Assembly (NCBI GenBank): GCA_001799845.1
Contig: MGUG01000027.1
Span: 1-64,000, forward strand
From: Elusimicrobia bacterium GWC2_64_44
GTDB lineage: Bacteria; Elusimicrobiota; Elusimicrobia; Elusimicrobiales; UBA9959
Reading direction: 5' to 3'
DNA length: 64,000 nt
Shown here: one piece after another, positions 1-64,000 of the stretch
How the letters are laid out: every line of letters starts with the position of its first letter
How positions within the stretch are numbered: position 1 is the first letter of the stretch
Notes under the pieces: generated by a model
Told to the model about the DNA's origin: nothing
The model's input: only the letters and a program-made list of their open reading frames with translations
Databases searched by the model: none
Made by a program: the position numbers and the translations under genes

Positions 1-380
1 TTGCCGATGAACATGTCGTCGCGGATGCCGATGGCCTCGGTGAGGAACGAGATCATGTTGGCGGTCTCGCGCACGGTCTCGCCGTGGGCGATCTGGGACT
101 TCCCCTCGTCGAGGTCCTGCACCGCGAGGCCGAGCAGGTTGCAGGCGCTCGAGAACGAGAAGCGCGTGCGGGTGGAGTTGTCGCGGAAGTTGGATACGGC
201 CAGGCCGGTCTTGAACATGGTCGCGTCTATGTTCTGCGCGTGCATCTCCTTCAAGATCTCGGCGATCTTGAGCACCGCGTGGATCTCGGCGTCGTTCTTC
301 TGCCAGGTCAGCAGGAAGTCCTTGTGGTAGAGGTCGGCGTTGAGCTTCTCGAGCTCGGCGATAGCGGTCTTGATATCCAT
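1..380 (-). CDS. ygeW: Knotted carbamoyltransferase YgeW, 5' part (truncated by window edge)
   Basis: The reverse strand reads MDIKTAIAELEKLNADLYHK onward for about 126 residues and runs off the left edge, so the 3' part is missing. The carbamoyl-phosphate-binding signature FRDNSTRTRFSF and the following DLDEGKSQIAHGETVRET match the aspartate/ornithine carbamoyltransferase fold. The N-terminal order and wording resemble E. coli YgeW, a knotted transferase of unsettled substrate. The start is the ATG at 378-380, with AGGAGA a few bases upstream. It follows ygeY by 27 bp on the same strand, so one operon is likely. The expected role is transfer of a carbamoyl group in ureide or purine-ring catabolism, feeding carbamoyl phosphate to carbamate kinase; the substrate cannot be read from the sequence. 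Confidence 0.85.
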   Translation of the reverse strand, partial: MDIKTAIAELEKLNADLYHKDFLLTWQKNDAEIHAVLKIAEILKEMHAQNIDATMFKTGLAVSNFRDNSTRTRFSFSSACNLLGLAVQDLDEGKSQIAHGETVRETANMISFLTEAIGIRDDMFIG

Positions 381-407
381 GGTTTTCTCCTGTGTAAGTG
401 TAGTCAT

Positions 408-1643
408 TTAATTCTTCCTGTAGACCTGCGTGAACAGCGCATAGAAGGCCGCGGCCTTCACGAGGTGGTCCACCGGCACCTGGTCGTTGACCGAGTGCGC
501 GAATTTCTCGTTGGCGGGCCCGAAGCCGATGGTCGGAATGCCGAACATGCCCATCGTGGCGATGCCGTTGGTGGAGAAGGTCCACTTGTCCACGAGCGGC
601 GCCTTGCCGAAGGCGTTCTCAAAGGTCTTCACGCCGGCCTTGCAGACGGGGTGGCTCTCTTCGAGCACCCAGGTCGGGTAGTACTTCTCCGTCGGGTACT
701 TGAGGCCCGTGTAGCTGGGGGTGTCGTAGCGCAGCACCTCCACCTTGAACTCGGAGGGCTTGAGGCCGGTGCGCTTCACGGCGTCGGTCACCTGCTTGAC
801 GGCCAGGGCCTTGGTCTCGCCCTTGGTCAGGCGGCGGTCAAGGTGGATGTAGCTCTGGTTGGGCACCGCGCACAGCGACGGGGTCTTGCAGTCGATGTAG
901 CTGATGGTGACCGTGCCCTTGCCGAGGAACTTGTCGCCCTTCAGGCGGGTATTGAGCTTCTCGATCTCGTTGGCCACCTTGGCCATCATGTACACGGCGT
1001 TCTTGCCGCGCTCGGGGGCCGAGCCGTGGCAGGACACTCCGTAGGTGGTCACAGCTATCTCCATGCGGCCGCGGTGGCCGCGGTAGATGTTGAGGTTGGT
1101 GGGCTCGGTGATGATAACGCAGTCCGGGCGCAGCTTGTCCTCTTTATAGATGTACTGCCAGCACAGGCCGTCGCAGTCCTCTTCCTGCACGCTGCCGACG
1201 ACGTAGAGGGTGAAATCCTTGTCGAGCCCCAGGTCCTTGAGGATCTTGCCGGCGTAGACCATGCTCACCATGCCGCCTTCCTGGTCGGAGGCGCCGCGCC
1301 CGTAGATGATCCCCTTATCCACTTTGCCCTTGTACGGGTTCCATTTCCATTCTTTCAGGCTGCCGATGCCGACGGTGTCGATGTGGGCGTCCATGGCGAT
1401 GACGGTTTTGCCCTTGCCGATGCGGCCGATGATGTTGCCCATCGGGTCGATGGTGATCTTGTCGAAGCCGGTCTTCTGCATTTCTTTCTTGATGCGCAGG
1501 ACCACGGCCTTCTCCTGGCAGCTCTCGCTGGGGATGGCGATCATGTCGCGCATGAATTTGATCATGTCAGGCTCGTACTTCTTCGCCCCGGCGTTGATCT
1601 TGCGGGAAAGTTCTTTGATGTCGACAGCAGCGGTTTTTGCCAT
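408..1643 (-). CDS. ygeY: M20-family hydrolase, YgeY type
   Basis: A 411-residue M20/M25/M40 metallohydrolase. Metal-ligand motifs are visible: MDAHIDTVG (His87), GRGASDQEGG (Asp120) and VQEEDCDG (Glu154/Glu155). The dimerisation insert follows and a C-terminal FAHSVNDQVP carries the last histidine. The YgeY subfamily usually sits beside ygeW and ygeX, and here ygeW follows by 27 bp. The frame is open further upstream, but the ATG at 1641-1643 is chosen because homology begins at MAKTAAVDIKELSRK and a weak GAGG lies about 12 bases before it. It is likely cytoplasmic, hydrolysing an amide or ureido bond of an amino-acid-like compound. Earlier family labels tie it to selenium metabolism, but nothing here shows that link. 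The family call is firm; the substrate is unknown. Confidence 0.85.
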   Translation of the reverse strand: MAKTAAVDIKELSRKINAGAKKYEPDMIKFMRDMIAIPSESCQEKAVVLRIKKEMQKTGFDKITIDPMGNIIGRIGKGKTVIAMDAHIDTVGIGSLKEWKWNPYKGKVDKGIIYGRGASDQEGGMVSMVYAGKILKDLGLDKDFTLYVVGSVQEEDCDGLCWQYIYKEDKLRPDCVIITEPTNLNIYRGHRGRMEIAVTTYGVSCHGSAPERGKNAVYMMAKVANEIEKLNTRLKGDKFLGKGTVTISYIDCKTPSLCAVPNQSYIHLDRRLTKGETKALAVKQVTDAVKRTGLKPSEFKVEVLRYDTPSYTGLKYPTEKYYPTWVLEESHPVCKAGVKTFENAFGKAPLVDKWTFSTNGIATMGMFGIPTIGFGPANEKFAHSVNDQVPVDHLVKAAAFYALFTQVYRKN

Positions 1644-1726
1644 TTTGGGTTTTACCTCGTTTAATATGTGCGCGGGCGGCCGCGGGCAGCGCCTTGCGGA
1701 GGACGGTTCGTCCGAAGGTTCATTCA

Positions 1727-1756
1727 ATTAAATGTATTTCATAGTTCTATTGTCAA
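1727..1756 (-). promoter_or_regulatory. Promoter of the ygeY-ygeW operon
   Basis: Read on the minus strand, TTGACA (1751-1756) and TTTAAT (1727-1732) are separated by 18 bases, close to the sigma-70 consensus. Transcription would start near 1720, leaving a leader of about 75 bases before the ygeY ATG. That leader contains a small GGACG-AAC-CGTCC hairpin. Confidence 0.65.
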
Positions 1757-1784
1757 GGACTGCCGGCCCGCCCCCGCGATTAGA

Positions 1785-1790
1785 TATAAT
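1785..1790 (+). promoter_or_regulatory. -10 element (TATAAT) directly before hxsB
   Basis: A perfect TATAAT ends nine bases before the hxsB ATG, and there is no Shine-Dalgarno sequence between them. A transcript would start only about two or three bases upstream of the start codon, so the message would be nearly leaderless. No good -35 lies 16-18 bases upstream. Confidence 0.5.
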
Positions 1791-1799
1791 CGAATAGCG

Positions 1800-3200
1800 A
1801 TGAGGAAACCTCCTGCCAAGCCCGCATATTTTAATTTCCGCCGCCTGCGCGGCGGCGTGCTCGCGGTCGGCGACCTGGGCGGCTGGGCGCTGCTCACGCC
1901 CGCCGAGTTCAAGGCTTTCGCCGCGGGGCGCCTGAAGCCCGGGCGCGCGCTCGAAAAGCTGGAGGGGGCCGGCCTGATAGCCTCCCGGCTGGATTTCGAC
2001 TCGCTCTCGGCCGCCTGGCGCGACTCCAACGAATACCTGGAGCGCGGCCCGGGCCTGCATATTCTGGTCCTGACGCAGAACTGCAATCACGGCTGCCTGT
2101 ACTGCCAGGCCGGGTCCGGCCGCGGCGCCGGCATGAGCGCCGCCACGGCCCGCCGGGCCGTGGACCTGGCCTTCTCCTCCCCGGTGACCGGGCTGACCCT
2201 GGAGTTCCAGGGCGGCGAGCCGCTGCTGAACTGGCCGGCGCTGAAAGAGGCCGCCCTCTACGCGCGGAAAAAATCGGCGAAAACCGGCAAAGAGCTCGCG
2301 CTCGCGCTGGTCTCCAATTTCAGCCTGATGGACAAGGCGAAGGCCGCCTTCATCCTGGAGAACGACATCTCCGTCTGCACCTCCCTCGACGGCCCGGCTG
2401 ACCTGCATAACGCCAACCGGCCCTTTTCCGGAGGCAACTCCCACGCCCTCGCCGAGAAGTGGATAAAGTTTTTCCAGGAGCGCCGCGGCGTGCAGCCGCC
2501 CGGCGGTCCCAGCGCCCTGCTGACGGTCACGCGCGCGTCGCTGCCCCGCGCCCGGGAGATAGTGGACGAGTACGCCCGCCTGAAACTGCCGTACGTCTTC
2601 CTGCGGCCGCTCACGCCTATGGGCCAGGCCCCGAAGCGCTGGGGCGAGATCGGCTATTCCCCCGAGGAGTTCCTGGCGTTCTACCGCGCCGCCCTCGACC
2701 GGGTGCTGGAGCTGAACCGCCGCGGTACACCCATAAAAGAGAAGACGGCCTTCCTGCTGGTTAAAAAAATACTGGGCACCCAGGACAATAAGTACGTGGA
2801 CCTGCGCTGCCCGTGCGGCGCCGGGCTGGGCCAGCTGGCCTACGACGTGGACGGCGGCGTCTACACCTGCGACGAGGGCCGCATGCTGGCGCGGGACGGG
2901 GACTTCTCTTTCCGGCTGGGCGGCGTGCGGGACTCCTACGCCAAACTGATAAGTTCGGCCCCGGTCCGGGCCTGCGCCCTGGCCTCCAGCCTGGACCTGC
3001 AGCCGGCCTGCGCCCGCTGCGCGTATAAGGCCTGGTGCGGGGTCTGCCCGGCCTATAACGCCGCCGCGCAGGGCGGTTTCTGGGGCGACATGCCCGCCAA
3101 CGCGCGCTGCCGGGTCCTGCTGGGGGTGTTCGACCACATCTTCGCCAGCCTTACAGATAAAGACAATTTAAAAATATTTGAAGGGTGGCTTGAAAATTAG
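1800..3200 (+). CDS. hxsB: His-Xaa-Ser system radical SAM maturase HxsB
   Basis: A 466-residue radical SAM/SPASM enzyme. An N-terminal domain (about 10-85, beginning FNFRRLRGGVLAVGDLGG) resembles the opening of known HxsB proteins. The CxxxCxxC cluster is Cys95/Cys99/Cys102, followed by EFQGGEPLLNW. C-terminal auxiliary-cluster cysteines are in LRCPCGAGLG, YTCDEGR and CARCAYKAWCGVCP. HxsB enzymes are thought to modify the His-Xaa-Ser repeat protein HxsA, and an hxsA-like gene lies 1.2 kb downstream on the same strand, which supports the call. The ATG at 1800 is chosen over upstream in-frame starts because conserved sequence begins there and a TATAAT lies just upstream. No HxsC or HxsD is visible. 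Confidence 0.8.
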   Translation: MRKPPAKPAYFNFRRLRGGVLAVGDLGGWALLTPAEFKAFAAGRLKPGRALEKLEGAGLIASRLDFDSLSAAWRDSNEYLERGPGLHILVLTQNCNHGCLYCQAGSGRGAGMSAATARRAVDLAFSSPVTGLTLEFQGGEPLLNWPALKEAALYARKKSAKTGKELALALVSNFSLMDKAKAAFILENDISVCTSLDGPADLHNANRPFSGGNSHALAEKWIKFFQERRGVQPPGGPSALLTVTRASLPRAREIVDEYARLKLPYVFLRPLTPMGQAPKRWGEIGYSPEEFLAFYRAALDRVLELNRRGTPIKEKTAFLLVKKILGTQDNKYVDLRCPCGAGLGQLAYDVDGGVYTCDEGRMLARDGDFSFRLGGVRDSYAKLISSAPVRACALASSLDLQPACARCAYKAWCGVCPAYNAAAQGGFWGDMPANARCRVLLGVFDHIFASLTDKDNLKIFEGWLEN

Positions 3201-3273
3201 CGTTTTATGTGGTAAAACATAGGGGCAGGTTTCCCGGCCGGCGCCGGAAAGCCGGGGGGGCTATTGTTACGCT

Positions 3274-4371
3274 ATGAAGAAAATCATAATCGGAGTAGTA
3301 GTGCTGCTGGCGGCCGCCTTGATCGGCCTGAAATTTTTCGCTTCTAAGGAGCAGGCGGCGGTGCAGCGCCCCGCCTCCCAGGACGGCCAGCAGGAACAGC
3401 AGGGTGTGGCCCTGCCCAGCGCGGCCAAGGATTACTCGGCCGTGGCCACCGAGTCCGTCTACGTGCCTACCCAGGCCATGGGCAGCTACGAGATGTTCAC
3501 GCTGCCCGCGCCCGTCATGGCCCTGAAAGGCGCCTGCGAGGGCGGCTCTCCGAAGGAGATAATGGAAGCCCACGGCAAGACCTGGGGCCACTTCACGGGC
3601 CGCCGCGCGGCTTTCGATACGAACCAGAAGCAGGAGATCTACACCTACATCGCCAGCTACTACTCCTGCCTCGCCCTGGCCCGCCAGGATATAACCACCT
3701 GCAACGAACTGCCCGGCGAAACCGAAGCCAACGGCTTCAAGATCACGCTCGACGACAGCCCGCTCGGCCTCTGCCGCGGCATGGCCGCCGACATGCTGTT
3801 CAGGGCCTACGTGGCCGGCAAGGCCAAGGACCAGCAGAACTGCCTGGCCTACATCGGCCAGTGGGAACCGACCGACCAGGGCAGGGTCTCGGCGCCCGAG
3901 TTCTGCGAGGCCGCCGCCAAGGGCCCGGAGAAATTCACCGAGTACGGCAGGGAAAAGATGCCGCAGTATTTCGGCATCGGCGAGAAGATGATGGCTTTTA
4001 CCAAAAAGGTCTGCGGTTCGGACCCGGTCTGCCTCGCCAATAACGGCCTCTGGGAGGGCATCAGGACCGGCTCTCCGGGCAAGTGCCCGCCCGCCAAGGT
4101 GCCGCACTGCACGGCGCTGGCCGAGAAGAACCAGGCGCCCTGCGTTGATATAATCATGGAGATGTCGCGCCGGTACTGCGTGCATTACAAGGCCCTCGTG
4201 AAGGGCTCCGGCGGCTACATGGGCATGACGCCCGACGAAGTGAAGGAAGACCTGCGCCTCAAGGCCCAGAAAAAGGCCGAAGAGGAAAAGACGCGCAAAG
4301 AGCTGGACGTCATCACCAAGCAGACCAACGAGCGGGTGCGCAAGCTGATAGGGAAACAGGGCGGAGAATAA
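3274..4371 (+). CDS. Exported Cys-rich protein of unknown function, between hxsB and hxsA
   Basis: 365 residues. An N-terminal hydrophobic segment (about 4-21, IIIGVVVLLAAALIGL) looks like an uncleaved membrane anchor, placing the rest outside the cytoplasmic membrane. The outer part holds twelve cysteines, an even number as expected for disulfides. A charged, probably coiled-coil tail (from about 310) is rich in Lys and Glu. I recognise no family. It starts 73 bp after hxsB and ends 10 bp before hxsA, so it is probably cotranscribed with them. It could act on, bind or export the His-Xaa-Ser product; that is inference from position only. The ATG follows TATTGT by six bases. Confidence 0.8.
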   Translation: MKKIIIGVVVLLAAALIGLKFFASKEQAAVQRPASQDGQQEQQGVALPSAAKDYSAVATESVYVPTQAMGSYEMFTLPAPVMALKGACEGGSPKEIMEAHGKTWGHFTGRRAAFDTNQKQEIYTYIASYYSCLALARQDITTCNELPGETEANGFKITLDDSPLGLCRGMAADMLFRAYVAGKAKDQQNCLAYIGQWEPTDQGRVSAPEFCEAAAKGPEKFTEYGREKMPQYFGIGEKMMAFTKKVCGSDPVCLANNGLWEGIRTGSPGKCPPAKVPHCTALAEKNQAPCVDIIMEMSRRYCVHYKALVKGSGGYMGMTPDEVKEDLRLKAQKKAEEEKTRKELDVITKQTNERVRKLIGKQGGE

Positions 4372-4381
4372 AGGCGGCTAT

Positions 4382-4690
4382 ATGAAAAACAAAACCTCTA
4401 AACTTAAAAAGAACATCCGCATGTTCCTCAGCAGCGAGGAAGGCAAGATGCTCGACGCCGATATCGTTAAGACCGGCCTGGCCCTGGGCATCCTGGGCAC
4501 CGCGCTGGTGGAGCAGGCCTCGGCGCAGATCCACTCCAACTACTTCAATACGACGCAGCACGTCAGCCACCAGAGCCACGGCTCGCACGGCAGCCACGGC
4601 AGCCACGGCTCCCACGCGTCGCACGGCTCGCACGGCAGCCACGGTTCCCACGGGTCTCACGGGTCCCACGGCAGCCACGGCTCGTATTGA
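4382..4690 (+). CDS. hxsA: His-Xaa-Ser repeat protein HxsA-like precursor
   Basis: A 102-residue precursor. The basic N-terminus (MKNKTSKLKKN) is followed by FLSSEEGKMLDADIVKTG and a short hydrophobic stretch (LALGILGTALVEQASA). The C-terminal half is an unbroken run of 14 His-x-Ser triplets (one HVS, one HQS, one HAS, eleven HGS), ending in Tyr. This is the layout of HxsA, the proposed target of the His-Xaa-Ser maturases, and hxsB is two genes upstream. The rest of the protein is too short for an enzyme. The start has no strong ribosome-binding site (AAAGGCGGCTAT precedes ATG). The modification itself is unknown. Confidence 0.85.
   Translation: MKNKTSKLKKNIRMFLSSEEGKMLDADIVKTGLALGILGTALVEQASAQIHSNYFNTTQHVSHQSHGSHGSHGSHGSHASHGSHGSHGSHGSHGSHGSHGSY
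4559..4684 (+). repeat. Tandem 9-bp coding repeat encoding His-x-Ser triplets
   Basis: 126 bases encode 14 consecutive His-x-Ser triplets. Histidine is always CAC, but the Gly and Ser codons vary freely (GGC/GGT/GGG; AGC/TCG/TCC/TCT). The protein pattern is therefore kept by selection rather than by recent DNA slippage. Confidence 0.95.
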
Positions 4691-4705
4691 CGGAAACCGC
4701 CGCAG

Positions 4706-5827
4706 GTGCCCGGGCGACGCGTTTTTTACCTTCATAATCCCTCGGGGGATATCGGGCACGCCGTACACCTGTTGCGGCTGCTTGCGGCTCAACCCCGCGG
4801 CGGCCGCAATTTAATTTTCCTCAGGGCTCCCTCTTCTTACCCGCACAAACTTTTCGAGAACCACGGCGAAGTCCGGCAACTGCCGGCCGCGCCGTCCGCG
4901 GCCTCCGGCCGCGCTCTGGCCGCGGCGCTGCGGCGCTTCCGCCCGGAACTGCTGGTGACGGAATTCTTCCCTTTCGGCCGGCGGGAGTGCCGGCCGGAGC
5001 TCGCCCCGGCGCTGGCCGAGGCCCGGCGGCTCGGCGCTAAGATCGCGGCCAGCGTGCCTATGCCGTATTTCTCCGCTCCGGAAAAAGAACTGCCGGAGCT
5101 GCTCGCCGACTGCGCGCTCTACGACCGGCTCCTGGTGCACAGCCCCGCCGGCGGCGACCTGCCCTGCATGGCCGCGGCGGTGGCCCTGGAGCGCCGCGTT
5201 TCCCGCGCCGCCTTCCTCTCCGTCTTCGGCGCGCTGCGCCGCAAGCTGGTCTTCACCGGCTGGCTGCTGCCGCCGGCCGCGAGGGCCGCTAAAAAAGAAA
5301 AATTCATCCTTGTAACGCGGGGCGGCGGGTCCACCTCGGACCGGCTGGTAGAGGCGGCCATCGGCGCGGCGCCGCTCGTCGGCCGCCCTTTCCTGATAGT
5401 CGCAGGCACCTCCACCCCGCCTGCCAAGCTCGCGCGCTTCCGCCGCCTGGCCGCGGCCTGCGGCGGCGACGCCGCCGTACTGTTCGGTTATACGGACCTG
5501 CCGGCGCTGATGGCGAAGGCGGCCGCCTGCGTCTCCACCGCCGGCGGCTCGGTCTACGAGCTCCTCGCCCAGCGCTCCAAAATGGTGCTCGCGCCCTATT
5601 GCGGGGCCCGGGGCCGGGAGCACGCCGACCAGCTGGCCCGGGCCTGGCTGGCCCGCGACCTGGCCGGGGCCGGCCTGCTGCTGCCGGCCGATCTCACGCC
5701 GGGCAAAGTGGCCGCGGCCGTGCGTCGCGCCCTCGCCCGCCCGGCCTGGCGCTCGGCCCGGGTTAAGCCCGCCTGGTTTTGCGGGGCCGCGCGCTCGGCC
5801 CGCGAGCTGGAGGCGCTGTGCCGCTGA
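4706..5827 (+). CDS. MurG-like glycosyltransferase (GT28 C-terminal fold)
   Basis: 373 residues with a two-domain GT-B look. The N-terminal half has VFYLHNPSGDIGHAVHLLRL (compare the glycine loop of GT28 enzymes). The C-terminal half has VTRGGGSTSDRLVEAA and STAGGSVYELLAQRSKMVL, then GREHADQLARA, which matches the nucleotide-sugar-binding region of MurG-type enzymes. It probably transfers a sugar from a nucleotide sugar at the inner face of the membrane. The start is a GTG, 15 bp after hxsA; the stop overlaps the next gene. The acceptor is unknown. An undecaprenyl-linked glycan is possible, and so is glycosylation of the His-Xaa-Ser product. Confidence 0.65.
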   Translation: MPGRRVFYLHNPSGDIGHAVHLLRLLAAQPRGGRNLIFLRAPSSYPHKLFENHGEVRQLPAAPSAASGRALAAALRRFRPELLVTEFFPFGRRECRPELAPALAEARRLGAKIAASVPMPYFSAPEKELPELLADCALYDRLLVHSPAGGDLPCMAAAVALERRVSRAAFLSVFGALRRKLVFTGWLLPPAARAAKKEKFILVTRGGGSTSDRLVEAAIGAAPLVGRPFLIVAGTSTPPAKLARFRRLAAACGGDAAVLFGYTDLPALMAKAAACVSTAGGSVYELLAQRSKMVLAPYCGARGREHADQLARAWLARDLAGAGLLLPADLTPGKVAAAVRRALARPAWRSARVKPAWFCGAARSARELEALCR

Positions 5828-6777
5828 CGGTAATGGTGGAGCTGACCTGGCGCTGCGGTGCCGGCTGTTCCTTCTGCTACCTCGGGCGCACCGGCCGCCT
5901 GAACGCGCGCGGCCCCGAGATGAGCGCGGCCGACCTGAAAGCCTTCATGCGCCGCTTCCCGGCCGGGACGCGCTTCTATTTCAGCGGCGGCGAGCCCTTC
6001 GCGCGGAAAGATATTTTAGAAATACTCGCTTACGCCTCGGCGCGGGGCCTCAACTGGGGCGTGAACACCAACGGCCTGCAGCTGCCGCTTCCTAAAATTA
6101 AAAAGCTGATGGCGCTGCGCCCGGCCTACGTGATCTTCTCGCTGCACGGCCCGGCGGCTGCGCACGACCGGCTGCTGGGCGTTAAGGGCGCGCATGAAAA
6201 AGTCCTGGCGGCTATAAAATCCGCCGCGCGCCTGAAGCGGCCCGGCACGGAAATAATGACCAACTGCGTGATCAGCCCCGCCAACGCCGCGCTGTTGCCC
6301 GCCGTTTACCTGGAGGCCGCCAGGGCCGGCGCCGACAGGGCGGTCTTCGAACATTTGCAGTTCCTGAAAGAAGGCGAGGCTCCGGGGCTTACGGGCGCGG
6401 AGCTGCTGACCCCGCGGCTGCGCCCCCGCCGCCTGGCCGTTGCGGCCCTTGAGCGCTCTTTAGGCAGGATCAAGGCCCTGCGCGGGGCGTTCAAGACACA
6501 TTTCGAACTGCGGCCCGACTTCGGCCGGGCGGAGCTAGAGCGCTATTACAACGGTACCCCGCGCGTCTCCGGAGGCTGCCCGCTGCTGTCTACCATCAAC
6601 GTCGAGCCCGACGGCCGCCTCAGGACCTGCGTGCTCTACTCCGCGCCGGCGGGAGGCACGGTGCGGGCCTTCGACCGGGCGGGCCTGCTGCGGGCCAAGC
6701 GGCGGCTGGTGAAGGGAGGGCTGCCGCGCGGCTGCGCGCGCTGCTGCCACAGGTTCTCTATCGAGCGGGTTTTTTGA
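5818..6777 (+). CDS. Radical SAM protein with a C-terminal Cys cluster
   Basis: About 320 residues. LTWRCGAGCSFCYLG gives the CxxxCxxC cluster (Cys13/Cys17/Cys20) and FYFSGGEPFARKD is the GGEP motif. The C-terminal part has GGCPLLSTINVEPDGRLRTC and a final CARCCHRF, suggesting a short SPASM/twitch auxiliary cluster. The GTG at 5818 is chosen because GGAGG lies four bases before it and the frame starts inside the preceding gene's end, implying coupled translation. It does not resemble HxsC closely enough to name. The stop region overlaps the convergent gene at 6758 by 20 bp. Confidence 0.8.
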   Translation: MPLTVMVELTWRCGAGCSFCYLGRTGRLNARGPEMSAADLKAFMRRFPAGTRFYFSGGEPFARKDILEILAYASARGLNWGVNTNGLQLPLPKIKKLMALRPAYVIFSLHGPAAAHDRLLGVKGAHEKVLAAIKSAARLKRPGTEIMTNCVISPANAALLPAVYLEAARAGADRAVFEHLQFLKEGEAPGLTGAELLTPRLRPRRLAVAALERSLGRIKALRGAFKTHFELRPDFGRAELERYYNGTPRVSGGCPLLSTINVEPDGRLRTCVLYSAPAGGTVRAFDRAGLLRAKRRLVKGGLPRGCARCCHRFSIERVF

Positions 6778-7465
6778 TCAGTTCGGAGCAGAGGGCGAAG
6801 CGGGCCAGGCCGCGGCCGGCGAGGTCCTTCAGGAAAGCGGCGTAAGCGGAAAAAACCCTGAAATTTTCGGCGTTGAGGTCGGCGTGGTGGAAATAGATCC
6901 CCGCCGGCCCTTTTTCTTTTATGGCCGCGAGAGTGCGAGCTTTGAGCAGGTTCAGGTCCAGCGGGCGCGGCCTGAGCCGCAGGTCGTACTCGTTCACCGT
7001 CACCCGCGTGGGCAGGAAAGCCAGGCCGCGGGGCAGGCGCTCGGGCCGGCGGCTGGCGGAGATGGCCAGGAAACCCAGCGCGCGCAGCGCCCGAAGGGTG
7101 TCCGAATTATAGGCGTGGAACGGCGGGACGAAGACTGGCGGCACGGGGCCAAGCAGGCGGGCCAGCAGTTTTTTGCCTTCGGCCAGGTCGGCCAGTTGTT
7201 CCCCGTAGACGCGCGAGGGGCCGAACTCGTGCTTTAAGTACCTGTTGCCGGAGTGCTCGGAGTGGGAGAGGCCGTGCTGCAGCGCCTCTACCCCGGCGCC
7301 CAGCGCCTTCTGCCGCCGGAAAAAGGCCGCCAGCGCCTTGCCGGCCCCGGCCGGGATGACGGCGCAGGAGAGCGGCAGGCCCAGGCCGGCCAGCAGGCCG
7401 AAGACGCGCAGGAAAGCCCGGTCGGGCCGGACCACGTCGTCGCAGCGCAGGAAAAAAGTTTTCAT
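6758..7465 (-). CDS. Polysaccharide deacetylase-like (NodB-fold) protein
   Basis: 235 residues beginning MKTFFLRCDDVVRPD. The early Asp-Asp, the QHGLSHSEHS histidine pair and the PPFHAYN segment fit the metal site and substrate loop of the carbohydrate esterase 4/NodB fold, as does the late FHHADLNAEN. Sequence outside these motifs is divergent. The ATG at 7463-7465 overlaps the upstream stop (ATGA), so it is preferred over an in-frame GTG at 7477. It is the last gene of a seven-gene minus-strand run. The role would be removal of an N-acetyl group from a sugar. There is no signal peptide, so it may act on a cytoplasmic or lipid-linked precursor. Confidence 0.6.
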   Translation of the reverse strand: MKTFFLRCDDVVRPDRAFLRVFGLLAGLGLPLSCAVIPAGAGKALAAFFRRQKALGAGVEALQHGLSHSEHSGNRYLKHEFGPSRVYGEQLADLAEGKKLLARLLGPVPPVFVPPFHAYNSDTLRALRALGFLAISASRRPERLPRGLAFLPTRVTVNEYDLRLRPRPLDLNLLKARTLAAIKEKGPAGIYFHHADLNAENFRVFSAYAAFLKDLAGRGLARFALCSELIKKPAR

Positions 7466-8760
7466 TTTACGATCCACGGGTCTGGGCCGAAAACACTGCC
7501 GGCCTCTCCGGCCTGGAAGCGGCTGCCGCCCAGGCAGACCTGGAGCATGGGGCAGGCACGGCAGCGCTTGGGCAGCCAGCCGGTACCGCGCATTCTTTTC
7601 AGGAAGGGGTGGGCCCAGGCCCGCGCCAGCCCTGCGCCCAGGAATTCACGCGAGGGGTAGCTGGGCTTCCATGATCCGGCCGCGTCAAGCACCAGCCGCG
7701 TCCAGCCGTCGTCGAAGCGCGCGCCCAGCGCATAAGGCCGGGCGGCGGCCTGCAGCGCGCAGAAGGGCAAGGGATTAGCCAGCACCGCGCGGACCCCGGC
7801 CCGCGGCTGCGCGGCGACCGCCTTCGCCAGCGCCAGGAACTCGCGCCTGGTGAGATCGAACTCCGGCGCCTCTTCCAGCGCCTCCGCCGCCATCATCGGG
7901 CGGTACAATTCCCACAGGTCGAAGCCGAGCGCGCTTACGGCCTCCCGCCAGCGCGTAAAATTTTTTATAGCCTGCCTGGAGACCACCGTGCCGGCCCGCA
8001 CCACTTTGACGCCGGCGGCGCGCAGGCGACCAACGGCCGCGGCCTTGGCCCCTAGCGTCCCGGCCCGGCCGGAGCCGGCGGCGTGGGAAGCCTCGTCGGG
8101 CCCCGGCAGCGAGATCAAGGCGTTGTCCACCAGGCCGGCCAGGGCCCGCGCCCGCGCCGGGGTGAGGAGCACGGCGTTGGTGTTGAGCAGCGTGTAGAAG
8201 CCGAGTCTCCTCGCCAGGCGCAGCAGGCGCTCCAGACCCGCGTAGAGCAGGGGTTCTCCGCCGGTGAAGCGGGCGCTTTTTACGCCCAGCGCGGCGGCTT
8301 CGCGCAGCGCTTTTTCGGCTGTCTTGAGCGGCAGCTCTTCGCCGCTTCGCCCGAAGCAGGCGCGGCAGGCCAGGTTGCACTTCTTGTTCAGCTCCAGCAC
8401 TATCTCCGCCGGGGCCGGCAGTACCGGCTTAATAAGCCCGCGGTCCGCCCAGGCCGCGTTGACCCCGGGGCAGCGCCCTGCGAGGGCGCAGCGCCCGCAG
8501 GCCTTGATCCGGCGGAAAGGCCCGCGCTCGCCCAGCGGCCAGGTGAAATGTTCGAAAGCGTCGGGCATCAGGCAGGCCGGCGCGCCCGTTATGGAAACCA
8601 GGAAATTTTCTTCCAGCGCGGCCAGCAGCGGGTAAAGCGCGGTCCTGGCTTTCGCAGCGTTCGTGCCGGGCGCGAAGGCGGCGCTGAACTCGCGCTCGCG
8701 GCGGCGCAGGTCCAGCTCCAGGCCGCTTTCGGCGGCCGCCGCCAGCAGGCGCTCAAGCAT
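7462..8760 (-). CDS. Radical SAM protein with N-terminal extension and SPASM-like tail
   Basis: 432 residues. Residues 1-110 form a separate extension with a cysteine set (CGRCALAGRCPG, Cys88/91/97). The radical SAM core follows: NKKCNLACRACFG (Cys128/132/135), then ARFTGGEPLLYAG. The tail RCRACPMLQVCLGG fits an auxiliary iron-sulfur site. It starts by ATG inside the end of the preceding gene (8 bp overlap) and ends with an ATGA junction. The substrate is unknown. The N-terminal cysteines could bind another cluster or zinc. It lies in the operon with a second radical SAM enzyme and two deacetylase-like genes. Confidence 0.8.
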   Translation of the reverse strand: MLERLLAAAAESGLELDLRRREREFSAAFAPGTNAAKARTALYPLLAALEENFLVSITGAPACLMPDAFEHFTWPLGERGPFRRIKACGRCALAGRCPGVNAAWADRGLIKPVLPAPAEIVLELNKKCNLACRACFGRSGEELPLKTAEKALREAAALGVKSARFTGGEPLLYAGLERLLRLARRLGFYTLLNTNAVLLTPARARALAGLVDNALISLPGPDEASHAAGSGRAGTLGAKAAAVGRLRAAGVKVVRAGTVVSRQAIKNFTRWREAVSALGFDLWELYRPMMAAEALEEAPEFDLTRREFLALAKAVAAQPRAGVRAVLANPLPFCALQAAARPYALGARFDDGWTRLVLDAAGSWKPSYPSREFLGAGLARAWAHPFLKRMRGTGWLPKRCRACPMLQVCLGGSRFQAGEAGSVFGPDPWIVK

Positions 8761-9898
8761 TCAGCCTCCAGTAATAGGCCCCGTTCCTGAAAGAGCGGGC
8801 GGCGCGGCCTTTCTTCACCAGCGCCTGGCCGGTCACCAGCACTGAATTGCCGTCGGAGCAGTCGTAGCAGAGCGGGACCTTCCTGGCGGCCGCCAGGATC
8901 TGCGCGGTGGAGAGCTCTTTCTTGCCGCGCAGCGTCTCGAGGAAGCACTTTTCATTGTCCGTCAGCAGCGGGCCAGGCGCGCTCTTCGCCGGGGCGGGTT
9001 TGGCGGTCACGGGCCTGAAGCCGGCCCAGCCGAAGAGGCGCAAATAATTGCGGTCCACGCCGCGGCAGGCTTTCCTGAAATAGCAGCGCGCGCAGGGCGG
9101 GCCCTGCTCGCGGTCCGCCGCCGTGCAGGCGTCGAGGTCCCGCGCCTCTCCGGAGGCGGCTACCACCACCGTGTTGAATTTGTAGAGCCCGGCTGCGCTG
9201 TTCTCGAAGCCCGGCAGCAGGCAGGGCGGGACGTTGAGCGCCTTTACCTCGCGGCCAAGCCCCGCCTTGTCCGCCGCGCGCAGGGCCTTCGCTATAAAAG
9301 GCGCGGCCTGCGGCAGGCTGACGCGCAGCCGGCCCGCGCGGGCCATCGCCCCGGTGTGGATAGGATAGATCAGCACGAAATTCGCGACGCCCCTGCCCAT
9401 GAAGAATTCGAGCGTTTTGGGCAGGGCGCGGTAATTGGCGCGGGTTACGAGCAGGTTCACGCCCGCGGCGGTCTTCAGGCGCAGCATGTTGTCGAGCCCG
9501 GCCAGGCTTTTTTTGAAAGCCCCGGTTTTGCCAACCAGCCTGTCGTGAAGCCGGGGGGTATGGCCGGCGAAGGTGAACTTGCAGACGGTAAGGCCGGAGC
9601 GCACCAGCCGCGCGGCCAGGGCGGCGTCGGCCAGGCGCATCCCGTTGGTCTGCAGGCGCACGGCTTTGAACCCGACGCGCCGCGCGGCCTTCACCAGCGG
9701 CGCGAGGTCGCGGCGCAGCAGCGCCTCCCCGCCGGAGAAGCCCAGCCGCGTGAAGCCGGCTTTCTTCGCCTCGTAGATGCGGCGCACGGCGTCGGCCGGC
9801 CGCAGCACCGCGCCCGGGTCGAAATCCGCCTGCGAGCAGAAGCCGCAGCGCAGGTCGCAGGCGTGGTTCAAAATAATTTCGCAGCAGTCGCGCTTCAT
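8753..9898 (-). CDS. Radical SAM protein with a C-terminal winged-helix-like domain
   Basis: 381 residues. ILNHACDLRCGFCSQ places the cluster at Cys14/18/21, followed by LGFSGGEALLRRD. A middle Cys group (DACTAADREQGPPCARCYFRKAC, split over residues about 255-280) suggests an auxiliary cluster. After an Ala/Pro linker, the last 70 residues (LLTDNEKCFLETLRGKKELS to the end) have the helix-helix-wing spacing of winged-helix proteins and include CYDCSDGN. This tail is unusual for a radical SAM enzyme; it may bind a peptide or leader, or DNA. ATG start; GGEP is GGEA here. Confidence 0.75.
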   Translation of the reverse strand: MKRDCCEIILNHACDLRCGFCSQADFDPGAVLRPADAVRRIYEAKKAGFTRLGFSGGEALLRRDLAPLVKAARRVGFKAVRLQTNGMRLADAALAARLVRSGLTVCKFTFAGHTPRLHDRLVGKTGAFKKSLAGLDNMLRLKTAAGVNLLVTRANYRALPKTLEFFMGRGVANFVLIYPIHTGAMARAGRLRVSLPQAAPFIAKALRAADKAGLGREVKALNVPPCLLPGFENSAAGLYKFNTVVVAASGEARDLDACTAADREQGPPCARCYFRKACRGVDRNYLRLFGWAGFRPVTAKPAPAKSAPGPLLTDNEKCFLETLRGKKELSTAQILAAARKVPLCYDCSDGNSVLVTGQALVKKGRAARSFRNGAYYWRLNA

Positions 9899-10671
9899 AG
9901 GTTCAGCAGCTCCCGCATCGGGGCCCAGGAGAACTCCCCCAGGAGGGCCTCCGCCTTAACCGGGACGCTACTGACATTGTAGTATTGAACGGCCCGCTTG
10001 TAAAAAGGCAGCCCGGGCGGCACGCTCCCGAACTCCCAGGAGTGGAAATAGAGCACGGCCGGCAGGCCGGCGGCGTTGAGCCCGGCCACGCGGCGCCGCA
10101 GGAAGCCTGCGCCCGCCCAGCGCAGGAAAGTGCCGCCGAGGAACGGGAAGCCCAGGCCGCAGCAGCGGGCGACGGACGGGGGAAATTCCATGAGCCCGTC
10201 GAGGACCTGGTAGGGCGCGCGGGGCGCGCCAGGGCCGAGGCCGTAGAGGCTGGAATCGTAGGCGAAGCCGGCCGCCTTGATGAGCGGCAGGAATTCCGCG
10301 GCCCGTCCCTTGAGCGACCAGGTCGGGGCCCGGTAGCCCAGCGGCTCGGCGCCCGCGGCGGCTTTGATGGCCTCCCGCGAGCGGGCCAGGTCCGCGGCGA
10401 ACTCCGCCGGGGTCAGGCGCCAGAGCGAGCGGTGTTCGTGGCCGTGGCTGGCCAGCTCGTGGCCTGCGCCGGCTATAGACCGCGCCACCTGCGGGCAGGC
10501 CTGGGCCAGCCGGCCCAGCATGAAAAATGTCGCTTTGAGTTTGTGCCGCGCGAGCAGCGCCAGGATGGCGTCGACGCTGCGGGGGAAATCCCCGGCGGGG
10601 GCGGCCGGCGCCCCGTCGAACAGCACCGTGTCGTGCCATTCTTCCAGGTCCACGGTCAGCGCGTTCTTCAC
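9895..10671 (-). CDS. Polysaccharide deacetylase (NodB family)
   Basis: 258 residues. ALTVDLEEWHD supplies the early acidic metal ligands, KATFFMLGRLA the core strand, and ELASHGHEHRSLW the H-x3-H metal-binding motif. YRAPTWSLKG (catalytic Arg region) and VLYFHSWEFG complete the family pattern. The overall form is like the deacetylases found in exopolysaccharide operons of exosortase-bearing bacteria. The GTG start overlaps the upstream stop by four bases. It has no signal peptide. The predicted reaction is N-deacetylation of an amino-sugar in a surface polymer or its precursor. Confidence 0.85.
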   Translation of the reverse strand: MKNALTVDLEEWHDTVLFDGAPAAPAGDFPRSVDAILALLARHKLKATFFMLGRLAQACPQVARSIAGAGHELASHGHEHRSLWRLTPAEFAADLARSREAIKAAAGAEPLGYRAPTWSLKGRAAEFLPLIKAAGFAYDSSLYGLGPGAPRAPYQVLDGLMEFPPSVARCCGLGFPFLGGTFLRWAGAGFLRRRVAGLNAAGLPAVLYFHSWEFGSVPPGLPFYKRAVQYYNVSSVPVKAEALLGEFSWAPMRELLNL

Positions 10672-12683
10672 CTGGCGCCCGCCGAGGAATAAGGCTCGCG
10701 GCCGCAGCGCCGGCAGGCCGGCAGGAAGCCCCCGCTCTTGAGCAGCAGTTTGCGGAAGGCGGCGTAGGCCGGGCCGTTGTAGGCCCCGGGCGCGCCCAGG
10801 GCTACGGCCAGCGGCTGGCAGCTCAGCAGTTCACCCGAAGGCGACAGCCAGGCCGCGCTGAACTGGCCGCGGCAGAAGCCGGGCTTTTTGAAGGCCGACC
10901 GGGGCGAGTACCAGGCCCGCAGCGCCGGCCCGGAGAGGTCCGGGTAAAAAGAGACGGCGGGGCCCGCGGCGGCCCGGATCCTTGAGATCTGCGCCGCAAG
11001 CTTACGCGCGTCTATGCCGGCGGCCGGCGCGCCGGAGGTTTTCATGGGCGTACTGAAGCCGTTCCCGGCCAACAGGTCCCTCGTGTCCGCCAGGTCCCGC
11101 TCCGTAATGAACTCCAGGTGGTTGAAAGCTATGCCGTCGGCGCCGAGCGCCTTGAGCGCCTGGTAGGCGCGGTACAGGCCGGCGTGGTTGGCGCGGTTGA
11201 TGGTGCACCACAGGGTCAGGCGGGTGCCTGGTTTTCGCCGCGCTTTTATTATCTCAAGGTTGCGCAGGGCGGTGCGCCACGCGCCGCGCGCGCCGGCGGA
11301 ACTTTCGTGCAGGGCGGGCGCTCCGTGCACCGAGACCACTATCTCGGAGGGCCCGGCCGCCGCCAGCGCAGCGGCCCGCGCCGCCGGGACGAACAGGCCG
11401 GTGGTGACCAGCGAGGCGTGGCCTTGCGCCTTGAGCTTTTTTATCAGCTCCGGCAGGTACGGCACCAGCAGCGGCTCGCCGCCGGTCAGATAGAATTTTT
11501 TCGCGCCCGGCCCCAGCTTTTTTATCGCCCGCAGCCAGCCGGCCAGGTCCAGCTCGCGCCCGCCGCCGAGGCCGTGGCGTTTCACGAAGCAGAAAGAGCA
11601 GTCCAGCCCGCAGCGGTAGGTGAGGTCCAGGGCTATATAGGAGGGCGGCGGCAGCGTTTTCGCCGGGGCGGGGAGCCTCCGCGCGGCGGCCAGGTGCTTC
11701 TTTACCAGGGCCGCGGCGGAGCGGCATTCGGCGGCCGTCATCAAAGGCCAGGCCGGCAAATGCACGGCCCCGCGCCAATACTCGTCGGCGCCCGGCAGGG
11801 AGCCTGGCAGCTTTTTCTCCAGCCGCAGCGGACGGTAGGGGCGCTCGAGCGGCACGCCGGCCGCCTTGAAAAGTTTCTCGGCGCCGGCGCGGTCGGGCAG
11901 CAGCAGCGGGAATTCCTGCGCGTCGGGGCTGATGCCTGCCGGCGCGGCGCCGGTCTTGGCTAGCGCGGCGCGGTAGACGGCGTTGGCGGCGCGCGAAGAC
12001 TTCAGCGTGGCCGGCAGCCGCGCGAGCTTCAGTTTCAGGAAGGGCAGCGCCTGCGGCTTCGGCGGCGGCGGGTTCAGCGCCAGCACTTTTTTGAAAAGCT
12101 CGGGCGAGTCGCAGAGCAGCGCGCCGGCCCGCGCGAAAGGCGACGAGACCGGCTTGTAGGGCGACAGCGACAGCACGCCGATGTCGCCGAAGGAACCGAA
12201 TTTTTTTCCGCGCAGCGCGCCGCCCAGGATCTGCGAGGCGTCCTCGATAACGGCGAAGCCGTGCCGGCGCGCCAGGCGCAGGGCGGCCTCCACCGGGGCC
12301 GGCGTGGCGAACATGTGAGGCAGCAGCAGCAGGTCAAGTCCGGGCGCGGCCGCTTCCAGCGCGTCCTCGGAAAGGTTCAGCGTGCGCAGGTCTATGTCCA
12401 GCGGCCGCAGGCGGAAACCCCCGGCGGCCTCGGCCAGCGACGGGTGGGTGATGTCCGGGAAGGCCGCGGTACCGCCGCCGGGCCGCAGGGCCCGCGCGGC
12501 CAGCCGCAGCGCGGTGCGGCCGCTGTCGGTCAGCAAACAGAAGCGCCGCCCGACGAAGGCGGCGAGGTCGCTTTCCAGCGCGGCGCGGTAAGGCGCGAAG
12601 CCGGCCGCCTGCAGCGCTCGGGTCTCCCTGGCGGCGGCGCGCATCAGCCGGCGGTCCAGGCGGTACGGGTCGAAAGGCTTCAC
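10668..12683 (-). CDS. DegT/DnrJ/EryC1 aminotransferase-like domain fused to a radical SAM domain
   Basis: 671 residues in two parts. Residues 1-335 follow the DegT aminotransferase fold: LTDSGRTALRLAARAL near the start, VIEDASQILGG with the PLP-contacting Asp148, and FGDIGVLSLSPYKPVSSP with Lys177 where the Schiff-base lysine is expected. Residues 345-671 are radical SAM: YRCGLDCSFCFV (Cys358/362/365), FYLTGGEPLLVP, and a C-terminal FCRGQFSAAWLSPSGELLSC...CRRCG auxiliary motif. The GTG start overlaps the upstream stop. Continuous reading frame and conserved motifs on both sides argue against a frameshift artefact. It may aminate a sugar or keto compound and modify it radically; substrates unknown. 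Confidence 0.8.
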   Translation of the reverse strand: MKPFDPYRLDRRLMRAAARETRALQAAGFAPYRAALESDLAAFVGRRFCLLTDSGRTALRLAARALRPGGGTAAFPDITHPSLAEAAGGFRLRPLDIDLRTLNLSEDALEAAAPGLDLLLLPHMFATPAPVEAALRLARRHGFAVIEDASQILGGALRGKKFGSFGDIGVLSLSPYKPVSSPFARAGALLCDSPELFKKVLALNPPPPKPQALPFLKLKLARLPATLKSSRAANAVYRAALAKTGAAPAGISPDAQEFPLLLPDRAGAEKLFKAAGVPLERPYRPLRLEKKLPGSLPGADEYWRGAVHLPAWPLMTAAECRSAAALVKKHLAAARRLPAPAKTLPPPSYIALDLTYRCGLDCSFCFVKRHGLGGGRELDLAGWLRAIKKLGPGAKKFYLTGGEPLLVPYLPELIKKLKAQGHASLVTTGLFVPAARAAALAAAGPSEIVVSVHGAPALHESSAGARGAWRTALRNLEIIKARRKPGTRLTLWCTINRANHAGLYRAYQALKALGADGIAFNHLEFITERDLADTRDLLAGNGFSTPMKTSGAPAAGIDARKLAAQISRIRAAAGPAVSFYPDLSGPALRAWYSPRSAFKKPGFCRGQFSAAWLSPSGELLSCQPLAVALGAPGAYNGPAYAAFRKLLLKSGGFLPACRRCGREPYSSAGAR

Positions 12684-13558
12684 GCGGCGCTCCCGGACTT
12701 TTTCCTGGCGGCCAGGCAGACCGTGTTGCCGAGCCGCACCAGGGTGTCGGCCCGCGTGAGGCGGGCCGCCAGGGACAGCGCCCGCGCCCAGCGGGGCGGC
12801 CGGCGCTTGAGCGTGAGGAACAGGCGGTCCTCGTCGGCCGCGATGCTTGTCTGGCGCAGGGCCTCGGCGCGCAGCCCGGCCTCCTTGAGCAGGAAGCGCA
12901 GCGAGCGCGGGGTGAAAAAGTTTATATGCCCGTGATGCAGCGGGCTGCCGCCGTAAAGCCCCAGGGCCTTTCTGGCGGCGGCGCGCAGAGGCATCAGCGA
13001 TTCATCGGGGACCTCGATGTAGACCTTGCCGTCCTGCTTCAGCGCGAGCAGGGCCTCGCGCAGGAATTCCACCGGCTTGGGGGCGAATTGCAGCACGTCC
13101 ACCAGCACCAGCAGGTCGAAGGCGCCCCGGTGCTCGGGACCGGGCAGCAGGGCGTTCTCCACTTTGCCGGCGAGGCCGGGGAAAGACTGGCGCAGGCAGC
13201 CGAAGAAGACTGGGGAGGGTTCCAGGCCGACATACTGCCCGGCGGCGCCGGCCAGGTGCGAGGCGAGGCAGCCCAGGCCCGCGCCGAGTTCCAGCACGGC
13301 CAGCCCCGCCAGGCTGCCGCCGGCCAGTTTCGCCACGCGGGCGGCCCGGCGGCCGTCGGCGCGCAGCCGCGCCTCCAGGAACCCGGGGTCGGCCAGGCGG
13401 TCTATGCACCGGTCGGCGCAGGCCGCGCACTTGGCCGCCGCGCAGCCCCGGTACGGGTCGCGCCAGATAAAGCCGCAGGCCGGGCAGCGCAGGATGGCGC
13501 TGTCCTGGGACCGCAGTATTTCGCGCGGCGGCGCGCCGCAGCAGAGCTTGCAGATCAT
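12680..13558 (-). CDS. SAM-dependent methyltransferase with N-terminal zinc-ribbon
   Basis: 292 residues. The N-terminus has CKLC and ILRCPACGF (Cys25/28), a zinc-ribbon pair common in sugar C- and O-methyltransferases, plus another Cys-rich run (CAAAKCAACADRC). The methyltransferase core has AVLELGAGLGCLASHL (SAM loop), VGLEPSP and FDLLVLVDVLQFAPKP. GHINFFTPRSLRFLLKEAG is typical of class I methyltransferases found in sugar and surface-polymer clusters. The ATG overlaps the SDR stop; the stop overlaps the next GTG. Likely acts in the cytoplasm on a nucleotide sugar or similar small molecule. Confidence 0.75.
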   Translation of the reverse strand: MICKLCCGAPPREILRSQDSAILRCPACGFIWRDPYRGCAAAKCAACADRCIDRLADPGFLEARLRADGRRAARVAKLAGGSLAGLAVLELGAGLGCLASHLAGAAGQYVGLEPSPVFFGCLRQSFPGLAGKVENALLPGPEHRGAFDLLVLVDVLQFAPKPVEFLREALLALKQDGKVYIEVPDESLMPLRAAARKALGLYGGSPLHHGHINFFTPRSLRFLLKEAGLRAEALRQTSIAADEDRLFLTLKRRPPRWARALSLAARLTRADTLVRLGNTVCLAARKKSGSAA

Positions 13559-14289
13559 GTTTTGTTCTTCCAGCGCGGCGAGCGGCGCATGAAGGGTTTC
13601 AGCAGGACGTAATGCCAGCGCGCCATTTTCTCGTGCAGCAGGTCCGGCAGGTTGCGGTAGACGGCGGCCAGCAGCCGCCAGTAGCCGGGCAGGTACGCGC
13701 TGCGGCGGCCCGCCAGCACCGCGGCCAGCATGGCCGGGCCGCAGCCGGTCCCTTCCCCGACGTAAGCCGGGATCAAATTGGTGACGGAGATCGGGAGGCC
13801 TGCTGCCGCGGCGTTCTGGCGCAGGCCCTCGAGGTAATTGAAAAGGAAAGCCTTGGAGGCGTTGTAGGCCGGGCAGCGCGCGTTGCCGCGCACCCCGCCT
13901 ATCGAAGAGACGCAGGCCAGGCGGCCCGCGCCTTTCTTGCGGAAATGCCCGTAGGCCGCGTTCAGGGCGGCTGCGCAGCCGGCGGCGTTGACGGCTATGA
14001 CCTTCTCCTCCGCGGTCCAGTCGGCCTCCGGGTCGTCTGTGTAGAGCCCGGCGCAGACGGCGGCTGCGTCCACGCCGCCCAGGGAGGAGATCAGCGTTTC
14101 GACGCGGGCGTGGGCCCCGGCTACGGAGAGGTCCAGGCGCGACACCTTCGCGGCCGGATAGGCCGCGGAAAAATCCATGATCGCCTCTTCGCGCACGCCG
14201 GTGACGGCCGTGTCCCAGCCGGCGGACAGGAATTCGGCCGCGAGGGCGCGGCCCAGTCCCGAGGTGCCGCCTATGACGAGCGCTTTCAT
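13555..14289 (-). CDS. Short-chain dehydrogenase/reductase
   Basis: 244 residues. The Rossmann motif is VIGGTSGLGRALA; the catalytic set is Ser in CVSSIGG, Tyr142 and Lys146 (CPAYNASK). NAAG follows the usual position. It is a classical SDR that should oxidise or reduce a hydroxyl/keto group with NAD(P). It is first in the seven-gene minus-strand operon (14289 to 6758). No Shine-Dalgarno is visible; the -10-like TAGAAT ends seven bases before the ATG, suggesting a leaderless message. Substrate unknown. Confidence 0.85.
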   Translation of the reverse strand: MKALVIGGTSGLGRALAAEFLSAGWDTAVTGVREEAIMDFSAAYPAAKVSRLDLSVAGAHARVETLISSLGGVDAAAVCAGLYTDDPEADWTAEEKVIAVNAAGCAAALNAAYGHFRKKGAGRLACVSSIGGVRGNARCPAYNASKAFLFNYLEGLRQNAAAAGLPISVTNLIPAYVGEGTGCGPAMLAAVLAGRRSAYLPGYWRLLAAVYRNLPDLLHEKMARWHYVLLKPFMRRSPRWKNKT

Positions 14290-14369
14290 ATGTTTGATTC
14301 TATAATAATTATGCGCCCGGGTATACTTCGCGAAAATACTATAATTTGGGGATTCACCGGAGGAACGGC
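14290..14369. promoter_or_regulatory. Divergent promoter region between the two long operons
   Basis: An AT-rich 80-bp spacer in otherwise GC-rich DNA. For the minus-strand operon, TAGAAT (14297-14302 in reverse) sits seven bases before the ATG with no ribosome-binding site. For the plus-strand operon, TATAAT (14340-14345) is followed by CGGAGGAA and the ATG at 14370. Neither has a clear -35. Confidence 0.55.
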
Positions 14370-15371
14370 ATGGGAATTACGCTAGTGACCGGCGCGGCCG
14401 GCTTTATAGGTTCGCATCTCACGGAGGCGCTGCTCAGGTCCGGGCGCCGAGTGCGCGCTTTTGTGCAGCCGGACAGCTGGCACCTGGACTTCGTGAAAGG
14501 CCTCGGTGTCGAGGTCGTTTACGGAGATCTGTTCGACCGTGACAGCCTCGCGCGGGCGATGGAAGGCGTGGACGAGGTCTACCACCTGGCGGCCTCGGTG
14601 CGCCCGGCGGGCTGGTTCTATTCCCGCTCCGGCCTGCTGGCGGAGATGAACCGCGTGAACTGCGAGGGCACCCGCAACCTGGCCGAAGCCGCCCGCGGCC
14701 GCGTGAAACTTTTTCTGTATTACAGCAGCATAGCCGCGGCCGGCGTGCGCCCCAGCATGGACGAGACCTGCGACGCCCTGCCAGAGACGGAGTACGGCTG
14801 GAGCAAGTATAACGGCGAGAAGTACCTGCTCGACCTGCACAAGGCGGAAGGGTTCCCGGTGAAGGTCGTGCGGCCGGGCTCGGTCTTCGGGCCGCGCCAC
14901 CTGAACATGGCGCTGATCTTCAAGTTCCTGCGCTTCTCTTTCTTCCCTTTCTTCGGGCCCGGCAATAACACCGTGCCCTTCACCTACGTCGAGAACCTCA
15001 TGGACGCCACGCTGCTGGTAGCGGAGAAGGCGCCGTTCGGCGAGACCTACTTCGTGACCGAGGAGCCGGTCAGCATGCGCCGCTTCTTCGGCGGGATAGC
15101 GGCCGCGGCCGGCCGCCGGCTGAGCGGCTTCTACGTGCCGCTCTGGCTGCTCTACCCCGGCTTCCTGCTGAAAGAGGCCGTAGAGGGCCTGTTCCGCTTC
15201 CGGTTCTTCCCGCTGCGCATGGACCTGCGGCTCGACTCCGTGCGCGTCGCCTCCGGCGACTGGGTCTGCAGCAGCGAAAAACTGAAAAAGCTCGGCTGGC
15301 GGCCGCGCTTCACGCTGGCGGAAGCCTTCGAAAAGACGGGCCGCTGGTACAAGGAGCAGGGGCTGGCCTGA
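14370..15371 (+). CDS. NAD-dependent epimerase/dehydratase
   Basis: 333 residues, extended SDR. ITLVTGAAGFIGSHLTEALL is the NAD-binding loop; YHLAAS and the catalytic YGWSKYNGEK (Tyr-x3-Lys) follow, with VRPGSVFGPRH after it. The ATG at 14370 is chosen over an earlier in-frame start because GGAGGAA lies at the right distance before it. It heads the seven-gene plus-strand operon and its stop overlaps the next ATG (TGATG). The likely substrate is a nucleotide sugar or a 3-beta-hydroxysteroid-like alcohol; the family does not decide. Confidence 0.8.
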   Translation: MGITLVTGAAGFIGSHLTEALLRSGRRVRAFVQPDSWHLDFVKGLGVEVVYGDLFDRDSLARAMEGVDEVYHLAASVRPAGWFYSRSGLLAEMNRVNCEGTRNLAEAARGRVKLFLYYSSIAAAGVRPSMDETCDALPETEYGWSKYNGEKYLLDLHKAEGFPVKVVRPGSVFGPRHLNMALIFKFLRFSFFPFFGPGNNTVPFTYVENLMDATLLVAEKAPFGETYFVTEEPVSMRRFFGGIAAAAGRRLSGFYVPLWLLYPGFLLKEAVEGLFRFRFFPLRMDLRLDSVRVASGDWVCSSEKLKKLGWRPRFTLAEAFEKTGRWYKEQGLA

Positions 15372-16366
15372 TGTATTTCGAAGCGACCCTCGCCGAGAAA
15401 GCGCGCAAGTTCTTCAGGCTGGTCCTGGGGCGCGCCGCTTATCCGCCGCGGGACATCACCATAGAGATAACGACCCGCTGCGGGCGCGGCTGCGCGGTCT
15501 GCTTCCGCGGGCCGCTCGGCGTGGCCCCGGCCGACATGCCCCGCGAAACTTTCCTGAAAGTGCTGGCCGCCGTCCGCGAAGGCTACGGCGGCGGCGGGCC
15601 GCGCTACCTCAATTTCGTCGGCCTCGGCGAGCCCTTCTGCCACCCGCAGCTGGCGGAGTTCCTGCGCCTGGCCGCGGAGCGCTTTCCCGGCACCGAGCTG
15701 AACCTCTCCACCGGGCTGGTCCCCTTCGACCGGGAAGGTTTCGCCGCCCTGGTGCGCGGCCGCGTGATAAACCGGCTGAGCGTCTCGCTCGACGGGCCTG
15801 AGCCGGGCGGGAACTTCCACTCCTTTTCCGAAGAGGCCCGCGCGAACCTGGAGTTCCTGGCCGGGCTGAAAAAAAGCGAGCCTGGCTTCAAGATACGCGT
15901 CCAGACCCTGATAACCTCGCGCGCCGCCGTTCTGGCCGCGGCCCGCCTCGCGGCCGGCGCCGGGGCGGACGAGCTGCAGCTGATGCGGGTGGACCTGCAC
16001 GCGTTCGCCGGGACGCCGCCCGTCACGCGCCCGGGCTTCGCCGAAGAGCGCTCCATAGTGGCCGAGGCCTCGGCCCTGGCGGCCTCGCTGGGCCTGCGCT
16101 GCCGCAATAATAACGCCTATAATTTTTTCATGGACCTGGCCTCCGGCTTCGACCGCCGCTGCCTCATCTCAGACGACCATATCTTCGTGAACGCCCAGGG
16201 GGACGCGCTGCCCTGCTTCTTCCTGCGGGACGTGAAATCAGGCAACCTGGCCTCGCAGCCCCTGGCGGCCCTGACCGCCGGGCGCGAAAAGTTCTACGGC
16301 CGCCAGGCCGGGCTGTGCCGCGCCTGCGACATCTATAAGCGGCGTCACGCGGGAGGCCCGGCGTGA
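15371..16366 (+). CDS. Radical SAM protein
   Basis: 331 residues. A 28-residue amphipathic N-terminus leads to ITIEITTRCGRGCAVCFRG (Cys37/41/44). The usual GGEP is replaced by VGLGEPFCHPQL, as in some MoaA-like and SPASM enzymes. The C-terminus has RRCLISDDHIFVNAQGDALPC and GLCRACDIYKRR, compatible with one auxiliary cluster. It is translationally coupled to the epimerase before it and to the B12 radical SAM gene after it. No substrate can be assigned. Confidence 0.8.
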   Translation: MYFEATLAEKARKFFRLVLGRAAYPPRDITIEITTRCGRGCAVCFRGPLGVAPADMPRETFLKVLAAVREGYGGGGPRYLNFVGLGEPFCHPQLAEFLRLAAERFPGTELNLSTGLVPFDREGFAALVRGRVINRLSVSLDGPEPGGNFHSFSEEARANLEFLAGLKKSEPGFKIRVQTLITSRAAVLAAARLAAGAGADELQLMRVDLHAFAGTPPVTRPGFAEERSIVAEASALAASLGLRCRNNNAYNFFMDLASGFDRRCLISDDHIFVNAQGDALPCFFLRDVKSGNLASQPLAALTAGREKFYGRQAGLCRACDIYKRRHAGGPA

Positions 16367-17778
16367 GGATACTCCTGGTGCACCCGCCGCAGCGGCTCGG
16401 CCGCGCCCAGCGCGGGCTGGAGAACATCATGCCGCCGCTGAGCCTGCTCTACCTGGCTTCGTCGCTGAAGAAGGCCGGGCACGAGGTGAAGCTGCTCGAC
16501 CTGTACGCTTCCCCGCGCCCGCCGGAAGAAGAGCTGACGGCCATGACCGGCTTCAAGCCGGAGCTGGCCGGCTTCGCCACCTACCCGGGCAGCATCGACG
16601 AGACCTACCGCCTGGTAAAGGCGCTGCGCGCGGCCTCGCCGAAAACTTTCCAGGTGCTGGGCGGGCTCTACGCCAGCTACCTTCCAGAGATAGCCCTCTC
16701 GCAGTGCCCGGCGGACGCCGCCGTACTGGGCGAGGGCGAGGTCACGGTGGTCGAGCTGGCCGCGGCCGTGGCCGCAGACGCCCCGCTGGCCAAGGTGGCC
16801 GGCCTCTGCTACCGCAAGCACAACGCCACCTTCCGCAGCGCGCCCCGGGCGCCGCTCCTGAACATCGACGCGCTGCCCTGGCCGGCCTACGACCTGCTGG
16901 ATTTCGACGCCTACCGCCTGCCCCCGACGCGGGCCGTGTCCCGCGGCCGCGTTTCGTCGGTGCTGTCGGCCCGCGGCTGCAACTTCAACTGCAGCTTCTG
17001 CAGCCATCATTACGGCTATTTCTGCCACATCCGCCGGCGCAGCCCTGAGGACGTGGTGGAGGAGATGCGGCACGTGGCCCGCATGTACGCGGTGAAGGAG
17101 TTCCGCTTCGAGGACTGCGCCTTCACGGCCGACCCCGCCCGCGCCAAAAAGATCTGCGCCCTGCTCCATGAGCGCCTGCCCGGCACGGCGTGGAACTGCG
17201 ACGTGCGCGCGGACACCGCTTCCGACGAGCTGTTCGCGGCGATGCGCTCGGCGGGCTGCTCGCGCGTCTTCCTGGGCGTGGAGACAGGCTCGCAGAAGAT
17301 GCTGGGCGAGCTGGGCGCCAACAAGGACATCCGCCTCGACCAGGTGCGCAATACCGTGAAGCTGGCCAAGAAGCACGGCATGCGCATCAACTGCTCTTTC
17401 GTGCTGGGCCTGCCCGGAGAAACACAGGAGACGGCGCTGGAGAGCCTGAAGTTCGCGCTGGAGCTGGACCCGGATTACGCCATGTTCGCCGCGCTGATGC
17501 CGGTGGTCGGCTCGCGCATCTTCGACCAGGCGGTCAAGGAAGGCAAGATCGACCCGGTCACCTACCGCGGCGGCCATTACCTGGCCTCCTACTCTAACCC
17601 GAAGGACCTGGTGACCATGTCCTCGCTGAGCGCCCAGGAACTGGTGCGCCTGATGCGGGGCTTCAATAAGGAATTTTACGGCCGCCCCGCCTACCTGCTC
17701 AGGCGCCTGCTCTCCGTCCGCTCGCTGGGCGAGCTCAGGAGCCTCGCCGACGGGGCCGCTCATATCTTCCCGCTATGA
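16363..17778 (+). CDS. B12-binding domain radical SAM protein (paralogue 1)
   Basis: 471 residues. The N-terminal ~150 residues form a cobalamin-binding-like Rossmann domain (ILLVHPPQR start, VLGGLYASYLPE, AVLGEGEVTVVEL). The canonical DxHxxG histidine motif is not evident, as is common in this class. The radical SAM core has ARGCNFNCSFCSHHYGY (Cys206/210/213), RFEDCAFTADPARAK and VFLGVETGSQKML, then VLGLPGET. Enzymes of this class do radical methylation, ring contraction or other rearrangements. GTG start in a GTGA overlap. The sequence, including SFCSHHYGY, is strikingly close to the gene at 19157, so the two are recent paralogues. Confidence 0.85.
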   Translation: MRILLVHPPQRLGRAQRGLENIMPPLSLLYLASSLKKAGHEVKLLDLYASPRPPEEELTAMTGFKPELAGFATYPGSIDETYRLVKALRAASPKTFQVLGGLYASYLPEIALSQCPADAAVLGEGEVTVVELAAAVAADAPLAKVAGLCYRKHNATFRSAPRAPLLNIDALPWPAYDLLDFDAYRLPPTRAVSRGRVSSVLSARGCNFNCSFCSHHYGYFCHIRRRSPEDVVEEMRHVARMYAVKEFRFEDCAFTADPARAKKICALLHERLPGTAWNCDVRADTASDELFAAMRSAGCSRVFLGVETGSQKMLGELGANKDIRLDQVRNTVKLAKKHGMRINCSFVLGLPGETQETALESLKFALELDPDYAMFAALMPVVGSRIFDQAVKEGKIDPVTYRGGHYLASYSNPKDLVTMSSLSAQELVRLMRGFNKEFYGRPAYLLRRLLSVRSLGELRSLADGAAHIFPL

Positions 17779-19157
17779 AAGCGCTGCTGGTGAACCCGCC
17801 GCATACCTTCGCCCCGGAGAACCCGCTGGGGAACGCCGGCCTGGCGCTGCCGCCGCTGGGGCTGCTCTCGGTGGCGGCTTACCTGCGCCGGGAGATGCCC
17901 GGCGCGCGGGTGAAGGTGCTGGACTGCCCGGGGGAAGGGCTCGGCCCCGCCGCCTTCGAACGCGAGGTCGCGGCTTTCGCCCCGGACCTGGCCGGCGTCA
18001 GCGTTCACACCGGCACTTTCAGCGCCGCCGCGGCCGCCGCCGCGGCCATAAAGAAGATCAGCCCCGGCTGCTTCACCGTGGCCGGCGGGCATCACGCCTC
18101 CGCCCGGCCCGCGCAGTGCCTGGGGGCTTTCGACGGAGCGGTGGTAGGCGAGGGCGAGGAGACTTTCGCCAAGCTGGCCAAGCGGCTGGCTGCTGGGCGG
18201 GAACTGGCCGGCCTGCCGGGCCTGGCGCTCAAGCCTGGCGCCGCCGTAGAGCGGCCCGCGCCGCTGGACCCTGACTCGCTGCCTTTCCCGGCGCGGGACC
18301 TGGTGGACCTCTCTCTTTACCGGCCTTCGCTGTTCGGCTACCGCCGGCGGCCGGTGACCAGCATGGTCACCTCGCGCGGCTGTCCCTACACCTGCGGCTT
18401 CTGCTCCAAGAGCGTCTTCGGCGCCGCTTACCGCGCGCAGAGCCCGGAGCGGGTACTCGCCGAGATGACGGAGCTGGCGGAGCGCTACGGCGTCAGGGAG
18501 ATCTCTTTCCAGGACGACACTTTCACCGCCGACCGCGGCAGGATCGTACGCCTCTGCGCCCTGCTGAAGAAGAAAGGGCTGGACCTGACCTGGTCCTGCA
18601 TGACGCGCGTGGACCTGGTGGACCCGGAACTGCTGCGCGCGATGCGGGCGGCCGGCTGCTTCTCCGTAGCTTTCGGCGTCGACGGCGCCGGCGACGCCTC
18701 CTGCGGGCTGATGGGCAAGGGCTTCGACGCGGCCAGGGCTAAGGCCGCCGTGGCCGCCGCGCGGGCGGCCGGCCTGGAGACGCGCGCCTACTATATCTTC
18801 GGCTACCCCGGCGAGACGCGGGCCACGCTCGCGGCCGCGCCCGCCAGGATGGCGGAGGTGGACGCTGACCACGTCTTTATCGCCTTCGCCCACCCGTTCT
18901 TCGATACCCCTCTCTACAGCGAGGCCAGGGCGCGCGGGCTGCTGGCGGTCTCCGACGAGGAACTGCTGGACGCGCGCGATAACGCCGCGCCGCTCGTCAA
19001 CGTGCCGGGCATGACCCTGAAGCAACAGGCCGGGTTCGCCAAGCGCGCCTACCTGCGCTATTACCTGCGGCCGGCCAGCCTGGCGCGCCGCCTCGCCTCG
19101 CCCCGGGCGCTGGCGGAGTCGGCGCGGGCGCTGCTGTATTTCCTGAGGTGGTACTGA
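17775..19157 (+). CDS. B12-binding domain radical SAM protein (paralogue 2)
   Basis: 460 residues with the same two-domain order. The start is MKALLVNPPHTFAPEN; the B12-like domain has VAGGHHASARPAQ and VVGEGEETF. SRGCPYTCGFCSKSVFG gives Cys203/207/210. FQDDTFTADRGRIV and VAFGVDGAG occupy the positions of the SAM-binding segments, and FGYPGETRA is conserved. It differs from its two neighbours by lacking the SHHYGY sequence. The ATG is in an ATGA overlap. Substrate unknown. Confidence 0.85.
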   Translation: MKALLVNPPHTFAPENPLGNAGLALPPLGLLSVAAYLRREMPGARVKVLDCPGEGLGPAAFEREVAAFAPDLAGVSVHTGTFSAAAAAAAAIKKISPGCFTVAGGHHASARPAQCLGAFDGAVVGEGEETFAKLAKRLAAGRELAGLPGLALKPGAAVERPAPLDPDSLPFPARDLVDLSLYRPSLFGYRRRPVTSMVTSRGCPYTCGFCSKSVFGAAYRAQSPERVLAEMTELAERYGVREISFQDDTFTADRGRIVRLCALLKKKGLDLTWSCMTRVDLVDPELLRAMRAAGCFSVAFGVDGAGDASCGLMGKGFDAARAKAAVAAARAAGLETRAYYIFGYPGETRATLAAAPARMAEVDADHVFIAFAHPFFDTPLYSEARARGLLAVSDEELLDARDNAAPLVNVPGMTLKQQAGFAKRAYLRYYLRPASLARRLASPRALAESARALLYFLRWY

Positions 19158-20632
19158 TGAAAGTGCTCCTCGTCTCTCCGGCGCTAAAGAACATGGACGT
19201 GTACCAGGTGCGCGCGCGCGGCTGCATGCCGCCGCTGAACCTGCTCTATATCGCCGGCGCGCTGGCGCGCGGCGGGCACGAGGTGCGGGTGCTGGACCTC
19301 TACGCCGAGGGCCTCTCCGACGAGGAATTCCTCGCGCGGGCGCGGGCCTTCGGGCCGGACCTGGCCGCCTTCGCCACCTATACCGCCAGCTTCGATATGG
19401 CCGCGGCGGGCGCGCTGCTGCTCAAGAAGAGCTTCCCCGGCCTCAGGACGGCGGCCGGCGGCATTCACGCCAGTTATTTGCCCGCGCAGTGCCTGCGCAG
19501 CGGCGCTTTCGATTTTGTGGTGGTAGGCGAGGGCGAGCAGACCATTCTGGAGCTGGCTGACGCGCTCGCCGTAAAAAAAGATCTTTACGGCTTGCCCGGC
19601 CTGGTGCTGCCGAAGGACGGGAAAGCTTTCGCCACGCCGCAGCGCCCGCTGATAGAGGACCTGGACTCGCTGCCGCCCCCGGACTACGGGCTGATCGACC
19701 TTTCAAAGTATTACCTCGGCATCACCCGCGCGGTCAGCACGGCCCCCGCGGCCTCGGTGCTGACCATGCGCGGCTGTCCCTATCACTGCACCTTCTGCAG
19801 CCACCATTACGGCTACGGCGGCCGCCTGCGCAAGCGCGCGCCCGCCAGGGTGGTGGCCGAAATGCGAACGCTCTACGACGATTACGCCGTGCGCGAGTTC
19901 CAGTTCGAGGACCCGTCGTTCACCTGCGACCCGGCCCATGTGCGCGAGATCTGCCGGCTGATAAAAGCGAGCGGTATGAAAATTTCGTGGAACTGCAATG
20001 TCCGCGCCAACACCGCCTCGGACGAGCTGTTCTCGGAAATGGCGGCCGCCGGCTGCCGGCGCGCGCTGCTGGGCGTGGAGTCAGGCTCGCAGGCGCTGCT
20101 GGACCGCATGAAGAAGGGCATCACCCTCGACGCGGTGCGCCGCACGATGGCGCTGACCAGGAAATACGGCATGCGCGTCAACGCGGCCTTCATCCTGGGC
20201 ACGCCCGGCGAGACGCGCGAGACCGCGAGGCAGACCTACGAGTTCGCGCGCGAGCTGGACCCGGACTACGTCATGTTCTCGGTCTATATCCCCAGCCCCG
20301 GCGGCGAGCTGTTCGACCGCCTGGCCTCGGAGGGGCGGCTGGACCTGGACAAGGTTTACGGCGCCGACTATATCACGGTCTATTCGGAGCGCGAGCCGAT
20401 GGTGGAACTCAGCGAAGTGCCGGCGGGCGAGCTGCTGGCGCTGATGGAGTCTTACACGCGCGGCTTTTACCTGCGGCCCGCTTACGTCCTCAAGCGGCTG
20501 CGCACGCTGCTGCTGCCCGGCGAGCTCTCCCGGGTGCTTTGGGGCGTGGCGCTGATCTTCAGTCATCAGCTGCGGGTGCTCAAGGACAGGCTGGCCGGAA
20601 AAAAACTGGATGAAAACAGCTGGACATACTAG
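19157..20632 (+). CDS. B12-binding domain radical SAM protein (paralogue 3)
   Basis: 491 residues. MKVLLVSPALKNMDVYQVRA opens the B12-like domain; AAGGIHASYLPAQ and VVGEGEQTILEL follow. MRGCPYHCTFCSHHYGYGG gives Cys207/211/214. FEDPSFTCDPAHV, LLGVESGSQALL and ILGTPGETRE align directly with the gene at 16363. ATG overlaps the previous stop (TGATG); an in-frame GTG nine bases upstream is a possible alternative. The 3' end overlaps the next gene by 23 bp. Two paralogues flanking a third suggests duplication with divergence for successive steps of one pathway. Confidence 0.85.
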   Translation: MKVLLVSPALKNMDVYQVRARGCMPPLNLLYIAGALARGGHEVRVLDLYAEGLSDEEFLARARAFGPDLAAFATYTASFDMAAAGALLLKKSFPGLRTAAGGIHASYLPAQCLRSGAFDFVVVGEGEQTILELADALAVKKDLYGLPGLVLPKDGKAFATPQRPLIEDLDSLPPPDYGLIDLSKYYLGITRAVSTAPAASVLTMRGCPYHCTFCSHHYGYGGRLRKRAPARVVAEMRTLYDDYAVREFQFEDPSFTCDPAHVREICRLIKASGMKISWNCNVRANTASDELFSEMAAAGCRRALLGVESGSQALLDRMKKGITLDAVRRTMALTRKYGMRVNAAFILGTPGETRETARQTYEFARELDPDYVMFSVYIPSPGGELFDRLASEGRLDLDKVYGADYITVYSEREPMVELSEVPAGELLALMESYTRGFYLRPAYVLKRLRTLLLPGELSRVLWGVALIFSHQLRVLKDRLAGKKLDENSWTY

Positions 20633-21590
20633 GCGGCTGCTGCTGCTCTACAGGATCTTCGCCCGGCGCGCCGGGCTGTGGCTGCTGCCTCGCCTGGCCC
20701 GCTTCGCCTTCCTGCGCCGGGTGCTGGGGCGCCGCGTGCCGGTGACGGTGATGATAGCCGTCACCTGCCGCTGCCAGTGCGACTGCGCCCACTGCTCCGC
20801 GAGCGCCCTGACCGACGGCGGAGCCGAGCTCTCCGCCGCAGAGGTGAAGGGGATCATCGCCGACGCCGCGGCGCTGGGCGCGCCCAAGATAGGCTTCACG
20901 GGCGGCGAGCCGCTGCTGCGCGCCGACCTGGCCGAACTGACGGCCTGCGCGGCCGGGCTCGGCCTGAGCGTTTCCATCGACACCAACGGCCTGCTGCTGG
21001 ATGAAAAAAAAGCGCTGGAGCTCAAAGCCGCCGGCATCTGCAATATAAACATCAGCCTGGACTCGCCCGAAGCCCGGCGCCACGACCGGCTGCGCAACGT
21101 GCCCGGCTGCTTCGACGCGGCGCTGGCCGCCGTGAAGACCTGCGCCGCCCTTGGCATCCCCTGCGTGGTCTCCACCTATCTCACCGACAAGGCCGTGGCC
21201 GAGGGCAGGCTGGAGGCGCTGATAGCGCTGGCCCGCTCGGCCGGGGCCTCGGCCGTGCGCGCCCTGTTCCCGATCTATGCCGGCAAACTGCACGGCCGCA
21301 GCCGGCCGCTGCTCTCCGCGGCGCACAAGCGTCTCTTCTTCGAGAAATACGCCGACCCCGGCTTCGTATACTCCGAAAGCCCGCTCTTCGACTACCTCGA
21401 CGGGAGCGTGCAGTGCACGGCCGCGCGCAAGATGAGCGTCTACGTCGGGGCCGACGGCTCGGTGCGCAGCTGTTACGTCTCCCCCAAGCCGCTGGGCAAC
21501 GTCAGGGACGGGGGCCTGGCCGCCGTGCTGGAGCGCGCGGGCTATCTTTCCGGAGGCCCTGGCCCCGGCCTGGACTGCGGCGCATGCTGA
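20610..21590 (+). CDS. Radical SAM protein, CQCxCxxC subgroup
   Basis: 326 residues. A hydrophobic and basic N-terminus (about 10-45) precedes VTCRCQCDCAHCSAS. The radical SAM cysteines are Cys55/59/62, with extra cysteines at 53 and 57. GFTGGEPLLRADL and SIDTNGLLLDEKKALEL follow, then ISLDSPEARRHD. The C-terminal part has VQCTAARKMSVYVGADGSVRSC, a typical auxiliary-cluster opening, but the protein ends at GLDCGAC, so the twitch domain is short. The same N-terminal plan recurs in five other domains of this window. Confidence 0.85.
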   Translation: MKTAGHTRRLLLLYRIFARRAGLWLLPRLARFAFLRRVLGRRVPVTVMIAVTCRCQCDCAHCSASALTDGGAELSAAEVKGIIADAAALGAPKIGFTGGEPLLRADLAELTACAAGLGLSVSIDTNGLLLDEKKALELKAAGICNINISLDSPEARRHDRLRNVPGCFDAALAAVKTCAALGIPCVVSTYLTDKAVAEGRLEALIALARSAGASAVRALFPIYAGKLHGRSRPLLSAAHKRLFFEKYADPGFVYSESPLFDYLDGSVQCTAARKMSVYVGADGSVRSCYVSPKPLGNVRDGGLAAVLERAGYLSGGPGPGLDCGAC

Positions 21591-22996
21591 ACAAGGCTCC
21601 CACCCGCGTAGCCCTGGTCTGGCCCGGCGGGCTGGACCCCCGCCGCGTGCTGCCGCTGGCCTACGCCTGCCTGGCCGCGAACACCCCCAAAGAGCTCTGT
21701 GAATTCCGCCTGTTCGACCTGGCGCTCGGCGCGCCGGCGCCGGAGCGTCTGGCCGAAGAGCTGGCGGCTTTCGCGCCCGAGGTGGTCGGCCTTTCCTGCT
21801 TCGCCATGAATTTCCCGCAAGCGCTGGCCGCGGCGCGCGCCGCTAAACAAGCCGTTCCCGGCGCCGTAGTCATAGCCGGCGGGCAGCATCCCAGCTCCTG
21901 GCCCGAAGGCGTGCTGGGCAACACCGAAATAGATTTCGTGCTGAAGGGCGAGGGCGAGCGGGCCTTCACCGCCTTCCTGGAACAGTTCCGCTCCGGCGCG
22001 CCCGACTGGGGCAAGGTGCCGGGCCTCGTGCGCCGCGGCCCCGACGGCCTGCTCGACGCGCCGCCGGCCATGGTGGAGGACCTGGACTCGCTGGCCCTGC
22101 CGGACTACAAATTCATAAATTTCGGGGAATACCTGCGCCGCGGCTACCGCGTCTACGCGGATTCCCGCCCGAGCGCGCCGATACAGACCACGCGCGGCTG
22201 CCCCTACGGCTGCGCCTTCTGCTGCGGGCCGGCCATCAGCGGCCCCCGCCTGCGGCGCTTCAGCGCCCCCTACGCGGTGCGCTGGATAGAGGCGCTGAAC
22301 CGCGACTACGGCGTGCTCTGGTTCAACATCATCGACGACAATTTTACCTTCCACCCCGAGGCGGCCAAGGAGTTCTGCCGCGAGGCCCTGAAGCTGCGGC
22401 TGCCGGGGCTGCGCTTCGGCACCCCGAACGGCATACGGGCGCAGCACGGCGACGCGCAGCTATGGCGGCTGATGGCGGCGGCCGGCTGGGACCATTTTAC
22501 CGTGGCGCCGGAGAGCGGCTCGGAGCGCGTGCTGGCGCTGATGAAAAAGGACCTGCGCCCGGCCCAGATAGAGGTGGCCGTAGGAGAGATGCGCGCGACC
22601 GGGCTGCCGGTCTGCGGCTTCTTCATCCTGGGCTATCCCGGAGAAACGCGCGCGGACCTTGCGCTGACGCTGCGCATGGTGAAGCTCTTCGACCTGGCGG
22701 AGCTGTTCGTCTTCCAGCCGCTGCCCGGCTCGCCGGTGTTCCGCGAACTGCTGGCCGCCGGCAGGATAAAGGCCGGGTTCATTCCCGCCGTAAACGACTT
22801 CTCCTCGGGCGAGCGCAGCTACGTGTCGGAAGAGCTGCGGGGCGTAAACCTGTCCCGGGTCATCTTCAGGGCCAGGCTGGGCACGGCGCTGCGCCACCCG
22901 CTGACGGCGCTGGCTCACCTGCGCCACCTGGACCTGCCGGTAGCGGCGGTGAAAGTGCTAAAGCAGGCCGCGGCCTTCCTGGCCGGCGGCAAATAA
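21584..22996 (+). CDS. B12-binding domain radical SAM protein (paralogue 4)
   Basis: 470 residues. The B12-like domain has VALVWPGGLDPRRVLPLAYA, IAGGQHPSSWPEGVLG and VLKGEGERAF. TRGCPYGCAFCCGPA gives Cys206/210/213 with an adjacent extra Cys. FNIIDDNFTFHPEAAKEF and VAPESGSERVL match the SAM-binding region; ILGYPGETRADL follows. It is more distant from the three upstream paralogues than they are from each other. The ATG at 21584 lies inside the previous gene's last codons. It ends the plus-strand operon that began at 14370. Confidence 0.85.
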   Translation: MLNKAPTRVALVWPGGLDPRRVLPLAYACLAANTPKELCEFRLFDLALGAPAPERLAEELAAFAPEVVGLSCFAMNFPQALAAARAAKQAVPGAVVIAGGQHPSSWPEGVLGNTEIDFVLKGEGERAFTAFLEQFRSGAPDWGKVPGLVRRGPDGLLDAPPAMVEDLDSLALPDYKFINFGEYLRRGYRVYADSRPSAPIQTTRGCPYGCAFCCGPAISGPRLRRFSAPYAVRWIEALNRDYGVLWFNIIDDNFTFHPEAAKEFCREALKLRLPGLRFGTPNGIRAQHGDAQLWRLMAAAGWDHFTVAPESGSERVLALMKKDLRPAQIEVAVGEMRATGLPVCGFFILGYPGETRADLALTLRMVKLFDLAELFVFQPLPGSPVFRELLAAGRIKAGFIPAVNDFSSGERSYVSEELRGVNLSRVIFRARLGTALRHPLTALAHLRHLDLPVAAVKVLKQAAAFLAGGK

Positions 22997-23131
22997 TTAT
23001 CCTGAATTCCTGCGGAATTCCCAGCGAAGCGGGCGGAGGGCCCAGCGCTATGCGCGCCCGGCCCGACGAGGTGTATGCCTCCCGAAGGGCGCCCGCTATG
23101 CGGGCGGAAAACTTCAGCGGAAGTTTTCAGG
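22997..23131. other. Hairpin-rich intergenic region between convergent operons
   Basis: Two perfect inverted repeats are visible: GAATTCC-TGC-GGAATTC (23004-23020) and GAAAACTTC-AGCG-GAAGTTTTC (23107-23128). A smaller GCCCGC-TAT-GCGGGC lies between them. They sit where the plus-strand and minus-strand operons meet, so they may end transcription or protect 3' ends. Long U-runs are absent, so intrinsic termination is uncertain. Confidence 0.5.
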
Positions 23132-24094
23132 CTATATTTTTTCGAAGAGGTCAGCCCAGCGCGTCCGGAAAGCCGGGTCGTTGAGCGGGCAGTCGGAGCA
23201 GTCTTTGTGCTCCTTGTAGAGGGGGGAAGACCACATCCTCTTCACGATCGGTCCCAGCGGCTCCGAGCGCACGCTGCCGTAAGGCACGGGAAAATAATTG
23301 CAGGCCACTACCTCGCCCGAGGCGGTGATATCCACCTTCCAGCGCTCCAGCGACGAGCACACGAAATCAGCCGACGGGGAATCCACCGGCGCTATCACCC
23401 AGTGCGACTTGCCCGGAGCGAGCAGCGAGCGCAGGATGGCGATGTCCTCCGGGGCTAGGGCCTCGTCAGGCCTGTCGCTCCAGCGGCCGGCGCGCATGGG
23501 CGAGAGGATGCGCAGCCGCGCTCCCAGCGACGCCGCCAGGGCCGGCATTTTTGCGGCCCGCCCGTCGCGCAGCCGCGCGCGGTCCGCGCAGAAAGAGATA
23601 TCCACCCGCACGCCGAGCTTCGCCAGCGCGCGCGCGCCGTCGGCGGCCTTCTGCCAGAGGCCCGGCACGCCGCGGCCGGCGTCGTGGACCTCGGGGGAGG
23701 GATCATCCAGGCTGACGCCTGCGGCGCCCAGGCCGGCCGCGGCCAGCCGCTCCGCCATCGCGGCGTCGAGCAATAAACCGTTGGTGGTAAGCGCGGCGCG
23801 CAGGCCGAGGGCCCCCGCGCCTTTTATCAGGTCCGGCAGTTCGGGGCGCAGCAGCGGCTCGCCGCCGAAGAAACTGACCTCGCGCGCGCCCAGCGCCGCG
23901 GCCTCGCCCAGCACCCGCAGGATCTCTTCCCGCGTCAGCTCGGGCCCGCCATTGCCGCCGCCGTTCACCGCGCAGCGCTCGCACTTGCATTGGCAGCGCC
24001 GCGTCACCGAAAGCATCACGGCCGCGCCGAACAGCGGCTTGAAGAGCCGCGCGGCTTTAACGACGAGGCTCCTGGCGGCCATGCCCGCGTTCAT
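23132..24094 (-). CDS. Radical SAM protein, CQCxCxxC subgroup
   Basis: 320 residues. SVTRRCQCKCERCAVNGGG places the cluster cysteines at 34/38/41 with the extra Cys36. FFGGEPLLRPELPDL and TNGLLLDAAMAERL follow. ADFVCSSLERWKVDITASGEVVACNYF and DCSDCPLNDPAF form the C-terminal auxiliary site, shared with the next two genes. GVSLDDPSPEVHD replaces the usual SLDS. The ATG overlaps the upstream stop. Last gene of a four-gene minus operon that starts with the U32-like protein. Confidence 0.85.
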   Translation of the reverse strand: MNAGMAARSLVVKAARLFKPLFGAAVMLSVTRRCQCKCERCAVNGGGNGGPELTREEILRVLGEAAALGAREVSFFGGEPLLRPELPDLIKGAGALGLRAALTTNGLLLDAAMAERLAAAGLGAAGVSLDDPSPEVHDAGRGVPGLWQKAADGARALAKLGVRVDISFCADRARLRDGRAAKMPALAASLGARLRILSPMRAGRWSDRPDEALAPEDIAILRSLLAPGKSHWVIAPVDSPSADFVCSSLERWKVDITASGEVVACNYFPVPYGSVRSEPLGPIVKRMWSSPLYKEHKDCSDCPLNDPAFRTRWADLFEKI

Positions 24095-25146
24095 CGCGCG
24101 CCCCCGCGCTCGTACTCTTCCCGCCTGGCTAAAAAAGTCTCGGCGTTGAGCGGGCAGCCGTCATAACCGGACTCCCCGCTGAAAGTGTCAAAGGCCCACA
24201 TGCGCGCCGCGGCCCCGGCCAGCGGCACTTCGCGGATATTGCCGAAGGAGCGCGCCAGGTACGGGCAGGCGGTGATGTCGCCGTAGGCGGAGACGTCGAA
24301 GGTGCTGCGCACGAAGGAATGGCAGAGGAACGGCACGCCGGGCCGGTCTATGAACTCGTAGCCCCAGCAGACCTTGCCGGGCTTGAGGCGGCTGCGCAGC
24401 CCGTCCAGTTCGCGCGCGCCGAGCGCTATGTCGTCGCGCTCTTTCCAGCGGCCGGCCCGCACGGGCGGCAGCAGGCGCAGCATGGCGCCGGCCCTGTCGG
24501 CCAGCGCTATCATGCCGTCGAGGCCGCCGTTCGCCAGGCTGTCGTGGCTGGCGTAATAGTTGATGTAGACCGGGATACCCTCGGCGCGGCAGAAGCCCAG
24601 CGCGTCCACGGACCTTTGCCAGCCGCCGGGCACGCCGCGGAAGGAGTCGTGCAGCGCCGGGTCCTGGCTGTCGAGGCTGATGTCCACGTTCTTCACGCCG
24701 GCCGCGGCCAGGCGTTTGGCCATGGCGGCGTCTATCAGCAAGCCGTTGGTGCCCAGCGCGGCGCGCAGCCCCAGGCGCGTCGCCTCGGCTATGTACTCGA
24801 CGATATCCTTGGCCAGCATCGGCTCGCCGCCGAAGAAGTGCACGCCGGCGCCGCCGCCCTCGCGCAGGTCGCGTAACAGCTTGAAGACCTCTTCTCTGGA
24901 CAGTTCCGCCCGGCCGCGCGCGTCGAAAGTGCCGGCGCCGCAGTGGCGGCAACTGCATTGGCAGCGGTAGGTGAGGGCCACCAGCGCGGTGGCCCCGAAC
25001 AACGGTTTAAATTTCCTGACCAGCGGCAGGCCGCGCCGCAGCGCGAAATACATCAGCCGCACTACGAGAGGATGGCCGGCCCAGGAGCGAAAGGCCCGCC
25101 GGAAGGCGGGCACGTTGAAGTAGCTTCCCGGGGGCGGCAGGGACAT
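24091..25146 (-). CDS. Radical SAM protein, CQCxCxxC subgroup
   Basis: 351 residues starting MSLPPPGSYFNVPAF. The frame stays open far upstream, but that part is a shadow of the neighbouring gene. LTYRCQCSCRHCGAG has the cluster at Cys62/66/69 plus Cys64. HFFGGEPMLAKD, GTNGLLIDAAMAK and ISLDSQDPALHDSFRG are followed by FLCHSFVRSTFDVSAYGDIT and YDGCPLNAETF. It lies 8 bp after its upstream neighbour's stop and closely resembles that neighbour along its whole length. A basic, aromatic N-terminus of about 50 residues may associate with membrane. Confidence 0.85.
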   Translation of the reverse strand: MSLPPPGSYFNVPAFRRAFRSWAGHPLVVRLMYFALRRGLPLVRKFKPLFGATALVALTYRCQCSCRHCGAGTFDARGRAELSREEVFKLLRDLREGGGAGVHFFGGEPMLAKDIVEYIAEATRLGLRAALGTNGLLIDAAMAKRLAAAGVKNVDISLDSQDPALHDSFRGVPGGWQRSVDALGFCRAEGIPVYINYYASHDSLANGGLDGMIALADRAGAMLRLLPPVRAGRWKERDDIALGARELDGLRSRLKPGKVCWGYEFIDRPGVPFLCHSFVRSTFDVSAYGDITACPYLARSFGNIREVPLAGAAARMWAFDTFSGESGYDGCPLNAETFLARREEYERGGAR

Positions 25147-25154
25147 AGGTAAGC

Positions 25155-26219
25155 TCAGGCCTGGCAGTCGGATCTGGCGGCGGCGCCGCCGGTCAGCTTG
25201 TCGCCGTGCTTCTTTATGAACTTGGCGTCGTTCATGGGGCAGTCGAAGTGCTTGGAACCCTCTTTGAACATCTCGGAGGACCACATGCGCTTCACGATGG
25301 CTTCCAGCGGCTCCTTGCGTATATTGCCGAAGCCGGCGGGCAGGTAGGCGCAGGCCAGCACCTCGCCGTAGGCGGACACGTCGAACTTGTTGCCCAGCAT
25401 GGAGTTGCACCAGAAGGGCACGTCCTTGTGCTGCATGAATTCGGTTTCCCAGCAGACGTCGGGCGCCAGCAGGCTCCGCAGCTTCCGGATCTCGGGCGGG
25501 GAGAGGTGCACCTCTTCCTGGCCCCAGCGGCCGCTCTGGATGGCGGACAGGAAGCGCACGCCGACGCCCAGCTCGCGCGCGAGCGCAATCATTTTCTCGA
25601 AATCGCCGTTGGCCAGGTTTTCCTTGGTGGCGTAGAGGGACATGAAGCAGGGCACGCCGTGCTTGAGGCACAGCCGCATGCCGTCTATGGCCTTCTGCCA
25701 GCAGCCTTTGATGCCGCGGTGGGCGTCGTGCTCTTCGGCGCGCGGGCTGTCCAGGCTGACGCGGACCAGGTGGATGCCGGCGGCCTTGAGCTTCAAGACC
25801 ATCGGCTCGTCGAGCAGCAGGCCGTTGGTGTCCACCGTGGCCAGCAGGCCGCGCGCGCGGGTATGGCGCACGTACTCCTCCAGCGCGGGGGCCATCAGCG
25901 GCTCGCCGCCGAAGAAATGGATGCAGGCTCCGCCCAGGCGGGCCAGGTCGTCTATGAACTTGAGGACTTCCTCGCGGCTCAGCTCGCCCTCTTTCTGCTT
26001 GGGATACTTGCCGGCGCCGCAATGCGGGCAGGAGCACTGGCAGCGGTAGGACATCGAGAGGATGGCCGTCACGCCGTAGAGCGGCACGAAGCGGCGGATG
26101 AGCGGCAGCAGCGAGCGGAAATAGAAGGCCGTGAACGAGATGAACCAGGCCGAACCGTAGAAGCGCCGCAGCGCCGGGCGCAGCCGGAAGGTCAGGCTAG
26201 TAGACAGTTTATCCGCCAT
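25155..26219 (-). CDS. Radical SAM protein, CQCxCxxC subgroup
   Basis: 354 residues starting MADKLSTSLTFRLRPALRRF. MSYRCQCSCPHCGAGKYPKQ gives Cys60/64/67 plus Cys62. HFFGGEPLMAPAL, DTNGLLLDEPMVLK and VSLDSPRAEEHDAHRG are followed by PFWCNSMLGNKFDVSAYGEV and DCPMNDAKF. The sequence is colinear with the genes at 24091 and 32956. The start is 11 bp after the U32-like gene's stop. An upstream open frame exists but is out of register with homology. The 3' end, from GGAAARSD, is variable. Confidence 0.85.
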   Translation of the reverse strand: MADKLSTSLTFRLRPALRRFYGSAWFISFTAFYFRSLLPLIRRFVPLYGVTAILSMSYRCQCSCPHCGAGKYPKQKEGELSREEVLKFIDDLARLGGACIHFFGGEPLMAPALEEYVRHTRARGLLATVDTNGLLLDEPMVLKLKAAGIHLVRVSLDSPRAEEHDAHRGIKGCWQKAIDGMRLCLKHGVPCFMSLYATKENLANGDFEKMIALARELGVGVRFLSAIQSGRWGQEEVHLSPPEIRKLRSLLAPDVCWETEFMQHKDVPFWCNSMLGNKFDVSAYGEVLACAYLPAGFGNIRKEPLEAIVKRMWSSEMFKEGSKHFDCPMNDAKFIKKHGDKLTGGAAARSDCQA

Positions 26220-26230
26220 AGTTTGGAATT

Positions 26231-27424
26231 TTACCTTTTTGGGGGGGCGTACCGCAGGATGTCGCCGGAGATTATCTCGCCCAGGAACTTCTCGTGCACG
26301 CCCAGCAGTTCGGCGCAATGCGCCGGGTCTATCTTCACCGCCTTGCGCGCGGCCTCGGCGCAGTAGCCGCACTCGGCGCAGGACATGGAGCGGCAGTCGT
26401 TCGTCTTGAAGAACTCTATGAAGCCCTCCAGCGCCTGGTTGTCCAGGTAAACCTCTATGTCCTTGGCCACGCCCCGCTTGCCGTAAAGCTTGAAGACGTT
26501 CAGCTTGAGCGGGTGCACGTAGTAGCGCAGCTTGTGAAGGAAGCCGGAGACCTTGGCCCAGTTCAGCCGCGAGGTGTTGGTGAAGAGGTCGAAGAGGTTG
26601 CCTTTGTAGGAGCGGGCCGCGTAGGCGTCCACGGCGCGGACCAGCGCTTCGGTGGTCATGGTGCGGTCCACCAGTTTGAAATGGTCTATGCCGACCTCTT
26701 CGTAATGTTTCAGGTCCTCCGGGCGGATCCAGGTGGCCTTGATGAAGTTGGCCGGGTCGGCCAGCATCATGCGGCGGCAGCTCAGCCGGCAGTAGTCGAA
26801 GGTATAGCTGCCGCGGCTCTCGGCCGACTGCGAGGCGTGGGCGATGACGTTGTGATGGTAGGAGAACAGCGGGCAGCCCTGCAGGCAGTTGTCATTGACC
26901 AGCAGCTGCAGTCCGCACTTTACGGCCTTGCGGATCTTGCCCAGCAGCCGGAAGTCGCGGTTGAGCTCGGTGTGGTTGAGGGTGATGACCGAGGCGCCCA
27001 GGCCTTCCCAGTAGCGCGCCTTCTCGACGGAGTTGACATTGGCGAGCACCGAGGCGGCCAGTTTGAAATGGGGGTAATTCCTGCGGATATACTCGGCCAG
27101 GTAGGGCACGGCCACGGTCACGCCCGCAACTTTTATGTCCGTCAGCCAGTCCAGCAGGCGGTTTATCTCGCGGTTGCCGGCGCGGGTCCACTCCCGGTTG
27201 CCCAGGCAGCCGGCGTTGAGGAGGTAGTAGAAGGGCTTGCCCGCGTCCGCGAACTTTTTAACGTGGCGCGCGGCGGCCCGGCGCGACAGGGCGCCGAACA
27301 TGCTGGAGGGGCGCCCGCCGCCTATGAAATCCCGGTCCAGCTTGCCGTAGACGGCGGAGACTTCCGGCCTTTTGACCTTGTCCGGCAGGGCGTCGTCCCA
27401 GTTGGTGGGTATGACGAGCTTCAT
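26231..27424 (-). CDS. U32 peptidase-family iron-sulfur protein
   Basis: 397 residues in the fold of the U32 family (YhbU/UbiU/UbiV, TrhP). The barrel has AVYGKLDRDFIGGGRPS, PFYYLLNAGCLG and VAVPYLAEYIRR. Cys180, Cys184, Cys212 and Cys216 (NDNCLQGCPL and YCRLSCRRM) match the [4Fe-4S]-binding cysteines of that family. A second Cys group near the C-terminus (CRSMSCAECGYC) is extra. Family members hydroxylate ubiquinone precursors or tRNA without oxygen, using prephenate in one case. Here it heads a radical SAM operon. TAATAT ends six bases before the ATG and there is no Shine-Dalgarno. A role in oxygen-free hydroxylation is plausible but unproven. Confidence 0.8.
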   Translation of the reverse strand: MKLVIPTNWDDALPDKVKRPEVSAVYGKLDRDFIGGGRPSSMFGALSRRAAARHVKKFADAGKPFYYLLNAGCLGNREWTRAGNREINRLLDWLTDIKVAGVTVAVPYLAEYIRRNYPHFKLAASVLANVNSVEKARYWEGLGASVITLNHTELNRDFRLLGKIRKAVKCGLQLLVNDNCLQGCPLFSYHHNVIAHASQSAESRGSYTFDYCRLSCRRMMLADPANFIKATWIRPEDLKHYEEVGIDHFKLVDRTMTTEALVRAVDAYAARSYKGNLFDLFTNTSRLNWAKVSGFLHKLRYYVHPLKLNVFKLYGKRGVAKDIEVYLDNQALEGFIEFFKTNDCRSMSCAECGYCAEAARKAVKIDPAHCAELLGVHEKFLGEIISGDILRYAPPKR

Positions 27425-27489
27425 AACTATATATTAATGATAGCATAGTGCCCGCAGGCCGCCGCGCGGGCTTATGCTAAAATTATCCA
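27425..27489. promoter_or_regulatory. Divergent leaderless-type promoter region
   Basis: Only 65 bp separate two divergent ATGs. On the plus strand, the extended -10 TGC-TAAAAT (27475-27483) ends six bases before ATG 27490. On the minus strand, TAATAT (27431-27436) ends six bases before ATG 27424. Neither gene has a Shine-Dalgarno sequence, so both messages would begin at or within a base or two of the start codon. Confidence 0.6.
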
Positions 27490-30045
27490 ATGAAGACGGT
27501 CTTCGCCCGCGCGGCCACGGAGAGCCTCGGGCTTGAGTGCCTCTCCTCCGCCCTGAAGGCGCGCGGCCATGAAACCGCGCTCGTCTACGAACCATTGCTG
27601 TTCGATTCTTTCCGTCTCCGCCTGCCTTTTTTCGAGCCCGAGAGCGCCGCCCGCACTGCGCGGCGGCTGGCCGCGCACAGGCCCGGCCTGGTCGGCTTCT
27701 CGGCCGAGTCGGACCATTTCCAGTGGGCGCTGGCCGTGGCGCGCGAATTCAAGCGGCTGAGCTCCGCGCCGGTGATCTTCGGCGGCGTGCACCCGAGCAC
27801 CGCGCCTGAGGCCGCGCTGGCCAGGCCCGAAGTGGACCTGCTCTGCGTGGGGGACGGCGAGACCGCGGTCTGCGAGCTGGCCGGGCGCCTGGAGCAAGGG
27901 CTGCCGCTAGACGGGCTGCACAATATCTGGTTCAAGAAGAACGGCGCGATAGTGAAGAACCCCGTGCGGCTGGAGACGAACCTGGACGCGCTGCCTTTCC
28001 CGGACAAGGACCTCTTCTTCCGCGAATACCCCGGCTTCGTCCTCGACACTTATTCCATGGTCACCGGCCGCGGCTGCCCGAACGCCTGCACCTACTGCCA
28101 CAACAGCTCGATGCGCCGCACGCTGTCCCGCCTGGGCTGCCATGACAAGTTCCTGCGCCGCCGCAGCGTGAGGCACGTGCTGGCCGAACTCACCGAGGCT
28201 AAGAATAAATACGGCTTCCGGCGCGTCTCCTTCTGCGACGACCTCTTCATCTCCGACCTGGCCTGGCTGGAGGAGTTCGCCGCCGCCTACCCGCGCGCGG
28301 TCGGGCTGCCCTTCTTCTGCAACATACACCCGGCCGACGCCGGCGAGCGGGCCGTGGCCCTGCTGAAGGCCGCTGGCTGTACGGCGGCCAACATGGGCGT
28401 GCAAACCGTCAGCGAGAAGATCCGCCGCGACTGCCTGGGCCGCTCCGAGAGCACGGAGGAGTCCGTGAAGGCGCTGCGCCTGCTGCGCCGCGCCGGCATA
28501 CACACCTATACCAATTTCATCTTCGGCCTGCCCGGCCAGGACGGCGCCGAACTGGAGCGCGTGGCCGCCTTCGCGGCCGCCAACCCGGCCGGCTTCCACG
28601 ATGTGAACTGGCTGCGCTATTACCCGGGCACCGCGCTGCTGGAAAAGGCGCGCGGCAGCGGCCTGCTGACGGAGGGCGAGGCCGCGGCGGTAGAGGAGGG
28701 GACTTACAGCGTGCCCTACGGCCACGGGGGGCACAGCTGGACTCCGGAGCGCGCGAAACTGCGCAACCTGGTTTTCCTGGCCTCTCTGTTCCCCGCCGCC
28801 GCCACCGCCGCGCTCAGGCGGGGGCTGTGGCGCCTGCTGCCCTCGTTCAGCCTGCGCCTGCCGGCCATAGCCGCCGCCGCGCTCGCGGCCCGGTACCACG
28901 GCAACCGCAACCCCTATCCGAATTTTTCGCTGGCCGGCAGCTTCAGGTATTTCCTGTCCTACCTGCTGCGCGTCTACGCCCGCCGCGCCGCCGCGCCGGC
29001 CCTGAACGCGGCCCGGCGGCTGGCCGTCTCGGCGCGCGGCGCGCTGTTCCTGGCCGGCCTGCTGGACGCACGGCGGGCGGCCCGCTACGCCTCGTATTTC
29101 TTCAAGCGCAATTTGCTCAGGCGCAAAATACCGGGGATGGCGGCCTTCGCGGCCACCTTCGCCTGCCAGTGCCGTTGCGGCGCCTGCTCGTCCGACACCT
29201 TTCGCGAGGTCTTCCGCGACCAGGTGATGGACAAAGAGGTGGCGCTGGGCCGCATCCGCGAACTGGCCGCGCTCGGCGTACCGCGCCTGCACTTCACCGG
29301 CGGCGAGAATACACTGGTGCCCTGCCTGCCCGACCTGGTGCGCGCGGCGGCCGCGGCGGGGATGACGGTTTTCGTGGAGACCAACGCCCTCAGCGTGACC
29401 GAGGGGCTGGCGCGGCAGCTGAAGGGCGCCGGCCTCGCCTGCCTCAACGTCAGCCTGGATTCGGCCGAAGCCTGCGCCCACGACGGGGGCCGGGCTGCGC
29501 CCGGCTGCCATTCGGCCGCCGTGAACGCTCTGGAGCTGGCGCGAAGGATAGGCCTGCCCGCCATGGCCTCCTGCTACGCCACGCGCGAGACGGCAGCCGA
29601 CGGCTCGCTCGCGGGGCTGCTGGCCGCGGCCGCCGCCGCCGGCGCGGGTGCGGTGCGCGTGCTGCCGCCGGTGCCTTCCGGGGCCTGGGCCGGGCGCTTC
29701 GAGGAACTGAGCCTGACCGACGGCGACCGCGAGGGAGTGCTGCGGGCCGCCGCCGCCGCCCCGCTGCCCGTGCTGGACCGCACGGGGCTGGTGGACTGCG
29801 AGCTGCCCTCCGCCTACAAGATCATGGTGCTGCCCGACGGGAGCCTCGCGCCATGCGAGCACCTGCCTTACATTTTCAAGGATTCCGAAAAGCTGTCCGT
29901 GAGCGGCCTGATAGCCGCCGCCTACGGCGATGTCCGCTTCGGGCCGGTGGTGAAGTGCTGGCCGCGCAACGCGGCCTGGCGCGCCGCTCACCCCGAGGCC
30001 GCCGCGCGCCGGGCCGTTTACCTGCCCGCCGGGGGGCGCGAATGA
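27490..30045 (+). CDS. Double radical SAM protein: B12-type module fused to a CQCxCxxC module
   Basis: 851 residues. Residues 1-150 are B12-domain-like (FARAATESLGLECLSSALKA, FGGVHPSTAPEAAL, CVGDGETAVCELAG). Residues about 185-430 are radical SAM, with GRGCPNACTYCHNSS (Cys196/200/203) and IFGLPGQDG. A basic, Ala/Arg-rich linker (about 430-545) follows. A second radical SAM domain has FACQCRCGACSSD (Cys559/563/566 plus Cys561), HFTGGENTLVPCL (GGEN, not GGEP) and VSLDSAEACAHD. One frame encodes both, so it is a true fusion. The B12 half resembles the stand-alone gene at 39524. It starts the plus operon. Two coupled radical steps on one substrate is the obvious but untested reading. Confidence 0.85.
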   Translation: MKTVFARAATESLGLECLSSALKARGHETALVYEPLLFDSFRLRLPFFEPESAARTARRLAAHRPGLVGFSAESDHFQWALAVAREFKRLSSAPVIFGGVHPSTAPEAALARPEVDLLCVGDGETAVCELAGRLEQGLPLDGLHNIWFKKNGAIVKNPVRLETNLDALPFPDKDLFFREYPGFVLDTYSMVTGRGCPNACTYCHNSSMRRTLSRLGCHDKFLRRRSVRHVLAELTEAKNKYGFRRVSFCDDLFISDLAWLEEFAAAYPRAVGLPFFCNIHPADAGERAVALLKAAGCTAANMGVQTVSEKIRRDCLGRSESTEESVKALRLLRRAGIHTYTNFIFGLPGQDGAELERVAAFAAANPAGFHDVNWLRYYPGTALLEKARGSGLLTEGEAAAVEEGTYSVPYGHGGHSWTPERAKLRNLVFLASLFPAAATAALRRGLWRLLPSFSLRLPAIAAAALAARYHGNRNPYPNFSLAGSFRYFLSYLLRVYARRAAAPALNAARRLAVSARGALFLAGLLDARRAARYASYFFKRNLLRRKIPGMAAFAATFACQCRCGACSSDTFREVFRDQVMDKEVALGRIRELAALGVPRLHFTGGENTLVPCLPDLVRAAAAAGMTVFVETNALSVTEGLARQLKGAGLACLNVSLDSAEACAHDGGRAAPGCHSAAVNALELARRIGLPAMASCYATRETAADGSLAGLLAAAAAAGAGAVRVLPPVPSGAWAGRFEELSLTDGDREGVLRAAAAAPLPVLDRTGLVDCELPSAYKIMVLPDGSLAPCEHLPYIFKDSEKLSVSGLIAAAYGDVRFGPVVKCWPRNAAWRAAHPEAAARRAVYLPAGGRE

Positions 30046-31319
30046 ATTTCCGCCGCGCGCTGGTAGCCGCCGCCGGGGAACTGGTCCTGCCCGGCTTCCG
30101 GGCGCGGGCGGAGGCTTTCGGCGGGCCCGCCGGGGACAGGCTGGCGCGCGTCAATTCCCTGCTGACCAGGGCCGCTTCCGCCCTGCCGGCTTACGGCGCG
30201 GCGTGCGAGGCGGCGCTGGGCGGCCGGACCGAACTGTCGTCGCTGGAAGAAATTTCAAAGCTGCCGCCTATGACCCGCGCCGACCTGGCCGGCTATTCCG
30301 GCGCGGCCCTCGCGAGCCTGGAAAGCGGCGGCACCGGTCAATCCAAGCGCGTCGAGACGCGCCTGGACCTGGAGGCGGTCGTGGCCCGCTACTCAGGGCT
30401 GCTCGCGGTGCTGAAGACCGCTGGTTGGGAGATGGGCGATAAGGCCGCCGCGCTGCATCCGGTTGAATACGGCTATTTCAATAATTTGCCGGCCATGGCT
30501 TCGGCGGGGCAATTCGGGAAGATAGTCTTCGAATTTTTTCAGCAGTACGCTCTCTACCGGCTGGTGCACAACAGGAAGAACGTCTATTACGACAGGCGGA
30601 TCTTCTCCGAACCCGTAGAGGCCGCTCGCCTGGCCGCCGCGGCCGCGGCGGAAAAACCGCGGCTGCTGATCAGCCGCCCCGACGCGCTGATGGCGCTGCT
30701 CAAGAGCCTGCGCGCCGCTGGCACTCCGGTTTTTAAAGGTCTCAGGGCCGTTCTCACCGTGGGCACGGCCCTCGGCGAGACCGTGCGGCGCGAGGCGCGA
30801 GAGCGGCTGGGCGCCGAAGTCTTCAATATGTACGCCTCCACGGAGCTGGGCTACGCGGCGCTCTCCTGCCCGGCCTCCGGAGACTGGCTGCACGCCGACG
30901 AGGAACGGCATCTGCTGGAGGTTGGCCCCGGCGGCGAGCTGCTGGCCACCGACCTGGACAATAAGCTCGCCCCGCTGCTGCGCTACCGGACCGGCGACGC
31001 GGGCGAGCTGGCGCGCCGGAGCTGCGCCTGCGGCCGCGCGGGCCTGCAGGTGAGGCTCAGCGGCAGGCTGAAGGATTTCGTCGAGACCGCCTCGGGACGG
31101 CTCTACGAGGCCGCGCTGATAGACCGGGTGTTCCCCTCGGACCTGCCTTTCTTCCAGCTGGACGCGGCCGCCGGCGGCCTGCTGCTGCCGCCGGGCGCTG
31201 GCGAGCGGGAAGCCGCGCGCATAAGGGCGGCCCTGGCCCTGCCGGAGGGCAGCTATGGCCTGCGCGCCGGAGAAAGTTTTAAAATTTCTGCTTCGGGCAA
31301 GTTCTGCCACATAGTATGA
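30042..31319 (+). CDS. PaaK-like AMP-forming acyl/aryl-CoA ligase
   Basis: 425 residues related to phenylacetate-CoA ligase. LPPMTRADL and ESGGTGQSKRVETR (phosphate-binding loop) are present. VFNMYASTELGYAALSC matches the adenine-binding Y-x-S/T-T-E region, and LLRYRTGDAGELARR the hinge with the adenylate-contacting Asp. A CACGRAG and a C-terminal lid domain follow. It should activate a carboxylic acid as an adenylate and perhaps load it on CoA or another thiol. It sits two genes before a methyltransferase fusion and three before a chorismatase-like gene, so a hydroxybenzoate is a candidate substrate (inference). ATGA overlaps at both ends. Confidence 0.7.
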   Translation: MNFRRALVAAAGELVLPGFRARAEAFGGPAGDRLARVNSLLTRAASALPAYGAACEAALGGRTELSSLEEISKLPPMTRADLAGYSGAALASLESGGTGQSKRVETRLDLEAVVARYSGLLAVLKTAGWEMGDKAAALHPVEYGYFNNLPAMASAGQFGKIVFEFFQQYALYRLVHNRKNVYYDRRIFSEPVEAARLAAAAAAEKPRLLISRPDALMALLKSLRAAGTPVFKGLRAVLTVGTALGETVRREARERLGAEVFNMYASTELGYAALSCPASGDWLHADEERHLLEVGPGGELLATDLDNKLAPLLRYRTGDAGELARRSCACGRAGLQVRLSGRLKDFVETASGRLYEAALIDRVFPSDLPFFQLDAAAGGLLLPPGAGEREAARIRAALALPEGSYGLRAGESFKISASGKFCHIV

Positions 31320-32959
31320 AGACGCTGAAAGATCTCATCGCGCGCTGCCGCGAACCCGGCCCCGGCGGCCTCACGGCCTGCGCCGCCGCCCTGTTCGCGG
31401 CTGCGCTGGCCGGCTACGCTGTGACGGTGTGCACGCCGGCGGCTTTCGAGCCGGTCTATTCCCTTTACCTCGACAGCGTCAGCTTCTACTGGATACAGGC
31501 GCTCTGGGACCGCGGTCTCTTCGCCGGGGACCGGCTGGCCGCCTTCTACCTCGCGCACCTGAAGCCCTTCCACCCGGAGGCCCTCTGGATCTGGTTCACG
31601 GCGCTGTTCATGAAGGTCAGCCCGTACACCGTCGGCCTGAAAGCGCTGGCCGTGCTGGGCTGCGCGGCCGCCGCGCTGCTGGTGCGGCGCCTCGCCCTGG
31701 CTTCGCCAGGGCCGCAGGCCTCCGGGGCCGCCGCGCTGCTGTTCACGCTGCTGTTCCTGTCCATGGACACCTTCTTCGGCGTGCCCCGCCTTTACGGCGC
31801 GCTGGCGCTGCTGGCTTTCGCAGTCGCGCTGGAGGAGCGGCGTTTCCTCCTGCTGCCGTGGCTGACGGCGCTGTGCTTCGTGGTCTATCCCTCCGCCGCC
31901 GTCGGGGTGGGCTTCACGGCCGCGCTGGCGCCGCTTTTTTTCCGGGCCGACTTCTCCGCCCGGCGCGTGCTCGGCCGCTACGCGGCGCACCTGGCCGGAG
32001 CCGCCGCGCTGTGCCTGCTGCTGCTGAACCTGAGCGGCCTGGCCAACAACGCCAGGGCCCGCGCCGCGCAGGGCCCGGAGTTCCAGGCCGCCAAGCTCTA
32101 CCAGCGGCTCGCGGCCCCGCTGAACCCGGCCAACCCGGCCGACGCCGGGGCTAATCTGGTGTTGAACCTTAACGAGCACGCCCCGCTCTATACCATCTTC
32201 CTGGTGCTGCTGGCGCTGCTGTACGGCCTGGGCCTGCTGGTGGCCCCGGGCCGGCCCGCGCTGCTGCCGCGCGCAGTGCCTGCGCTGCTGGCCGGCTGCG
32301 GCGCGGCCTTCGCGCTGCTTTACCCGCTGCACCCCGTCTCCGCCTCCAGGCAGCTCGCGGTTATCCTGCCGCTGGCGCTGGTGTTCCTCGGCGCGGAGGC
32401 CCTGCTGATACTCGGCTCGGGCCGCTTCCGCGCCGGCCCGGCGGCGGCCGTCTGCGCCGCGCTGTTCGCGCTGCTGCACCCGCTGTACAACGAGACCACT
32501 TCGGTGCGCGAGTTCGCCGGGGCTTATAAGTTCCTCCGCGCCGCGCCCGGCGGCGTGGCCGCGGCCTATCCCGATGGGGTCTTGAACCTGGCCCTCCCTG
32601 TCTTCACCGGCAAGGCGGTGCTGGTCTCTTCCGACCTGAAGGACCAGGAACTGCTCTTCCTTGGCGGCGGGGAGCACGAGGCCAGGCGGACAGCCCTGCT
32701 GGCGGCGCTGTACTGCGCCGCGCCGTCGGCCGGCGAGGCGCTGGCCGTTTACGGCGTGCGCTGGCTGGTCTTTGAAAAAAAATATTACGGCGGCTGGTTC
32801 GTGGAAGAAGCGCTGCAGTCCAGGTCCCCGCTTTACGACGGGCTGCCCGAGCTGCTAGCCGCCCGGGACACGGCGGCCTGTTATGAGAGCCGCCGGGCCG
32901 GGGCCGCCTACGCCTGGGACGGCGGCTATGTGCTGGACCTGGCCCCCAAACCCTTATGA
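31316..32959 (+). CDS. Polytopic membrane protein, GT-C-like
   Basis: 547 residues with about ten hydrophobic helices between residues 18 and 385, then a soluble C-terminal domain of about 150 residues (from SVREFAGAYKFL). The first outer loop, between the first helices, carries AFEPVYSLYLDSVSFYW, an acidic loop as in GT-C glycosyltransferases. The tail contains LKDQELLFLGGGEHEARRT and VRWLVFEKKYYGG, like the periplasmic tail of GT39/DUF2079-type proteins. It may transfer a sugar or lipid-linked group on the outer face of the membrane. No catalytic motif is certain. Overlaps neighbours by 4 bp on both sides. Confidence 0.6.
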   Translation: MKTLKDLIARCREPGPGGLTACAAALFAAALAGYAVTVCTPAAFEPVYSLYLDSVSFYWIQALWDRGLFAGDRLAAFYLAHLKPFHPEALWIWFTALFMKVSPYTVGLKALAVLGCAAAALLVRRLALASPGPQASGAAALLFTLLFLSMDTFFGVPRLYGALALLAFAVALEERRFLLLPWLTALCFVVYPSAAVGVGFTAALAPLFFRADFSARRVLGRYAAHLAGAAALCLLLLNLSGLANNARARAAQGPEFQAAKLYQRLAAPLNPANPADAGANLVLNLNEHAPLYTIFLVLLALLYGLGLLVAPGRPALLPRAVPALLAGCGAAFALLYPLHPVSASRQLAVILPLALVFLGAEALLILGSGRFRAGPAAAVCAALFALLHPLYNETTSVREFAGAYKFLRAAPGGVAAAYPDGVLNLALPVFTGKAVLVSSDLKDQELLFLGGGEHEARRTALLAALYCAAPSAGEALAVYGVRWLVFEKKYYGGWFVEEALQSRSPLYDGLPELLAARDTAACYESRRAGAAYAWDGGYVLDLAPKPL

Positions 32960-34713
32960 CCACAGAGAACGACAGGCCCGCCTCGGTCAACCGCTTCGTG
33001 AAGAAGGGGCTGGGCGGCTTCTTCCGGCCTTTTCTTTCCGTGCCGGCGCTGGGGGCGCTCGCGCGCTTCTACCACCTTAAAGTGCAGCCGGCGGCGCGCG
33101 TCATCAAGCCGCTGTTCGGCGTTACCGTGATGGCGGGCCTCACCTACAAATGCCAGTGCCGCTGTACGCATTGCGGCACCACTCCCTACGGCGCGGCCGG
33201 CAGGCCGGAGCTGGGCGAGGACGAGACGCTGGCGCTCATCCGCCAGGCGGCCGCGCTGGGCGCCGGCGGCTTCTATTTCTTCGGCGGCGAGCCGCTGCTG
33301 GTGCCGTGGCTGCCGGGCCTGGTGCGCGAGGCGCGCCGCCTGGGGCTGGTGACCTCTCTCGACACCAACGGCTTGCTGCTCGACCGGCGCCTGGCCGGGG
33401 TTCTCCGGGACGCCGGGCTGGACCGCATCGGCGTAAGCCTGGACAGCGCCGACGCCGCAGAGCACGACCGCCTGCGCGGCCGCCCGGGCACCTTCCGCGC
33501 GGCCCTCGACGCCTTGCGCTTCTGCGCCGAGGCCGGCCTGGACGTCTCCCTGTCCACCTATGCCACCAAGGAAAGCCTCCGCGACGGCGGGCTGGACCGC
33601 CTCATAGCGCTGGCGCGCGGGCTGGGCGTAAAGACCCGCGTGCTGTCGTCGCTGCGCGCCGGCAAATGGCTGGAGCGCTCCGACGTGCCGTTCGGCCCGG
33701 AGGATATAGAGCTGCTGCGCTCGCGGCTGGCGCCCGACGTGTACTGGGAGTCCCTGCTGCTCACCTCGCCCAAGGCCAAGTTCGTCTGCGGCTGCTCCGC
33801 CCGCACCCATTTCTACGTCTCGCCCTACGGTGAGGTGCAACCCTGCTGCTATGTGCCGCTCGCCTTCGGCGACATTCGCACCGAGCCTCTGGAGAAGATA
33901 GTCCGCCGCATGTGGGGCTCGGCCATGTTCGGCGCCCTCGATTCCGCCACGGACTGCCCGATGAACTCCGAACGGTTCCGCGAAACCTTCGGCAAGGTGC
34001 TGTCGCGGCCGGGCCCCGGCCCGCACCCGGCCGAGTTGACTTCCTCGCCCAACGATCCGGCCGAGTGGGACGCCTGGGCCCCCGACTACGGCCGCGACGT
34101 GGACTGGGTGGAGGAGATCCACAACCACGACCTCAAAGAGCTCGCCGCGCCCGACGGGCGGCGGGTGCTGGACCTGGGCTGCGGCACGGGCCGCCGCGCC
34201 CGGGCGGTCTTCTCCGGCGCCGCCCGGCTGGCCGCCGTGGATTCCTCGCACGGCATGGCCGCGGTGGCGCGCGGGGTGCTCAAAGACCTGCCGCAGGCCG
34301 AGGTCCTGGAGCTCGACATCGAGGCCGACGAACTGCCGGCCGGGCCCTTCGACGCGGCGGTGGCCGTCTCTACAATGCACCATATCGGCGACGCCGAGGC
34401 CGCGCTGGCCAAGGTTAAAGAGCGGCTGGCGCCCGGCGGCGTGATCGTTATCGTGGACGCGCTGAAAGGCAACCCGCCGTTGACCGCGCTGGGCTACTAC
34501 CGCGAGATGCTGGCGCTGCATAACCCGCTGCGGCTGGCGCTGGGCTTCTTCCGGGCTTTCTTCCTGGATACCCGCGTGGCGCGGCACAAGGCGCGCGAGG
34601 TGCATTTGACCTACGAGGAGTTCCGCCGCCGCTACGCGGCCGCCCTGCCGGGCGCGCGGACCGAAGTACGCCACGGCATTTTCGGCTACCTGGTCTGGAA
34701 GAAGCCGGCTTAG
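32956..34713 (+). CDS. Radical SAM (CQCxCxxC subgroup) - methyltransferase fusion
   Basis: 585 residues. Residues 1-345 are radical SAM: LTYKCQCRCTHCGTT (Cys66/70/73 plus Cys68), YFFGGEPLLVPWLP, SLDTNGLLLDRRLAG, and the CGCSARTHFYVSPYGEVQPC/TDCPMNSERF tail. Residues about 360-585 are a class I methyltransferase: EWDAWAPDYGRDVDWVEEI, VLDLGCGTGRRARAVF (SAM loop), AVSTMHHIGDAEAAL and LAPGGVIVIVDAL. The join follows a Pro-rich linker (RPGPGPHPAEL) and the frame is continuous. The radical SAM half is colinear with the genes at 24091 and 25155. The two activities may work on the same substrate in sequence. Confidence 0.85.
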   Translation: MTTENDRPASVNRFVKKGLGGFFRPFLSVPALGALARFYHLKVQPAARVIKPLFGVTVMAGLTYKCQCRCTHCGTTPYGAAGRPELGEDETLALIRQAAALGAGGFYFFGGEPLLVPWLPGLVREARRLGLVTSLDTNGLLLDRRLAGVLRDAGLDRIGVSLDSADAAEHDRLRGRPGTFRAALDALRFCAEAGLDVSLSTYATKESLRDGGLDRLIALARGLGVKTRVLSSLRAGKWLERSDVPFGPEDIELLRSRLAPDVYWESLLLTSPKAKFVCGCSARTHFYVSPYGEVQPCCYVPLAFGDIRTEPLEKIVRRMWGSAMFGALDSATDCPMNSERFRETFGKVLSRPGPGPHPAELTSSPNDPAEWDAWAPDYGRDVDWVEEIHNHDLKELAAPDGRRVLDLGCGTGRRARAVFSGAARLAAVDSSHGMAAVARGVLKDLPQAEVLELDIEADELPAGPFDAAVAVSTMHHIGDAEAALAKVKERLAPGGVIVIVDALKGNPPLTALGYYREMLALHNPLRLALGFFRAFFLDTRVARHKAREVHLTYEEFRRRYAAALPGARTEVRHGIFGYLVWKKPA

Positions 34714-34724
34714 CCCGGGAACTT

Positions 34725-35876
34725 ATGGCGACAACCGCTACCGTCAGAAGCAGGGTTTTGCGGATCCCCGGAGGGACTTCCGAGTATTTCATTTCCGTGA
34801 CGCCGGCTCCTTCCGGCGGCTTCACCGCCCAGGCCAGGGCCGCGGCCGCGGCGTACGCGGAGGCGGCGCGTGAGTTGGGGCTGGCCCCGGACAGCGCGAT
34901 CTTCCGCCGGATCTTTTTGAAAGGCCCGGCGGCGCGCCTGAAGGCGCTGGGGGCGGTGCCGTTCTCGCTCGGGCCGGGTGAGGGCCCGGTGGCGCTCTCC
35001 GTGGTGCGCCAGCCGCCGCTGCCCGGCGGCGAGCTGACCCTGTTGGCTTATCACGCGCAGGGGCCGCGGCCGCTGCGCAAACGCAGACTCGCTCCGGGGC
35101 ACCTGAGCGTGAGCGCCGGCGGTTTGCGGCAGGTCTGGAGTGCCGGGCTCAACGGCCGCCCCGGCCTTACGGCCGCGGAGCAGACAAAGGAAATATTCTC
35201 GGACCTCGCCGGCGCGCTGCGGCGCGCTGGCGGCACGCTGGCCGGCGGCTGCGTGCGCACCTGGCTGTTCATGGGCGACATCGCCTCCGCTTACCCCGGC
35301 ATGGTGGCGGCCCGCAGCGAATTTTTTAAACGGCACGGCCTGACGCGGGCCACGCATTTCATCTCCAGCACCGGCATAGAGGGCGCGACCGGCGGGGCGG
35401 GCTGCCAGGTGGGGCTCGACGCCTATTCGGTGCCCGGGCTCAGGCCCGGCCAGGTCTCTTACCTCAACGACTTTTCCCGGCTTTGCCGCGCGGCGGATTA
35501 TGACGTCACCTTCGAGCGCGGTACCCGCGTGCGCTACGCCGACCGCTCGCATTATTTCATTTCCGGCACGGCCAGCATCGACAAGGCCGGCGGCATCCTC
35601 TACCCGGGGGACGCGCTGCGGCAGCTTAAGCGGACCATGGGCAATATCGGCGCGCTGCTGCGCTCCGGAGGGGCGGGGCCGCGGGACCTGATGTATTTGG
35701 TGGTTTACCTGCGCAACCCCTCGGATCACCGGCGGGTGGCCGCTTATCTCGAAGATAACTTCGGGGGTCTGCCCCTGGCGGTGGTGCGCGGGGCCGTGTG
35801 CCGCCCCGGCTGGCTGGTGGAGGTGGAAGGCGTGGCGGCGGCCCCGGGTAAGACGGCTGGTCTGCCCCGCTTCTGA
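34725..35876 (+). CDS. Chorismatase-like enzyme (FkbO/Hyg5/XanB2 type, RidA fold)
   Basis: 383 residues, far longer than plain RidA (about 130). CVRTWLFMGDIASAYPGMV and THFISSTGIEGATGG match the chorismatase active-site half. FERGTRVRYADRSHYFISGT, then ASIDKAGGILYPGD and GAVCRPGWLVEVEG complete the C-terminal half. Known members hydrolyse chorismate to dihydroxycyclohexadienoate or to 3-hydroxybenzoate; the residues that decide between these cannot be judged safely here. It is the last gene of the plus operon, 11 bp after the fusion gene. An aromatic acid starter for the product of this cluster is a reasonable inference, matching the PaaK-like ligase upstream. Confidence 0.8.
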   Translation: MATTATVRSRVLRIPGGTSEYFISVTPAPSGGFTAQARAAAAAYAEAARELGLAPDSAIFRRIFLKGPAARLKALGAVPFSLGPGEGPVALSVVRQPPLPGGELTLLAYHAQGPRPLRKRRLAPGHLSVSAGGLRQVWSAGLNGRPGLTAAEQTKEIFSDLAGALRRAGGTLAGGCVRTWLFMGDIASAYPGMVAARSEFFKRHGLTRATHFISSTGIEGATGGAGCQVGLDAYSVPGLRPGQVSYLNDFSRLCRAADYDVTFERGTRVRYADRSHYFISGTASIDKAGGILYPGDALRQLKRTMGNIGALLRSGGAGPRDLMYLVVYLRNPSDHRRVAAYLEDNFGGLPLAVVRGAVCRPGWLVEVEGVAAAPGKTAGLPRF

Positions 35877-35877
35877 C

Positions 35878-37458
35878 CTAGTGCGGCTCGCCCACGCTGG
35901 GCGGCGGCAGGCGCGGCAGCAATTCCTGCAGCTCGCCCGGCTTGATGTTGAAGAATTCGGGCAGGTTCAGCGACAGTCCCTGTCTATCCCTTAATTGCGT
36001 GAGCACTACCGGCGGAGAATTCTCTCCGGTCTCGCTGATATGCGTCAGCACGATGTCAGTGGCGCTGTCGGCGTGCGACTTGGAGGCGTAGGCCAGCCAG
36101 CGCCCGTTGGGCGACCAGCTGTGCCACGAATCGGCCCTGGGACCGTTGCAGGTGAGCTTGCGGGCCTCGCCGCCGCCGGCCGGCATGATGTAGAGGTCGC
36201 TGTCCTCGCGCACCAGCATGGACCCGTTGGCGCTCCTGTTGAAGACCACCCATTTTCCGTCGGGCGACACCCGCGGAAAAAAATTGCTGTAGCCGTTGTC
36301 GTGCGCGCCGCGCAGCGGCTCCAGGCGGCCGCCCTTGCCGCCGTTGAACGGGATGCGGTAGAGGCTGTAGCGGAAGGGATAGACCTTGTCCAGCTCGCGC
36401 CAGCCCAGTTTCCGCCAGTCTTCCTTGTAGGTCCCGGCGAGCTTCTGCCGGCCCATCTCCAGCAGGGGCTCCGGTATGGGGCCGCCGAAGAGGTAGACGT
36501 ACTTGCCGTCCGGGCTCCAGGAGGCGGGTGTATAGAGGAACTTCTCGTCGTCCGCGCCGGGCAGCACGCGGAGCGCCGGGTCGGAGACGGTGCGGTACAT
36601 CGTCACGCCGAGGATGGGGAAGGTGTACTGGCGCATATCGGTGCAGCGCATGTGCAGGAGCGTCAGGCCCTTGCCGCTGGTGACTATGGTACGGCCGTCG
36701 GGTGAGATGGCTGAGCCGTTGGCCTGCAGCAGCGAGCGCTGCGCGCCGGGCTTGTAGCCGTTCCAGTTGAAGGTCATCTCCGGGGTGATCGCCACGCTGC
36801 GGCCCGGGTTCCTGAAGAAGAAGTAGCTGGACTTGTCCACCTCGTCGGTGTTGTAGTCGAAGCCGATGGTGCGGCCGTCGAGCGAGGCGACGTGGCAGTT
36901 GAAGCAGGTATCCTGGCCGCTCATCGCGGTGACGGGCGGCTCGTAGGAGGACAGCCACGCCAGGCGCCACTTGATGCGTTTGTAATCGCTCTCGGCGGGG
37001 AAGGTCATGCCGGAGGGCACGGCGCGGTAGAACAGCGGCGCGCCGGCCGGGTCGGCCGAGACGCTGAACCCTACTCGGGCAGCCCCGGCGGCGGCGCCGC
37101 CCTTCGGGGCCACCTCGAAAACGGCCGCCTTGCCCGCGGCCAGGCGGCGGATCTCCGCCCACTGGGCTTCCGACGGGGCCCAGGCGGTGTCCCGGCAGAC
37201 CGCCGAAACCGTGCGCGTGGAGGCGCTGAAAGAGATCTTCACTGTCCACTCCCCGCTCTCGGGCTGGGCTCCCCTCCAGCGGAATTCCGGTGAGCGCATG
37301 TCGGCCGGGAACAGGGAGCCCTCGTAGGGATAGACCATGGCCGCGGGGCCGGCGGCCTGCGCCGGCGCGAGCGACAGCCAGGCCGGCTTGGCGTTGAACA
37401 GGAATAGCGCGCCCGCGATCAAAAGGGCTCCCGCGGCGAGTAAAATTTTCTCTTTCAT
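35878..37458 (-). CDS. TolB-like beta-propeller protein with one CxxCH haem motif
   Basis: 526 residues. An N-terminal hydrophobic segment (about 5-21) is a membrane anchor or signal. The body has WD40/TolB-like repeats: AISPDGRTIVTSG, SWSPDGKYVYLFG, RVSPDGKWVVFNRS, SWSPNGRWLAYAS. GQDTCFNCHVASLDG contains a c-type haem-binding site at 185-189, unusual for a TolB-like propeller. It lies in the periplasm if the signal works. Its stop is one base from the convergent chorismatase-like gene. A -10 (extended, TGT-TAAGAT) ends seven bases before the ATG. Function unknown; a sensor or electron-linked binding protein is possible. Confidence 0.75.
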   Translation of the reverse strand: MKEKILLAAGALLIAGALFLFNAKPAWLSLAPAQAAGPAAMVYPYEGSLFPADMRSPEFRWRGAQPESGEWTVKISFSASTRTVSAVCRDTAWAPSEAQWAEIRRLAAGKAAVFEVAPKGGAAAGAARVGFSVSADPAGAPLFYRAVPSGMTFPAESDYKRIKWRLAWLSSYEPPVTAMSGQDTCFNCHVASLDGRTIGFDYNTDEVDKSSYFFFRNPGRSVAITPEMTFNWNGYKPGAQRSLLQANGSAISPDGRTIVTSGKGLTLLHMRCTDMRQYTFPILGVTMYRTVSDPALRVLPGADDEKFLYTPASWSPDGKYVYLFGGPIPEPLLEMGRQKLAGTYKEDWRKLGWRELDKVYPFRYSLYRIPFNGGKGGRLEPLRGAHDNGYSNFFPRVSPDGKWVVFNRSANGSMLVREDSDLYIMPAGGGEARKLTCNGPRADSWHSWSPNGRWLAYASKSHADSATDIVLTHISETGENSPPVVLTQLRDRQGLSLNLPEFFNIKPGELQELLPRLPPPSVGEPH

Positions 37459-37465
37459 AGGTTTA

Positions 37466-37474
37466 ATCTTAACA
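37466..37474 (-). promoter_or_regulatory. Extended -10 before the TolB-like gene
   Basis: On the minus strand TGT-TAAGAT ends seven bases before ATG 37458, with no Shine-Dalgarno between, giving an almost leaderless transcript. Confidence 0.5.
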
Positions 37475-37499
37475 AAATATTTCCCGGCGCCCGCGCCGG
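37475..37499 (-). terminator. Possible terminator after the FemAB-like gene
   Basis: On the minus strand, just past the stop at 37505, CCGGCG-CGGG-CGCCGG is followed by GAAATATTTTG. The stem is short, and the U-rich tail also overlaps the next promoter, so this is tentative. Confidence 0.35.
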
Positions 37500-37504
37500 C
37501 GCGG

Positions 37505-38548
37505 CTATTTCCCGGCGTGCCGGCGGATGACTGGGCCCACGGCTTTCAGCAGCGCCAGCGGCGCGCGCCGCAGCAGCAGGCGGGGCAGGGCGAAGCGCGC
37601 CTGCTCCGGGTCCAGCCGCAGGCTCTTGCCCTTTTTATAGACCCGGTAAAAATACTTGATGGGCAGCTCCGCGCCGCCCCATTTCTTTTTATGCTCGTGC
37701 ACGCCGGAGCCGGCCCGCGTGCGCATGAAGTCGTAGGCGCGCAGGCCCTCGCCGCAGGCCAGGCGTATCGTTTCGTCGAACAGCCGTATCTTGGGGAACC
37801 AGGTCTCGTATTCGGGGAGGCCGGCGTTGACGTCGGCGTAGAAGGTCCCGTCCCAGACCAGCGCGAACAGGAAGGCGGCGGCCCTGCCCCTGACGGAGGC
37901 GGTATAGAGACGGCCAAGGCCCGCGCTCAGCAGGGCCTCGAAATGAGCCGCCGGCAGCGGCGGCGAGCCGAAGCGGCGCAGCTGGCGCAGGTAAATGGGA
38001 TAGACGGCGGCGAAGGCCGCCGGGTCCCGGCTTTCCGCCACCGCCACGCCCTTGCCGGCTTTGCGCAGGTTCTTGATGAGGTTGCTGTGGAAATTGCCGC
38101 GCAGCTCTTCGTAGGGGCGGGAGGTGTCGAGGACCAGGCGCAGGTAGGGGGCGGCGGAAACGAAGAGGGGGTCCTCTTGCGGGAACAGCGCGTCCGCGCC
38201 GCGCAGCTCGGCGTAGTCGGCGGCGGTTTCGGCCGCCAGCGCGTCCAGCGTGCCGGCGACGGCGGCCCTGAGGGCGGCGGTTTCGGTAGGGGAAAGAGCG
38301 GCGCCAGGGCGCAGCCGCAGGCCCGGCTCGTCGGAAAAGGGCAGGGAGATCAGGCGGGTGCCGAAGACGGCCGAGCGCACTACGGCGCAGCTGAAGCCGC
38401 CGAGGGTTTCGGAGCCGCGCATTATACGGAACTCGCGCAGGTCGTAGCCGTACAGTCCGCGGCAGAGCGCGGCCCAGGCCGGCGAGGCCGGGTAGGCGCC
38501 GCCGGGCGGCGGGGTTTCCGCCGGCGAGAGGGGCTCCAGCCGGATCAC
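37505..38548 (-). CDS. FemAB-like GNAT-fold acyltransferase
   Basis: 347 residues with two acetyltransferase-like halves. The first has DLREFRIMRGSETLGGF; the second has SNLIKNLRKAGKGVAVA, the typical FemAB/peptidyltransferase stretch. GRAAAFLFALVWDGTFYADVNA and AYDFMRTRAGSGVHEHKKKWG follow, as in FemAB relatives linked to exopolysaccharide operons. It would transfer an acyl or aminoacyl group to a cell-wall or surface-polymer precursor. The start is a GTG whose last bases form the previous stop (GTGA). It ends the minus-strand operon that begins near 43470. Confidence 0.75.
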   Translation of the reverse strand: MIRLEPLSPAETPPPGGAYPASPAWAALCRGLYGYDLREFRIMRGSETLGGFSCAVVRSAVFGTRLISLPFSDEPGLRLRPGAALSPTETAALRAAVAGTLDALAAETAADYAELRGADALFPQEDPLFVSAAPYLRLVLDTSRPYEELRGNFHSNLIKNLRKAGKGVAVAESRDPAAFAAVYPIYLRQLRRFGSPPLPAAHFEALLSAGLGRLYTASVRGRAAAFLFALVWDGTFYADVNAGLPEYETWFPKIRLFDETIRLACGEGLRAYDFMRTRAGSGVHEHKKKWGGAELPIKYFYRVYKKGKSLRLDPEQARFALPRLLLRRAPLALLKAVGPVIRRHAGK

Positions 38549-39531
38549 AGTTTCTCCCCCAGGGAAGCGGCGAGGCCGTCCAGGGTGGAGACGGCCGGCT
38601 TCCAGCCCAGGGCCCGCAGCCCCTCGCAGCTGTGCGACCAGGAAGAGCAGGCTTCTTTGAACCGGGCGGGGTCCGCGCCCATCACGCCGGGCAGGTACAG
38701 CCCCGCCAGCCCGAGCGCGGCGTCGAGCACGGCGGAGACGGCCCGCAGCGCGGGGACGGGCAGGCTGACCAGGCGCGGCCGGCGGCCCAGGGCCGCGGCG
38801 AGGGTCAGCAGCAGGTCCCGCATGGAGAGGGAGCCTTCGCTGACGTTCAGGGCGGCTCCGGAAGGCGCCTTGCCGGCCGCCAGCAGCGCCCCGTCGAGGA
38901 AATTTTCCACGTAGCAGATGGAGAAAATGTTGGCGGCGTCGCCGGGCACCAGCACCTTGTTCCTGGCCGCCGCGTCGAACAAAGGCTCCCAGGCTTTGGC
39001 GCCGGGGCCGTAGACCATGCACGGGCGCAGCACCAAATGGTCCAGGCCCGCGCGCGCGGCCTCGGCCTTGAAGAGCCGCTCTCCGGCCAGTTTGGACTTG
39101 CCGTACCAGGTCAGCGGCGCCGGGGGCGCATCGTCGCGCAGGTTCTCGCCCGGCCCCAGCGCGGCGATGCTGCTGAAGTGTATGAAGCGCTTTACCCCCG
39201 CGCGCGCGGCCGCGGCCGCGAGGCGCGCCGGGAGGTCCTCGTTGACGGCCTTGAAGCGGGCGAGTAGCGCGCGGCGGCGGACCAGGAGGCCAGTGGGCCG
39301 TACCAGCGCGGCCAGATGCCAGACGCGGGCCGCGCCGGAGAGCGCCGCCTCGCCGACTGCGGGCTCCAGCAGGTCGCCCCGGAAAATTTCCACGCCGGGC
39401 AGCTCCAGCCGCGAGGCGTCGGCGCCGGGCCGTACCAGGCAGCGCACGGGCAGGCCGGCCGCGGTCAGGCGCTTTACCAGCGCCTGGCCCAGGAAGCCGG
39501 CGGCCCCGGTCACGAGTTGCAGTTCAGCCAT
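38545..39531 (-). CDS. NAD-dependent epimerase/dehydratase
   Basis: 328 residues, extended SDR. LVTGAAGFLGQALVKRLTAA binds NAD; VWHLAALVRPTG and the catalytic Tyr-x3-Lys in LTWYGKSKLAGERL follow, then LRPCMVYGPGAKAW. It resembles the epimerase at 14370 in order and wording but is clearly diverged (YGKSK against YGWSK). The ATG lies within the last 8 bp of the preceding B12 radical SAM gene. Likely a sugar or polyketide-like alcohol oxidoreductase. Confidence 0.8.
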   Translation of the reverse strand: MAELQLVTGAAGFLGQALVKRLTAAGLPVRCLVRPGADASRLELPGVEIFRGDLLEPAVGEAALSGAARVWHLAALVRPTGLLVRRRALLARFKAVNEDLPARLAAAAARAGVKRFIHFSSIAALGPGENLRDDAPPAPLTWYGKSKLAGERLFKAEAARAGLDHLVLRPCMVYGPGAKAWEPLFDAAARNKVLVPGDAANIFSICYVENFLDGALLAAGKAPSGAALNVSEGSLSMRDLLLTLAAALGRRPRLVSLPVPALRAVSAVLDAALGLAGLYLPGVMGADPARFKEACSSWSHSCEGLRALGWKPAVSTLDGLAASLGEKL

Positions 39532-40963
39532 GGCCTTTCAGTTTAGCAAAGATAAAATGCTTGTACAGGCGCAGAAAGCGGCCCGTGTGGAAGTCCCGGC
39601 GCGGCCGGCTCAGCAGGCGGGACAGCGCCCGCAGGCCCAGGCCGCCGGCCAGGCGGAAGAGCCCGGGGCGCGCGGCGGCGAACCGGCGCAGCGGGGCGGG
39701 CAGGCGCGGCAGCAGCGTCAGCAGGGAGAACCAGGCGCGCTGCCTGCCGGGCGGCAGCGGCGAGTGGCCTGAAGGCCGCATCAGCCCTCCGGGCGCGTCG
39801 GCCCGGCCGGCGCAGCGGGCGGCCAGCGGGGTGCCGGGATAGAGCCGCAGGAAAAAGACTTCGTTGTGGTCCGGGGTGTGCTCCGCGTAGAACGCGGCCA
39901 GCGCGGCCAGCTCGCCCTCGCTCTCGTCGGGCAGGTCCAGGATATTGTCGCATGTGACGTAGATCCCTGCCGCCCGCAGGGCCTTTATGGCGGCGGCTAT
40001 GTCGGCGTTGGCGGCGCGCCGGCCCAGCAGTTCAGCGCGCTTGTCCTCGTCGAAACGCTGCACGCCGAGCTGCACCTTGAAGCAGCCGGCGGCGGCCAGC
40101 GCGGGCGCGAGGGCGGCCAGGCGGGCGTCGGGGAAGACGAAGCAGGAAAAAGGCAGGCCGACGCGGGCTTTGTACAGCGGCAGGAACTTTTCCAGCCACC
40201 CGTAGTCGGAGTTGAAGACCTCGTCGGTGAAGTGCACGAAGCCGGGCGCGGCCGCCAGGCCCTCCAGCTCACCCAGCACGTTCTCGGCGCCGCGGCGGCG
40301 CAGGCAGGGCACGCCGGAGGCGCGGTAAAGCTCGCGGTACACGCTGTTGCAGCAGTAGGCGCAACTGTGCGGGCAGCCGCGGGAAGAGGACAGGAGGTAG
40401 CCGTCCGAGAAGACCGGCGCGGCCGCGGAAAAAAGCTCTTTGTCCGGGAGGGGCAGCGCGTCCAGGTCAGCCGGGGGGGCTGGCGGCGGGCCTTTGACCA
40501 CGGTCCCGCCCTTCTTGCCCCAGATGCCGGCCGGCAGCGGGCCGCCAGCGGTCAGGTGGGCGGCCAGCGCCGGCAGCGCCAGGTCGCCCTCGCCCAGGCA
40601 GACGAAATCCGCGGCTTGGTCGGCCAGCACCTCGTCGGGGACGCTGGAGGGATGGATGCCGCCGAAAACGGTCCTCGCGCCGGTGCGGGCTTTAAGTTCG
40701 GCGGCCAGCGCCCTCGCCCAGGGCCAGGTGTCGGTGAAGACCGAGAAAGCGAGCAGGTCCGGCCTGAAAGCCTCCGCCTGGCGCAGCACGCGGCCGCGGA
40801 AGCTGAACAGGGAGGACAGCGCGGGCGAGCGCCAGAAGCCCGCCTCGTCGAAGAGACAGGGGTCTATGACGAGCGCGGTCTCGTGCCCGGCCCGCTTCAG
40901 CGCGGCCGAGAGATACTCGATGCCCAGGCTCTCGTAGCCGTTATGGACGAACAATATCCTCAC
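39524..40963 (-). CDS. B12-binding domain radical SAM protein (paralogue 5)
   Basis: 479 residues. The B12-like domain opens MRILFVHNGYESLGIEYLSA and has VFGGIHPSSVPDEVLA and VCLGEGDLAL. SRGCPHSCAYCCNSVYR gives Cys197/201/204 with an extra adjacent Cys. VQLGVQRFDEDKRAELLGR and DNILDLPDESEGE replace the usual GLPGE. The opening SLGIEYLSAALKRAGHETALV is close to the N-terminal half of the fusion at 27490, so these two share an origin. A basic, Ala/Leu-rich tail (from about 405) is also seen in that fusion's linker. ATG in an overlap with the flavoprotein stop. Confidence 0.85.
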   Translation of the reverse strand: MRILFVHNGYESLGIEYLSAALKRAGHETALVIDPCLFDEAGFWRSPALSSLFSFRGRVLRQAEAFRPDLLAFSVFTDTWPWARALAAELKARTGARTVFGGIHPSSVPDEVLADQAADFVCLGEGDLALPALAAHLTAGGPLPAGIWGKKGGTVVKGPPPAPPADLDALPLPDKELFSAAAPVFSDGYLLSSSRGCPHSCAYCCNSVYRELYRASGVPCLRRRGAENVLGELEGLAAAPGFVHFTDEVFNSDYGWLEKFLPLYKARVGLPFSCFVFPDARLAALAPALAAAGCFKVQLGVQRFDEDKRAELLGRRAANADIAAAIKALRAAGIYVTCDNILDLPDESEGELAALAAFYAEHTPDHNEVFFLRLYPGTPLAARCAGRADAPGGLMRPSGHSPLPPGRQRAWFSLLTLLPRLPAPLRRFAAARPGLFRLAGGLGLRALSRLLSRPRRDFHTGRFLRLYKHFIFAKLKGHG

Positions 40964-42282
40964 AAAGCTTTTTTAATTTTTTCGGCGGCGGCCCAGGCGT
41001 CCAGCAGGCATTCCTCGGTGTCCAGGTAGGCGTGCGCGCCGGTGCGGCCGCAGAGCTGCAGGTTGGGCAGCGCCGCCAGCTCTTTCTTTACCGCCGCCAG
41101 CGGGCCCTCGGACCCGGCGTAGAGCAGCGGGTAGGCGTGAGCCAGGCGCTCCACGGCGGCCGGGCCGGCCTCGAAGCCGCCGGCCAGCCGGCTGAAGGCC
41201 GGCGAGCCCAGCGCCCGGGCGAGCAGCTCGGCCTCCGTCAGCCGCCAGCAGGCGTCGCCTTCGTCGCAGAAGAACTCAAAGGTAACGGGCAGCCAGCCGC
41301 CGGGGGCCATCAGCGGGCTCCAGTTGGCCAGCTCGCAGAGGCGGGAGAATTCGGCGTCCTCGTCGGGAAAATAGACCCAGTGATGCGGCAGCGCCTTTTT
41401 GCGGCGCAGCGCCGCGAACAGCACCACCAGCGAGCGGTACTTGATCCCGGCGGCTAGACCCGGCGGGAAACCGGGAATGAGGCCGGCCAGGGCCGGCAGC
41501 GGTATGGTGGAAATTATGTGTTTGAAGGCGGCCGTCTTTTTTTCGCCGCCGCGGCTGAAGACCAGCGCGGCGGGCTTGCCGTCGCGGAACTTCAGTTCCA
41601 GCGGCTCGGCCCCGGTCAGCAATTCGGTATTCGGTCCGGCGGCGGCCAGCAGCGCGGCCGGCAGCTCGCCTATGCCGCGCTCCGGGTAGAGGAAGCGCGC
41701 GGCGTTCTCCTTTGAGGACAGCTTGCCGCCGAACAGCTCGAGCAGCAGCGTTTTGACGCTGAAGCCGCCCCCGATGCGGCGCTCGGCCCAGAGCGGCGAC
41801 AGCTCGTCGGTGGCGAGGCCCCAGACCTTTTTGGTGTAGTCCCGGAAATAGCGGTCGTGGACGCGGGGGCCCAGGCGGCCGTCCAGCCAGTCCTTCAGGG
41901 TGGCCGGCGGTTTGGCGCCGGAAACCTTGCGGCCTTTGGAGAAAAGCACCGGCGCGGCGTAAAGAACGCCGTTGAGGAAGGTGGGGGGATAATTGAGCAG
42001 GCGCCCGCCGGTGTAGATGGCGCTGGAGCGCTTCGGGCGCAGCAGCGGCCGCCCCGTGAGCAGCCGCTCGGTGTAGGCGCGGACTTCCGGCTTGGAGAAG
42101 TAAAGGCGGTGGCCGCCCAGGTCGAAGAGGAATTCCCCGGCGCGGGCCGTGCGCGACAGGCCGCCCGGCTCCGGCGCCTTTTCCAGGACGAGCGTGCGCA
42201 GGCCGGAGTCTTTCAGGGCTTCGGCCGCGGCCAGCCCGGTCAGCCCGCCGCCGAGCACCAGCACGTCGGTTTTCATTTCCAT
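40960..42282 (-). CDS. FAD-dependent oxidoreductase / UDP-galactopyranose mutase-like flavoprotein
   Basis: 440 residues. VLVLGGGLTGLAAAEAL and VLEKAPEPGGLSRTA bind FAD. FDLGGHRLYFSKPEVRAY, then the KVWGLATDELSPLWAERRI segment match flavoproteins related to UDP-galactopyranose mutase and protoporphyrinogen oxidase, often found in surface-polymer clusters. The C-terminus has LCGRTGAHAYLDTEECL, placing FAD's dinucleotide end. It may isomerise or desaturate a lipid-linked or nucleotide sugar. Two possible starts lie in frame (42282 and two codons later). The family is clear; the exact reaction is not. Confidence 0.75.
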   Translation of the reverse strand: MEMKTDVLVLGGGLTGLAAAEALKDSGLRTLVLEKAPEPGGLSRTARAGEFLFDLGGHRLYFSKPEVRAYTERLLTGRPLLRPKRSSAIYTGGRLLNYPPTFLNGVLYAAPVLFSKGRKVSGAKPPATLKDWLDGRLGPRVHDRYFRDYTKKVWGLATDELSPLWAERRIGGGFSVKTLLLELFGGKLSSKENAARFLYPERGIGELPAALLAAAGPNTELLTGAEPLELKFRDGKPAALVFSRGGEKKTAAFKHIISTIPLPALAGLIPGFPPGLAAGIKYRSLVVLFAALRRKKALPHHWVYFPDEDAEFSRLCELANWSPLMAPGGWLPVTFEFFCDEGDACWRLTEAELLARALGSPAFSRLAGGFEAGPAAVERLAHAYPLLYAGSEGPLAAVKKELAALPNLQLCGRTGAHAYLDTEECLLDAWAAAEKIKKAL

Positions 42283-42294
42283 CGCGGGTATATT

Positions 42295-43470
42295 CTACAA
42301 CTTTGGGGCGGTACGGGGGCGCGGCCTCAGGCCCCGCAGCGTGTCCCAGGCGCGCCCGCCGCCCAGTACGGCCAGCAGCAGCGCCAGCGGCGCGAAAGGC
42401 GTGAAGAAGCGGCCGGCCCAGAAGACGTGCGAGGTGAAGGCGTAGGGCAGCGTCAGCAGCAGCAGCCAGAGCGGCAGGAGCCGCAGGCCCGGAGTCAGCG
42501 CGGCCAGCGCGGCGCCCAGCAGGTAGAGGCCGAGCAGCAGCACGGCCGCCCGCCCCGGCAGGCCCAGCGAAAAATAGACCTTCCAGTAGAAGTCCCAGAG
42601 GCCGCTCCGCAGCCCTTTGGCAGAATCGCGCGCCAGTTCCCAGGGGGTGTGGTTCTCGAAGAGCCATTGCCGCGTGGTCAGCCGCTGCGCGTAGGGATCC
42701 TTCTGCCATTCATAGACGGTGGCCGGAAAGCCGGGGCGCCCCAGGTTCTCCATGTTGGAGATGTAGCTGGCGTGCAGGCTGACGGAATACAGCGGATCGC
42801 CGTGGCGGGCCTTGTTGTTCTGCAGATGCGGGGCGAGCAGCAGCAGCGCCGGCGCCAAAGCCAGCAGCGGGCGCAGGCCGCGGGCGCGCCAGGCGGCGGC
42901 GGCCAGCAGCAGGAAGCCGGACAGGACATAATTCACCCGGGTCAGCGCCAGCAGCGCCAGCGCGGCGGCGGGCAGGCGCCAGGCCTTTGGGCCTGCCGGG
43001 GCGTGCAGGGCGTTGAGCAGCAGCAGCAGGGCGAAGGTCTCCTGGAGGTTGCGCAGGCCTAAAGAGTCGGACTGGACCTGCGCCGGCAGGAAGGCGTACA
43101 GCGCGGCCGCGGCCCAGGCGCGCCCGGCGCCCAGGAAGCGGGCGGCCAGGGCGAAGAACAGGAAGAACGACGGGAGGAACCAGAGGCTGCCGGCCAGCCG
43201 GATGCCGGCCGCGGAGCCGGCCCCCAGTTTGCCCAGCAGCCACAGCCACCAGACGAAGAGCGGCTCGCGCGGCGAGGTGTCGAAGGGGTGCGTGAAGGCC
43301 AGCGAGGAGGGGAGGAAAGAGCCGAGGTCCGGGTGAGGGGCCGCGTCCCTGGTCCAGAGAATATAGCCGATACGCGCCGCCAGGCCCAGCAGGGACAAGG
43401 CGATAAGCGCGGCGCGTTCGCGGGATATGCCGAAAAAAAATTCCTTTACTCGGGATCCTGGGAAAGTCAT
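42295..43470 (-). CDS. Polytopic membrane glycosyltransferase, GT39/PMT-like
   Basis: 391 residues with about nine hydrophobic helices. The first outer loop has ILWTRDAAPHPDLGSFLPSS, an acidic loop where GT-C enzymes keep the catalytic Asp. Then SPREPLFVWWLWLLGK and LRNLQETFALLLLLNAL follow, in the usual PMT/ArnT-like order. It should use a polyprenyl-phosphate sugar on the outer membrane face. It lies 25 bp after the hybrid kinase gene and 12 bp before the flavoprotein, on the same strand. Substrate unknown. Confidence 0.7.
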   Translation of the reverse strand: MTFPGSRVKEFFFGISRERAALIALSLLGLAARIGYILWTRDAAPHPDLGSFLPSSLAFTHPFDTSPREPLFVWWLWLLGKLGAGSAAGIRLAGSLWFLPSFFLFFALAARFLGAGRAWAAAALYAFLPAQVQSDSLGLRNLQETFALLLLLNALHAPAGPKAWRLPAAALALLALTRVNYVLSGFLLLAAAAWRARGLRPLLALAPALLLLAPHLQNNKARHGDPLYSVSLHASYISNMENLGRPGFPATVYEWQKDPYAQRLTTRQWLFENHTPWELARDSAKGLRSGLWDFYWKVYFSLGLPGRAAVLLLGLYLLGAALAALTPGLRLLPLWLLLLTLPYAFTSHVFWAGRFFTPFAPLALLLAVLGGGRAWDTLRGLRPRPRTAPKL

Positions 43471-43495
43471 GTCTCGAGGGCGGTCCGGGCCCGGC

Positions 43496-45016
43496 CTAGG
43501 CGTTCAGGCGCGAGGTTATCATCTCCTGCAGCGCTTCTATGCTGAAAGGCTTGTGCAGGACCGGGCAGCCGCTGTCGGCCAGCTCCTCGCCGCCGCTCGA
43601 GCCGGTTATGAAGATCCAGCGCGTCTTCAGCGCCGGCTTCACTGCCGCGGCCCAGGTGAAAAGTTCCAGGCCGGTCATCTCCGGCAGGCGGTAATCGCAG
43701 AGCACGGTGTCGTAGTCCCCGGCAACCAGCTTGCGCTTGGCCGTCTCAATGTCCCGGGCCGTGTCGGGCGAAAGGCCGATGAGGCGGAGTATGCGTACCG
43801 CCACGTCCACAACGCACTGTTCATCGTCTATGATGAGCACCCGGCGGTCTTTATTCGCCGCGCCGCTTTTGACAGGCTCCTGCGAGGCGTTCCCGGCCGC
43901 CGGCGCTATCACCGGCAGCTCCAGGCGGAAACGCGCGCCGCCGCCCGGGGCGTTCTCGGCCCAGATGCGGCCGCCGTGGCCGGTAATGATGCCGAAGGAA
44001 ATAGAGAGGCCGAGGCCTGTGCCCTTGCCCGGTTCTTTGGTGGTATAGAAGGGCTCGAAGATGGTGTCGAAAGAGCCCTGAGGGATGCCCGGGCCGGAGT
44101 CCTCCACCTCGACGAGGATGCTGCGGTCGCGGAGGCTGGTGCGTATGCGTATGCTCTTTTCCCGCTGCTGGCAGGCCATGGCGTCCCTTGCATTGAGCAG
44201 CAGGTTGATGAAGACCTGCTGGAGCTGGTGGAAATCCGCCATTGTCTTGGGCAGTTCCGGAGCCAGATCAAGGGCCACGGAGATGCCGGCCACTTTCAGG
44301 TGTGAATCCTGCAGCTTCAGGGTGTCCTGCAGCAGGCCGTTTATCCCGAGGTGGGTCTTTTCCGGCTTATGTTTGCGCGCGAACGTGGTGAGCCCGCGCA
44401 CCAGTTTCTGGCAGCGCTCCGCCTCGCGGAAGATGGTGGAAATATCCTCGCGGTGGCGGGAGTTTTCCTGTATGGCCTCGTCGCGCAGCAGCAGCTGGCA
44501 GTATCCCATGATGCCGGTAAGCGGGTTGTTGAGCTCGTGGGCCACTCCGGATACGGTCTTGCCGAGGGAGTTCAGTTTTTCCGCCTGGAAGAGCTGCAGC
44601 TCCAGGGCCCGCTGCCGCTCGGCGGCTTCGCGCTCGTCGGTAACGTCCCGCGAGATCACGATCAGCTTCTCTACCGCGCCTGAGGGGGATTTTATAGGCA
44701 CACCCTGGGAATGGATCTGGCGGACCTTGCCGCCAGGCAGGGTAAGGCGGTAGTCGGCCTGCTGCCCCTGCCCCGTACGGAAAGTTTCCCGGAAAATGCG
44801 CTTGATGTTCTCCCTGTCGTCCGGATGTACGTCCCCGAAAGAATCCGTGCCGGCCAGTTTTTCCGGATCGCCGAGAAAAGCGTAGTTCGGGGTGCAATAT
44901 AGCCGGCGCCCGTCGGTATCCACCAGGGCTACCATGTCCGTGAGGTTTTCCGCTATGAGGCGGAAATATCTTTCCGCGTCTTTGGTGCTGTCGCCGGGGG
45001 GGGTGGGGTCGGTCAT
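43496..45016 (-). CDS. PAS sensor histidine kinase with C-terminal receiver
   Basis: 506 residues, no membrane segment, so cytoplasmic. A PAS domain spans about 15-125 (LIAENLTDMVALVDTDGRRL, DVHPDD). HisKA has GVAHELNNPLTGIMGYCQLL with His160; HATPase has INLLLNARDAM, VEDSGPGIP and GTGLGLSISFG. A receiver fills about 390-506 (VLIIDDEQ, LCDYRLPEMTG, Lys near HKPF). GGAGAT precedes the ATG. It is on the same strand as, and 25 bp upstream of, the minus-strand radical SAM operon, so it may control or be cotranscribed with it. It has no adjacent DNA-binding partner on that strand. Confidence 0.9.
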   Translation of the reverse strand: MTDPTPPGDSTKDAERYFRLIAENLTDMVALVDTDGRRLYCTPNYAFLGDPEKLAGTDSFGDVHPDDRENIKRIFRETFRTGQGQQADYRLTLPGGKVRQIHSQGVPIKSPSGAVEKLIVISRDVTDEREAAERQRALELQLFQAEKLNSLGKTVSGVAHELNNPLTGIMGYCQLLLRDEAIQENSRHREDISTIFREAERCQKLVRGLTTFARKHKPEKTHLGINGLLQDTLKLQDSHLKVAGISVALDLAPELPKTMADFHQLQQVFINLLLNARDAMACQQREKSIRIRTSLRDRSILVEVEDSGPGIPQGSFDTIFEPFYTTKEPGKGTGLGLSISFGIITGHGGRIWAENAPGGGARFRLELPVIAPAAGNASQEPVKSGAANKDRRVLIIDDEQCVVDVAVRILRLIGLSPDTARDIETAKRKLVAGDYDTVLCDYRLPEMTGLELFTWAAAVKPALKTRWIFITGSSGGEELADSGCPVLHKPFSIEALQEMITSRLNA

Positions 45017-45133
45017 ATCTCCTTGCGCGAGGCCCGGCAGTGCGGGCTGCGGCCAAGGTCTAATGCTATATAATCCGCGGCCGGCCTACAAGCGGCTTCA
45101 GGAGGGAGCGGGCCCCTGGCATTTTCAATTTGA

Positions 45134-45139
45134 TAGAAT
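45134..45139 (+). promoter_or_regulatory. -10 element before the radical SAM gene at 45148
   Basis: TAGAAT ends eight bases before ATG 45148, with no Shine-Dalgarno, in a gene-free stretch of 131 bp. A second TATAAT-like sequence lies at about 45067-45072. A leaderless transcript is likely. Confidence 0.45.
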
Positions 45140-45147
45140 GGTTCCGC

Positions 45148-46032
45148 ATGCCCGATATCCCCGTCTGGAACAAGTGCGACAACAAGTGCGTGATGTGCGC
45201 CAATACGGCCGCCTTCTGCCTGAATACCTCGCGGGATTACAGCCTCCTGAAGCAGGCCGCGCGGCTGGAGCGCCACCTGCGCGGCGGCGCGGCCTACAAG
45301 AAGAACGCGCGCACCGCCGGGGCCTGGAACCTGACCGGCGGCGAGCCCACGCTGAACCCGGAGTTCCTGAAGGCCGTCGCTCATTTCCGCAGGCGGCTGA
45401 AGGGCGCGGAACTGCTGCTGCTTTCCAACGGGCGCCGCTTCGCGGATCCCGCTTTCGCCGCCGCCTTCGCGGCCGCGGCGCGCCCGCCATTCACGCTGGG
45501 CGTCTCCATCCACGGCCCGGACGCCGCCGCCCACGACCGGGTGGCCGGAGTCAAAGGCGCGTTCCGCCAGACTTTGCGCGGCCTTAAGAATCTGAGCGCC
45601 CTGCCCGGCGCCCCGGCGCTGGAGATCAGGGTGATACTCCATAAACTGAATTACCGCCGCCTTGGCGCCACGCTCGGCCTGCTGAAGCGGGAGCTGCCCG
45701 GCTGCCGCCTGGTGGTCATGCATTACGAAGCGGAGGGCCGGGGGGCGCGCAACGAGGCGAAGCTGGCCGTGAAATTATCGGCTACGGCCGCCGCGGTGAA
45801 CCGCTGCGCGGCCCGCCTGGCCGGCTTTCAGGCGGCCGCGCTCTACCATTTCCCGCTTTGCCTGCTGCGGCCTGAGCTGCGCGGGCTTGCCCGCGTCAGC
45901 CTGCCGCCCGAGGACCGGGCTTACCCTGCGCCCTGCCGGAACTGCGCCGCCCGCGGGGTCTGCGTGGGCCTGATGCGGCCCTACCTGCGCCGCTTCGGGG
46001 CCGGGGAACTGCGGCCCCTGCCGAAAGATTAG
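45148..46032 (+). CDS. Radical SAM protein
   Basis: 294 residues. VWNKCDNKCVMCANTAAFC gives CxxxCxxC at Cys10/14/17 with an extra Cys. WNLTGGEPTLNPEF and LSNGRRFADPAF follow, then VSIHGPDAAAHDRVAG. A C-terminal CRNCAARGVCVGLM could bind an auxiliary cluster. An in-frame TTG lies six codons upstream (45130), but the ATG at 45148 is preferred because TAGAAT sits directly before it. The gene stands alone between two regulator loci. It is one of the shorter radical SAM proteins here, with no B12 domain. Confidence 0.8.
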   Translation: MPDIPVWNKCDNKCVMCANTAAFCLNTSRDYSLLKQAARLERHLRGGAAYKKNARTAGAWNLTGGEPTLNPEFLKAVAHFRRRLKGAELLLLSNGRRFADPAFAAAFAAAARPPFTLGVSIHGPDAAAHDRVAGVKGAFRQTLRGLKNLSALPGAPALEIRVILHKLNYRRLGATLGLLKRELPGCRLVVMHYEAEGRGARNEAKLAVKLSATAAAVNRCAARLAGFQAAALYHFPLCLLRPELRGLARVSLPPEDRAYPAPCRNCAARGVCVGLMRPYLRRFGAGELRPLPKD

Positions 46033-46200
46033 CTTCCTTCCATATACTCCTGCTGCTGCTTTTTGTCTGTGCCGGTGAAAGAATAATCCCGGCCCGGCCG
46101 CGCTGCCAGCTTGTATCATCAGTCCAACCCAAGCCAGAGCTAAACAGGGGACGGGCCCCGCATAAGCAGTCGTGTGAGGGAGGTGGATATAAATTGGGCC

Positions 46201-46229
46201 TTGACAAACAGGAAAACCCCTGTTATAAC
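46201..46229 (+). promoter_or_regulatory. Consensus promoter with an inverted repeat in its spacer
   Basis: TTGACA (46201-46206) and TATAAC (46224-46229) are 17 bases apart. The spacer holds a perfect inverted repeat, AACAGG (46207-46212), six bases, CCTGTT (46219-46224). The next gene has a MerR-type HTH. MerR-type regulators typically bind within the spacer, so this looks like an autoregulatory operator. A leader with AAGAAGG precedes the ATG at 46260. Confidence 0.7.
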
Positions 46230-46259
46230 ATAACAAAGCTAAAGAAGGTAATAAAACAA

Positions 46260-46862
46260 ATGAAACGAAAGAAAGTAAAAAACGCTTTTGGAACCCATGA
46301 AATCGCCGGGTTTTGCCAGGTGACCCCGCCTACAGTGATACGCTGGATGGAAGAGGGCAAGCTGGTGTATTTTACCACCGGCGGCGGCCACCGCAGGGTA
46401 TGGGACGCAGATCTTGCGGTTTTCATGCGCAGTCACAATATCCCGGTGCCCGCTATCCTGGAGGCTGGAACCCTTAAATTCCTTATTGTAGAAGACGACG
46501 CGGACTACAGGCGGCTGCTGGTGCGGATGCTGAGCGCCGCTTACCCGGGAGCCGAGCTGGCCGAGGCCGGCGACGGCTTCGCGGCGGGTCATATGGTACA
46601 CGCCTTCAGACCTTCCCTTCTGGTCCTGGACCTGCACCTGCCCGGGGTGGACGGCTTTAAGATCTGCGAGATGATACGCGGTGACGTGGAACTGAAAAGC
46701 ATTAAAATACTGGCTGTGACCGGGCTTAACATGGACGAATCCATGTCCCGGGCGCTTAATTCCGGCGCGGATGATTTCCTTGGCAAACCGTTCGGGGCGG
46801 AGGTCCTGACAGAAAAGATCAGGGTTCTTCTGGGCGCCGGACCGGGGAGGGAAACCATATGA
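46260..46862 (+). CDS. MerR-type HTH - receiver domain regulator
   Basis: 200 residues. Residues about 8-58 form a MerR/excisionase-like HTH (GTHEIAGFCQVTPPTVIRWM, then GGGHRRVWDADLAVFM). Residues about 72-195 are a receiver: FLIVEDDADYRR (acidic pair), LLVLDLHLPGVDG (phospho-acceptor Asp) and the conserved Lys in LGKPFGAEVL. The order HTH then receiver is the reverse of most response regulators. The ATG at 46260 is chosen with AAGAAGG 11 bases upstream; a longer in-frame start would lie within the promoter. It likely binds the inverted repeat in its own promoter. Confidence 0.85.
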   Translation: MKRKKVKNAFGTHEIAGFCQVTPPTVIRWMEEGKLVYFTTGGGHRRVWDADLAVFMRSHNIPVPAILEAGTLKFLIVEDDADYRRLLVRMLSAAYPGAELAEAGDGFAAGHMVHAFRPSLLVLDLHLPGVDGFKICEMIRGDVELKSIKILAVTGLNMDESMSRALNSGADDFLGKPFGAEVLTEKIRVLLGAGPGRETI

Positions 46863-48835
46863 GCGACGAGACTAACGTTCCGGCCCAACCGGCTTCCGAG
46901 CCGGCTCTGCCCAGGATCATGGTGATAGACGACGAGCTGGGTTTCAGGGAACTCGCGGCTTTCGAGTTCGGCGCGCGCGGCTACCAGGTGGTGACGGCGG
47001 CCGACGGGCAGGAGGCGGTGCTGAAAGCGGGGAACAGGGACATCGACGTGGTGATCTCTGACATGGCCATGCCCAAACTGGGCGGGCTGGACACGCTTAC
47101 CGCGCTGAAGAACCTGGACCCCAAGATAGAGGTGATCATGGTGACCGGCTTCGCCACGCTGGAGAACGCGGTGGAGAGCATGAAGCGCGGCGCCTACGAT
47201 TTTATCACCAAGCCCTTCCAGATAGACGACCTGGCCCGGCTGGTGTCTCGCGCGCTGGAAAAAAGGCGCCTCGGCCTGCAGGTGGACGAGCTTAAGGAGA
47301 TCAATAGGTTCAAGTCCGAGTTTCTGGCCAATATGAGCCATGAGCTCCGCACGCCCATGAACGCCATCCTGGGTTACACCTCCCTGCACCTGGACCAGAT
47401 CTACGGGCCGGTGACCCCCAAGCAGCAGGAAGCCCTGAAAAGGGTGGAGGCGGGCGGCAAGAACCTGCTGCAGCTCATCAACGGCATCCTGGACCTGTCC
47501 AAGCTGGCCGCTGGCCGCATGCCGGTCTACCTGGAGGAGTTCAACCTGCGGGACCTGATGGACGAGGTGCTGAAAATGATGGACTGCCTGGCCGGCGCCA
47601 AGAAGCTGGCGCTCACGGCCGATATCCCGCCGCAGATCCGCATAAAGAGCGACAGGACCAAGCTCAAACAGATCCTTATCAACCTGATAAGCAACTCGAT
47701 AAAATTCACCCGCGAGGGGGGCATTACCGTGTGCCTGGCGCGCTCGCCGGGGAAGTCCCGCTTCACCATCCGCGTGAAAGACACCGGCATAGGCATCAAG
47801 GCCGCGGACCTGCCCCAGTTGTTCCAGGAATTCAGGCAGCTCGACGCCTCCTCCACCCGCCAGTACGGCGGGACCGGCCTCGGCCTGGTGATAAGCCGCA
47901 AGTTCGCCCAGCTGCTGGGCGGCGACGTGAACGTGGAGAGCGTGCCCGGCGCCGGGTCCACGTTCTCCATCGACCTGCCGCTGGAAAGCGAGCTGGCCGC
48001 TCCGGCGGGGGAGAGGCTGTTCCGGCAGGCCGCGCTGGCCGCCGGAAAAAAAGTGTTCCTGGCCATCGACGACGACCCCGAAGTGCTCTCCCTGCTGCGT
48101 GACAGCCTGCACGGCACCGGCTACGAGTTCGCGGGGGCGCTCGGCGTGCCGGAGGGGATAGCGCTCGCGCGCAAGCTCAAGCCTTTCGCCATTACCCTCG
48201 ACATCATGATGCCGCACCAGGACGGCTGGTCGGCGCTGCAGGTGCTCAAGAACGACCCGGAGCTGAAGGCTATCCCGGTGATCATCCTTTCCATCACGGA
48301 CAACAAGAGCCTGGGCTACGCCCTGGGCGTGACGGACTACATGATAAAGCCGTTCGACCGCCGCGAACTGCTGGGCAAGCTGAAGGCGCTGGAGCACGGC
48401 TGCAAGCCCAAGGCCCCCGGCCAGGCCGCGGCCTGCACCGTCCTCGTGGCCGACGAGGAAAAGGCTACGGCCGACTATATCAGGGAAACCCTGGCCGCGG
48501 AGGGCTACGAGGTGGAAACGGCCGCCACCGGCAGGGAGGCGCTGGCCAAGCTGAACGCGGCCCCGCCGGACGTGCTGTTCCTCAACCTTACCCTGCCCGA
48601 GGTGACCGGTTTCGAGGTGATGGAAGCGGTGGAGAAGGACCCGAAGTTCAGGGATACGCTCATCTTTGTGCTGACGGCCAGGCACCTGAGCGGCGGTGAG
48701 CTGGAGCACCTGCACCGGAGGGCCGAGGCGGTGATCCAGAAGGGCTCCCGGAAGCTGCCGGATATTTTGAGCCTGGTGAAGCGCAAGCTGGAGAAGATAG
48801 AGGTCTTCGCGGAGCGCCCGGCGGGAGGCGAATAA
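46859..48835 (+). CDS. Hybrid histidine kinase with three receiver domains
   Basis: 658 residues: receiver 1 (about 18-135; SDMAMPKLGG, KPFQID), HisKA (FLANMSHELRTPMNAILGY, His161), HATPase (NLISNSIKFTREGG, KDTGIGI, GGTGLGLVISRKF), receiver 2 (about 395-515; FAITLDIMMPHQDG, KPFD), receiver 3 (about 525-645). Receiver 3 has VLFLNLTLPEVTG, with Asn where the phospho-acceptor Asp should be, and QKGS in place of the Lys-Pro pair. It is therefore probably not phosphorylated. No membrane segment. ATGA overlap with the regulator upstream and one base before the next receiver gene. Confidence 0.9.
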   Translation: MSDETNVPAQPASEPALPRIMVIDDELGFRELAAFEFGARGYQVVTAADGQEAVLKAGNRDIDVVISDMAMPKLGGLDTLTALKNLDPKIEVIMVTGFATLENAVESMKRGAYDFITKPFQIDDLARLVSRALEKRRLGLQVDELKEINRFKSEFLANMSHELRTPMNAILGYTSLHLDQIYGPVTPKQQEALKRVEAGGKNLLQLINGILDLSKLAAGRMPVYLEEFNLRDLMDEVLKMMDCLAGAKKLALTADIPPQIRIKSDRTKLKQILINLISNSIKFTREGGITVCLARSPGKSRFTIRVKDTGIGIKAADLPQLFQEFRQLDASSTRQYGGTGLGLVISRKFAQLLGGDVNVESVPGAGSTFSIDLPLESELAAPAGERLFRQAALAAGKKVFLAIDDDPEVLSLLRDSLHGTGYEFAGALGVPEGIALARKLKPFAITLDIMMPHQDGWSALQVLKNDPELKAIPVIILSITDNKSLGYALGVTDYMIKPFDRRELLGKLKALEHGCKPKAPGQAAACTVLVADEEKATADYIRETLAAEGYEVETAATGREALAKLNAAPPDVLFLNLTLPEVTGFEVMEAVEKDPKFRDTLIFVLTARHLSGGELEHLHRRAEAVIQKGSRKLPDILSLVKRKLEKIEVFAERPAGGE

Positions 48836-48836
48836 T

Positions 48837-49217
48837 ATGGCAAAGATCCTTATAGTGGACGACGACGTGACTAACCGCGACATCCTCAGGACGCGGCTGG
48901 AATCCGCCGGCTACGAGATAGCCGAGGCGGTCAACGGCGAGGAAGGGGTCAACCTGGCGCAGCAGATGCCGCCGGACCTCATCATCCTCGACGTGATGAT
49001 GCCCAAGGTGGACGGGCTGCTGGCCTGCCGCATCCTCAAGGCCAACGACAAGACCAGGAGCATCCCTATAGTCATGCTGACCGCGCGCAGCCAGCAGATG
49101 GAAGAGCTGCGGGGCTGGGAGTCGGGCGCGGACGAATACCTGACCAAGCCTTGCGACCACCAGCGCCTGCTGGCCGTGGTGGCGCAGTTCCTGCCCGCGG
49201 CCGGGGGGAAGCCATGA
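48837..49217 (+). CDS. Single-domain response regulator
   Basis: 126 residues, receiver only. ILIVDDDVTNRD (acidic pocket), LIILDVMMPKVDG (Asp acceptor), VMLTARSQ (Thr) and LTKPCDHQ (Lys) are all intact. No output domain, so it should act as a phosphate shuttle or bind a protein partner, perhaps the ATPase that follows with a 4-bp overlap. Confidence 0.9.
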   Translation: MAKILIVDDDVTNRDILRTRLESAGYEIAEAVNGEEGVNLAQQMPPDLIILDVMMPKVDGLLACRILKANDKTRSIPIVMLTARSQQMEELRGWESGADEYLTKPCDHQRLLAVVAQFLPAAGGKP

Positions 49218-50716
49218 ACTACGAGCCCGAAGCCAGGATAGCGCCCGAGGTGCTCAGGCTGATCTCTTACGAGACCATGCGCCGCCAGGGGATAGTGCCG
49301 CTGGGCCTGCGGGACGGCAAGCTGCGGCTGGCCATGGTGAACAAGTCGGACGTCGTCACCCTGGACGACATCCGCATCAAGACCGGCTACGAACTGGAGA
49401 TCTACCCGGTGTCCAAGGAGGAGCTGGACAGGATTCTGCAGCAGAATTTCGAGGCCATCACGGAGCACCCCGTCTGTCCCGCGCTGGCGATAGACGTGAA
49501 AAAGCTCCCGGCTGGGGGGGGCGCCACGCCGCAAGAGTCTTACGCCGTGCAGTCCGTTGATAAACTGCTGGGGCTGGCGGTCACCATGCGCGCCAGCGAC
49601 ATCCACCTGGAGCCGCAGCAGCGGGCGCTGTTCGTGCGCTTCAGGATAGACGGGGTCCTCAAGACCATCCACGAGTATCCCAAGGAGCACCAGGCCTCCA
49701 TCGTTTCGCGCATCAAGGTCATGGCCAGCATGGACATCTCGGAAAAGCGCCTGCCGCTGGACGGGCAGATCAGCCTGGAGACCGGGACCATGAACGTGGA
49801 CCTGCGCATCTCCACCATGCCTGGCAAGCATGGCGAGACCGTGGTCATCCGCATCCTCAACAAATCCAGCGTGATGTTCGGGCTGGAGAAGCTGGGGATG
49901 GCCCCGTCCGCGCAGAGCACCTTTGAAGCCCTCATCGAGAGGCCGCACGGGATCATCCTGGTGACGGGCCCCACCGGCAGCGGCAAGACCAGCACGCTGT
50001 ACGCGGTGCTCAACCGCATAAAGTCCCCGCTGATAAACATCATCACGCTGGAGGACCCCATAGAGTACGAGCTTCTCGCGGGCGCCGGCAACCAGATGGG
50101 CATAACGCAGGTGCAGGTGCAGCCGAAGATCGGCATGACCTTCGCGGCGGGCCTCCGGGCCTCGCTCCGGCAGGACCCCGACGTGATCATGGTGGGCGAG
50201 ATCCGCGACAAGGAAACGGCGGAGACCGCCATGACCGCGGCCATGACCGGCCACCTGGTGCTCTCCACGCTGCATACCAACGACGCGCCCAGCGCCGTGG
50301 GCCGCCTGCTGGACATGGGCATAGAGCCGTACCTGATCTCCACCACCCTCGCCGGGGTGCTGGCGCAGCGCCTGGTACGCCTGCTGTGTCCCCGCTGCAA
50401 GGAAGAGTACCGGCCGCCGCTGCGCGCGCTCAAGAACATGTTCCCGGGCCGCGCCAGTCTGGAGAAGGCAGTGTTCTACCGGCCGAAAGGCTGCGACCAC
50501 TGCCGCGGGACCGGCTACGCGGGCCGCCAGGGCATCTTTGAACTGCTGACCATGACCGACGAGATAAAGCGGCGCATTCATGACGGGGAGCACATGAGCG
50601 GCATCCGGCGCGCCATGCAGGAGCAGGGCATGAAGTCCCTGCCGGAAAGCGGCATGGAAATGGTGTTCCAGGGGCTGACCACCGTGGAGGAGGTCTCCAG
50701 GGTAGCCGTGGAGTGA
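49214..50716 (+). CDS. PilB/GspE-type secretion/pilus ATPase
   Basis: 500 residues. N-terminal part (1-110) resembles the GspE N-domain (EVLRLISYETMRRQGIVPLG). The ATPase has LVTGPTGSGKTSTLYA (Walker A, Lys258), ITLEDPIEY, the DPDVIMVGEIRDKETAETA Walker B/Asp box, and LSTLHTNDAPSA. The zinc module has LLCPRCKEEYRPP and GCDHCRGTGYAGRQGIFELL. The start is the ATG at 49214 (ATGA overlap). It energises assembly of a type IV pilus or type II secretion pseudopilus; no other pilus gene lies in this window. Its coupling to receivers suggests regulated motility or secretion. Confidence 0.9.
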   Translation: MNYEPEARIAPEVLRLISYETMRRQGIVPLGLRDGKLRLAMVNKSDVVTLDDIRIKTGYELEIYPVSKEELDRILQQNFEAITEHPVCPALAIDVKKLPAGGGATPQESYAVQSVDKLLGLAVTMRASDIHLEPQQRALFVRFRIDGVLKTIHEYPKEHQASIVSRIKVMASMDISEKRLPLDGQISLETGTMNVDLRISTMPGKHGETVVIRILNKSSVMFGLEKLGMAPSAQSTFEALIERPHGIILVTGPTGSGKTSTLYAVLNRIKSPLINIITLEDPIEYELLAGAGNQMGITQVQVQPKIGMTFAAGLRASLRQDPDVIMVGEIRDKETAETAMTAAMTGHLVLSTLHTNDAPSAVGRLLDMGIEPYLISTTLAGVLAQRLVRLLCPRCKEEYRPPLRALKNMFPGRASLEKAVFYRPKGCDHCRGTGYAGRQGIFELLTMTDEIKRRIHDGEHMSGIRRAMQEQGMKSLPESGMEMVFQGLTTVEEVSRVAVE

Positions 50717-50758
50717 GGAAAGGCGGAGCAAGCGGGATCTTTCGGCAGGGAGACTGAC

Positions 50759-52399
50759 ATGGACGGCAACAGGCAAACGGACGACGCGGACGCTCAGGCT
50801 AAAATACTGGTCGTGGACGACGAGCCGGGCATACGCGATATGCTCTCGTTCGAGCTGAGCAGCCACGCTTACAAAGTGGTCACGGCGGTCAACGGCGAGG
50901 ACGCGCTGGAAAAGCTCCGCAGGGAGAAGTTCCACCTCGTCATCAGCGACGTAAAAATGCCCCGCATGGACGGCATGGAAATGCTCGACGCCATCAAGAA
51001 GCTGGACCCGGACGTGGAGGTGATCATGTCCACCGGCTTCGGCACCATCGAGACCGCGGTGAGCGCCATGAAAAAGGGCGCGTACGACTTCATCCAGAAA
51101 CCCTTCAACCTCGACGAGATACTCTCCCTGATAGAGAAAGCCCTGGAAAAGAACGAGCTGAAGATCCTGCTGGGAGTTTATGAGACCAGCAAGGCCGTGC
51201 TGGCCTCCATCAAGCTCGACGAACTGCTGCCCGTGATGGCGAAACTTTCCGTCCAGATCCTCAAGGCCGACGACGCCTCCATCATGCTGGCGAGCCCGGC
51301 GGGCTGTCTTGAGGTGGCGGCCTCGGCCGGCCTGTCCGGGGCGGATGCCGATAAAAAAAAGGCCTGCCTGGCCCTGGGCGAAAGGGTGGCCGGAATAGTG
51401 GCGCAGAGCAAGGCGCCCGCCATCATTAACGGGCCGCTGGAGAACGACCCCAGGTTCCACGGCATACAGAGCCTGTCCAGCATCTCCTCTTCCATAGTTT
51501 ACCCGCTTATCCTGGAGGGGGAACTGCTGGGGGTGCTTAACGTGAACCGCACTGTGCAGTTGGAGGCCTTTACCGCCGCGGACCTGCGGCATGCCACCAT
51601 CTTCTGCTCGCAGATAACCCAAGCCATCAACAACGCGGCGCTTTACCGCCGGCTGGAAGACAAGATCCTCGAGATCCAGAATATGGAAGCGCAGCTTATC
51701 CAGTCCGAAAAGCTGGCCGCCATAGGCCAGCTTTCCGCCGGCATCGCCCACGAGATCAATAACCCGCTGGCGGGCATAATGGGCTTCGCGGAGGTAGTCC
51801 TTAAAAGCGACACGCTCTCTGCCCAGCAGCGGGAGGATATCGAGACCATCCTGCAGCAGAGCAAGCGCTGCGGCAACATCGTCAAGAACCTGCTGCAGTT
51901 CAGCCGCCGGAAAAAAGGCGCGGAAAAACCCACACAGCTCCTGCCAGCCGTGGACGCCGCCCTGCAGCTGGCCGGTTTCGACCTGCGCCGCGCCAAGATA
52001 GAGGTGGTCAAAGACGTGCCGCCGGACCTGCCTGCCGTGCTGGGCGACCAGGGGCAGCTGGAGCAGGTGTTCCTGAACCTCATCATGAACGCGCGCCAGG
52101 CGATGGAAGGCGCGAAGAGCGGAAAACTTATAATAACCGGTTCGGCGGAAGGCGGCCTTGTAACCCTGCGCTTCCAGGATAACGGCCTCGGCATCGCCGC
52201 GGAGAACCTGGGCAAGGTGTTCGATCCGTTCTTCACCACCAAGCCGGTGGGGAAAGGCACGGGGCTGGGCCTGTCCATCTCCTACGGGATAATAGAGGCG
52301 CACCACGGCGCGCTGCGCGTGGAAAGCCGCGAGGGCGAAGGAGCGGCTTTCATAGTGACGCTGCCGGCTTGCAAGGAGGCCCCAAATGGACAGCTATAG
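50759..52399 (+). CDS. Receiver-GAF-histidine kinase
   Basis: 546 residues. Receiver (about 15-135): ILVVDDEPGIRD, ISDVKMPRMDG, QKPFNLDE. GAF-like domain (about 150-310): LLPVMAKLSVQILKADDASI, then VYPLILEGELLGVLNVNR. HisKA: LSAGIAHEINNPLAGIMGF with His331. HATPase: LNLIMNARQAME, FQDNGLGI, GTGLGLSISYG. Cytoplasmic. AGGGAGA precedes the ATG. The 3' end overlaps the next receiver by 14 bp. GAF domains bind small ligands or act in cyclic-nucleotide and redox sensing; the ligand is not readable. Confidence 0.9.
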   Translation: MDGNRQTDDADAQAKILVVDDEPGIRDMLSFELSSHAYKVVTAVNGEDALEKLRREKFHLVISDVKMPRMDGMEMLDAIKKLDPDVEVIMSTGFGTIETAVSAMKKGAYDFIQKPFNLDEILSLIEKALEKNELKILLGVYETSKAVLASIKLDELLPVMAKLSVQILKADDASIMLASPAGCLEVAASAGLSGADADKKKACLALGERVAGIVAQSKAPAIINGPLENDPRFHGIQSLSSISSSIVYPLILEGELLGVLNVNRTVQLEAFTAADLRHATIFCSQITQAINNAALYRRLEDKILEIQNMEAQLIQSEKLAAIGQLSAGIAHEINNPLAGIMGFAEVVLKSDTLSAQQREDIETILQQSKRCGNIVKNLLQFSRRKKGAEKPTQLLPAVDAALQLAGFDLRRAKIEVVKDVPPDLPAVLGDQGQLEQVFLNLIMNARQAMEGAKSGKLIITGSAEGGLVTLRFQDNGLGIAAENLGKVFDPFFTTKPVGKGTGLGLSISYGIIEAHHGALRVESREGEGAAFIVTLPACKEAPNGQL

Positions 52400-52790
52400 G
52401 ATACTGGTGGTCGACGACGAGGAGTTCATGCGCAAGCTCTGCGGCCGCGTGCTGGCCGGCCTGGGGGTCGAGCCGCTCTTCGCCGAGAGCGTGGCGGTTG
52501 CGCTGGAAAAGGCCGCCTCCTTGGACGGGCTGGACCTGCTCATCACGGACCTGCGCCTGCCGGACGGGCACGGGCTCGAGGTCGCCCGCGGCGTCAGGAA
52601 GAAATTCCCGGCAGCTGGGATCCTGGTCATCTCCGCCTTTCTCAACCTGGAAGAGAATAAAGAGAGTTTCCTGGCTCTCGGGGTCACGGAAGATGACATG
52701 TTCTCCAAGCCTTTCAGCGTCACCGTTTTAGAAACCGCGGTGAAGGCCAGGCTGCCGGGCGGGGAGAAGGGCAAGGCGGGGGCGTTATGA
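52386..52790 (+). CDS. Single-domain response regulator
   Basis: 134 residues, receiver only. ILVVDDEEFMRK, LLITDLRLPDGHG and FSKPFSV keep the acidic pocket, phospho-Asp and Lys. An insertion after the fourth strand (LNLEENKESF) is unusual for the fold. It starts inside the kinase gene and ends in an ATGA overlap with the binding-protein gene, so translation is coupled. Confidence 0.85.
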   Translation: MDSYRILVVDDEEFMRKLCGRVLAGLGVEPLFAESVAVALEKAASLDGLDLLITDLRLPDGHGLEVARGVRKKFPAAGILVISAFLNLEENKESFLALGVTEDDMFSKPFSVTVLETAVKARLPGGEKGKAGAL

Positions 52791-53968
52791 CCGGAAGAGA
52801 ACTATTTGCGGCGGCGGTCCTGGCCGCGTTCCTCGCGGCCACCGCGCCGGCCGGCGCGCAGCCCGGGGTTACGGGCAAGGAGATAATCATAGGCTCCTGC
52901 TCTGTGCTCAAAGGACCCAACGCGGAACTGGGGCTGCGGCAGTTGGAAGGGGCCAGGGCCTACCTTGCCAAGGTCAACAAAGAGGGCGGGGTGCACGGGC
53001 GCAAGCTCAGGCTCCTGGCCCTCGACGACGGCTACGAGCCGGGCAAGGCCATGGTCTGCTTCAAGCGCCTGCTGAAGGAAGGTATCTTCGCCGGGGCTTT
53101 CTTCGTGGGCACGCCTACCGGCGCCAGGCACGCTTTCCTGGCCGAGGAGAACCGGGTGCCGGTGGTGGGTTTTTTCACCGGCGCGCAGCTGCTCCGGGAG
53201 CCCTTCAAGCGCTATATCATAAACGTCAGGGCTTCCTATTACGACGAGACCCGGGAACAGGTGGACCGGCTCTGGAACGACCTGGGCTACCGGCGCATAG
53301 CGGTGCTGCACCAGGACGACGCTTTCGGCGCGGCGGTGCTAGCCGGGGTAAGGCGCGCGCTTAAGCGTTATGGCGCGGCGCCAGTGGCTATCGGTTCCTT
53401 TCCGCGCAATACCCTGCAGGTAGGCCGGGACTTGGCCGCGCTGCGGGCCGCCGGACCAGAGGCTGTGCTGATGGCCGCCACCTACGCTCCCGCGGCCGAG
53501 GTACTGAAACTGGCCAAAAGAACGGGCTGGACCCCGAGGTTCGTTATAGCTTCCTTTGTCGGGACCGAATCTTTCATCAAGGCCGCTGGTGCGGACGGGG
53601 AAGGGGCGGTGATAACGCAGGTGGTGCCGCCCTCAACCCGTACTGACTTCCCCGGGGTGACGCGGTACCTGGAAGACCTGAAGAAAAATTCTCCTGGTTC
53701 GGAGCCCGGCTTTGTCAGCCTGGAAGGGTACGCCGACGCGGCCATCCTGGTGGAAGGGCTCAGGCGCGCCGGCCGCGACCTGACGCGGGAAAAGTTCATA
53801 GACGCGCTGGATTCCATGACCGGTTTCGATCCCGGCCTGGGCCCGAAGCTTAAGGTCAGCCTGGGCCCGCAGGACCACCAGGCCTTCGACAGCGTCTACG
53901 GTACCGTGGTGCGCGGCGGCAGGGCCGTGGTTCTGGAAGACTGGAAAGAACTGCGGCGGAGAGACTGA
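52787..53968 (+). CDS. Periplasmic ligand-binding protein (Leu/Ile/Val-binding type)
   Basis: 393 residues. A signal peptide (about 1-23, ELFAAAVLAAFLAATAPAGA) is followed by GVTGKEIIIGSCSVLKGPNA, the usual start of a branched-chain amino acid/amide binding protein. KVNKEGGVHGRKLRLLALDD, then GYRRIAVLHQDDAFGAAV are further family marks. No ABC transporter genes are near; it is followed 1 bp later by a membrane-bound sensor kinase. It is therefore more likely a sensing partner than a transport component. Ligand unknown. Confidence 0.85.
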   Translation: MTGRELFAAAVLAAFLAATAPAGAQPGVTGKEIIIGSCSVLKGPNAELGLRQLEGARAYLAKVNKEGGVHGRKLRLLALDDGYEPGKAMVCFKRLLKEGIFAGAFFVGTPTGARHAFLAEENRVPVVGFFTGAQLLREPFKRYIINVRASYYDETREQVDRLWNDLGYRRIAVLHQDDAFGAAVLAGVRRALKRYGAAPVAIGSFPRNTLQVGRDLAALRAAGPEAVLMAATYAPAAEVLKLAKRTGWTPRFVIASFVGTESFIKAAGADGEGAVITQVVPPSTRTDFPGVTRYLEDLKKNSPGSEPGFVSLEGYADAAILVEGLRRAGRDLTREKFIDALDSMTGFDPGLGPKLKVSLGPQDHQAFDSVYGTVVRGGRAVVLEDWKELRRRD

Positions 53969-53969
53969 C

Positions 53970-56084
53970 ATGACCTTCCTTAAAAATATCCGCAGCCTGC
54001 GCGACAAGTTCCTCGCTGTTTTCCTGGCGCTCTACCTGGCCGCGCTGGCGCTGACTATCTGGGTGGTGTCGGAAAAAGCCCGGGTGGCCCTCGAGGAACA
54101 GATCCAGACCCACATGCTCAATACCGTCAACGAGCAGGGGGACTCGCTGAAGAAAGAACTGGAAATGAAGTGGCGCTGGGTCAACAGTAAAGCGGACACG
54201 CCGTTCATAGTGGAGGGCCTGGCCGGGGCCGGTGAGTTGACGGCGCACGTGGGCGTTTTTCTGCGGCAGCTCGTGCCGCCCGGGCGCGGCGTCAGGGCCG
54301 TGCCCCTGCTGCTGCTGAACTCAGGGGGCCGGGTGGTGGCGGATAACAGTGCTGGAGCGCTGCCGGTCCCGGAGTTCAGGAAAGAGGGCTGGTTCAAGGA
54401 CGTAATAACTTACGGCAATCCGAGGGCCGCGCTTATGGCCGACAACGGCCGGCCGGTGCTGGTCTTCGCCGCGCCGGTCTTCGACGGGGAGCGCGCCGCC
54501 GGCGCGCTGGCGGCCGGGCTCAGCCTGGATTTCGCGGAGGAGATCCTGGACAGCGAAAAAGCTTTCAAGGCCAGCCTGCTGACGCCCGCGGGGCGCGTGC
54601 TGCTGGGGGAACTGCCGCCGGACGAAGCGCTGCGGCTGGCCGCCCTGCCGGTGGAGCCGGGCAAGCCTCTGCTCTCGGAGCGCGGCGGCATACTGTACGG
54701 CGTGGGGGTGCTGGACGCGCCGCTGGAGGCCGGTGACGAGTACCTGCTCGTGATCGCGGCCCCGCTGTCGGAGATAAATAAGCCAGTAGCCGCGTTGCGC
54801 TGGTATATCTTCGGCATAGGCGCCGGCATAGCGGTACTGCTGGCGGCGCTGGTGTTCTGGCTTTCCGGCGCCCTGCTGGGCCCGCTCAAGACGCTTAAAG
54901 AAACTATGGAGCAGATCCTGCGGGAAGGCGACCTTTCCCGAAGGGCGCCTGCGGCCGCGCAGGACGAGGTCGGCGTCCTGTCCGGCTCCTTTAACAGGAT
55001 GCTCGACGGCCTGGCCGAAAAGAACCGCCAGCTTGCCTTGCTGGCCGGCATAACTTCCACCTCCCCCCTGCCCATCATGCTGGTGGACGAGGAGATGACC
55101 ATCCGGGTCTGGAACGAAGCCGCCGAAAAGTTGTTCGGCTGGCGCCGCGGGGAGGTGATCGGCCGTTCGCCGTTCGACCTGCTGGTGCCGGAGGGGGAGC
55201 AGGAGGCCATACGCCGCCTGCGCGCGGACCCGCCGCAGAGCGAAATGACCAGGTTCGAAACCGTCCGGCGCAGCAGGGACGGGGAGCTGATCCCCGTGGA
55301 ATCCATCTCCACCAGGCTCAAGGACGCGGACGGACAATTCATGGGGAGCATAGTGCTGTACAGGGACCTGCGCGAGATCCGCAAGTTGCAGGAGTCCGTC
55401 CTGCAGACCGAGAAGATGGGCGCGGTGGGCCAGCTGGCGGCGGGTGTGGCCCACGAGATAAACAACCCCCTCGGGATCATTCTCGGGTTCGCGCAAAGCC
55501 TGGTGAAGAGGATCAAAGCCGACGACCCGATGGCCATGCCGCTGAAGTCCATAGAGCGGGAGACGCTGCGCTGCAAGAACCTTGTGCAGGACCTGCTGGT
55601 TTTCTCCCGGTCCTCTACAATAGAGGCGGAGGAACTGGACCTGAACGAGGCGCTGACCGGGGCGCTGTCGCTGATCTTCGCCCGCGCCAGGACCCGGAGC
55701 GTGGAGATAGTGCAGGAAATGGCCCCGGGGCTGCCGCGTATCCTGGCCAACAGGAACAAACTGCAGCAGGTGCTCATCAACCTCGCCAACAACTCCATCG
55801 ACGCCATGCCCTCGGGCGGGACGCTTACCATTACCACGTCGCTCGACGACGGCCGGCCCGGGCACGTGCGGGTCTGCGTCAGGGATACCGGCCACGGCAT
55901 TCCCAAGGGGATCAGGGGTAACGTGATGGAGCCGTTCTTTACCACCAAGGAAGCGGGCAAAGGCACGGGGCTGGGGCTGTCTCTGGTGTACGAGATAGTG
56001 AAGAACCATAAGGGCGGCATAGAGCTGGAGAGCGAGGAGGGAAAAGGGACCAGGTTCACCATTTTCCTCCCGGTCAAGGTTTAA
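53970..56084 (+). CDS. Membrane sensor histidine kinase with periplasmic domain, HAMP and PAS
   Basis: 704 residues. TM1 lies at about 16-37 (FLAVFLALYLAALALTIWVV) and TM2 at about 275-300 (IFGIGAGIAVLLAALVFWLS), bracketing a periplasmic sensor of about 235 residues in the double-Cache size range. HAMP follows (LGPLKTLKETMEQIL), then a PAS domain (about 355-470, LLVPEGEQ). HisKA has GVAHEINNPLGIILGF with His495; HATPase has INLANNSIDAMPSGG, VRDTGHGIP and GTGLGLSLVYE. The upstream binding protein probably docks to its periplasmic domain. The C-terminal half is very close to the next kinase. Confidence 0.9.
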   Translation: MTFLKNIRSLRDKFLAVFLALYLAALALTIWVVSEKARVALEEQIQTHMLNTVNEQGDSLKKELEMKWRWVNSKADTPFIVEGLAGAGELTAHVGVFLRQLVPPGRGVRAVPLLLLNSGGRVVADNSAGALPVPEFRKEGWFKDVITYGNPRAALMADNGRPVLVFAAPVFDGERAAGALAAGLSLDFAEEILDSEKAFKASLLTPAGRVLLGELPPDEALRLAALPVEPGKPLLSERGGILYGVGVLDAPLEAGDEYLLVIAAPLSEINKPVAALRWYIFGIGAGIAVLLAALVFWLSGALLGPLKTLKETMEQILREGDLSRRAPAAAQDEVGVLSGSFNRMLDGLAEKNRQLALLAGITSTSPLPIMLVDEEMTIRVWNEAAEKLFGWRRGEVIGRSPFDLLVPEGEQEAIRRLRADPPQSEMTRFETVRRSRDGELIPVESISTRLKDADGQFMGSIVLYRDLREIRKLQESVLQTEKMGAVGQLAAGVAHEINNPLGIILGFAQSLVKRIKADDPMAMPLKSIERETLRCKNLVQDLLVFSRSSTIEAEELDLNEALTGALSLIFARARTRSVEIVQEMAPGLPRILANRNKLQQVLINLANNSIDAMPSGGTLTITTSLDDGRPGHVRVCVRDTGHGIPKGIRGNVMEPFFTTKEAGKGTGLGLSLVYEIVKNHKGGIELESEEGKGTRFTIFLPVKV

Positions 56085-56105
56085 ACGGGCCTGGCGCGGG
56101 ATTTT

Positions 56106-57857
56106 ATGAAAGACATCAAACGCTATTTTCCGGAACTCGCGGTCAAGATCGCTGTACTGGTCCTGATCTCGGAAACGGCGATAATGGGCTTCGTCGGGTA
56201 CCTGGGCATCGGGTCCGCGTTCCTTGAGACCCTGACGGACTCGCTGCTGCTCGTGGCGATAACTACCCCCTTCCTGCTGCGCTGGACCCTGGCCGCGGAG
56301 AAGCGCCTGACGGAATCGGAGGAAAAGTTCAGGATCCTGACGGAAAGATCCGTGACCGGGGTTTACCTGGTGCAGGGCGGCCTGTTCCGTTACGTCAATC
56401 CCCGCGCGGCGGAGATGTTCGGCTACACGGTGGACGAGGTCGTAGAAAAAAAAGGGCCGGAGGACGTGGTGGCGCCGGAGGATTGGCCGCTGGTAATGGA
56501 GAACCTGAAAAGGCGCCTCGAGGGCGAGGTGCAGCCCCTCAATTACAGTTTCAGGGGCAGGAAGAAGGACGGCGGCCTGATCCACGCGGAGGTTTACGGC
56601 GTCACCACGGTGTACGGCGGGAAACCGGCCATCATAGGCACGATGCTGGATATTACCGGGCGCAAGTTGGCGGAAGCGGCGCTCAGAGACGCGGAAGAGA
56701 GGAGCAGGCTGATCCTAGATTCCGCCGGGGACGGCATAATAGGAGTGGACGGCAAAGGGCAGGTCCTGTTCGCCAACCGCGCGGCCCAGGGCATGCTGGG
56801 CTGGAGCCTGGAGGAACTGCGCGGGCACGGCCTGCACGACAGGATCCATCACACCCGGGCCGACGGCGGCGCTTACCCGGTGAAAGATTGTCCCATGTTC
56901 GCCGCTTTCACCAAGGGCACCGAGCACCGCGTGGAGAGCGAGGTGCTGTGGCGCAAGGACGGGAGCAGTTTCTTCGTGAGCTACTCCGCCCGGCCCATCA
57001 TAAAGGAGGGGCGCAGCGCCGGGGCGGTAGTCACCTTCAACGATATCACAGAGCGCAGGAAGAACGAGGAGGAAATACGCAAGCTCAACGAGGAGCTGGA
57101 GGAAAGGGTGGAGCGGCGGACCGCGGAGCTGCAGAGCGCGCAGGGCCGCCTGGTCCAGTCGGAAAAGCTGTCCGCCGTGGGGCAGCTCGCGGCCGGCGTG
57201 GCTCACGAGATCAACAACCCGCTGGGAATAATCCTCGGCTTCGCCCAGGGGCTGGCGAAAAGGGTGAAGGAGGACGACGGGATGTGCATGCCGCTGCGGT
57301 CCATTGAACGGGAGGCGCTGCGCTGCAAGAACCTGGTGCAGGACCTGCTCGTCTTCTCCCGCTCCTCCAAGATCGAAGAAGAGGACCTGGACCTCAACGA
57401 GACCCTGGCCGCGTCCCTGTCCCTTATTTCCGCGCGCGCCAAGACACAAGGGATAGAGATGTTGCGGGAGCTGGCACCGGGCCTTCCCGCTATCCCGGCC
57501 AACAAGAACAAAATACAGCAGGTCCTTATCAATCTCGCCAACAACGCCATAGACGCCATGCCCAAAGGCGGCACGCTTGCCATTGGCACGGCCCTGTCTG
57601 CGCGCGCCGGTTACGTGGAGATACGGGTGCGGGATACCGGACACGGCATCCCCAGGGAAATTCAGACCAGGATAATGGAGCCTTTCTTTACCACCAAAGA
57701 GGCGGGGAAAGGGACCGGCCTGGGGCTGGCGCTAGTGTATGAAATAATAAAAAAACACAACGGCAGCCTGGAGCTGGAAAGCGAGGAAGGGAAGGGCACT
57801 GAATTCATTGTTTATCTGCCGGTTCAGGCCGTGAAGCCGCCTGTTGTCAGGCCCTGA
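56106..57857 (+). CDS. Membrane-associated PAS sensor histidine kinase
   Basis: 583 residues. Two N-terminal hydrophobic segments (about 13-34 and 44-60) have almost no loop. PAS 1 (about 75-190) and PAS 2 (about 200-320) follow, then a coiled linker (EELEERVERRTAEL). HisKA: GVAHEINNPLGIILGF, His367. HATPase: INLANNAIDAMPKGG, VRDTGHGIP, GTGLGLALVYE. The kinase core matches the upstream gene nearly word for word, so the two are duplicates with different sensors. It starts 21 bp after that gene. The only receiver near it is the separately promoted gene at 57895. Confidence 0.9.
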   Translation: MKDIKRYFPELAVKIAVLVLISETAIMGFVGYLGIGSAFLETLTDSLLLVAITTPFLLRWTLAAEKRLTESEEKFRILTERSVTGVYLVQGGLFRYVNPRAAEMFGYTVDEVVEKKGPEDVVAPEDWPLVMENLKRRLEGEVQPLNYSFRGRKKDGGLIHAEVYGVTTVYGGKPAIIGTMLDITGRKLAEAALRDAEERSRLILDSAGDGIIGVDGKGQVLFANRAAQGMLGWSLEELRGHGLHDRIHHTRADGGAYPVKDCPMFAAFTKGTEHRVESEVLWRKDGSSFFVSYSARPIIKEGRSAGAVVTFNDITERRKNEEEIRKLNEELEERVERRTAELQSAQGRLVQSEKLSAVGQLAAGVAHEINNPLGIILGFAQGLAKRVKEDDGMCMPLRSIEREALRCKNLVQDLLVFSRSSKIEEEDLDLNETLAASLSLISARAKTQGIEMLRELAPGLPAIPANKNKIQQVLINLANNAIDAMPKGGTLAIGTALSARAGYVEIRVRDTGHGIPREIQTRIMEPFFTTKEAGKGTGLGLALVYEIIKKHNGSLELESEEGKGTEFIVYLPVQAVKPPVVRP

Positions 57858-57859
57858 AC

Positions 57860-57888
57860 TTGCAAAGCGCAAGTGTTTCGGCTAGAAT
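57860..57888 (+). promoter_or_regulatory. Leaderless-type promoter of the receiver gene
   Basis: TTGCAA (57860-57865) and TAGAAT (57883-57888) are separated by exactly 17 bases. Six bases follow before ATG 57895, so transcription should start on or next to the start codon. Confidence 0.65.
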
Positions 57889-57894
57889 GGAAGC

Positions 57895-58248
57895 ATGGAG
57901 AAAACGATACTTATCGTTGACGACGAGGCGGGTTACCGCGACCTGTTAAGCCTGGAGCTTGGCGGGCACGGTTTCCGCGTGTTGACCGCGTGCGACGGGG
58001 CCGCGGCCGCGGAGATCGCCGCGTCCTCCCGCGTGGACCTTGTCATCACCGACATGAAAATGCCGCGGCTGGACGGGCTTGACGTGCTGAGGGCGGTAAA
58101 GAGCCTCCGCCCCGAAGTTCCCGTGATAGTGATGACCGGCTACGCCGTGGAAGACCGCGCCGAGGCGGCCATCCGCGAAGCCTGCGCTTTCCTGCGCAAA
58201 CCCTTCGATATAACCGAATTAAAGAGCGCAGTCCTGGCCGTTCTTTAA
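57895..58248 (+). CDS. Single-domain response regulator
   Basis: 117 residues, receiver only, all key residues present: ILIVDDEAGYRD, LVITDMKMPRLDG (Asp), VMTGYAV (Thr) and LRKPFDITE (Lys). It has its own promoter although it follows two kinases closely, suggesting separate control of receiver and kinase levels. Confidence 0.9.
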   Translation: MEKTILIVDDEAGYRDLLSLELGGHGFRVLTACDGAAAAEIAASSRVDLVITDMKMPRLDGLDVLRAVKSLRPEVPVIVMTGYAVEDRAEAAIREACAFLRKPFDITELKSAVLAVL

Positions 58249-58366
58249 CTTCACCCCAACCTGCGCGGCAGCGCCGCCGGGAAAACCCGGTCAGGCGCGG
58301 CCGATTTCACCACGGCCTCATTTTTTATATGATATTCAGACCCGGGGAGGCCCGGGCGTTTTCATC
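58249..58366. other. Spacer with weak hairpins and a late AT-rich segment
   Basis: No gene is seen. GGCCG-ATTTCACCA-CGGCC followed by TCATTTTTT (about 58300-58326) may terminate the receiver transcript. The AT-rich TTTTTTATATGATATTC that follows could hold a promoter for the next operon. A CCCGGGG/CCCGGG hairpin lies before the start codon. Confidence 0.35.
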
Positions 58367-59059
58367 ATGAGAAACCTCCTGTTCCTGCCCTGCGCAGCTT
58401 TACTACTGGCGGCCTGCTCAGGCGAAAGAGCCTACCGCCGCGGCGGCGACGCCTATCCCGGCCTGGCCGCCCTCAGGGCGGCGCATACCGAGGGGCTGGA
58501 TTATTCGCGCGAGGTTTACGACCGCGGCTCGGCCGTGGCTGTGTTCGCCATACACGGCGGCGACATAGAGAAGGCCACCTCGCGGCTGGCCCGCCGCACG
58601 GCCTCCGGCGACCTGAACCTCTACATCTTCAACGGCTGGCTTGGCCGCGAGAGCGGCAAGCTGCACGTCACGGCCACGCGCTTTGACGATCCCGACGCGG
58701 TGCGGCTGGCCACCTCCGCGGTGCTGGGCCTCTCTTTCCACGCGCAGGCCGACCGCGGCGCCTGGGTCTGCGTGGGCGGCTCCAACAAGAAGGCCGCCGC
58801 GCTGGTGACGCGCCGGCTGGAGGAAGCCGGCTTCGCCGCGGAAACCCCCTGCACGCGCCTGCCCGGCACCTCGCCCAGGAACATCGTCAACAGGCCGGCG
58901 GCCGGCGGGGTGCAGCTGGAGCTGACCCTGCGCCTCCTCGACAGGCTCGACGAGAACGGCGAGGACCTGGCTAGCTTTACCGGCGCCGTCCGGAGGGCGG
59001 CCTTCGAATTTATCAGTTCAATTCCCAAGACAGAGCTTAAACAGGAGACGCTACCATGA
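58367..59059 (+). CDS. Poly-gamma-glutamate hydrolase-like lipoprotein
   Basis: 230 residues. A lipoprotein signal (LLFLPCAALLLAACSGE) puts Cys at about residue 17. AVFAIHGGDIEKATSRLARR, then LNLYIFNGWLG match the phage/Bacillus poly-gamma-glutamate hydrolase family (PghP/YmaC type, zinc peptidase-like). LSFHAQADRGAWVCVGGSNK follows where the second metal-site segment is expected. It would sit on the outside of the membrane and cleave gamma-glutamyl bonds. Its stop overlaps the carbamate kinase ATG, an odd pairing of a surface hydrolase with a catabolic kinase. Confidence 0.7.
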   Translation: MRNLLFLPCAALLLAACSGERAYRRGGDAYPGLAALRAAHTEGLDYSREVYDRGSAVAVFAIHGGDIEKATSRLARRTASGDLNLYIFNGWLGRESGKLHVTATRFDDPDAVRLATSAVLGLSFHAQADRGAWVCVGGSNKKAAALVTRRLEEAGFAAETPCTRLPGTSPRNIVNRPAAGGVQLELTLRLLDRLDENGEDLASFTGAVRRAAFEFISSIPKTELKQETLP

Positions 59060-60156
59060 AAAAGATCAGGATCTTCGCTTTCGGCGGCAACGAAGTCGCC
59101 CCCGTCGGCCTTAAGGACAAGGACGGCAAGACCATCAACCCCGACATCGCCATGCAGTGGCAGCGCACCGCCGACACCGCGCAGCTGGTGGCCGATATCT
59201 TCAAGGCCCATCCCGAGGATAAATACGTGATCACCCACGGCAACGGCCCGCAGGTGGGCAATATCATCCAGCGCGCCGAGATGTGCCGCCCCACCATGTT
59301 CCCGCTGCCGCTCGACGTCTGCGTGGCGGACACCCAGGGCGCCATGTCCTACATGATGGCCCAGCTCAATAACGTGCTCAACATCCGCGGCATAGACAAT
59401 ATCGTCGCCGGCATCATCACGCAGGTGGTGGTCAACAAGGACGACCCCGACTTCAAGAACCCCTCCAAATACATAGGCCAGTCCTATACCTCCGACGAGG
59501 CCAGGCAGCGCATGGCCGAAGGCTGGCAGATGAAGATGTACAAGAAGGACTCCGCCGGCAACGAGATCTGGCGCCGCGTGGTGCCCTCCCCGGCCCCGGT
59601 GGACATCGTAGAGATAGACGCGATAGAGGCCATGCTCGAGAAGGGCATAGTGCCGATCACCGTGGGCGGCGGCGGCATACCGGTGCGCGAGGTGCCGGCC
59701 GAGGTTAAGGACGGCGTGGAAACCTATACCACCAATTTCGGCGTGAAGTTCTCCAAGCCCCACAAGGGCGAGAAGCCGCTGAAGATGTACACCGGCGTAG
59801 AGGCCGTCATCGACAAAGATCTGGCGAGCGCCCTGCTGGGCTGCATGCTGATGGCGCGCGCCAAGGCCCGCGGCGAAGAGGTGGAGGTCAGCCTCACCAT
59901 CTTCACCGGCGAGGACGGCGCGAAACTCAATTACCAGAAGCCCGACGAGAAGGCCCTGCGCGTCATTAAGGTTTCCGAGCTGGAAGCCATCTACAACCAG
60001 GTCCCGCCCCCGTTCCCGGCCGGCTCCATGGGCCCCAAGATCAAGGCCGTGATAGAGTTCATCAAGAACGGCGGCTCCGTGGCCTACATAGCCAAGACCG
60101 ACCTGTTCGAGGCTACCCTGCTTGGCAAAGCCGGCACCACGGTCATCCCCGGTTGA
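59056..60156 (+). CDS. arcC: Carbamate kinase
   Basis: 366 residues, somewhat longer than the usual 310. FAFGGNEVAPVG, VITHGNGPQVGNI, QGAMSYMMAQLNN and VPITVGGGGIPV are the amino-acid-kinase family marks of carbamate kinase. AVIDKDLASALLGCMLMARA is the conserved lysine/Asp region. It converts carbamoyl phosphate and ADP to ATP, ammonia and CO2. Insertions (about 160-190, and GVKFSKPHKGEKP) explain the extra length. AGGAGA precedes the ATG. It likely uses carbamoyl phosphate made by YgeW, coded at the other end of the window. Confidence 0.9.
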   Translation: MKKIRIFAFGGNEVAPVGLKDKDGKTINPDIAMQWQRTADTAQLVADIFKAHPEDKYVITHGNGPQVGNIIQRAEMCRPTMFPLPLDVCVADTQGAMSYMMAQLNNVLNIRGIDNIVAGIITQVVVNKDDPDFKNPSKYIGQSYTSDEARQRMAEGWQMKMYKKDSAGNEIWRRVVPSPAPVDIVEIDAIEAMLEKGIVPITVGGGGIPVREVPAEVKDGVETYTTNFGVKFSKPHKGEKPLKMYTGVEAVIDKDLASALLGCMLMARAKARGEEVEVSLTIFTGEDGAKLNYQKPDEKALRVIKVSELEAIYNQVPPPFPAGSMGPKIKAVIEFIKNGGSVAYIAKTDLFEATLLGKAGTTVIPG

Positions 60157-60158
60157 GC

Positions 60159-60617
60159 ATGACGGAAGAGACGGAAAAGGCGGCCCCGGCCGCTCCGGCC
60201 GGGCGCGTGAACTGGCGGAGGCTGCCCCTGCTGGGGCTTGGCGTCCTGGGTGCCCTTTTCGGCTTCTACCTGCTGATGCTGTGGCTGGTCCCGGCCTGGA
60301 ACGGGTACCGCGTGGCCAGCGGCAGGCGTGCCGAACTGGCGCCCCTGGTGGAGAAAGCCCGCGCCCTGGACCTCAAGTATGAGAACGCGGCGGCCGCCGG
60401 CCTCGGCGGGACGCCGGTGATCTGGTGCGTGCAGAACCGCGGCGAGCATGTGGTCACCGTGGATGGCGACCCCGCCAAGCCGCTTTACGTGCCGAACTAT
60501 CCGGCGATGCCGGCCTATTCGGGCAGCAAGCATCAGGCGTGCACGCCGATGCTCCTGCTGCTGGAGAACAGGGCCCCTGGCCGGCCGGTGACCGTATTTT
60601 TTAAAGAAGCCTTATAA
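60159..60617 (+). CDS. Small single-pass membrane protein of unknown function
   Basis: 152 residues. After an Ala/Pro/Glu-rich start, one transmembrane helix (about 22-42, LPLLGLGVLGALFGFYLLML) precedes a soluble domain of 105 residues, probably outside the cell. It contains VIWCVQNRGEHVVTVDGD and HQACTPMLLLLENRAPG. No family is recognised. An in-frame TTG at 60153 is an alternative start. It lies two bases after the carbamate kinase stop and 7 bp before the threonine synthase-like gene. Confidence 0.7.
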   Translation: MTEETEKAAPAAPAGRVNWRRLPLLGLGVLGALFGFYLLMLWLVPAWNGYRVASGRRAELAPLVEKARALDLKYENAAAAGLGGTPVIWCVQNRGEHVVTVDGDPAKPLYVPNYPAMPAYSGSKHQACTPMLLLLENRAPGRPVTVFFKEAL

Positions 60618-60624
60618 AGGAACT

Positions 60625-61863
60625 ATGAAGAAGATAAAGACTTTACAGTGCATTCGCTGCGGCAAGGACCACAAGCTGACGGACACCAAGTACAATTGCA
60701 CCGCCTGCGGCGGCAATCTGCAGGTGCTGTTCGATTACAACCTGATAAAGAAGCGCCTGAACTACGACGTGCTCAAAGACAACCCCGAGCGCAGCATCTG
60801 GCGCTACCTGGACATCTTGCCGGTGGCCAGCATCAAGAACGTGCCGCCCGTACAGGTGGGCTGGACGCCGCTCTACAAGGCCGAGAAGCTGGGCGCCGAG
60901 GCCGGCGTGAACAATCTCTATATAAAGGACGACGGCCGCAACCCGAGCGCCTCGTTCAAGGACCGGGCGAGCGCCGTGGTGACCGCGCGCGCGCTGGAGA
61001 TGAAGGAGAAGGTGATCTGCTGCGCCTCCACCGGCAACGCGGCCTCATCGCTCGCGTGCCTGACCGGCAGCCTGGACATGAAGACCATGATCTTCGTGCC
61101 CGAGACCGCGCCCGCCGCCAAGGTGGCGCAGCTGCTGGTCTACGGCGCCACGGTCATCATGGTGAAGGGCACCTACGACGACGCTTTCGAGCTGTGCCTG
61201 AAGGCCTCGCAGGAATACGGCTGGTATAACCGCAGCACCGGCATCAACCCGTTCACCCGCGAGGGCAAGAAGACCTGCTCCTTCGAGATCTGCGAGCAGA
61301 TGAACTGGGAGACGCCGGACAAGGTGTTCGTCCCGGTCGGCGACGGCAATATTTTGAGCGGCATCTGGAAGGGTTTCGTGGAGTTCCATCGCCTGGGTAT
61401 CATAGAGCGCCTGCCGCAGCTGGTGGCCGTGCAGGCCGAGTGTTCCGATTCCATCAAGCGCGCCTTTGAAGCCGGCACCGAAGTGCAGCCGGTCAGCGGG
61501 CGTACCGTGGCCGACAGCATCTCGGTCAGCTTGCCGCGCGACGGCATGGCGGCCGTAATGGCCATCAAGGACTCCGGCGGCTTCGCGGTCAGCGTGACCG
61601 ACGCCGAGATCCTGGCGGCCATACCGCGCATAGCGCGCGGCTCCAATGTGTTCGCCGAGCCCGCGGCGGCCGCCTCCTACGCCGGCCTGCTGAAGGCCGT
61701 GAAGGAAGGCCGTGTGAAGGAGAACGAGAGCGTGGTGCTGCTGATCACCGGCAACGGCCTCAAGGATATACAGAGCGCCATGAAGTCGGTGGGCAAGCCT
61801 TACACCATAACCCCCGACCTGGCCGAGCTGAAGAAGCTGGTGGCGGACAATAAGCTGGCTTAA
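60625..61863 (+). CDS. thrC: Threonine synthase-like PLP enzyme
   Basis: 412 residues. An N-terminal zinc ribbon has Cys9/Cys12/Cys25/Cys28. NPSASFKDRASAVV carries the PLP lysine (Lys112); CASTGNAASSLACL is the phosphate/substrate loop; VPVGDGNILSGIWKGF binds the PLP phosphate; and LLITGNGLKD closes the fold. It should convert O-phosphohomoserine to threonine. Because it is cotranscribed with carbamate kinase, and ygeW-type loci often contain a PLP ammonia-lyase (YgeX), a lyase role on a diamino acid is a possible alternative. AAAGGAAC precedes the ATG. Confidence 0.75.
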   Translation: MKKIKTLQCIRCGKDHKLTDTKYNCTACGGNLQVLFDYNLIKKRLNYDVLKDNPERSIWRYLDILPVASIKNVPPVQVGWTPLYKAEKLGAEAGVNNLYIKDDGRNPSASFKDRASAVVTARALEMKEKVICCASTGNAASSLACLTGSLDMKTMIFVPETAPAAKVAQLLVYGATVIMVKGTYDDAFELCLKASQEYGWYNRSTGINPFTREGKKTCSFEICEQMNWETPDKVFVPVGDGNILSGIWKGFVEFHRLGIIERLPQLVAVQAECSDSIKRAFEAGTEVQPVSGRTVADSISVSLPRDGMAAVMAIKDSGGFAVSVTDAEILAAIPRIARGSNVFAEPAAAASYAGLLKAVKEGRVKENESVVLLITGNGLKDIQSAMKSVGKPYTITPDLAELKKLVADNKLA

Positions 61864-61882
61864 AAACGCGCCAGGATATAAA

Positions 61883-61917
61883 AGAGCCCCGGGTCCAGGC
61901 CCGGGGCTCTTTTTTTG
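61883..61917 (+). terminator. Intrinsic terminator of the carbamate kinase operon
   Basis: An 11-bp perfect GC-rich stem, AGAGCCCCGGG and its complement, with loop TCCAGG, followed by seven T residues. It lies 20 bp past the threonine synthase-like stop. Confidence 0.9.
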
Positions 61918-61994
61918 CCTTAAGGGCCTAAGGAGGCCTGGGCCCAATAACAGCCGGGGGGTAGTGCTTTGGCCTCTTATTATAGGTATATCTT

Positions 61995-62000
61995 TATAAT
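61995..62000 (+). promoter_or_regulatory. -10 element for the secreted protein gene
   Basis: A TATAAT in an AT-rich segment, about 50 bases before the ATG at 62050. The gene has a clear GGAGG at 62036-62040, so this message has a normal leader. No convincing -35 at 16-18 bases. Confidence 0.45.
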
Positions 62001-62049
62001 AGACTTTAAGTGTTAGGGATGTTTATCCAGTAACGGAGGTTGTAACTGA

Positions 62050-63129
62050 ATGAATAACAAGCTCATAGTGGCACTTGCCTGCTTTGGCTTTACCGCCAAC
62101 GCCGGCGCTGAAGTGGACTTTAACCAGGGCGTAGACGTGAAGGCCGCCATAGAACAGGCCAAGAGCACAGATGTGAAGGGCCCTTATCCGTATTACGGCG
62201 CCCATCGCGTGCGCTACAGCAGGGAATGCAAGAGCTTCTCTTTCGGTTCCGGCGGTTTCGCGCAGGCCTCCGACAGGGAATTCCTGAGCAGCACCGAATA
62301 TATCGAGGAATGCCGGTTCATTCCGAACCCGCCCCCTCCGCCGCCTCCCCCGGTACTGCCGCCGAACGGCCCCAAGCCGCCGCAGCCCGGCCACCCGAAT
62401 CCTCCCGGCCATCAGCCCGGCCACCCCAAGGATTATAACCCCGGCTATCCCGGCCAGCCCGGCTACAATGACAACAGCTACGGCCCGCACGGGAATTACA
62501 CCTATCCCGGCAGCCAGGGCGGTCAGCAGGGCATGTACCACTGCCATGAGCGCGTAGGCCAGACCTTCCGCGCCACCGCGCAGATGAACATCCCCGCCCG
62601 CCAGCTGTTCCCCTGGGAAAGCGAGCGCTTCGAGGTCTGCATGGAAGCCAACCGCGTTGACTTCGAGACCCGCACTTCGCCTTACCGCTACAGCGTCGAC
62701 CGCCAGGGCCTCTACGACCTGACCTTCAACCTGACCCCGAACTACCGCACGCCTACGGCTCCTGACGCCAACGGCATGTCCGAGGCCGGCTGGGCTTTCC
62801 GCGACGGCAAGTTCGTGCTGAACGTCTCCGACCGCTGGGCCAGCTACTACGCCGGCGAGAAAGTGGTCATCAAGGTGGAGCTTGTGAAGGACGGCTTCCT
62901 GTTCTTCAACAGCAGCCAGGGCGAGAAGGAATTCACCCTCGACGTCAAAGACGGTTACGAGCTGGCCTTCGTGGAGGGCGACCTGCAGAAGACCGCCAAC
63001 TTCGTGGACACCAGCAGCGACATGCGCGGCCCGAAGAAGTTCTTTGTGAAGTGGGGCTTCAAGCGCGTCGGCTCCGTCTCCACTCAGGAATACATCAAGA
63101 AGGGCGACACAAACAAGATAACGAAGTAA
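62050..63129 (+). CDS. Secreted Pro/Gly/His-rich protein of unknown function
   Basis: 359 residues. A signal peptide (KLIVALACFGFTANAGA, cut near residue 20) leads to a mature N-domain with RECKSFSFGSGGF. A proline run (eight in a row) and a Pro/Gly/His/Tyr-rich linker follow (about 93-165). The C-terminal 190 residues look like a beta-rich binding domain (FEVCMEANRVDFETRTSP, RWASYYAGEKVVIKVEL). The form suggests an exported surface protein with a stiff spacer. Family not recognised. GGAGG lies well placed before the ATG, and a strong terminator follows. Confidence 0.8.
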   Translation: MNNKLIVALACFGFTANAGAEVDFNQGVDVKAAIEQAKSTDVKGPYPYYGAHRVRYSRECKSFSFGSGGFAQASDREFLSSTEYIEECRFIPNPPPPPPPPVLPPNGPKPPQPGHPNPPGHQPGHPKDYNPGYPGQPGYNDNSYGPHGNYTYPGSQGGQQGMYHCHERVGQTFRATAQMNIPARQLFPWESERFEVCMEANRVDFETRTSPYRYSVDRQGLYDLTFNLTPNYRTPTAPDANGMSEAGWAFRDGKFVLNVSDRWASYYAGEKVVIKVELVKDGFLFFNSSQGEKEFTLDVKDGYELAFVEGDLQKTANFVDTSSDMRGPKKFFVKWGFKRVGSVSTQEYIKKGDTNKITK

Positions 63130-63149
63130 TCAGTCCAACTGTCACCCGG

Positions 63150-63186
63150 GCCCCCCGCTCTCCAAGAGCGGGGGGCTTTGTTTTAT
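63150..63186 (+). terminator. Intrinsic terminator after the secreted protein gene
   Basis: A 12-bp perfect stem, GCCCCCCGCTCT and its complement, with loop CCA, followed by TTTGTTTTA. It lies 20 bp past the stop at 63129. Confidence 0.9.
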
Positions 63187-63490
63187 ATTGAAGGTTGGCG
63201 GCCTACCGCAGGGGCAGGACCGCAAAACGCGTTCGCGCACACCGTGCGCTCACTCGACACTCGGCCTCGGCGCTACGCAAGCCTCGGCCTCGCGAGGTTT
63301 TTCCGCTGATGCGACATTGCCGCGGAGAGACGGAGGGGACGGCCGGGGAGGGGTTCCGTGCGACTTTGGGGAAGGGGGTCCCGCCCATAATTTACCAAGG
63401 GCGGGGGAAACCGCGCAACGGTTTCCCTCTACCAGGAGCACGGGGCCCCTCCCCGGCTGGCCCCGACTTTGCATCTCGCGGGAAGAAATA
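63187..63490. ncRNA. Structured non-coding region (possible RNA or palindromic element)
   Basis: About 300 bases without a believable gene; the short open frames are Arg-rich and overlap on both strands. It contains nested inverted repeats. CCGGGGAGGGG (63343-63353) pairs with CCCCTCCCCGG (63446-63456). Inside lie CCCGCCC/GGGCGGG (63380-63386 with 63399-63405) and GGGAAACCG-CGCAA-CGGTTTCCC (63405-63427). The fold is compact and could be a small RNA, a repeated palindromic element or a folded 3' end. Direction unknown. Confidence 0.35.
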
Positions 63491-63519
63491 AAAATACCCG
63501 CCGGAGGGCGGGTATTTTT
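63491..63519. terminator. Bidirectional intrinsic terminator
   Basis: AAAATACCCGCC-GGAG-GGCGGGTATTTT, a 12-bp perfect stem with A- and T-rich ends on both sides. It would terminate the minus-strand kinase transcript (stop at 63537) and anything reading rightward. Confidence 0.85.
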
Positions 63520-63536
63520 GCGGTGAGCGAGCTGTG

Positions 63537-64000
63537 TTAGGCCGGGAGGGCGATGGTGAAGGCGGAGCCCTTCTGCAGCTGCGAGCGGGCGAAGACCTTG
63601 CCGTTGTGGGCTTCGGCTATTTTCTTGACCAGCGCCAGGCCGAGGCCCCAGCCCTCTACCTGGCCCGTGAAAGAGGATTCCACCTGGTAGAACTTGTGGA
63701 AGATGTTCTCCAGCTCCTCGCCGGGGATGCCGGGGCCGTTGTCGCCCACGGAGATAAGCGCGTAGCCGTCGCGGGCCTGCGCCGAAAGGATGACCAGCTT
63801 GTCCTTGGCCGGGTTGAACTTCACGGCGTTGTCCACCATGGCTTTGATGGCCGTGGCCAGCAGTTTGCGGTCGGCCTTTACCATGACAGGCTCGGTAGCC
63901 ACCACCTTAATGGTGACCTGCACCGGGTCCTTGTGCCAGAGCTTGGCCACTTCCGCCACCTCGGAGAGGAACTCCGACGCGTCGAACTCTATCTTCTCCA
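63537..64000 (-). CDS. Sensor histidine kinase, C-terminal part (5' end outside window)
   Basis: The last ~154 codons of a histidine kinase; the frame stays open to the right edge (EKIEFDASEFLSEV). The HATPase boxes are clear: AIKAMVDNAVKFNPAKD (N), SVGDNGPGIPGEE (G1), FHKFYQVESSFTGQVEGWGL (F), GLGLALVKKIAEAHNG (G2). The dimerisation domain and sensor lie outside. The DNA next to its stop is the bidirectional hairpin. Confidence 0.9.
   Translation of the reverse strand, partial: EKIEFDASEFLSEVAEVAKLWHKDPVQVTIKVVATEPVMVKADRKLLATAIKAMVDNAVKFNPAKDKLVILSAQARDGYALISVGDNGPGIPGEELENIFHKFYQVESSFTGQVEGWGLGLALVKKIAEAHNGKVFARSQLQKGSAFTIALPA

Follow-up and report, generated by a model that had tools for sequence, protein, structure and literature searches.

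Extent and density of the radical-SAM island

What might a bacterium make with 18 radical-SAM genes packed into about 44 kb? The question is raised by positions 1800-46032 of the window, the 64,000-nt stretch of Elusimicrobia bacterium GWC2_64_44 analyzed here, in which an earlier note had counted 18 such genes with 19 radical-SAM domains. Pfam PF04055 scores above its cut-off in exactly the same 18 genes, one of which (27490-30045) holds two domains, and the CxxxCxxC motifs are intact in 19 out of 19 domains. The B12-binding domain PF02310, previously described as a B12-like domain in six modules, is over its cut-off in six genes (16363, 17775, 19157, 21584, 27490, and 39524). Codon-scored prediction gives 36 genes between 1800 and 46032, 18 of them radical SAM, and we count 13 same-strand 4-bp overlaps, in agreement with the overlapping operons noted before. 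The operons of the island lie on both strands.

The whole genome has 68 PF04055 matches; under an even spread, 0.97 domains are expected per 44.2 kb, vs. 19 observed (Poisson P ~2e-18). Position 1800, taken earlier as the start of the cluster, is not its limit: Seven further domains are found across a contig break, on contig C41, which adjoins the window's start and also carries a second module of HxsB with HxsC- and HxsD-like genes. Combined, there are 26 domains in ~65 kb. Two paralogue groups account for 12 of the 19 radical-SAM domains of the window. The island genes are under purifying selection, with dN/dS of 0.09-0.27 for the 18 radical-SAM genes (compared with G028) and <0.4 for every island gene compared.

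HXS and HxsC-like genes at the ends of the island

There is good support for placing the island in a His-Xaa-Ser (HXS) locus. In NCBIfam, HXS systems comprise HxsA/A2/A3/A4, HxsB, HxsC/C4, and HxsD, and are credited in PMC9062424 to Haft and Basu. The island begins with HxsB, a radical SAM/SPASM maturase (1800-3200, plus strand; the listed ORF starts at 1668), which scores 432.6 bits with TIGR03978 (cut-off 370; the second HxsB copy, 477 bits). Close by is a gene absent from the earlier gene list, the HxsA4 precursor (4382-4690, plus strand; NF038313 86.1 bits, cut-off 55). This peptide of 102 aa, conserved among relatives, combines a leader that is itself conserved with a hydrophobic stretch whose end is Ala-x-Ala and a tail of His-Gly-Ser repeats; it has 14 His-Xaa-Ser units in all and the C terminus HGSY. 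Since HxsA4 and HxsB both exceed curated cut-offs, the locus falls in a class already predicted in databases. Of the "undescribed biosynthetic system" proposed earlier, the dedicated biosynthetic locus is supported and the word "undescribed" is not.

Beside the peptide gene lies a gene for a predicted exported, membrane-anchored Cys-rich protein (3274-4371, plus strand) with 14 invariant Cys in a 20-row alignment; it is related to a counterpart adjoining the second HxsB, and a fold search with it gave no match at E <= 0.001. The island closes with an HxsC-like radical-SAM gene (45148-46032, plus strand), which at 151 bits is below the TIGR03977 cut-off of 267.9, as is the C41 copy (144.5 bits). 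HxsD was sought in the window's island and not found; HxsD-like proteins occur only on C41, both below cut-off (TIGR03976 19.1 of 50 bits, NF038315 22.4 of 41 bits).

HxsB clade and peptide C terminus covary. Among 31 peptides (that of G036 was filtered out, and those of G155, G157, G159, and G141 are not included), HxsB clade W, to which the copy at 1800-3200 belongs, adjoins HGSY peptides in 15 out of 15 cases, and the other clades (module 1 and T) adjoin RGGWC peptides in 12 out of 12. The other four peptides, three of the GQW type and one HGSY, go with another HxsB group.

Radical-SAM and sugar-type genes between the core genes

The enzyme classes given below are inferred from homology. 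B12-binding radical-SAM genes, assigned by Pfam, lie at 16363-17778, 17775-19157, and 21584-22996 (plus strand) and at 39524-40963 (minus strand). Another, at 19157-20632 (plus strand), has as its closest solved structure the apramycin enzyme 6fd2 (E 1e-30). In 27490-30045 (plus strand) a B12-binding radical-SAM protein is fused to the second radical-SAM domain; the fusion corresponds to two genes in G019 (C7:29156-31662). A paralogue group with the motif CQCxCxxC comprises 20610-21590 (plus strand), 23132-24094 and 24091-25146 (minus strand), 32956-34713 (plus strand; fused to a methyltransferase), and a radical SAM/SPASM gene at 25155-26219 (minus strand). The closest solved structure to the last is cytosylglucuronate decarboxylase, and its near structures also include peptide- and lipid-acting enzymes. 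The others are a radical-SAM gene at 5818-6777 (plus strand; PF04055 8e-16), a PqqE-like gene by profile matches at 7462-8760 (minus strand), an HxsC4/HxsC-like gene at 8753-9898 (minus strand; NF038332 94.5 bits, below the cut-off of 500), a radical SAM/SPASM gene at 15371-16366 (plus strand; Pfam), and a DegT sugar-aminotransferase domain fused to a radical-SAM domain at 10668-12683 (minus strand), which is split into two genes in G030, G014, G025, G155, and others.

Many of the non-core genes resemble those of sugar chemistry. On the minus strand are a DUF2334, polysaccharide-deacetylase-like gene (6758-7465; PF10096 4e-9), a polysaccharide deacetylase with DUF3473 (9895-10671; PF01522, PF11959), a SAM-dependent methyltransferase (12680-13558; PF13489), a short-chain dehydrogenase (13555-14289; PF00106), a FemAB-like acyl/aminoacyl transferase (37505-38548; PF13480), an NAD-dependent epimerase/dehydratase (38545-39531; PF01370), and an FAD protein (40960-42282) whose best solved matches are UDP-galactopyranose mutases (E 6e-18; TIGR00031 25 bits, cut-off 304). 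The plus strand has a putative, weakly MurG-like glycosyltransferase (4772-5827; TIGR01133 20.7 bits, cut-off 250), for which a PDB search gave no match, an HpnA-like NAD-dependent epimerase/dehydratase (14385-15371; PF01370; TIGR03466 138 bits, cut-off 368), and an AMP-forming acyl/aryl ligase-like gene (30042-31319; PF00501; NF045666 77 bits, cut-off 300). A membrane protein (31316-32959, plus strand) has a GT-C-like predicted fold; its model, built from 8 rows at pLDDT 73, best matches DPY19, ALG9, PglB, AglB, and AftA (TM-score up to 0.52). No more than two of the matches reach E <= 0.001, the best being that to DPY19 (E 4.5e-4).

Three genes are accessory. The gene at 34797-35876 (plus strand), previously called chorismatase-like, encodes a Rid/L-PSP-domain protein only remotely of that kind; an FkbO/Hyg5 assignment fails at 23.1 bits with TIGR04444 (cut-off 325). 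It and a PD40-repeat protein with one CxxCH (35878-37458, minus strand) occur in three out of 18 sets of related loci. A PMT_2-like membrane protein below the Pfam cut-off (42295-43470, minus strand) is seen only in G028.

A U32-family Fe-S protein (26231-27424, minus strand; PF01136 2e-11), missing from the earlier list, shares its family with the oxidases UbiU/UbiV, RlhA, and TrhP, with 5d88 as its closest structure (1e-9). The U32 oxidase motif is given as CX6CX15CX3C (PMC11574389); it is absent here, and the protein has Cys at 180, 184, 212, and 216 plus a C-terminal group instead. This protein is possibly an O2-independent hydroxylase. In relatives, paired U32-like genes can be read from the sequence within the island.

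Distribution among relatives

The earlier note had set conserved synteny with a variable number of radical-SAM genes as a test of a dedicated system. At a single chromosomal site we find ten occupied loci, with 9-21 radical-SAM domains, and three empty ones, in support of such a system. This count excludes G033, whose left-flank match is only 33% identical, and includes G000 despite a left flank cut by the contig end; the block, whole or partial, also occurs in G006, G022, G001, G159, G017, G020, and G007, whose broken contigs keep them out of the count. Genes in fetched loci were called with a codon-scored ORF finder (with the gene-prediction model retrained for the lower-G+C G034, G035, and G036), and domains were counted with an HMM made from the window's 19. 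Occupied islands mostly have 18-19 domains, or 25-26 with the neighboring module. Gene order is preserved between species; scattered genes and inactivated motifs, which the earlier note gave as grounds for refutation, were not seen.

The left chromosomal flank consists of the N-terminal part of a carbamoyltransferase-like gene (3-380, minus strand), cut at the contig end and complete in G028 (C41:100442-101626), and a gene named from sequence as M20-peptidase-like (408-1643, minus strand; 99% identical in G028 and G009). The right flank carries poly-gamma-glutamate-hydrolase-like, amino-acid-kinase-like, and PALP genes (58367-61863, plus strand), and relatives share this flank.

The block recurs in two more genera, with a diverged part in a third. 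In eight out of 11 single-contig loci it lies between HxsB/HxsA4 and an HxsC-like gene; the loci of G009, G030, and G025 lack HxsC at their right end. In G155, of a different genus, HxsB, HxsA4, and an HxsC-like gene each occur once in the 80 kb retrieved and enclose most of the block. A search with the U32 protein alone found close copies in three out of 61 genomes (the window's included), and later searches with HxsB, HxsA4, and 27490 showed a wider spread: Full-length 27490 orthologues occur in 10 of 340 genomes of the phylum, in eight with an HxsA4 match on the same contig. Many HXS loci, among them those of G012, G015, and G016, lack the island, which the HXS core can therefore do without. 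Loci in other phyla share the SEEGK-type leader and HGS repeats. The 16 compared loci not labeled Elusimicrobiota have 1-9 radical-SAM matches each, and none of the non-core genes (B12, sugar-type, extra radical SAM) was found in them.

A proposed system and its alternatives

HXS is a known predicted class, for which the literature searched gave no product or function, and the island is a much enlarged variant: It has HxsA4 and HxsB with HxsC-like genes, the HxsD-like ones being on C41, and unlike the HXS loci compared it adds B12 enzymes, sugar-type enzymes, and many more radical-SAM domains. We lean toward a giant HXS RiPP cluster, in which the radical-SAM enzymes would modify the peptide and also build sugars that are attached to it. 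The scaffold would be the 102-aa HxsA4 peptide, whose repeat tail would be the cytoplasmic target of HxsB, HxsC, and HxsC-like enzymes. Radical-SAM enzymes of the B12 and CQCxCxxC kinds would work with the DegT, SDR, mutase-like, methyltransferase, U32, and deacetylase proteins to make uncommon sugars or acyl moieties independently of O2; FemAB and the MurG- and GT-C-like proteins may join these to the peptide around export. In favor of this reading are the HxsA4 and HxsB scores, the place of the block between HXS genes at one site, the shared contigs of 27490 orthologues and HxsA4 matches, the covariation of HxsB and peptide type, the intact motifs and low dN/dS, and the sugar-type nearest structures. 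Counting against it are the HxsC and HxsD matches below cut-off, the loci with no HxsC at the right end, the island-free HXS loci, the peptide- and lipid-acting enzymes near 25155, the few matches and pLDDT of the GT-C-like model, the missing U32 motif, and the operons on both strands.

More tentatively, the product might be a radical-built glycopeptide of a new class: a ribosomal His-Gly-Ser-repeat peptide with sugars made and remodeled without O2 by about 15-20 dedicated radical-SAM enzymes, whose genes lie between those of its maturases, the peptide being exported and displayed at the cell surface in Elusimicrobiota. We infer that all of the enzymes would serve one product, that it would be a glycopeptide, and that it would be at the surface. 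The heavily modified surface molecule proposed earlier fits the sugar-type enzymes; the likely ribosomal peptide scaffold went unseen in that proposal.

The site could instead house two systems: one for the HXS peptide, with HxsB, HxsA4, HxsC, and a small number of radical SAMs, and a separate pathway for a polysaccharide, a glycolipid, or an antibiotic-like small molecule that happens to lie between the genes of the first. The sugar-type enzymes do not need a peptide, and island-free HXS loci exist. FemAB and the deacetylase resemble genes of XrtA/PEP-CTERM exopolysaccharide loci, as does an asparagine-synthase-like gene read from the sequence of G019. We regard this as rather unlikely, since the block keeps its position between the core genes across three genera and is present or absent as a unit, and since peptide type tracks the HxsB clade that accompanies the island. 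An XrtA/PEP-CTERM locus as such is rejected: the FemAB-like protein reaches 101 of 260 bits with TIGR03019 and the DUF3473 deacetylase 169 of 276 with TIGR03006, with no exosortase among the window's Pfam matches. The aminoglycoside and deoxysugar enzymes AprD4, BlsE, and DesII are the nearest kin of 19157 and 25155 by solved structure; the island scores are, however, far below the NCBIfam cut-offs (AprD4 122 of 500, BlsE 48 of 400), and its radical SAMs are linked to a peptide gene.

It is improbable that HxsA4 is a carrier or a His-rich metal-binding helper from which the pathway's product is released: His-rich repeats would suit metal binding and the AMP-ligase lacks an evident carrier protein, but the signal-like hydrophobic stretch seems to fit export better than a cytoplasmic carrier. 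Groundwater Elusimicrobia reportedly have loci of nitrogenase paralogues and radical-SAM genes that make a tetrapyrrole cofactor. Despite the shared phylum, and nitrogenase-like genes in six of seven genomes searched, there is very little chance that the island is a variant of these, as Pfam finds no such genes in it and the genome's sole PF00148 match is on another contig (C19:40948-41958). Hardly credible is an accretion of decaying tandem duplicates without joint function; the large share of domains in two paralogue groups would suit it, but the intact motifs, low dN/dS, and conserved gene order do not.

With the enlarged HXS cluster as the preferred reading, the island is an enlarged HXS system in which 18-19 radical-SAM domains accompany a single short peptide, and it is conserved in at least three genera. 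Its B12 and CQCxCxxC enzymes form a set with candidate sugar substrates, and it is a possible case of glycopeptide biosynthesis independent of O2. The natural empty sites and smaller versions provide a genetic map for dissecting the fate of HXS peptides. More generally, HXS loci are radical-SAM hubs: The 79 best-scoring loci have a median of 6.2 radical-SAM domains per 20 kb around HxsB, vs. an average of 0.44 in the window's genome.

Radical SAM content and integrity of the island

The earlier note counted 19 radical SAM domains in 18 genes of the island at 1800-46032, six of them with a B12-like domain; Pfam bears out both the count and the six B12-binding domains. The island holds 19 of the 68 radical SAM domains in the genome (G000), 0.97 being expected in 44.2 kb. 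Two paralogue groups, the six B12 enzymes and six proteins with a CQCxCxxC motif, account for 12 of the 19. The CxxxCxxC motif is intact in every domain, and dN/dS of the radical SAM genes is 0.09-0.27 against the related genome G028 (18 genes) and 0.15-0.29 against G009 (17 genes, 45148 having no paired orthologue there). For all island genes compared, the ranges are 0.07-0.31 and 0.10-0.39, respectively.

His-Xaa-Ser genes frame the island

Between the first and second radical SAM genes lies a small gene that the earlier note missed (4382-4690). Its product, 102 aa long and containing 14 His-Xaa-Ser (HXS) units that overlap, passes the NCBIfam HxsA4 cut-off (86 bits vs. 55) and is the sole HxsA4 match in the genome. 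The first radical SAM gene (1800-3200) is HxsB (433 bits, cut-off 370), and the last (45148-46032) is HxsC-like at 151 bits, below the cut-off of 268; given these three positions, the block is therefore framed by HXS-system genes. HxsB and HxsC are called putative maturases in parts of PMC9062424, with credit to Haft and Basu. We consider it very probable that this is an HXS locus.

The end of contig C41 adjoins the start of the window's contig (C27) across a gap of ~265 bp, judged against G028, where the region is a single contig. C41 contributes seven further radical SAM domains (26 in ~65 kb for both contigs), a second HxsB (477 bits), an HxsC-like gene, an HxsC4-like gene, and two HxsD-like genes with weak matches. 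The compared stretch holds 26 domains in G028, G009, G019, and G030 and 25 in G013 and G026. Two proteins, read from sequence, recur beside HxsB: one with a TTYYPAPYGGY stretch (G000:C41:209256-210083; L032/L033) and an A24-peptidase-like protein (215225, C41); neither has a family match.

Conservation at one chromosomal site

Conserved synteny with a variable number of radical SAM genes, which the earlier note had named as support for a dedicated system, is what the related genomes show. Counting the window and those loci with both flanks (a carbamoyltransferase-like and a PGA-hydrolase-like gene) on one contig, we find ten occupied sites with the same flanks and 9-21 domains: 19 in G000, G028, G019, and G013; 18 in G009, G026, and G030; 21 in G014; 17 in G157; and nine in G025. 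Gene order in G028 is that of the window, mostly at ~90% amino-acid identity, as it is in G009 at ~60-90% with three genes missing. The site is empty in G015, G016, and G012 (194, 241, and 912 bp between the flanks), and HXS loci persist in these genomes, with 18 radical SAM domains on the G015 stretch, for example.

We compared the 36 predicted island genes with 18 related loci sets at ≥35% identity; because contig ends truncate some of these sets, the counts are lower bounds. Counterparts occur in at least 17 sets for 8753, 16 for 7462, 15 for 20610, 14 for 4772, 13 each for 27490, 39524, and 5818, two for 26231 (U32), and one for 42295, and in none of these partly truncated sets for 43496.

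In other genera, G155 has the order HxsD-HxsB-Cys-rich protein-HxsA4-block-HxsC, each HXS gene being single-copy in the 80 kb compared; G157 and G159 (one genus) carry the block at the same flanks as the window, and G141 a diverged part of it. The far-end HxsC-like gene is present in eight of 11 single-contig loci (G000, G028, G013, G019, G026, G014, G155, and G157) and missing from G009, G030, and G025. Only in G000 is HxsC separated from the right flank, by a series of genes (46194-57857) for response regulators, histidine kinases, a GspE/PilB-type ATPase, and a periplasmic binding protein; in G028, HxsC adjoins the flank.

Linkage and peptide types

Of 340 genomes of the phylum, 10 have a full-length orthologue of the double radical SAM gene 27490, on the same contig as an HxsA4 match in eight and on a separate contig in G006 and G022. 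HxsA4 itself exceeds its cut-off in 79 of the 340, and HXS is therefore far wider than the island. In the HxsB tree (75 rows), the window copy falls within a 14-row clade (support 100/100), which grows to 16 rows when two sisters are included (98/96); the sister group is the module-1 clade of 27 rows. Peptides nearest the window's clade end in HGSY (15/15), and those nearest the module-1 or T clades in RGGWC (12/12); of the four next to other HxsBs, three have a GQW end and one an HGSY end. The GQW type (L022:8898-9182, L109, L116) pairs with a separate HxsB group and is also found in other phyla. At G008:C70:60754-62735 (L077), a divergent HxsB is accompanied by a peptide that has 27 His-Xaa-Ser units and another leader; the contig also carries nitrogenase-like genes.

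Enzyme likenesses and predicted product

The nearest solved structures are apramycin oxidoreductase 6fd2 for 19157 (E 1e-30), cytosylglucuronate decarboxylase for 25155 (3e-10; then tetraether synthase, PqqE, SkfB, and DesII), the sugar aminotransferase WbpE for the DegT half of 10668 (2e-17), and UDP-galactopyranose mutases for 40960 (6e-18). For the predicted structure of 31316 (8-sequence model, pLDDT 73), the best match is the C-mannosyltransferase DPY19 (E 4.5e-4); ALG9, oligosaccharyltransferases, and AftA rank next, and all of these are GT-C enzymes. The FemAB and deacetylase proteins are XrtA-like, at scores under the cut-off. By sequence reading, relatives' islands also hold paired U32-like genes as well as one that is asparagine-synthase-like. 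According to part of PMC11574389, U32 oxidases carry out O2-independent hydroxylation; their motif is missing from the window's U32 protein (26231). At G022:C133:10933-14349 (L086), a U32-like protein is twice found paired with a small protein containing Cys, and such pairs take the place of the window's fused DegT-radical SAM gene in several relatives' islands.

In the account we grade most likely, HxsB, HxsC, and their relatives would modify the HxsA4 repeat tail, the remaining enzymes would build unusual sugar or acyl groups and join them to the peptide, and a hydrophobic, signal-like stretch ahead of the tail would direct the product outward. We lean toward the whole island serving one decorated peptide as its predicted product. 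Among the strongest objections are that no HxsD was found in the island, that its HxsC match is weak, and that HXS loci do without the island. Literature searches on HXS names, radical SAM with Elusimicrobia, and large radical SAM/RiPP clusters, run on a collection with few subscription journals, gave no entry describing the locus.

Comparison with other phyla

Among the best 80 HxsB matches (79 named loci), the surroundings hold a median of 6.2 radical SAM matches per 20 kb (range 0.9-14.9); the G000 genome average is 0.44. Within these 80, Schekmanbacteria, Azambacteria, and Moraniibacteriota loci have 8-9 matches within 14-21 kb, and their HGS-repeat peptides carry a leader of the SEEGK or SEEGN type; matches number only 2-5 in loci from Deltaproteobacteria, Omnitrophota, and Spirochaetes. 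None of 16 loci compared from this set showed B12 or sugar-type genes of the island. Elsewhere in G000 are a further cluster of four radical SAM domains (C6:7879-17384; L036) and a nitrogenase-like (PF00148) gene (C19:40948-41958).
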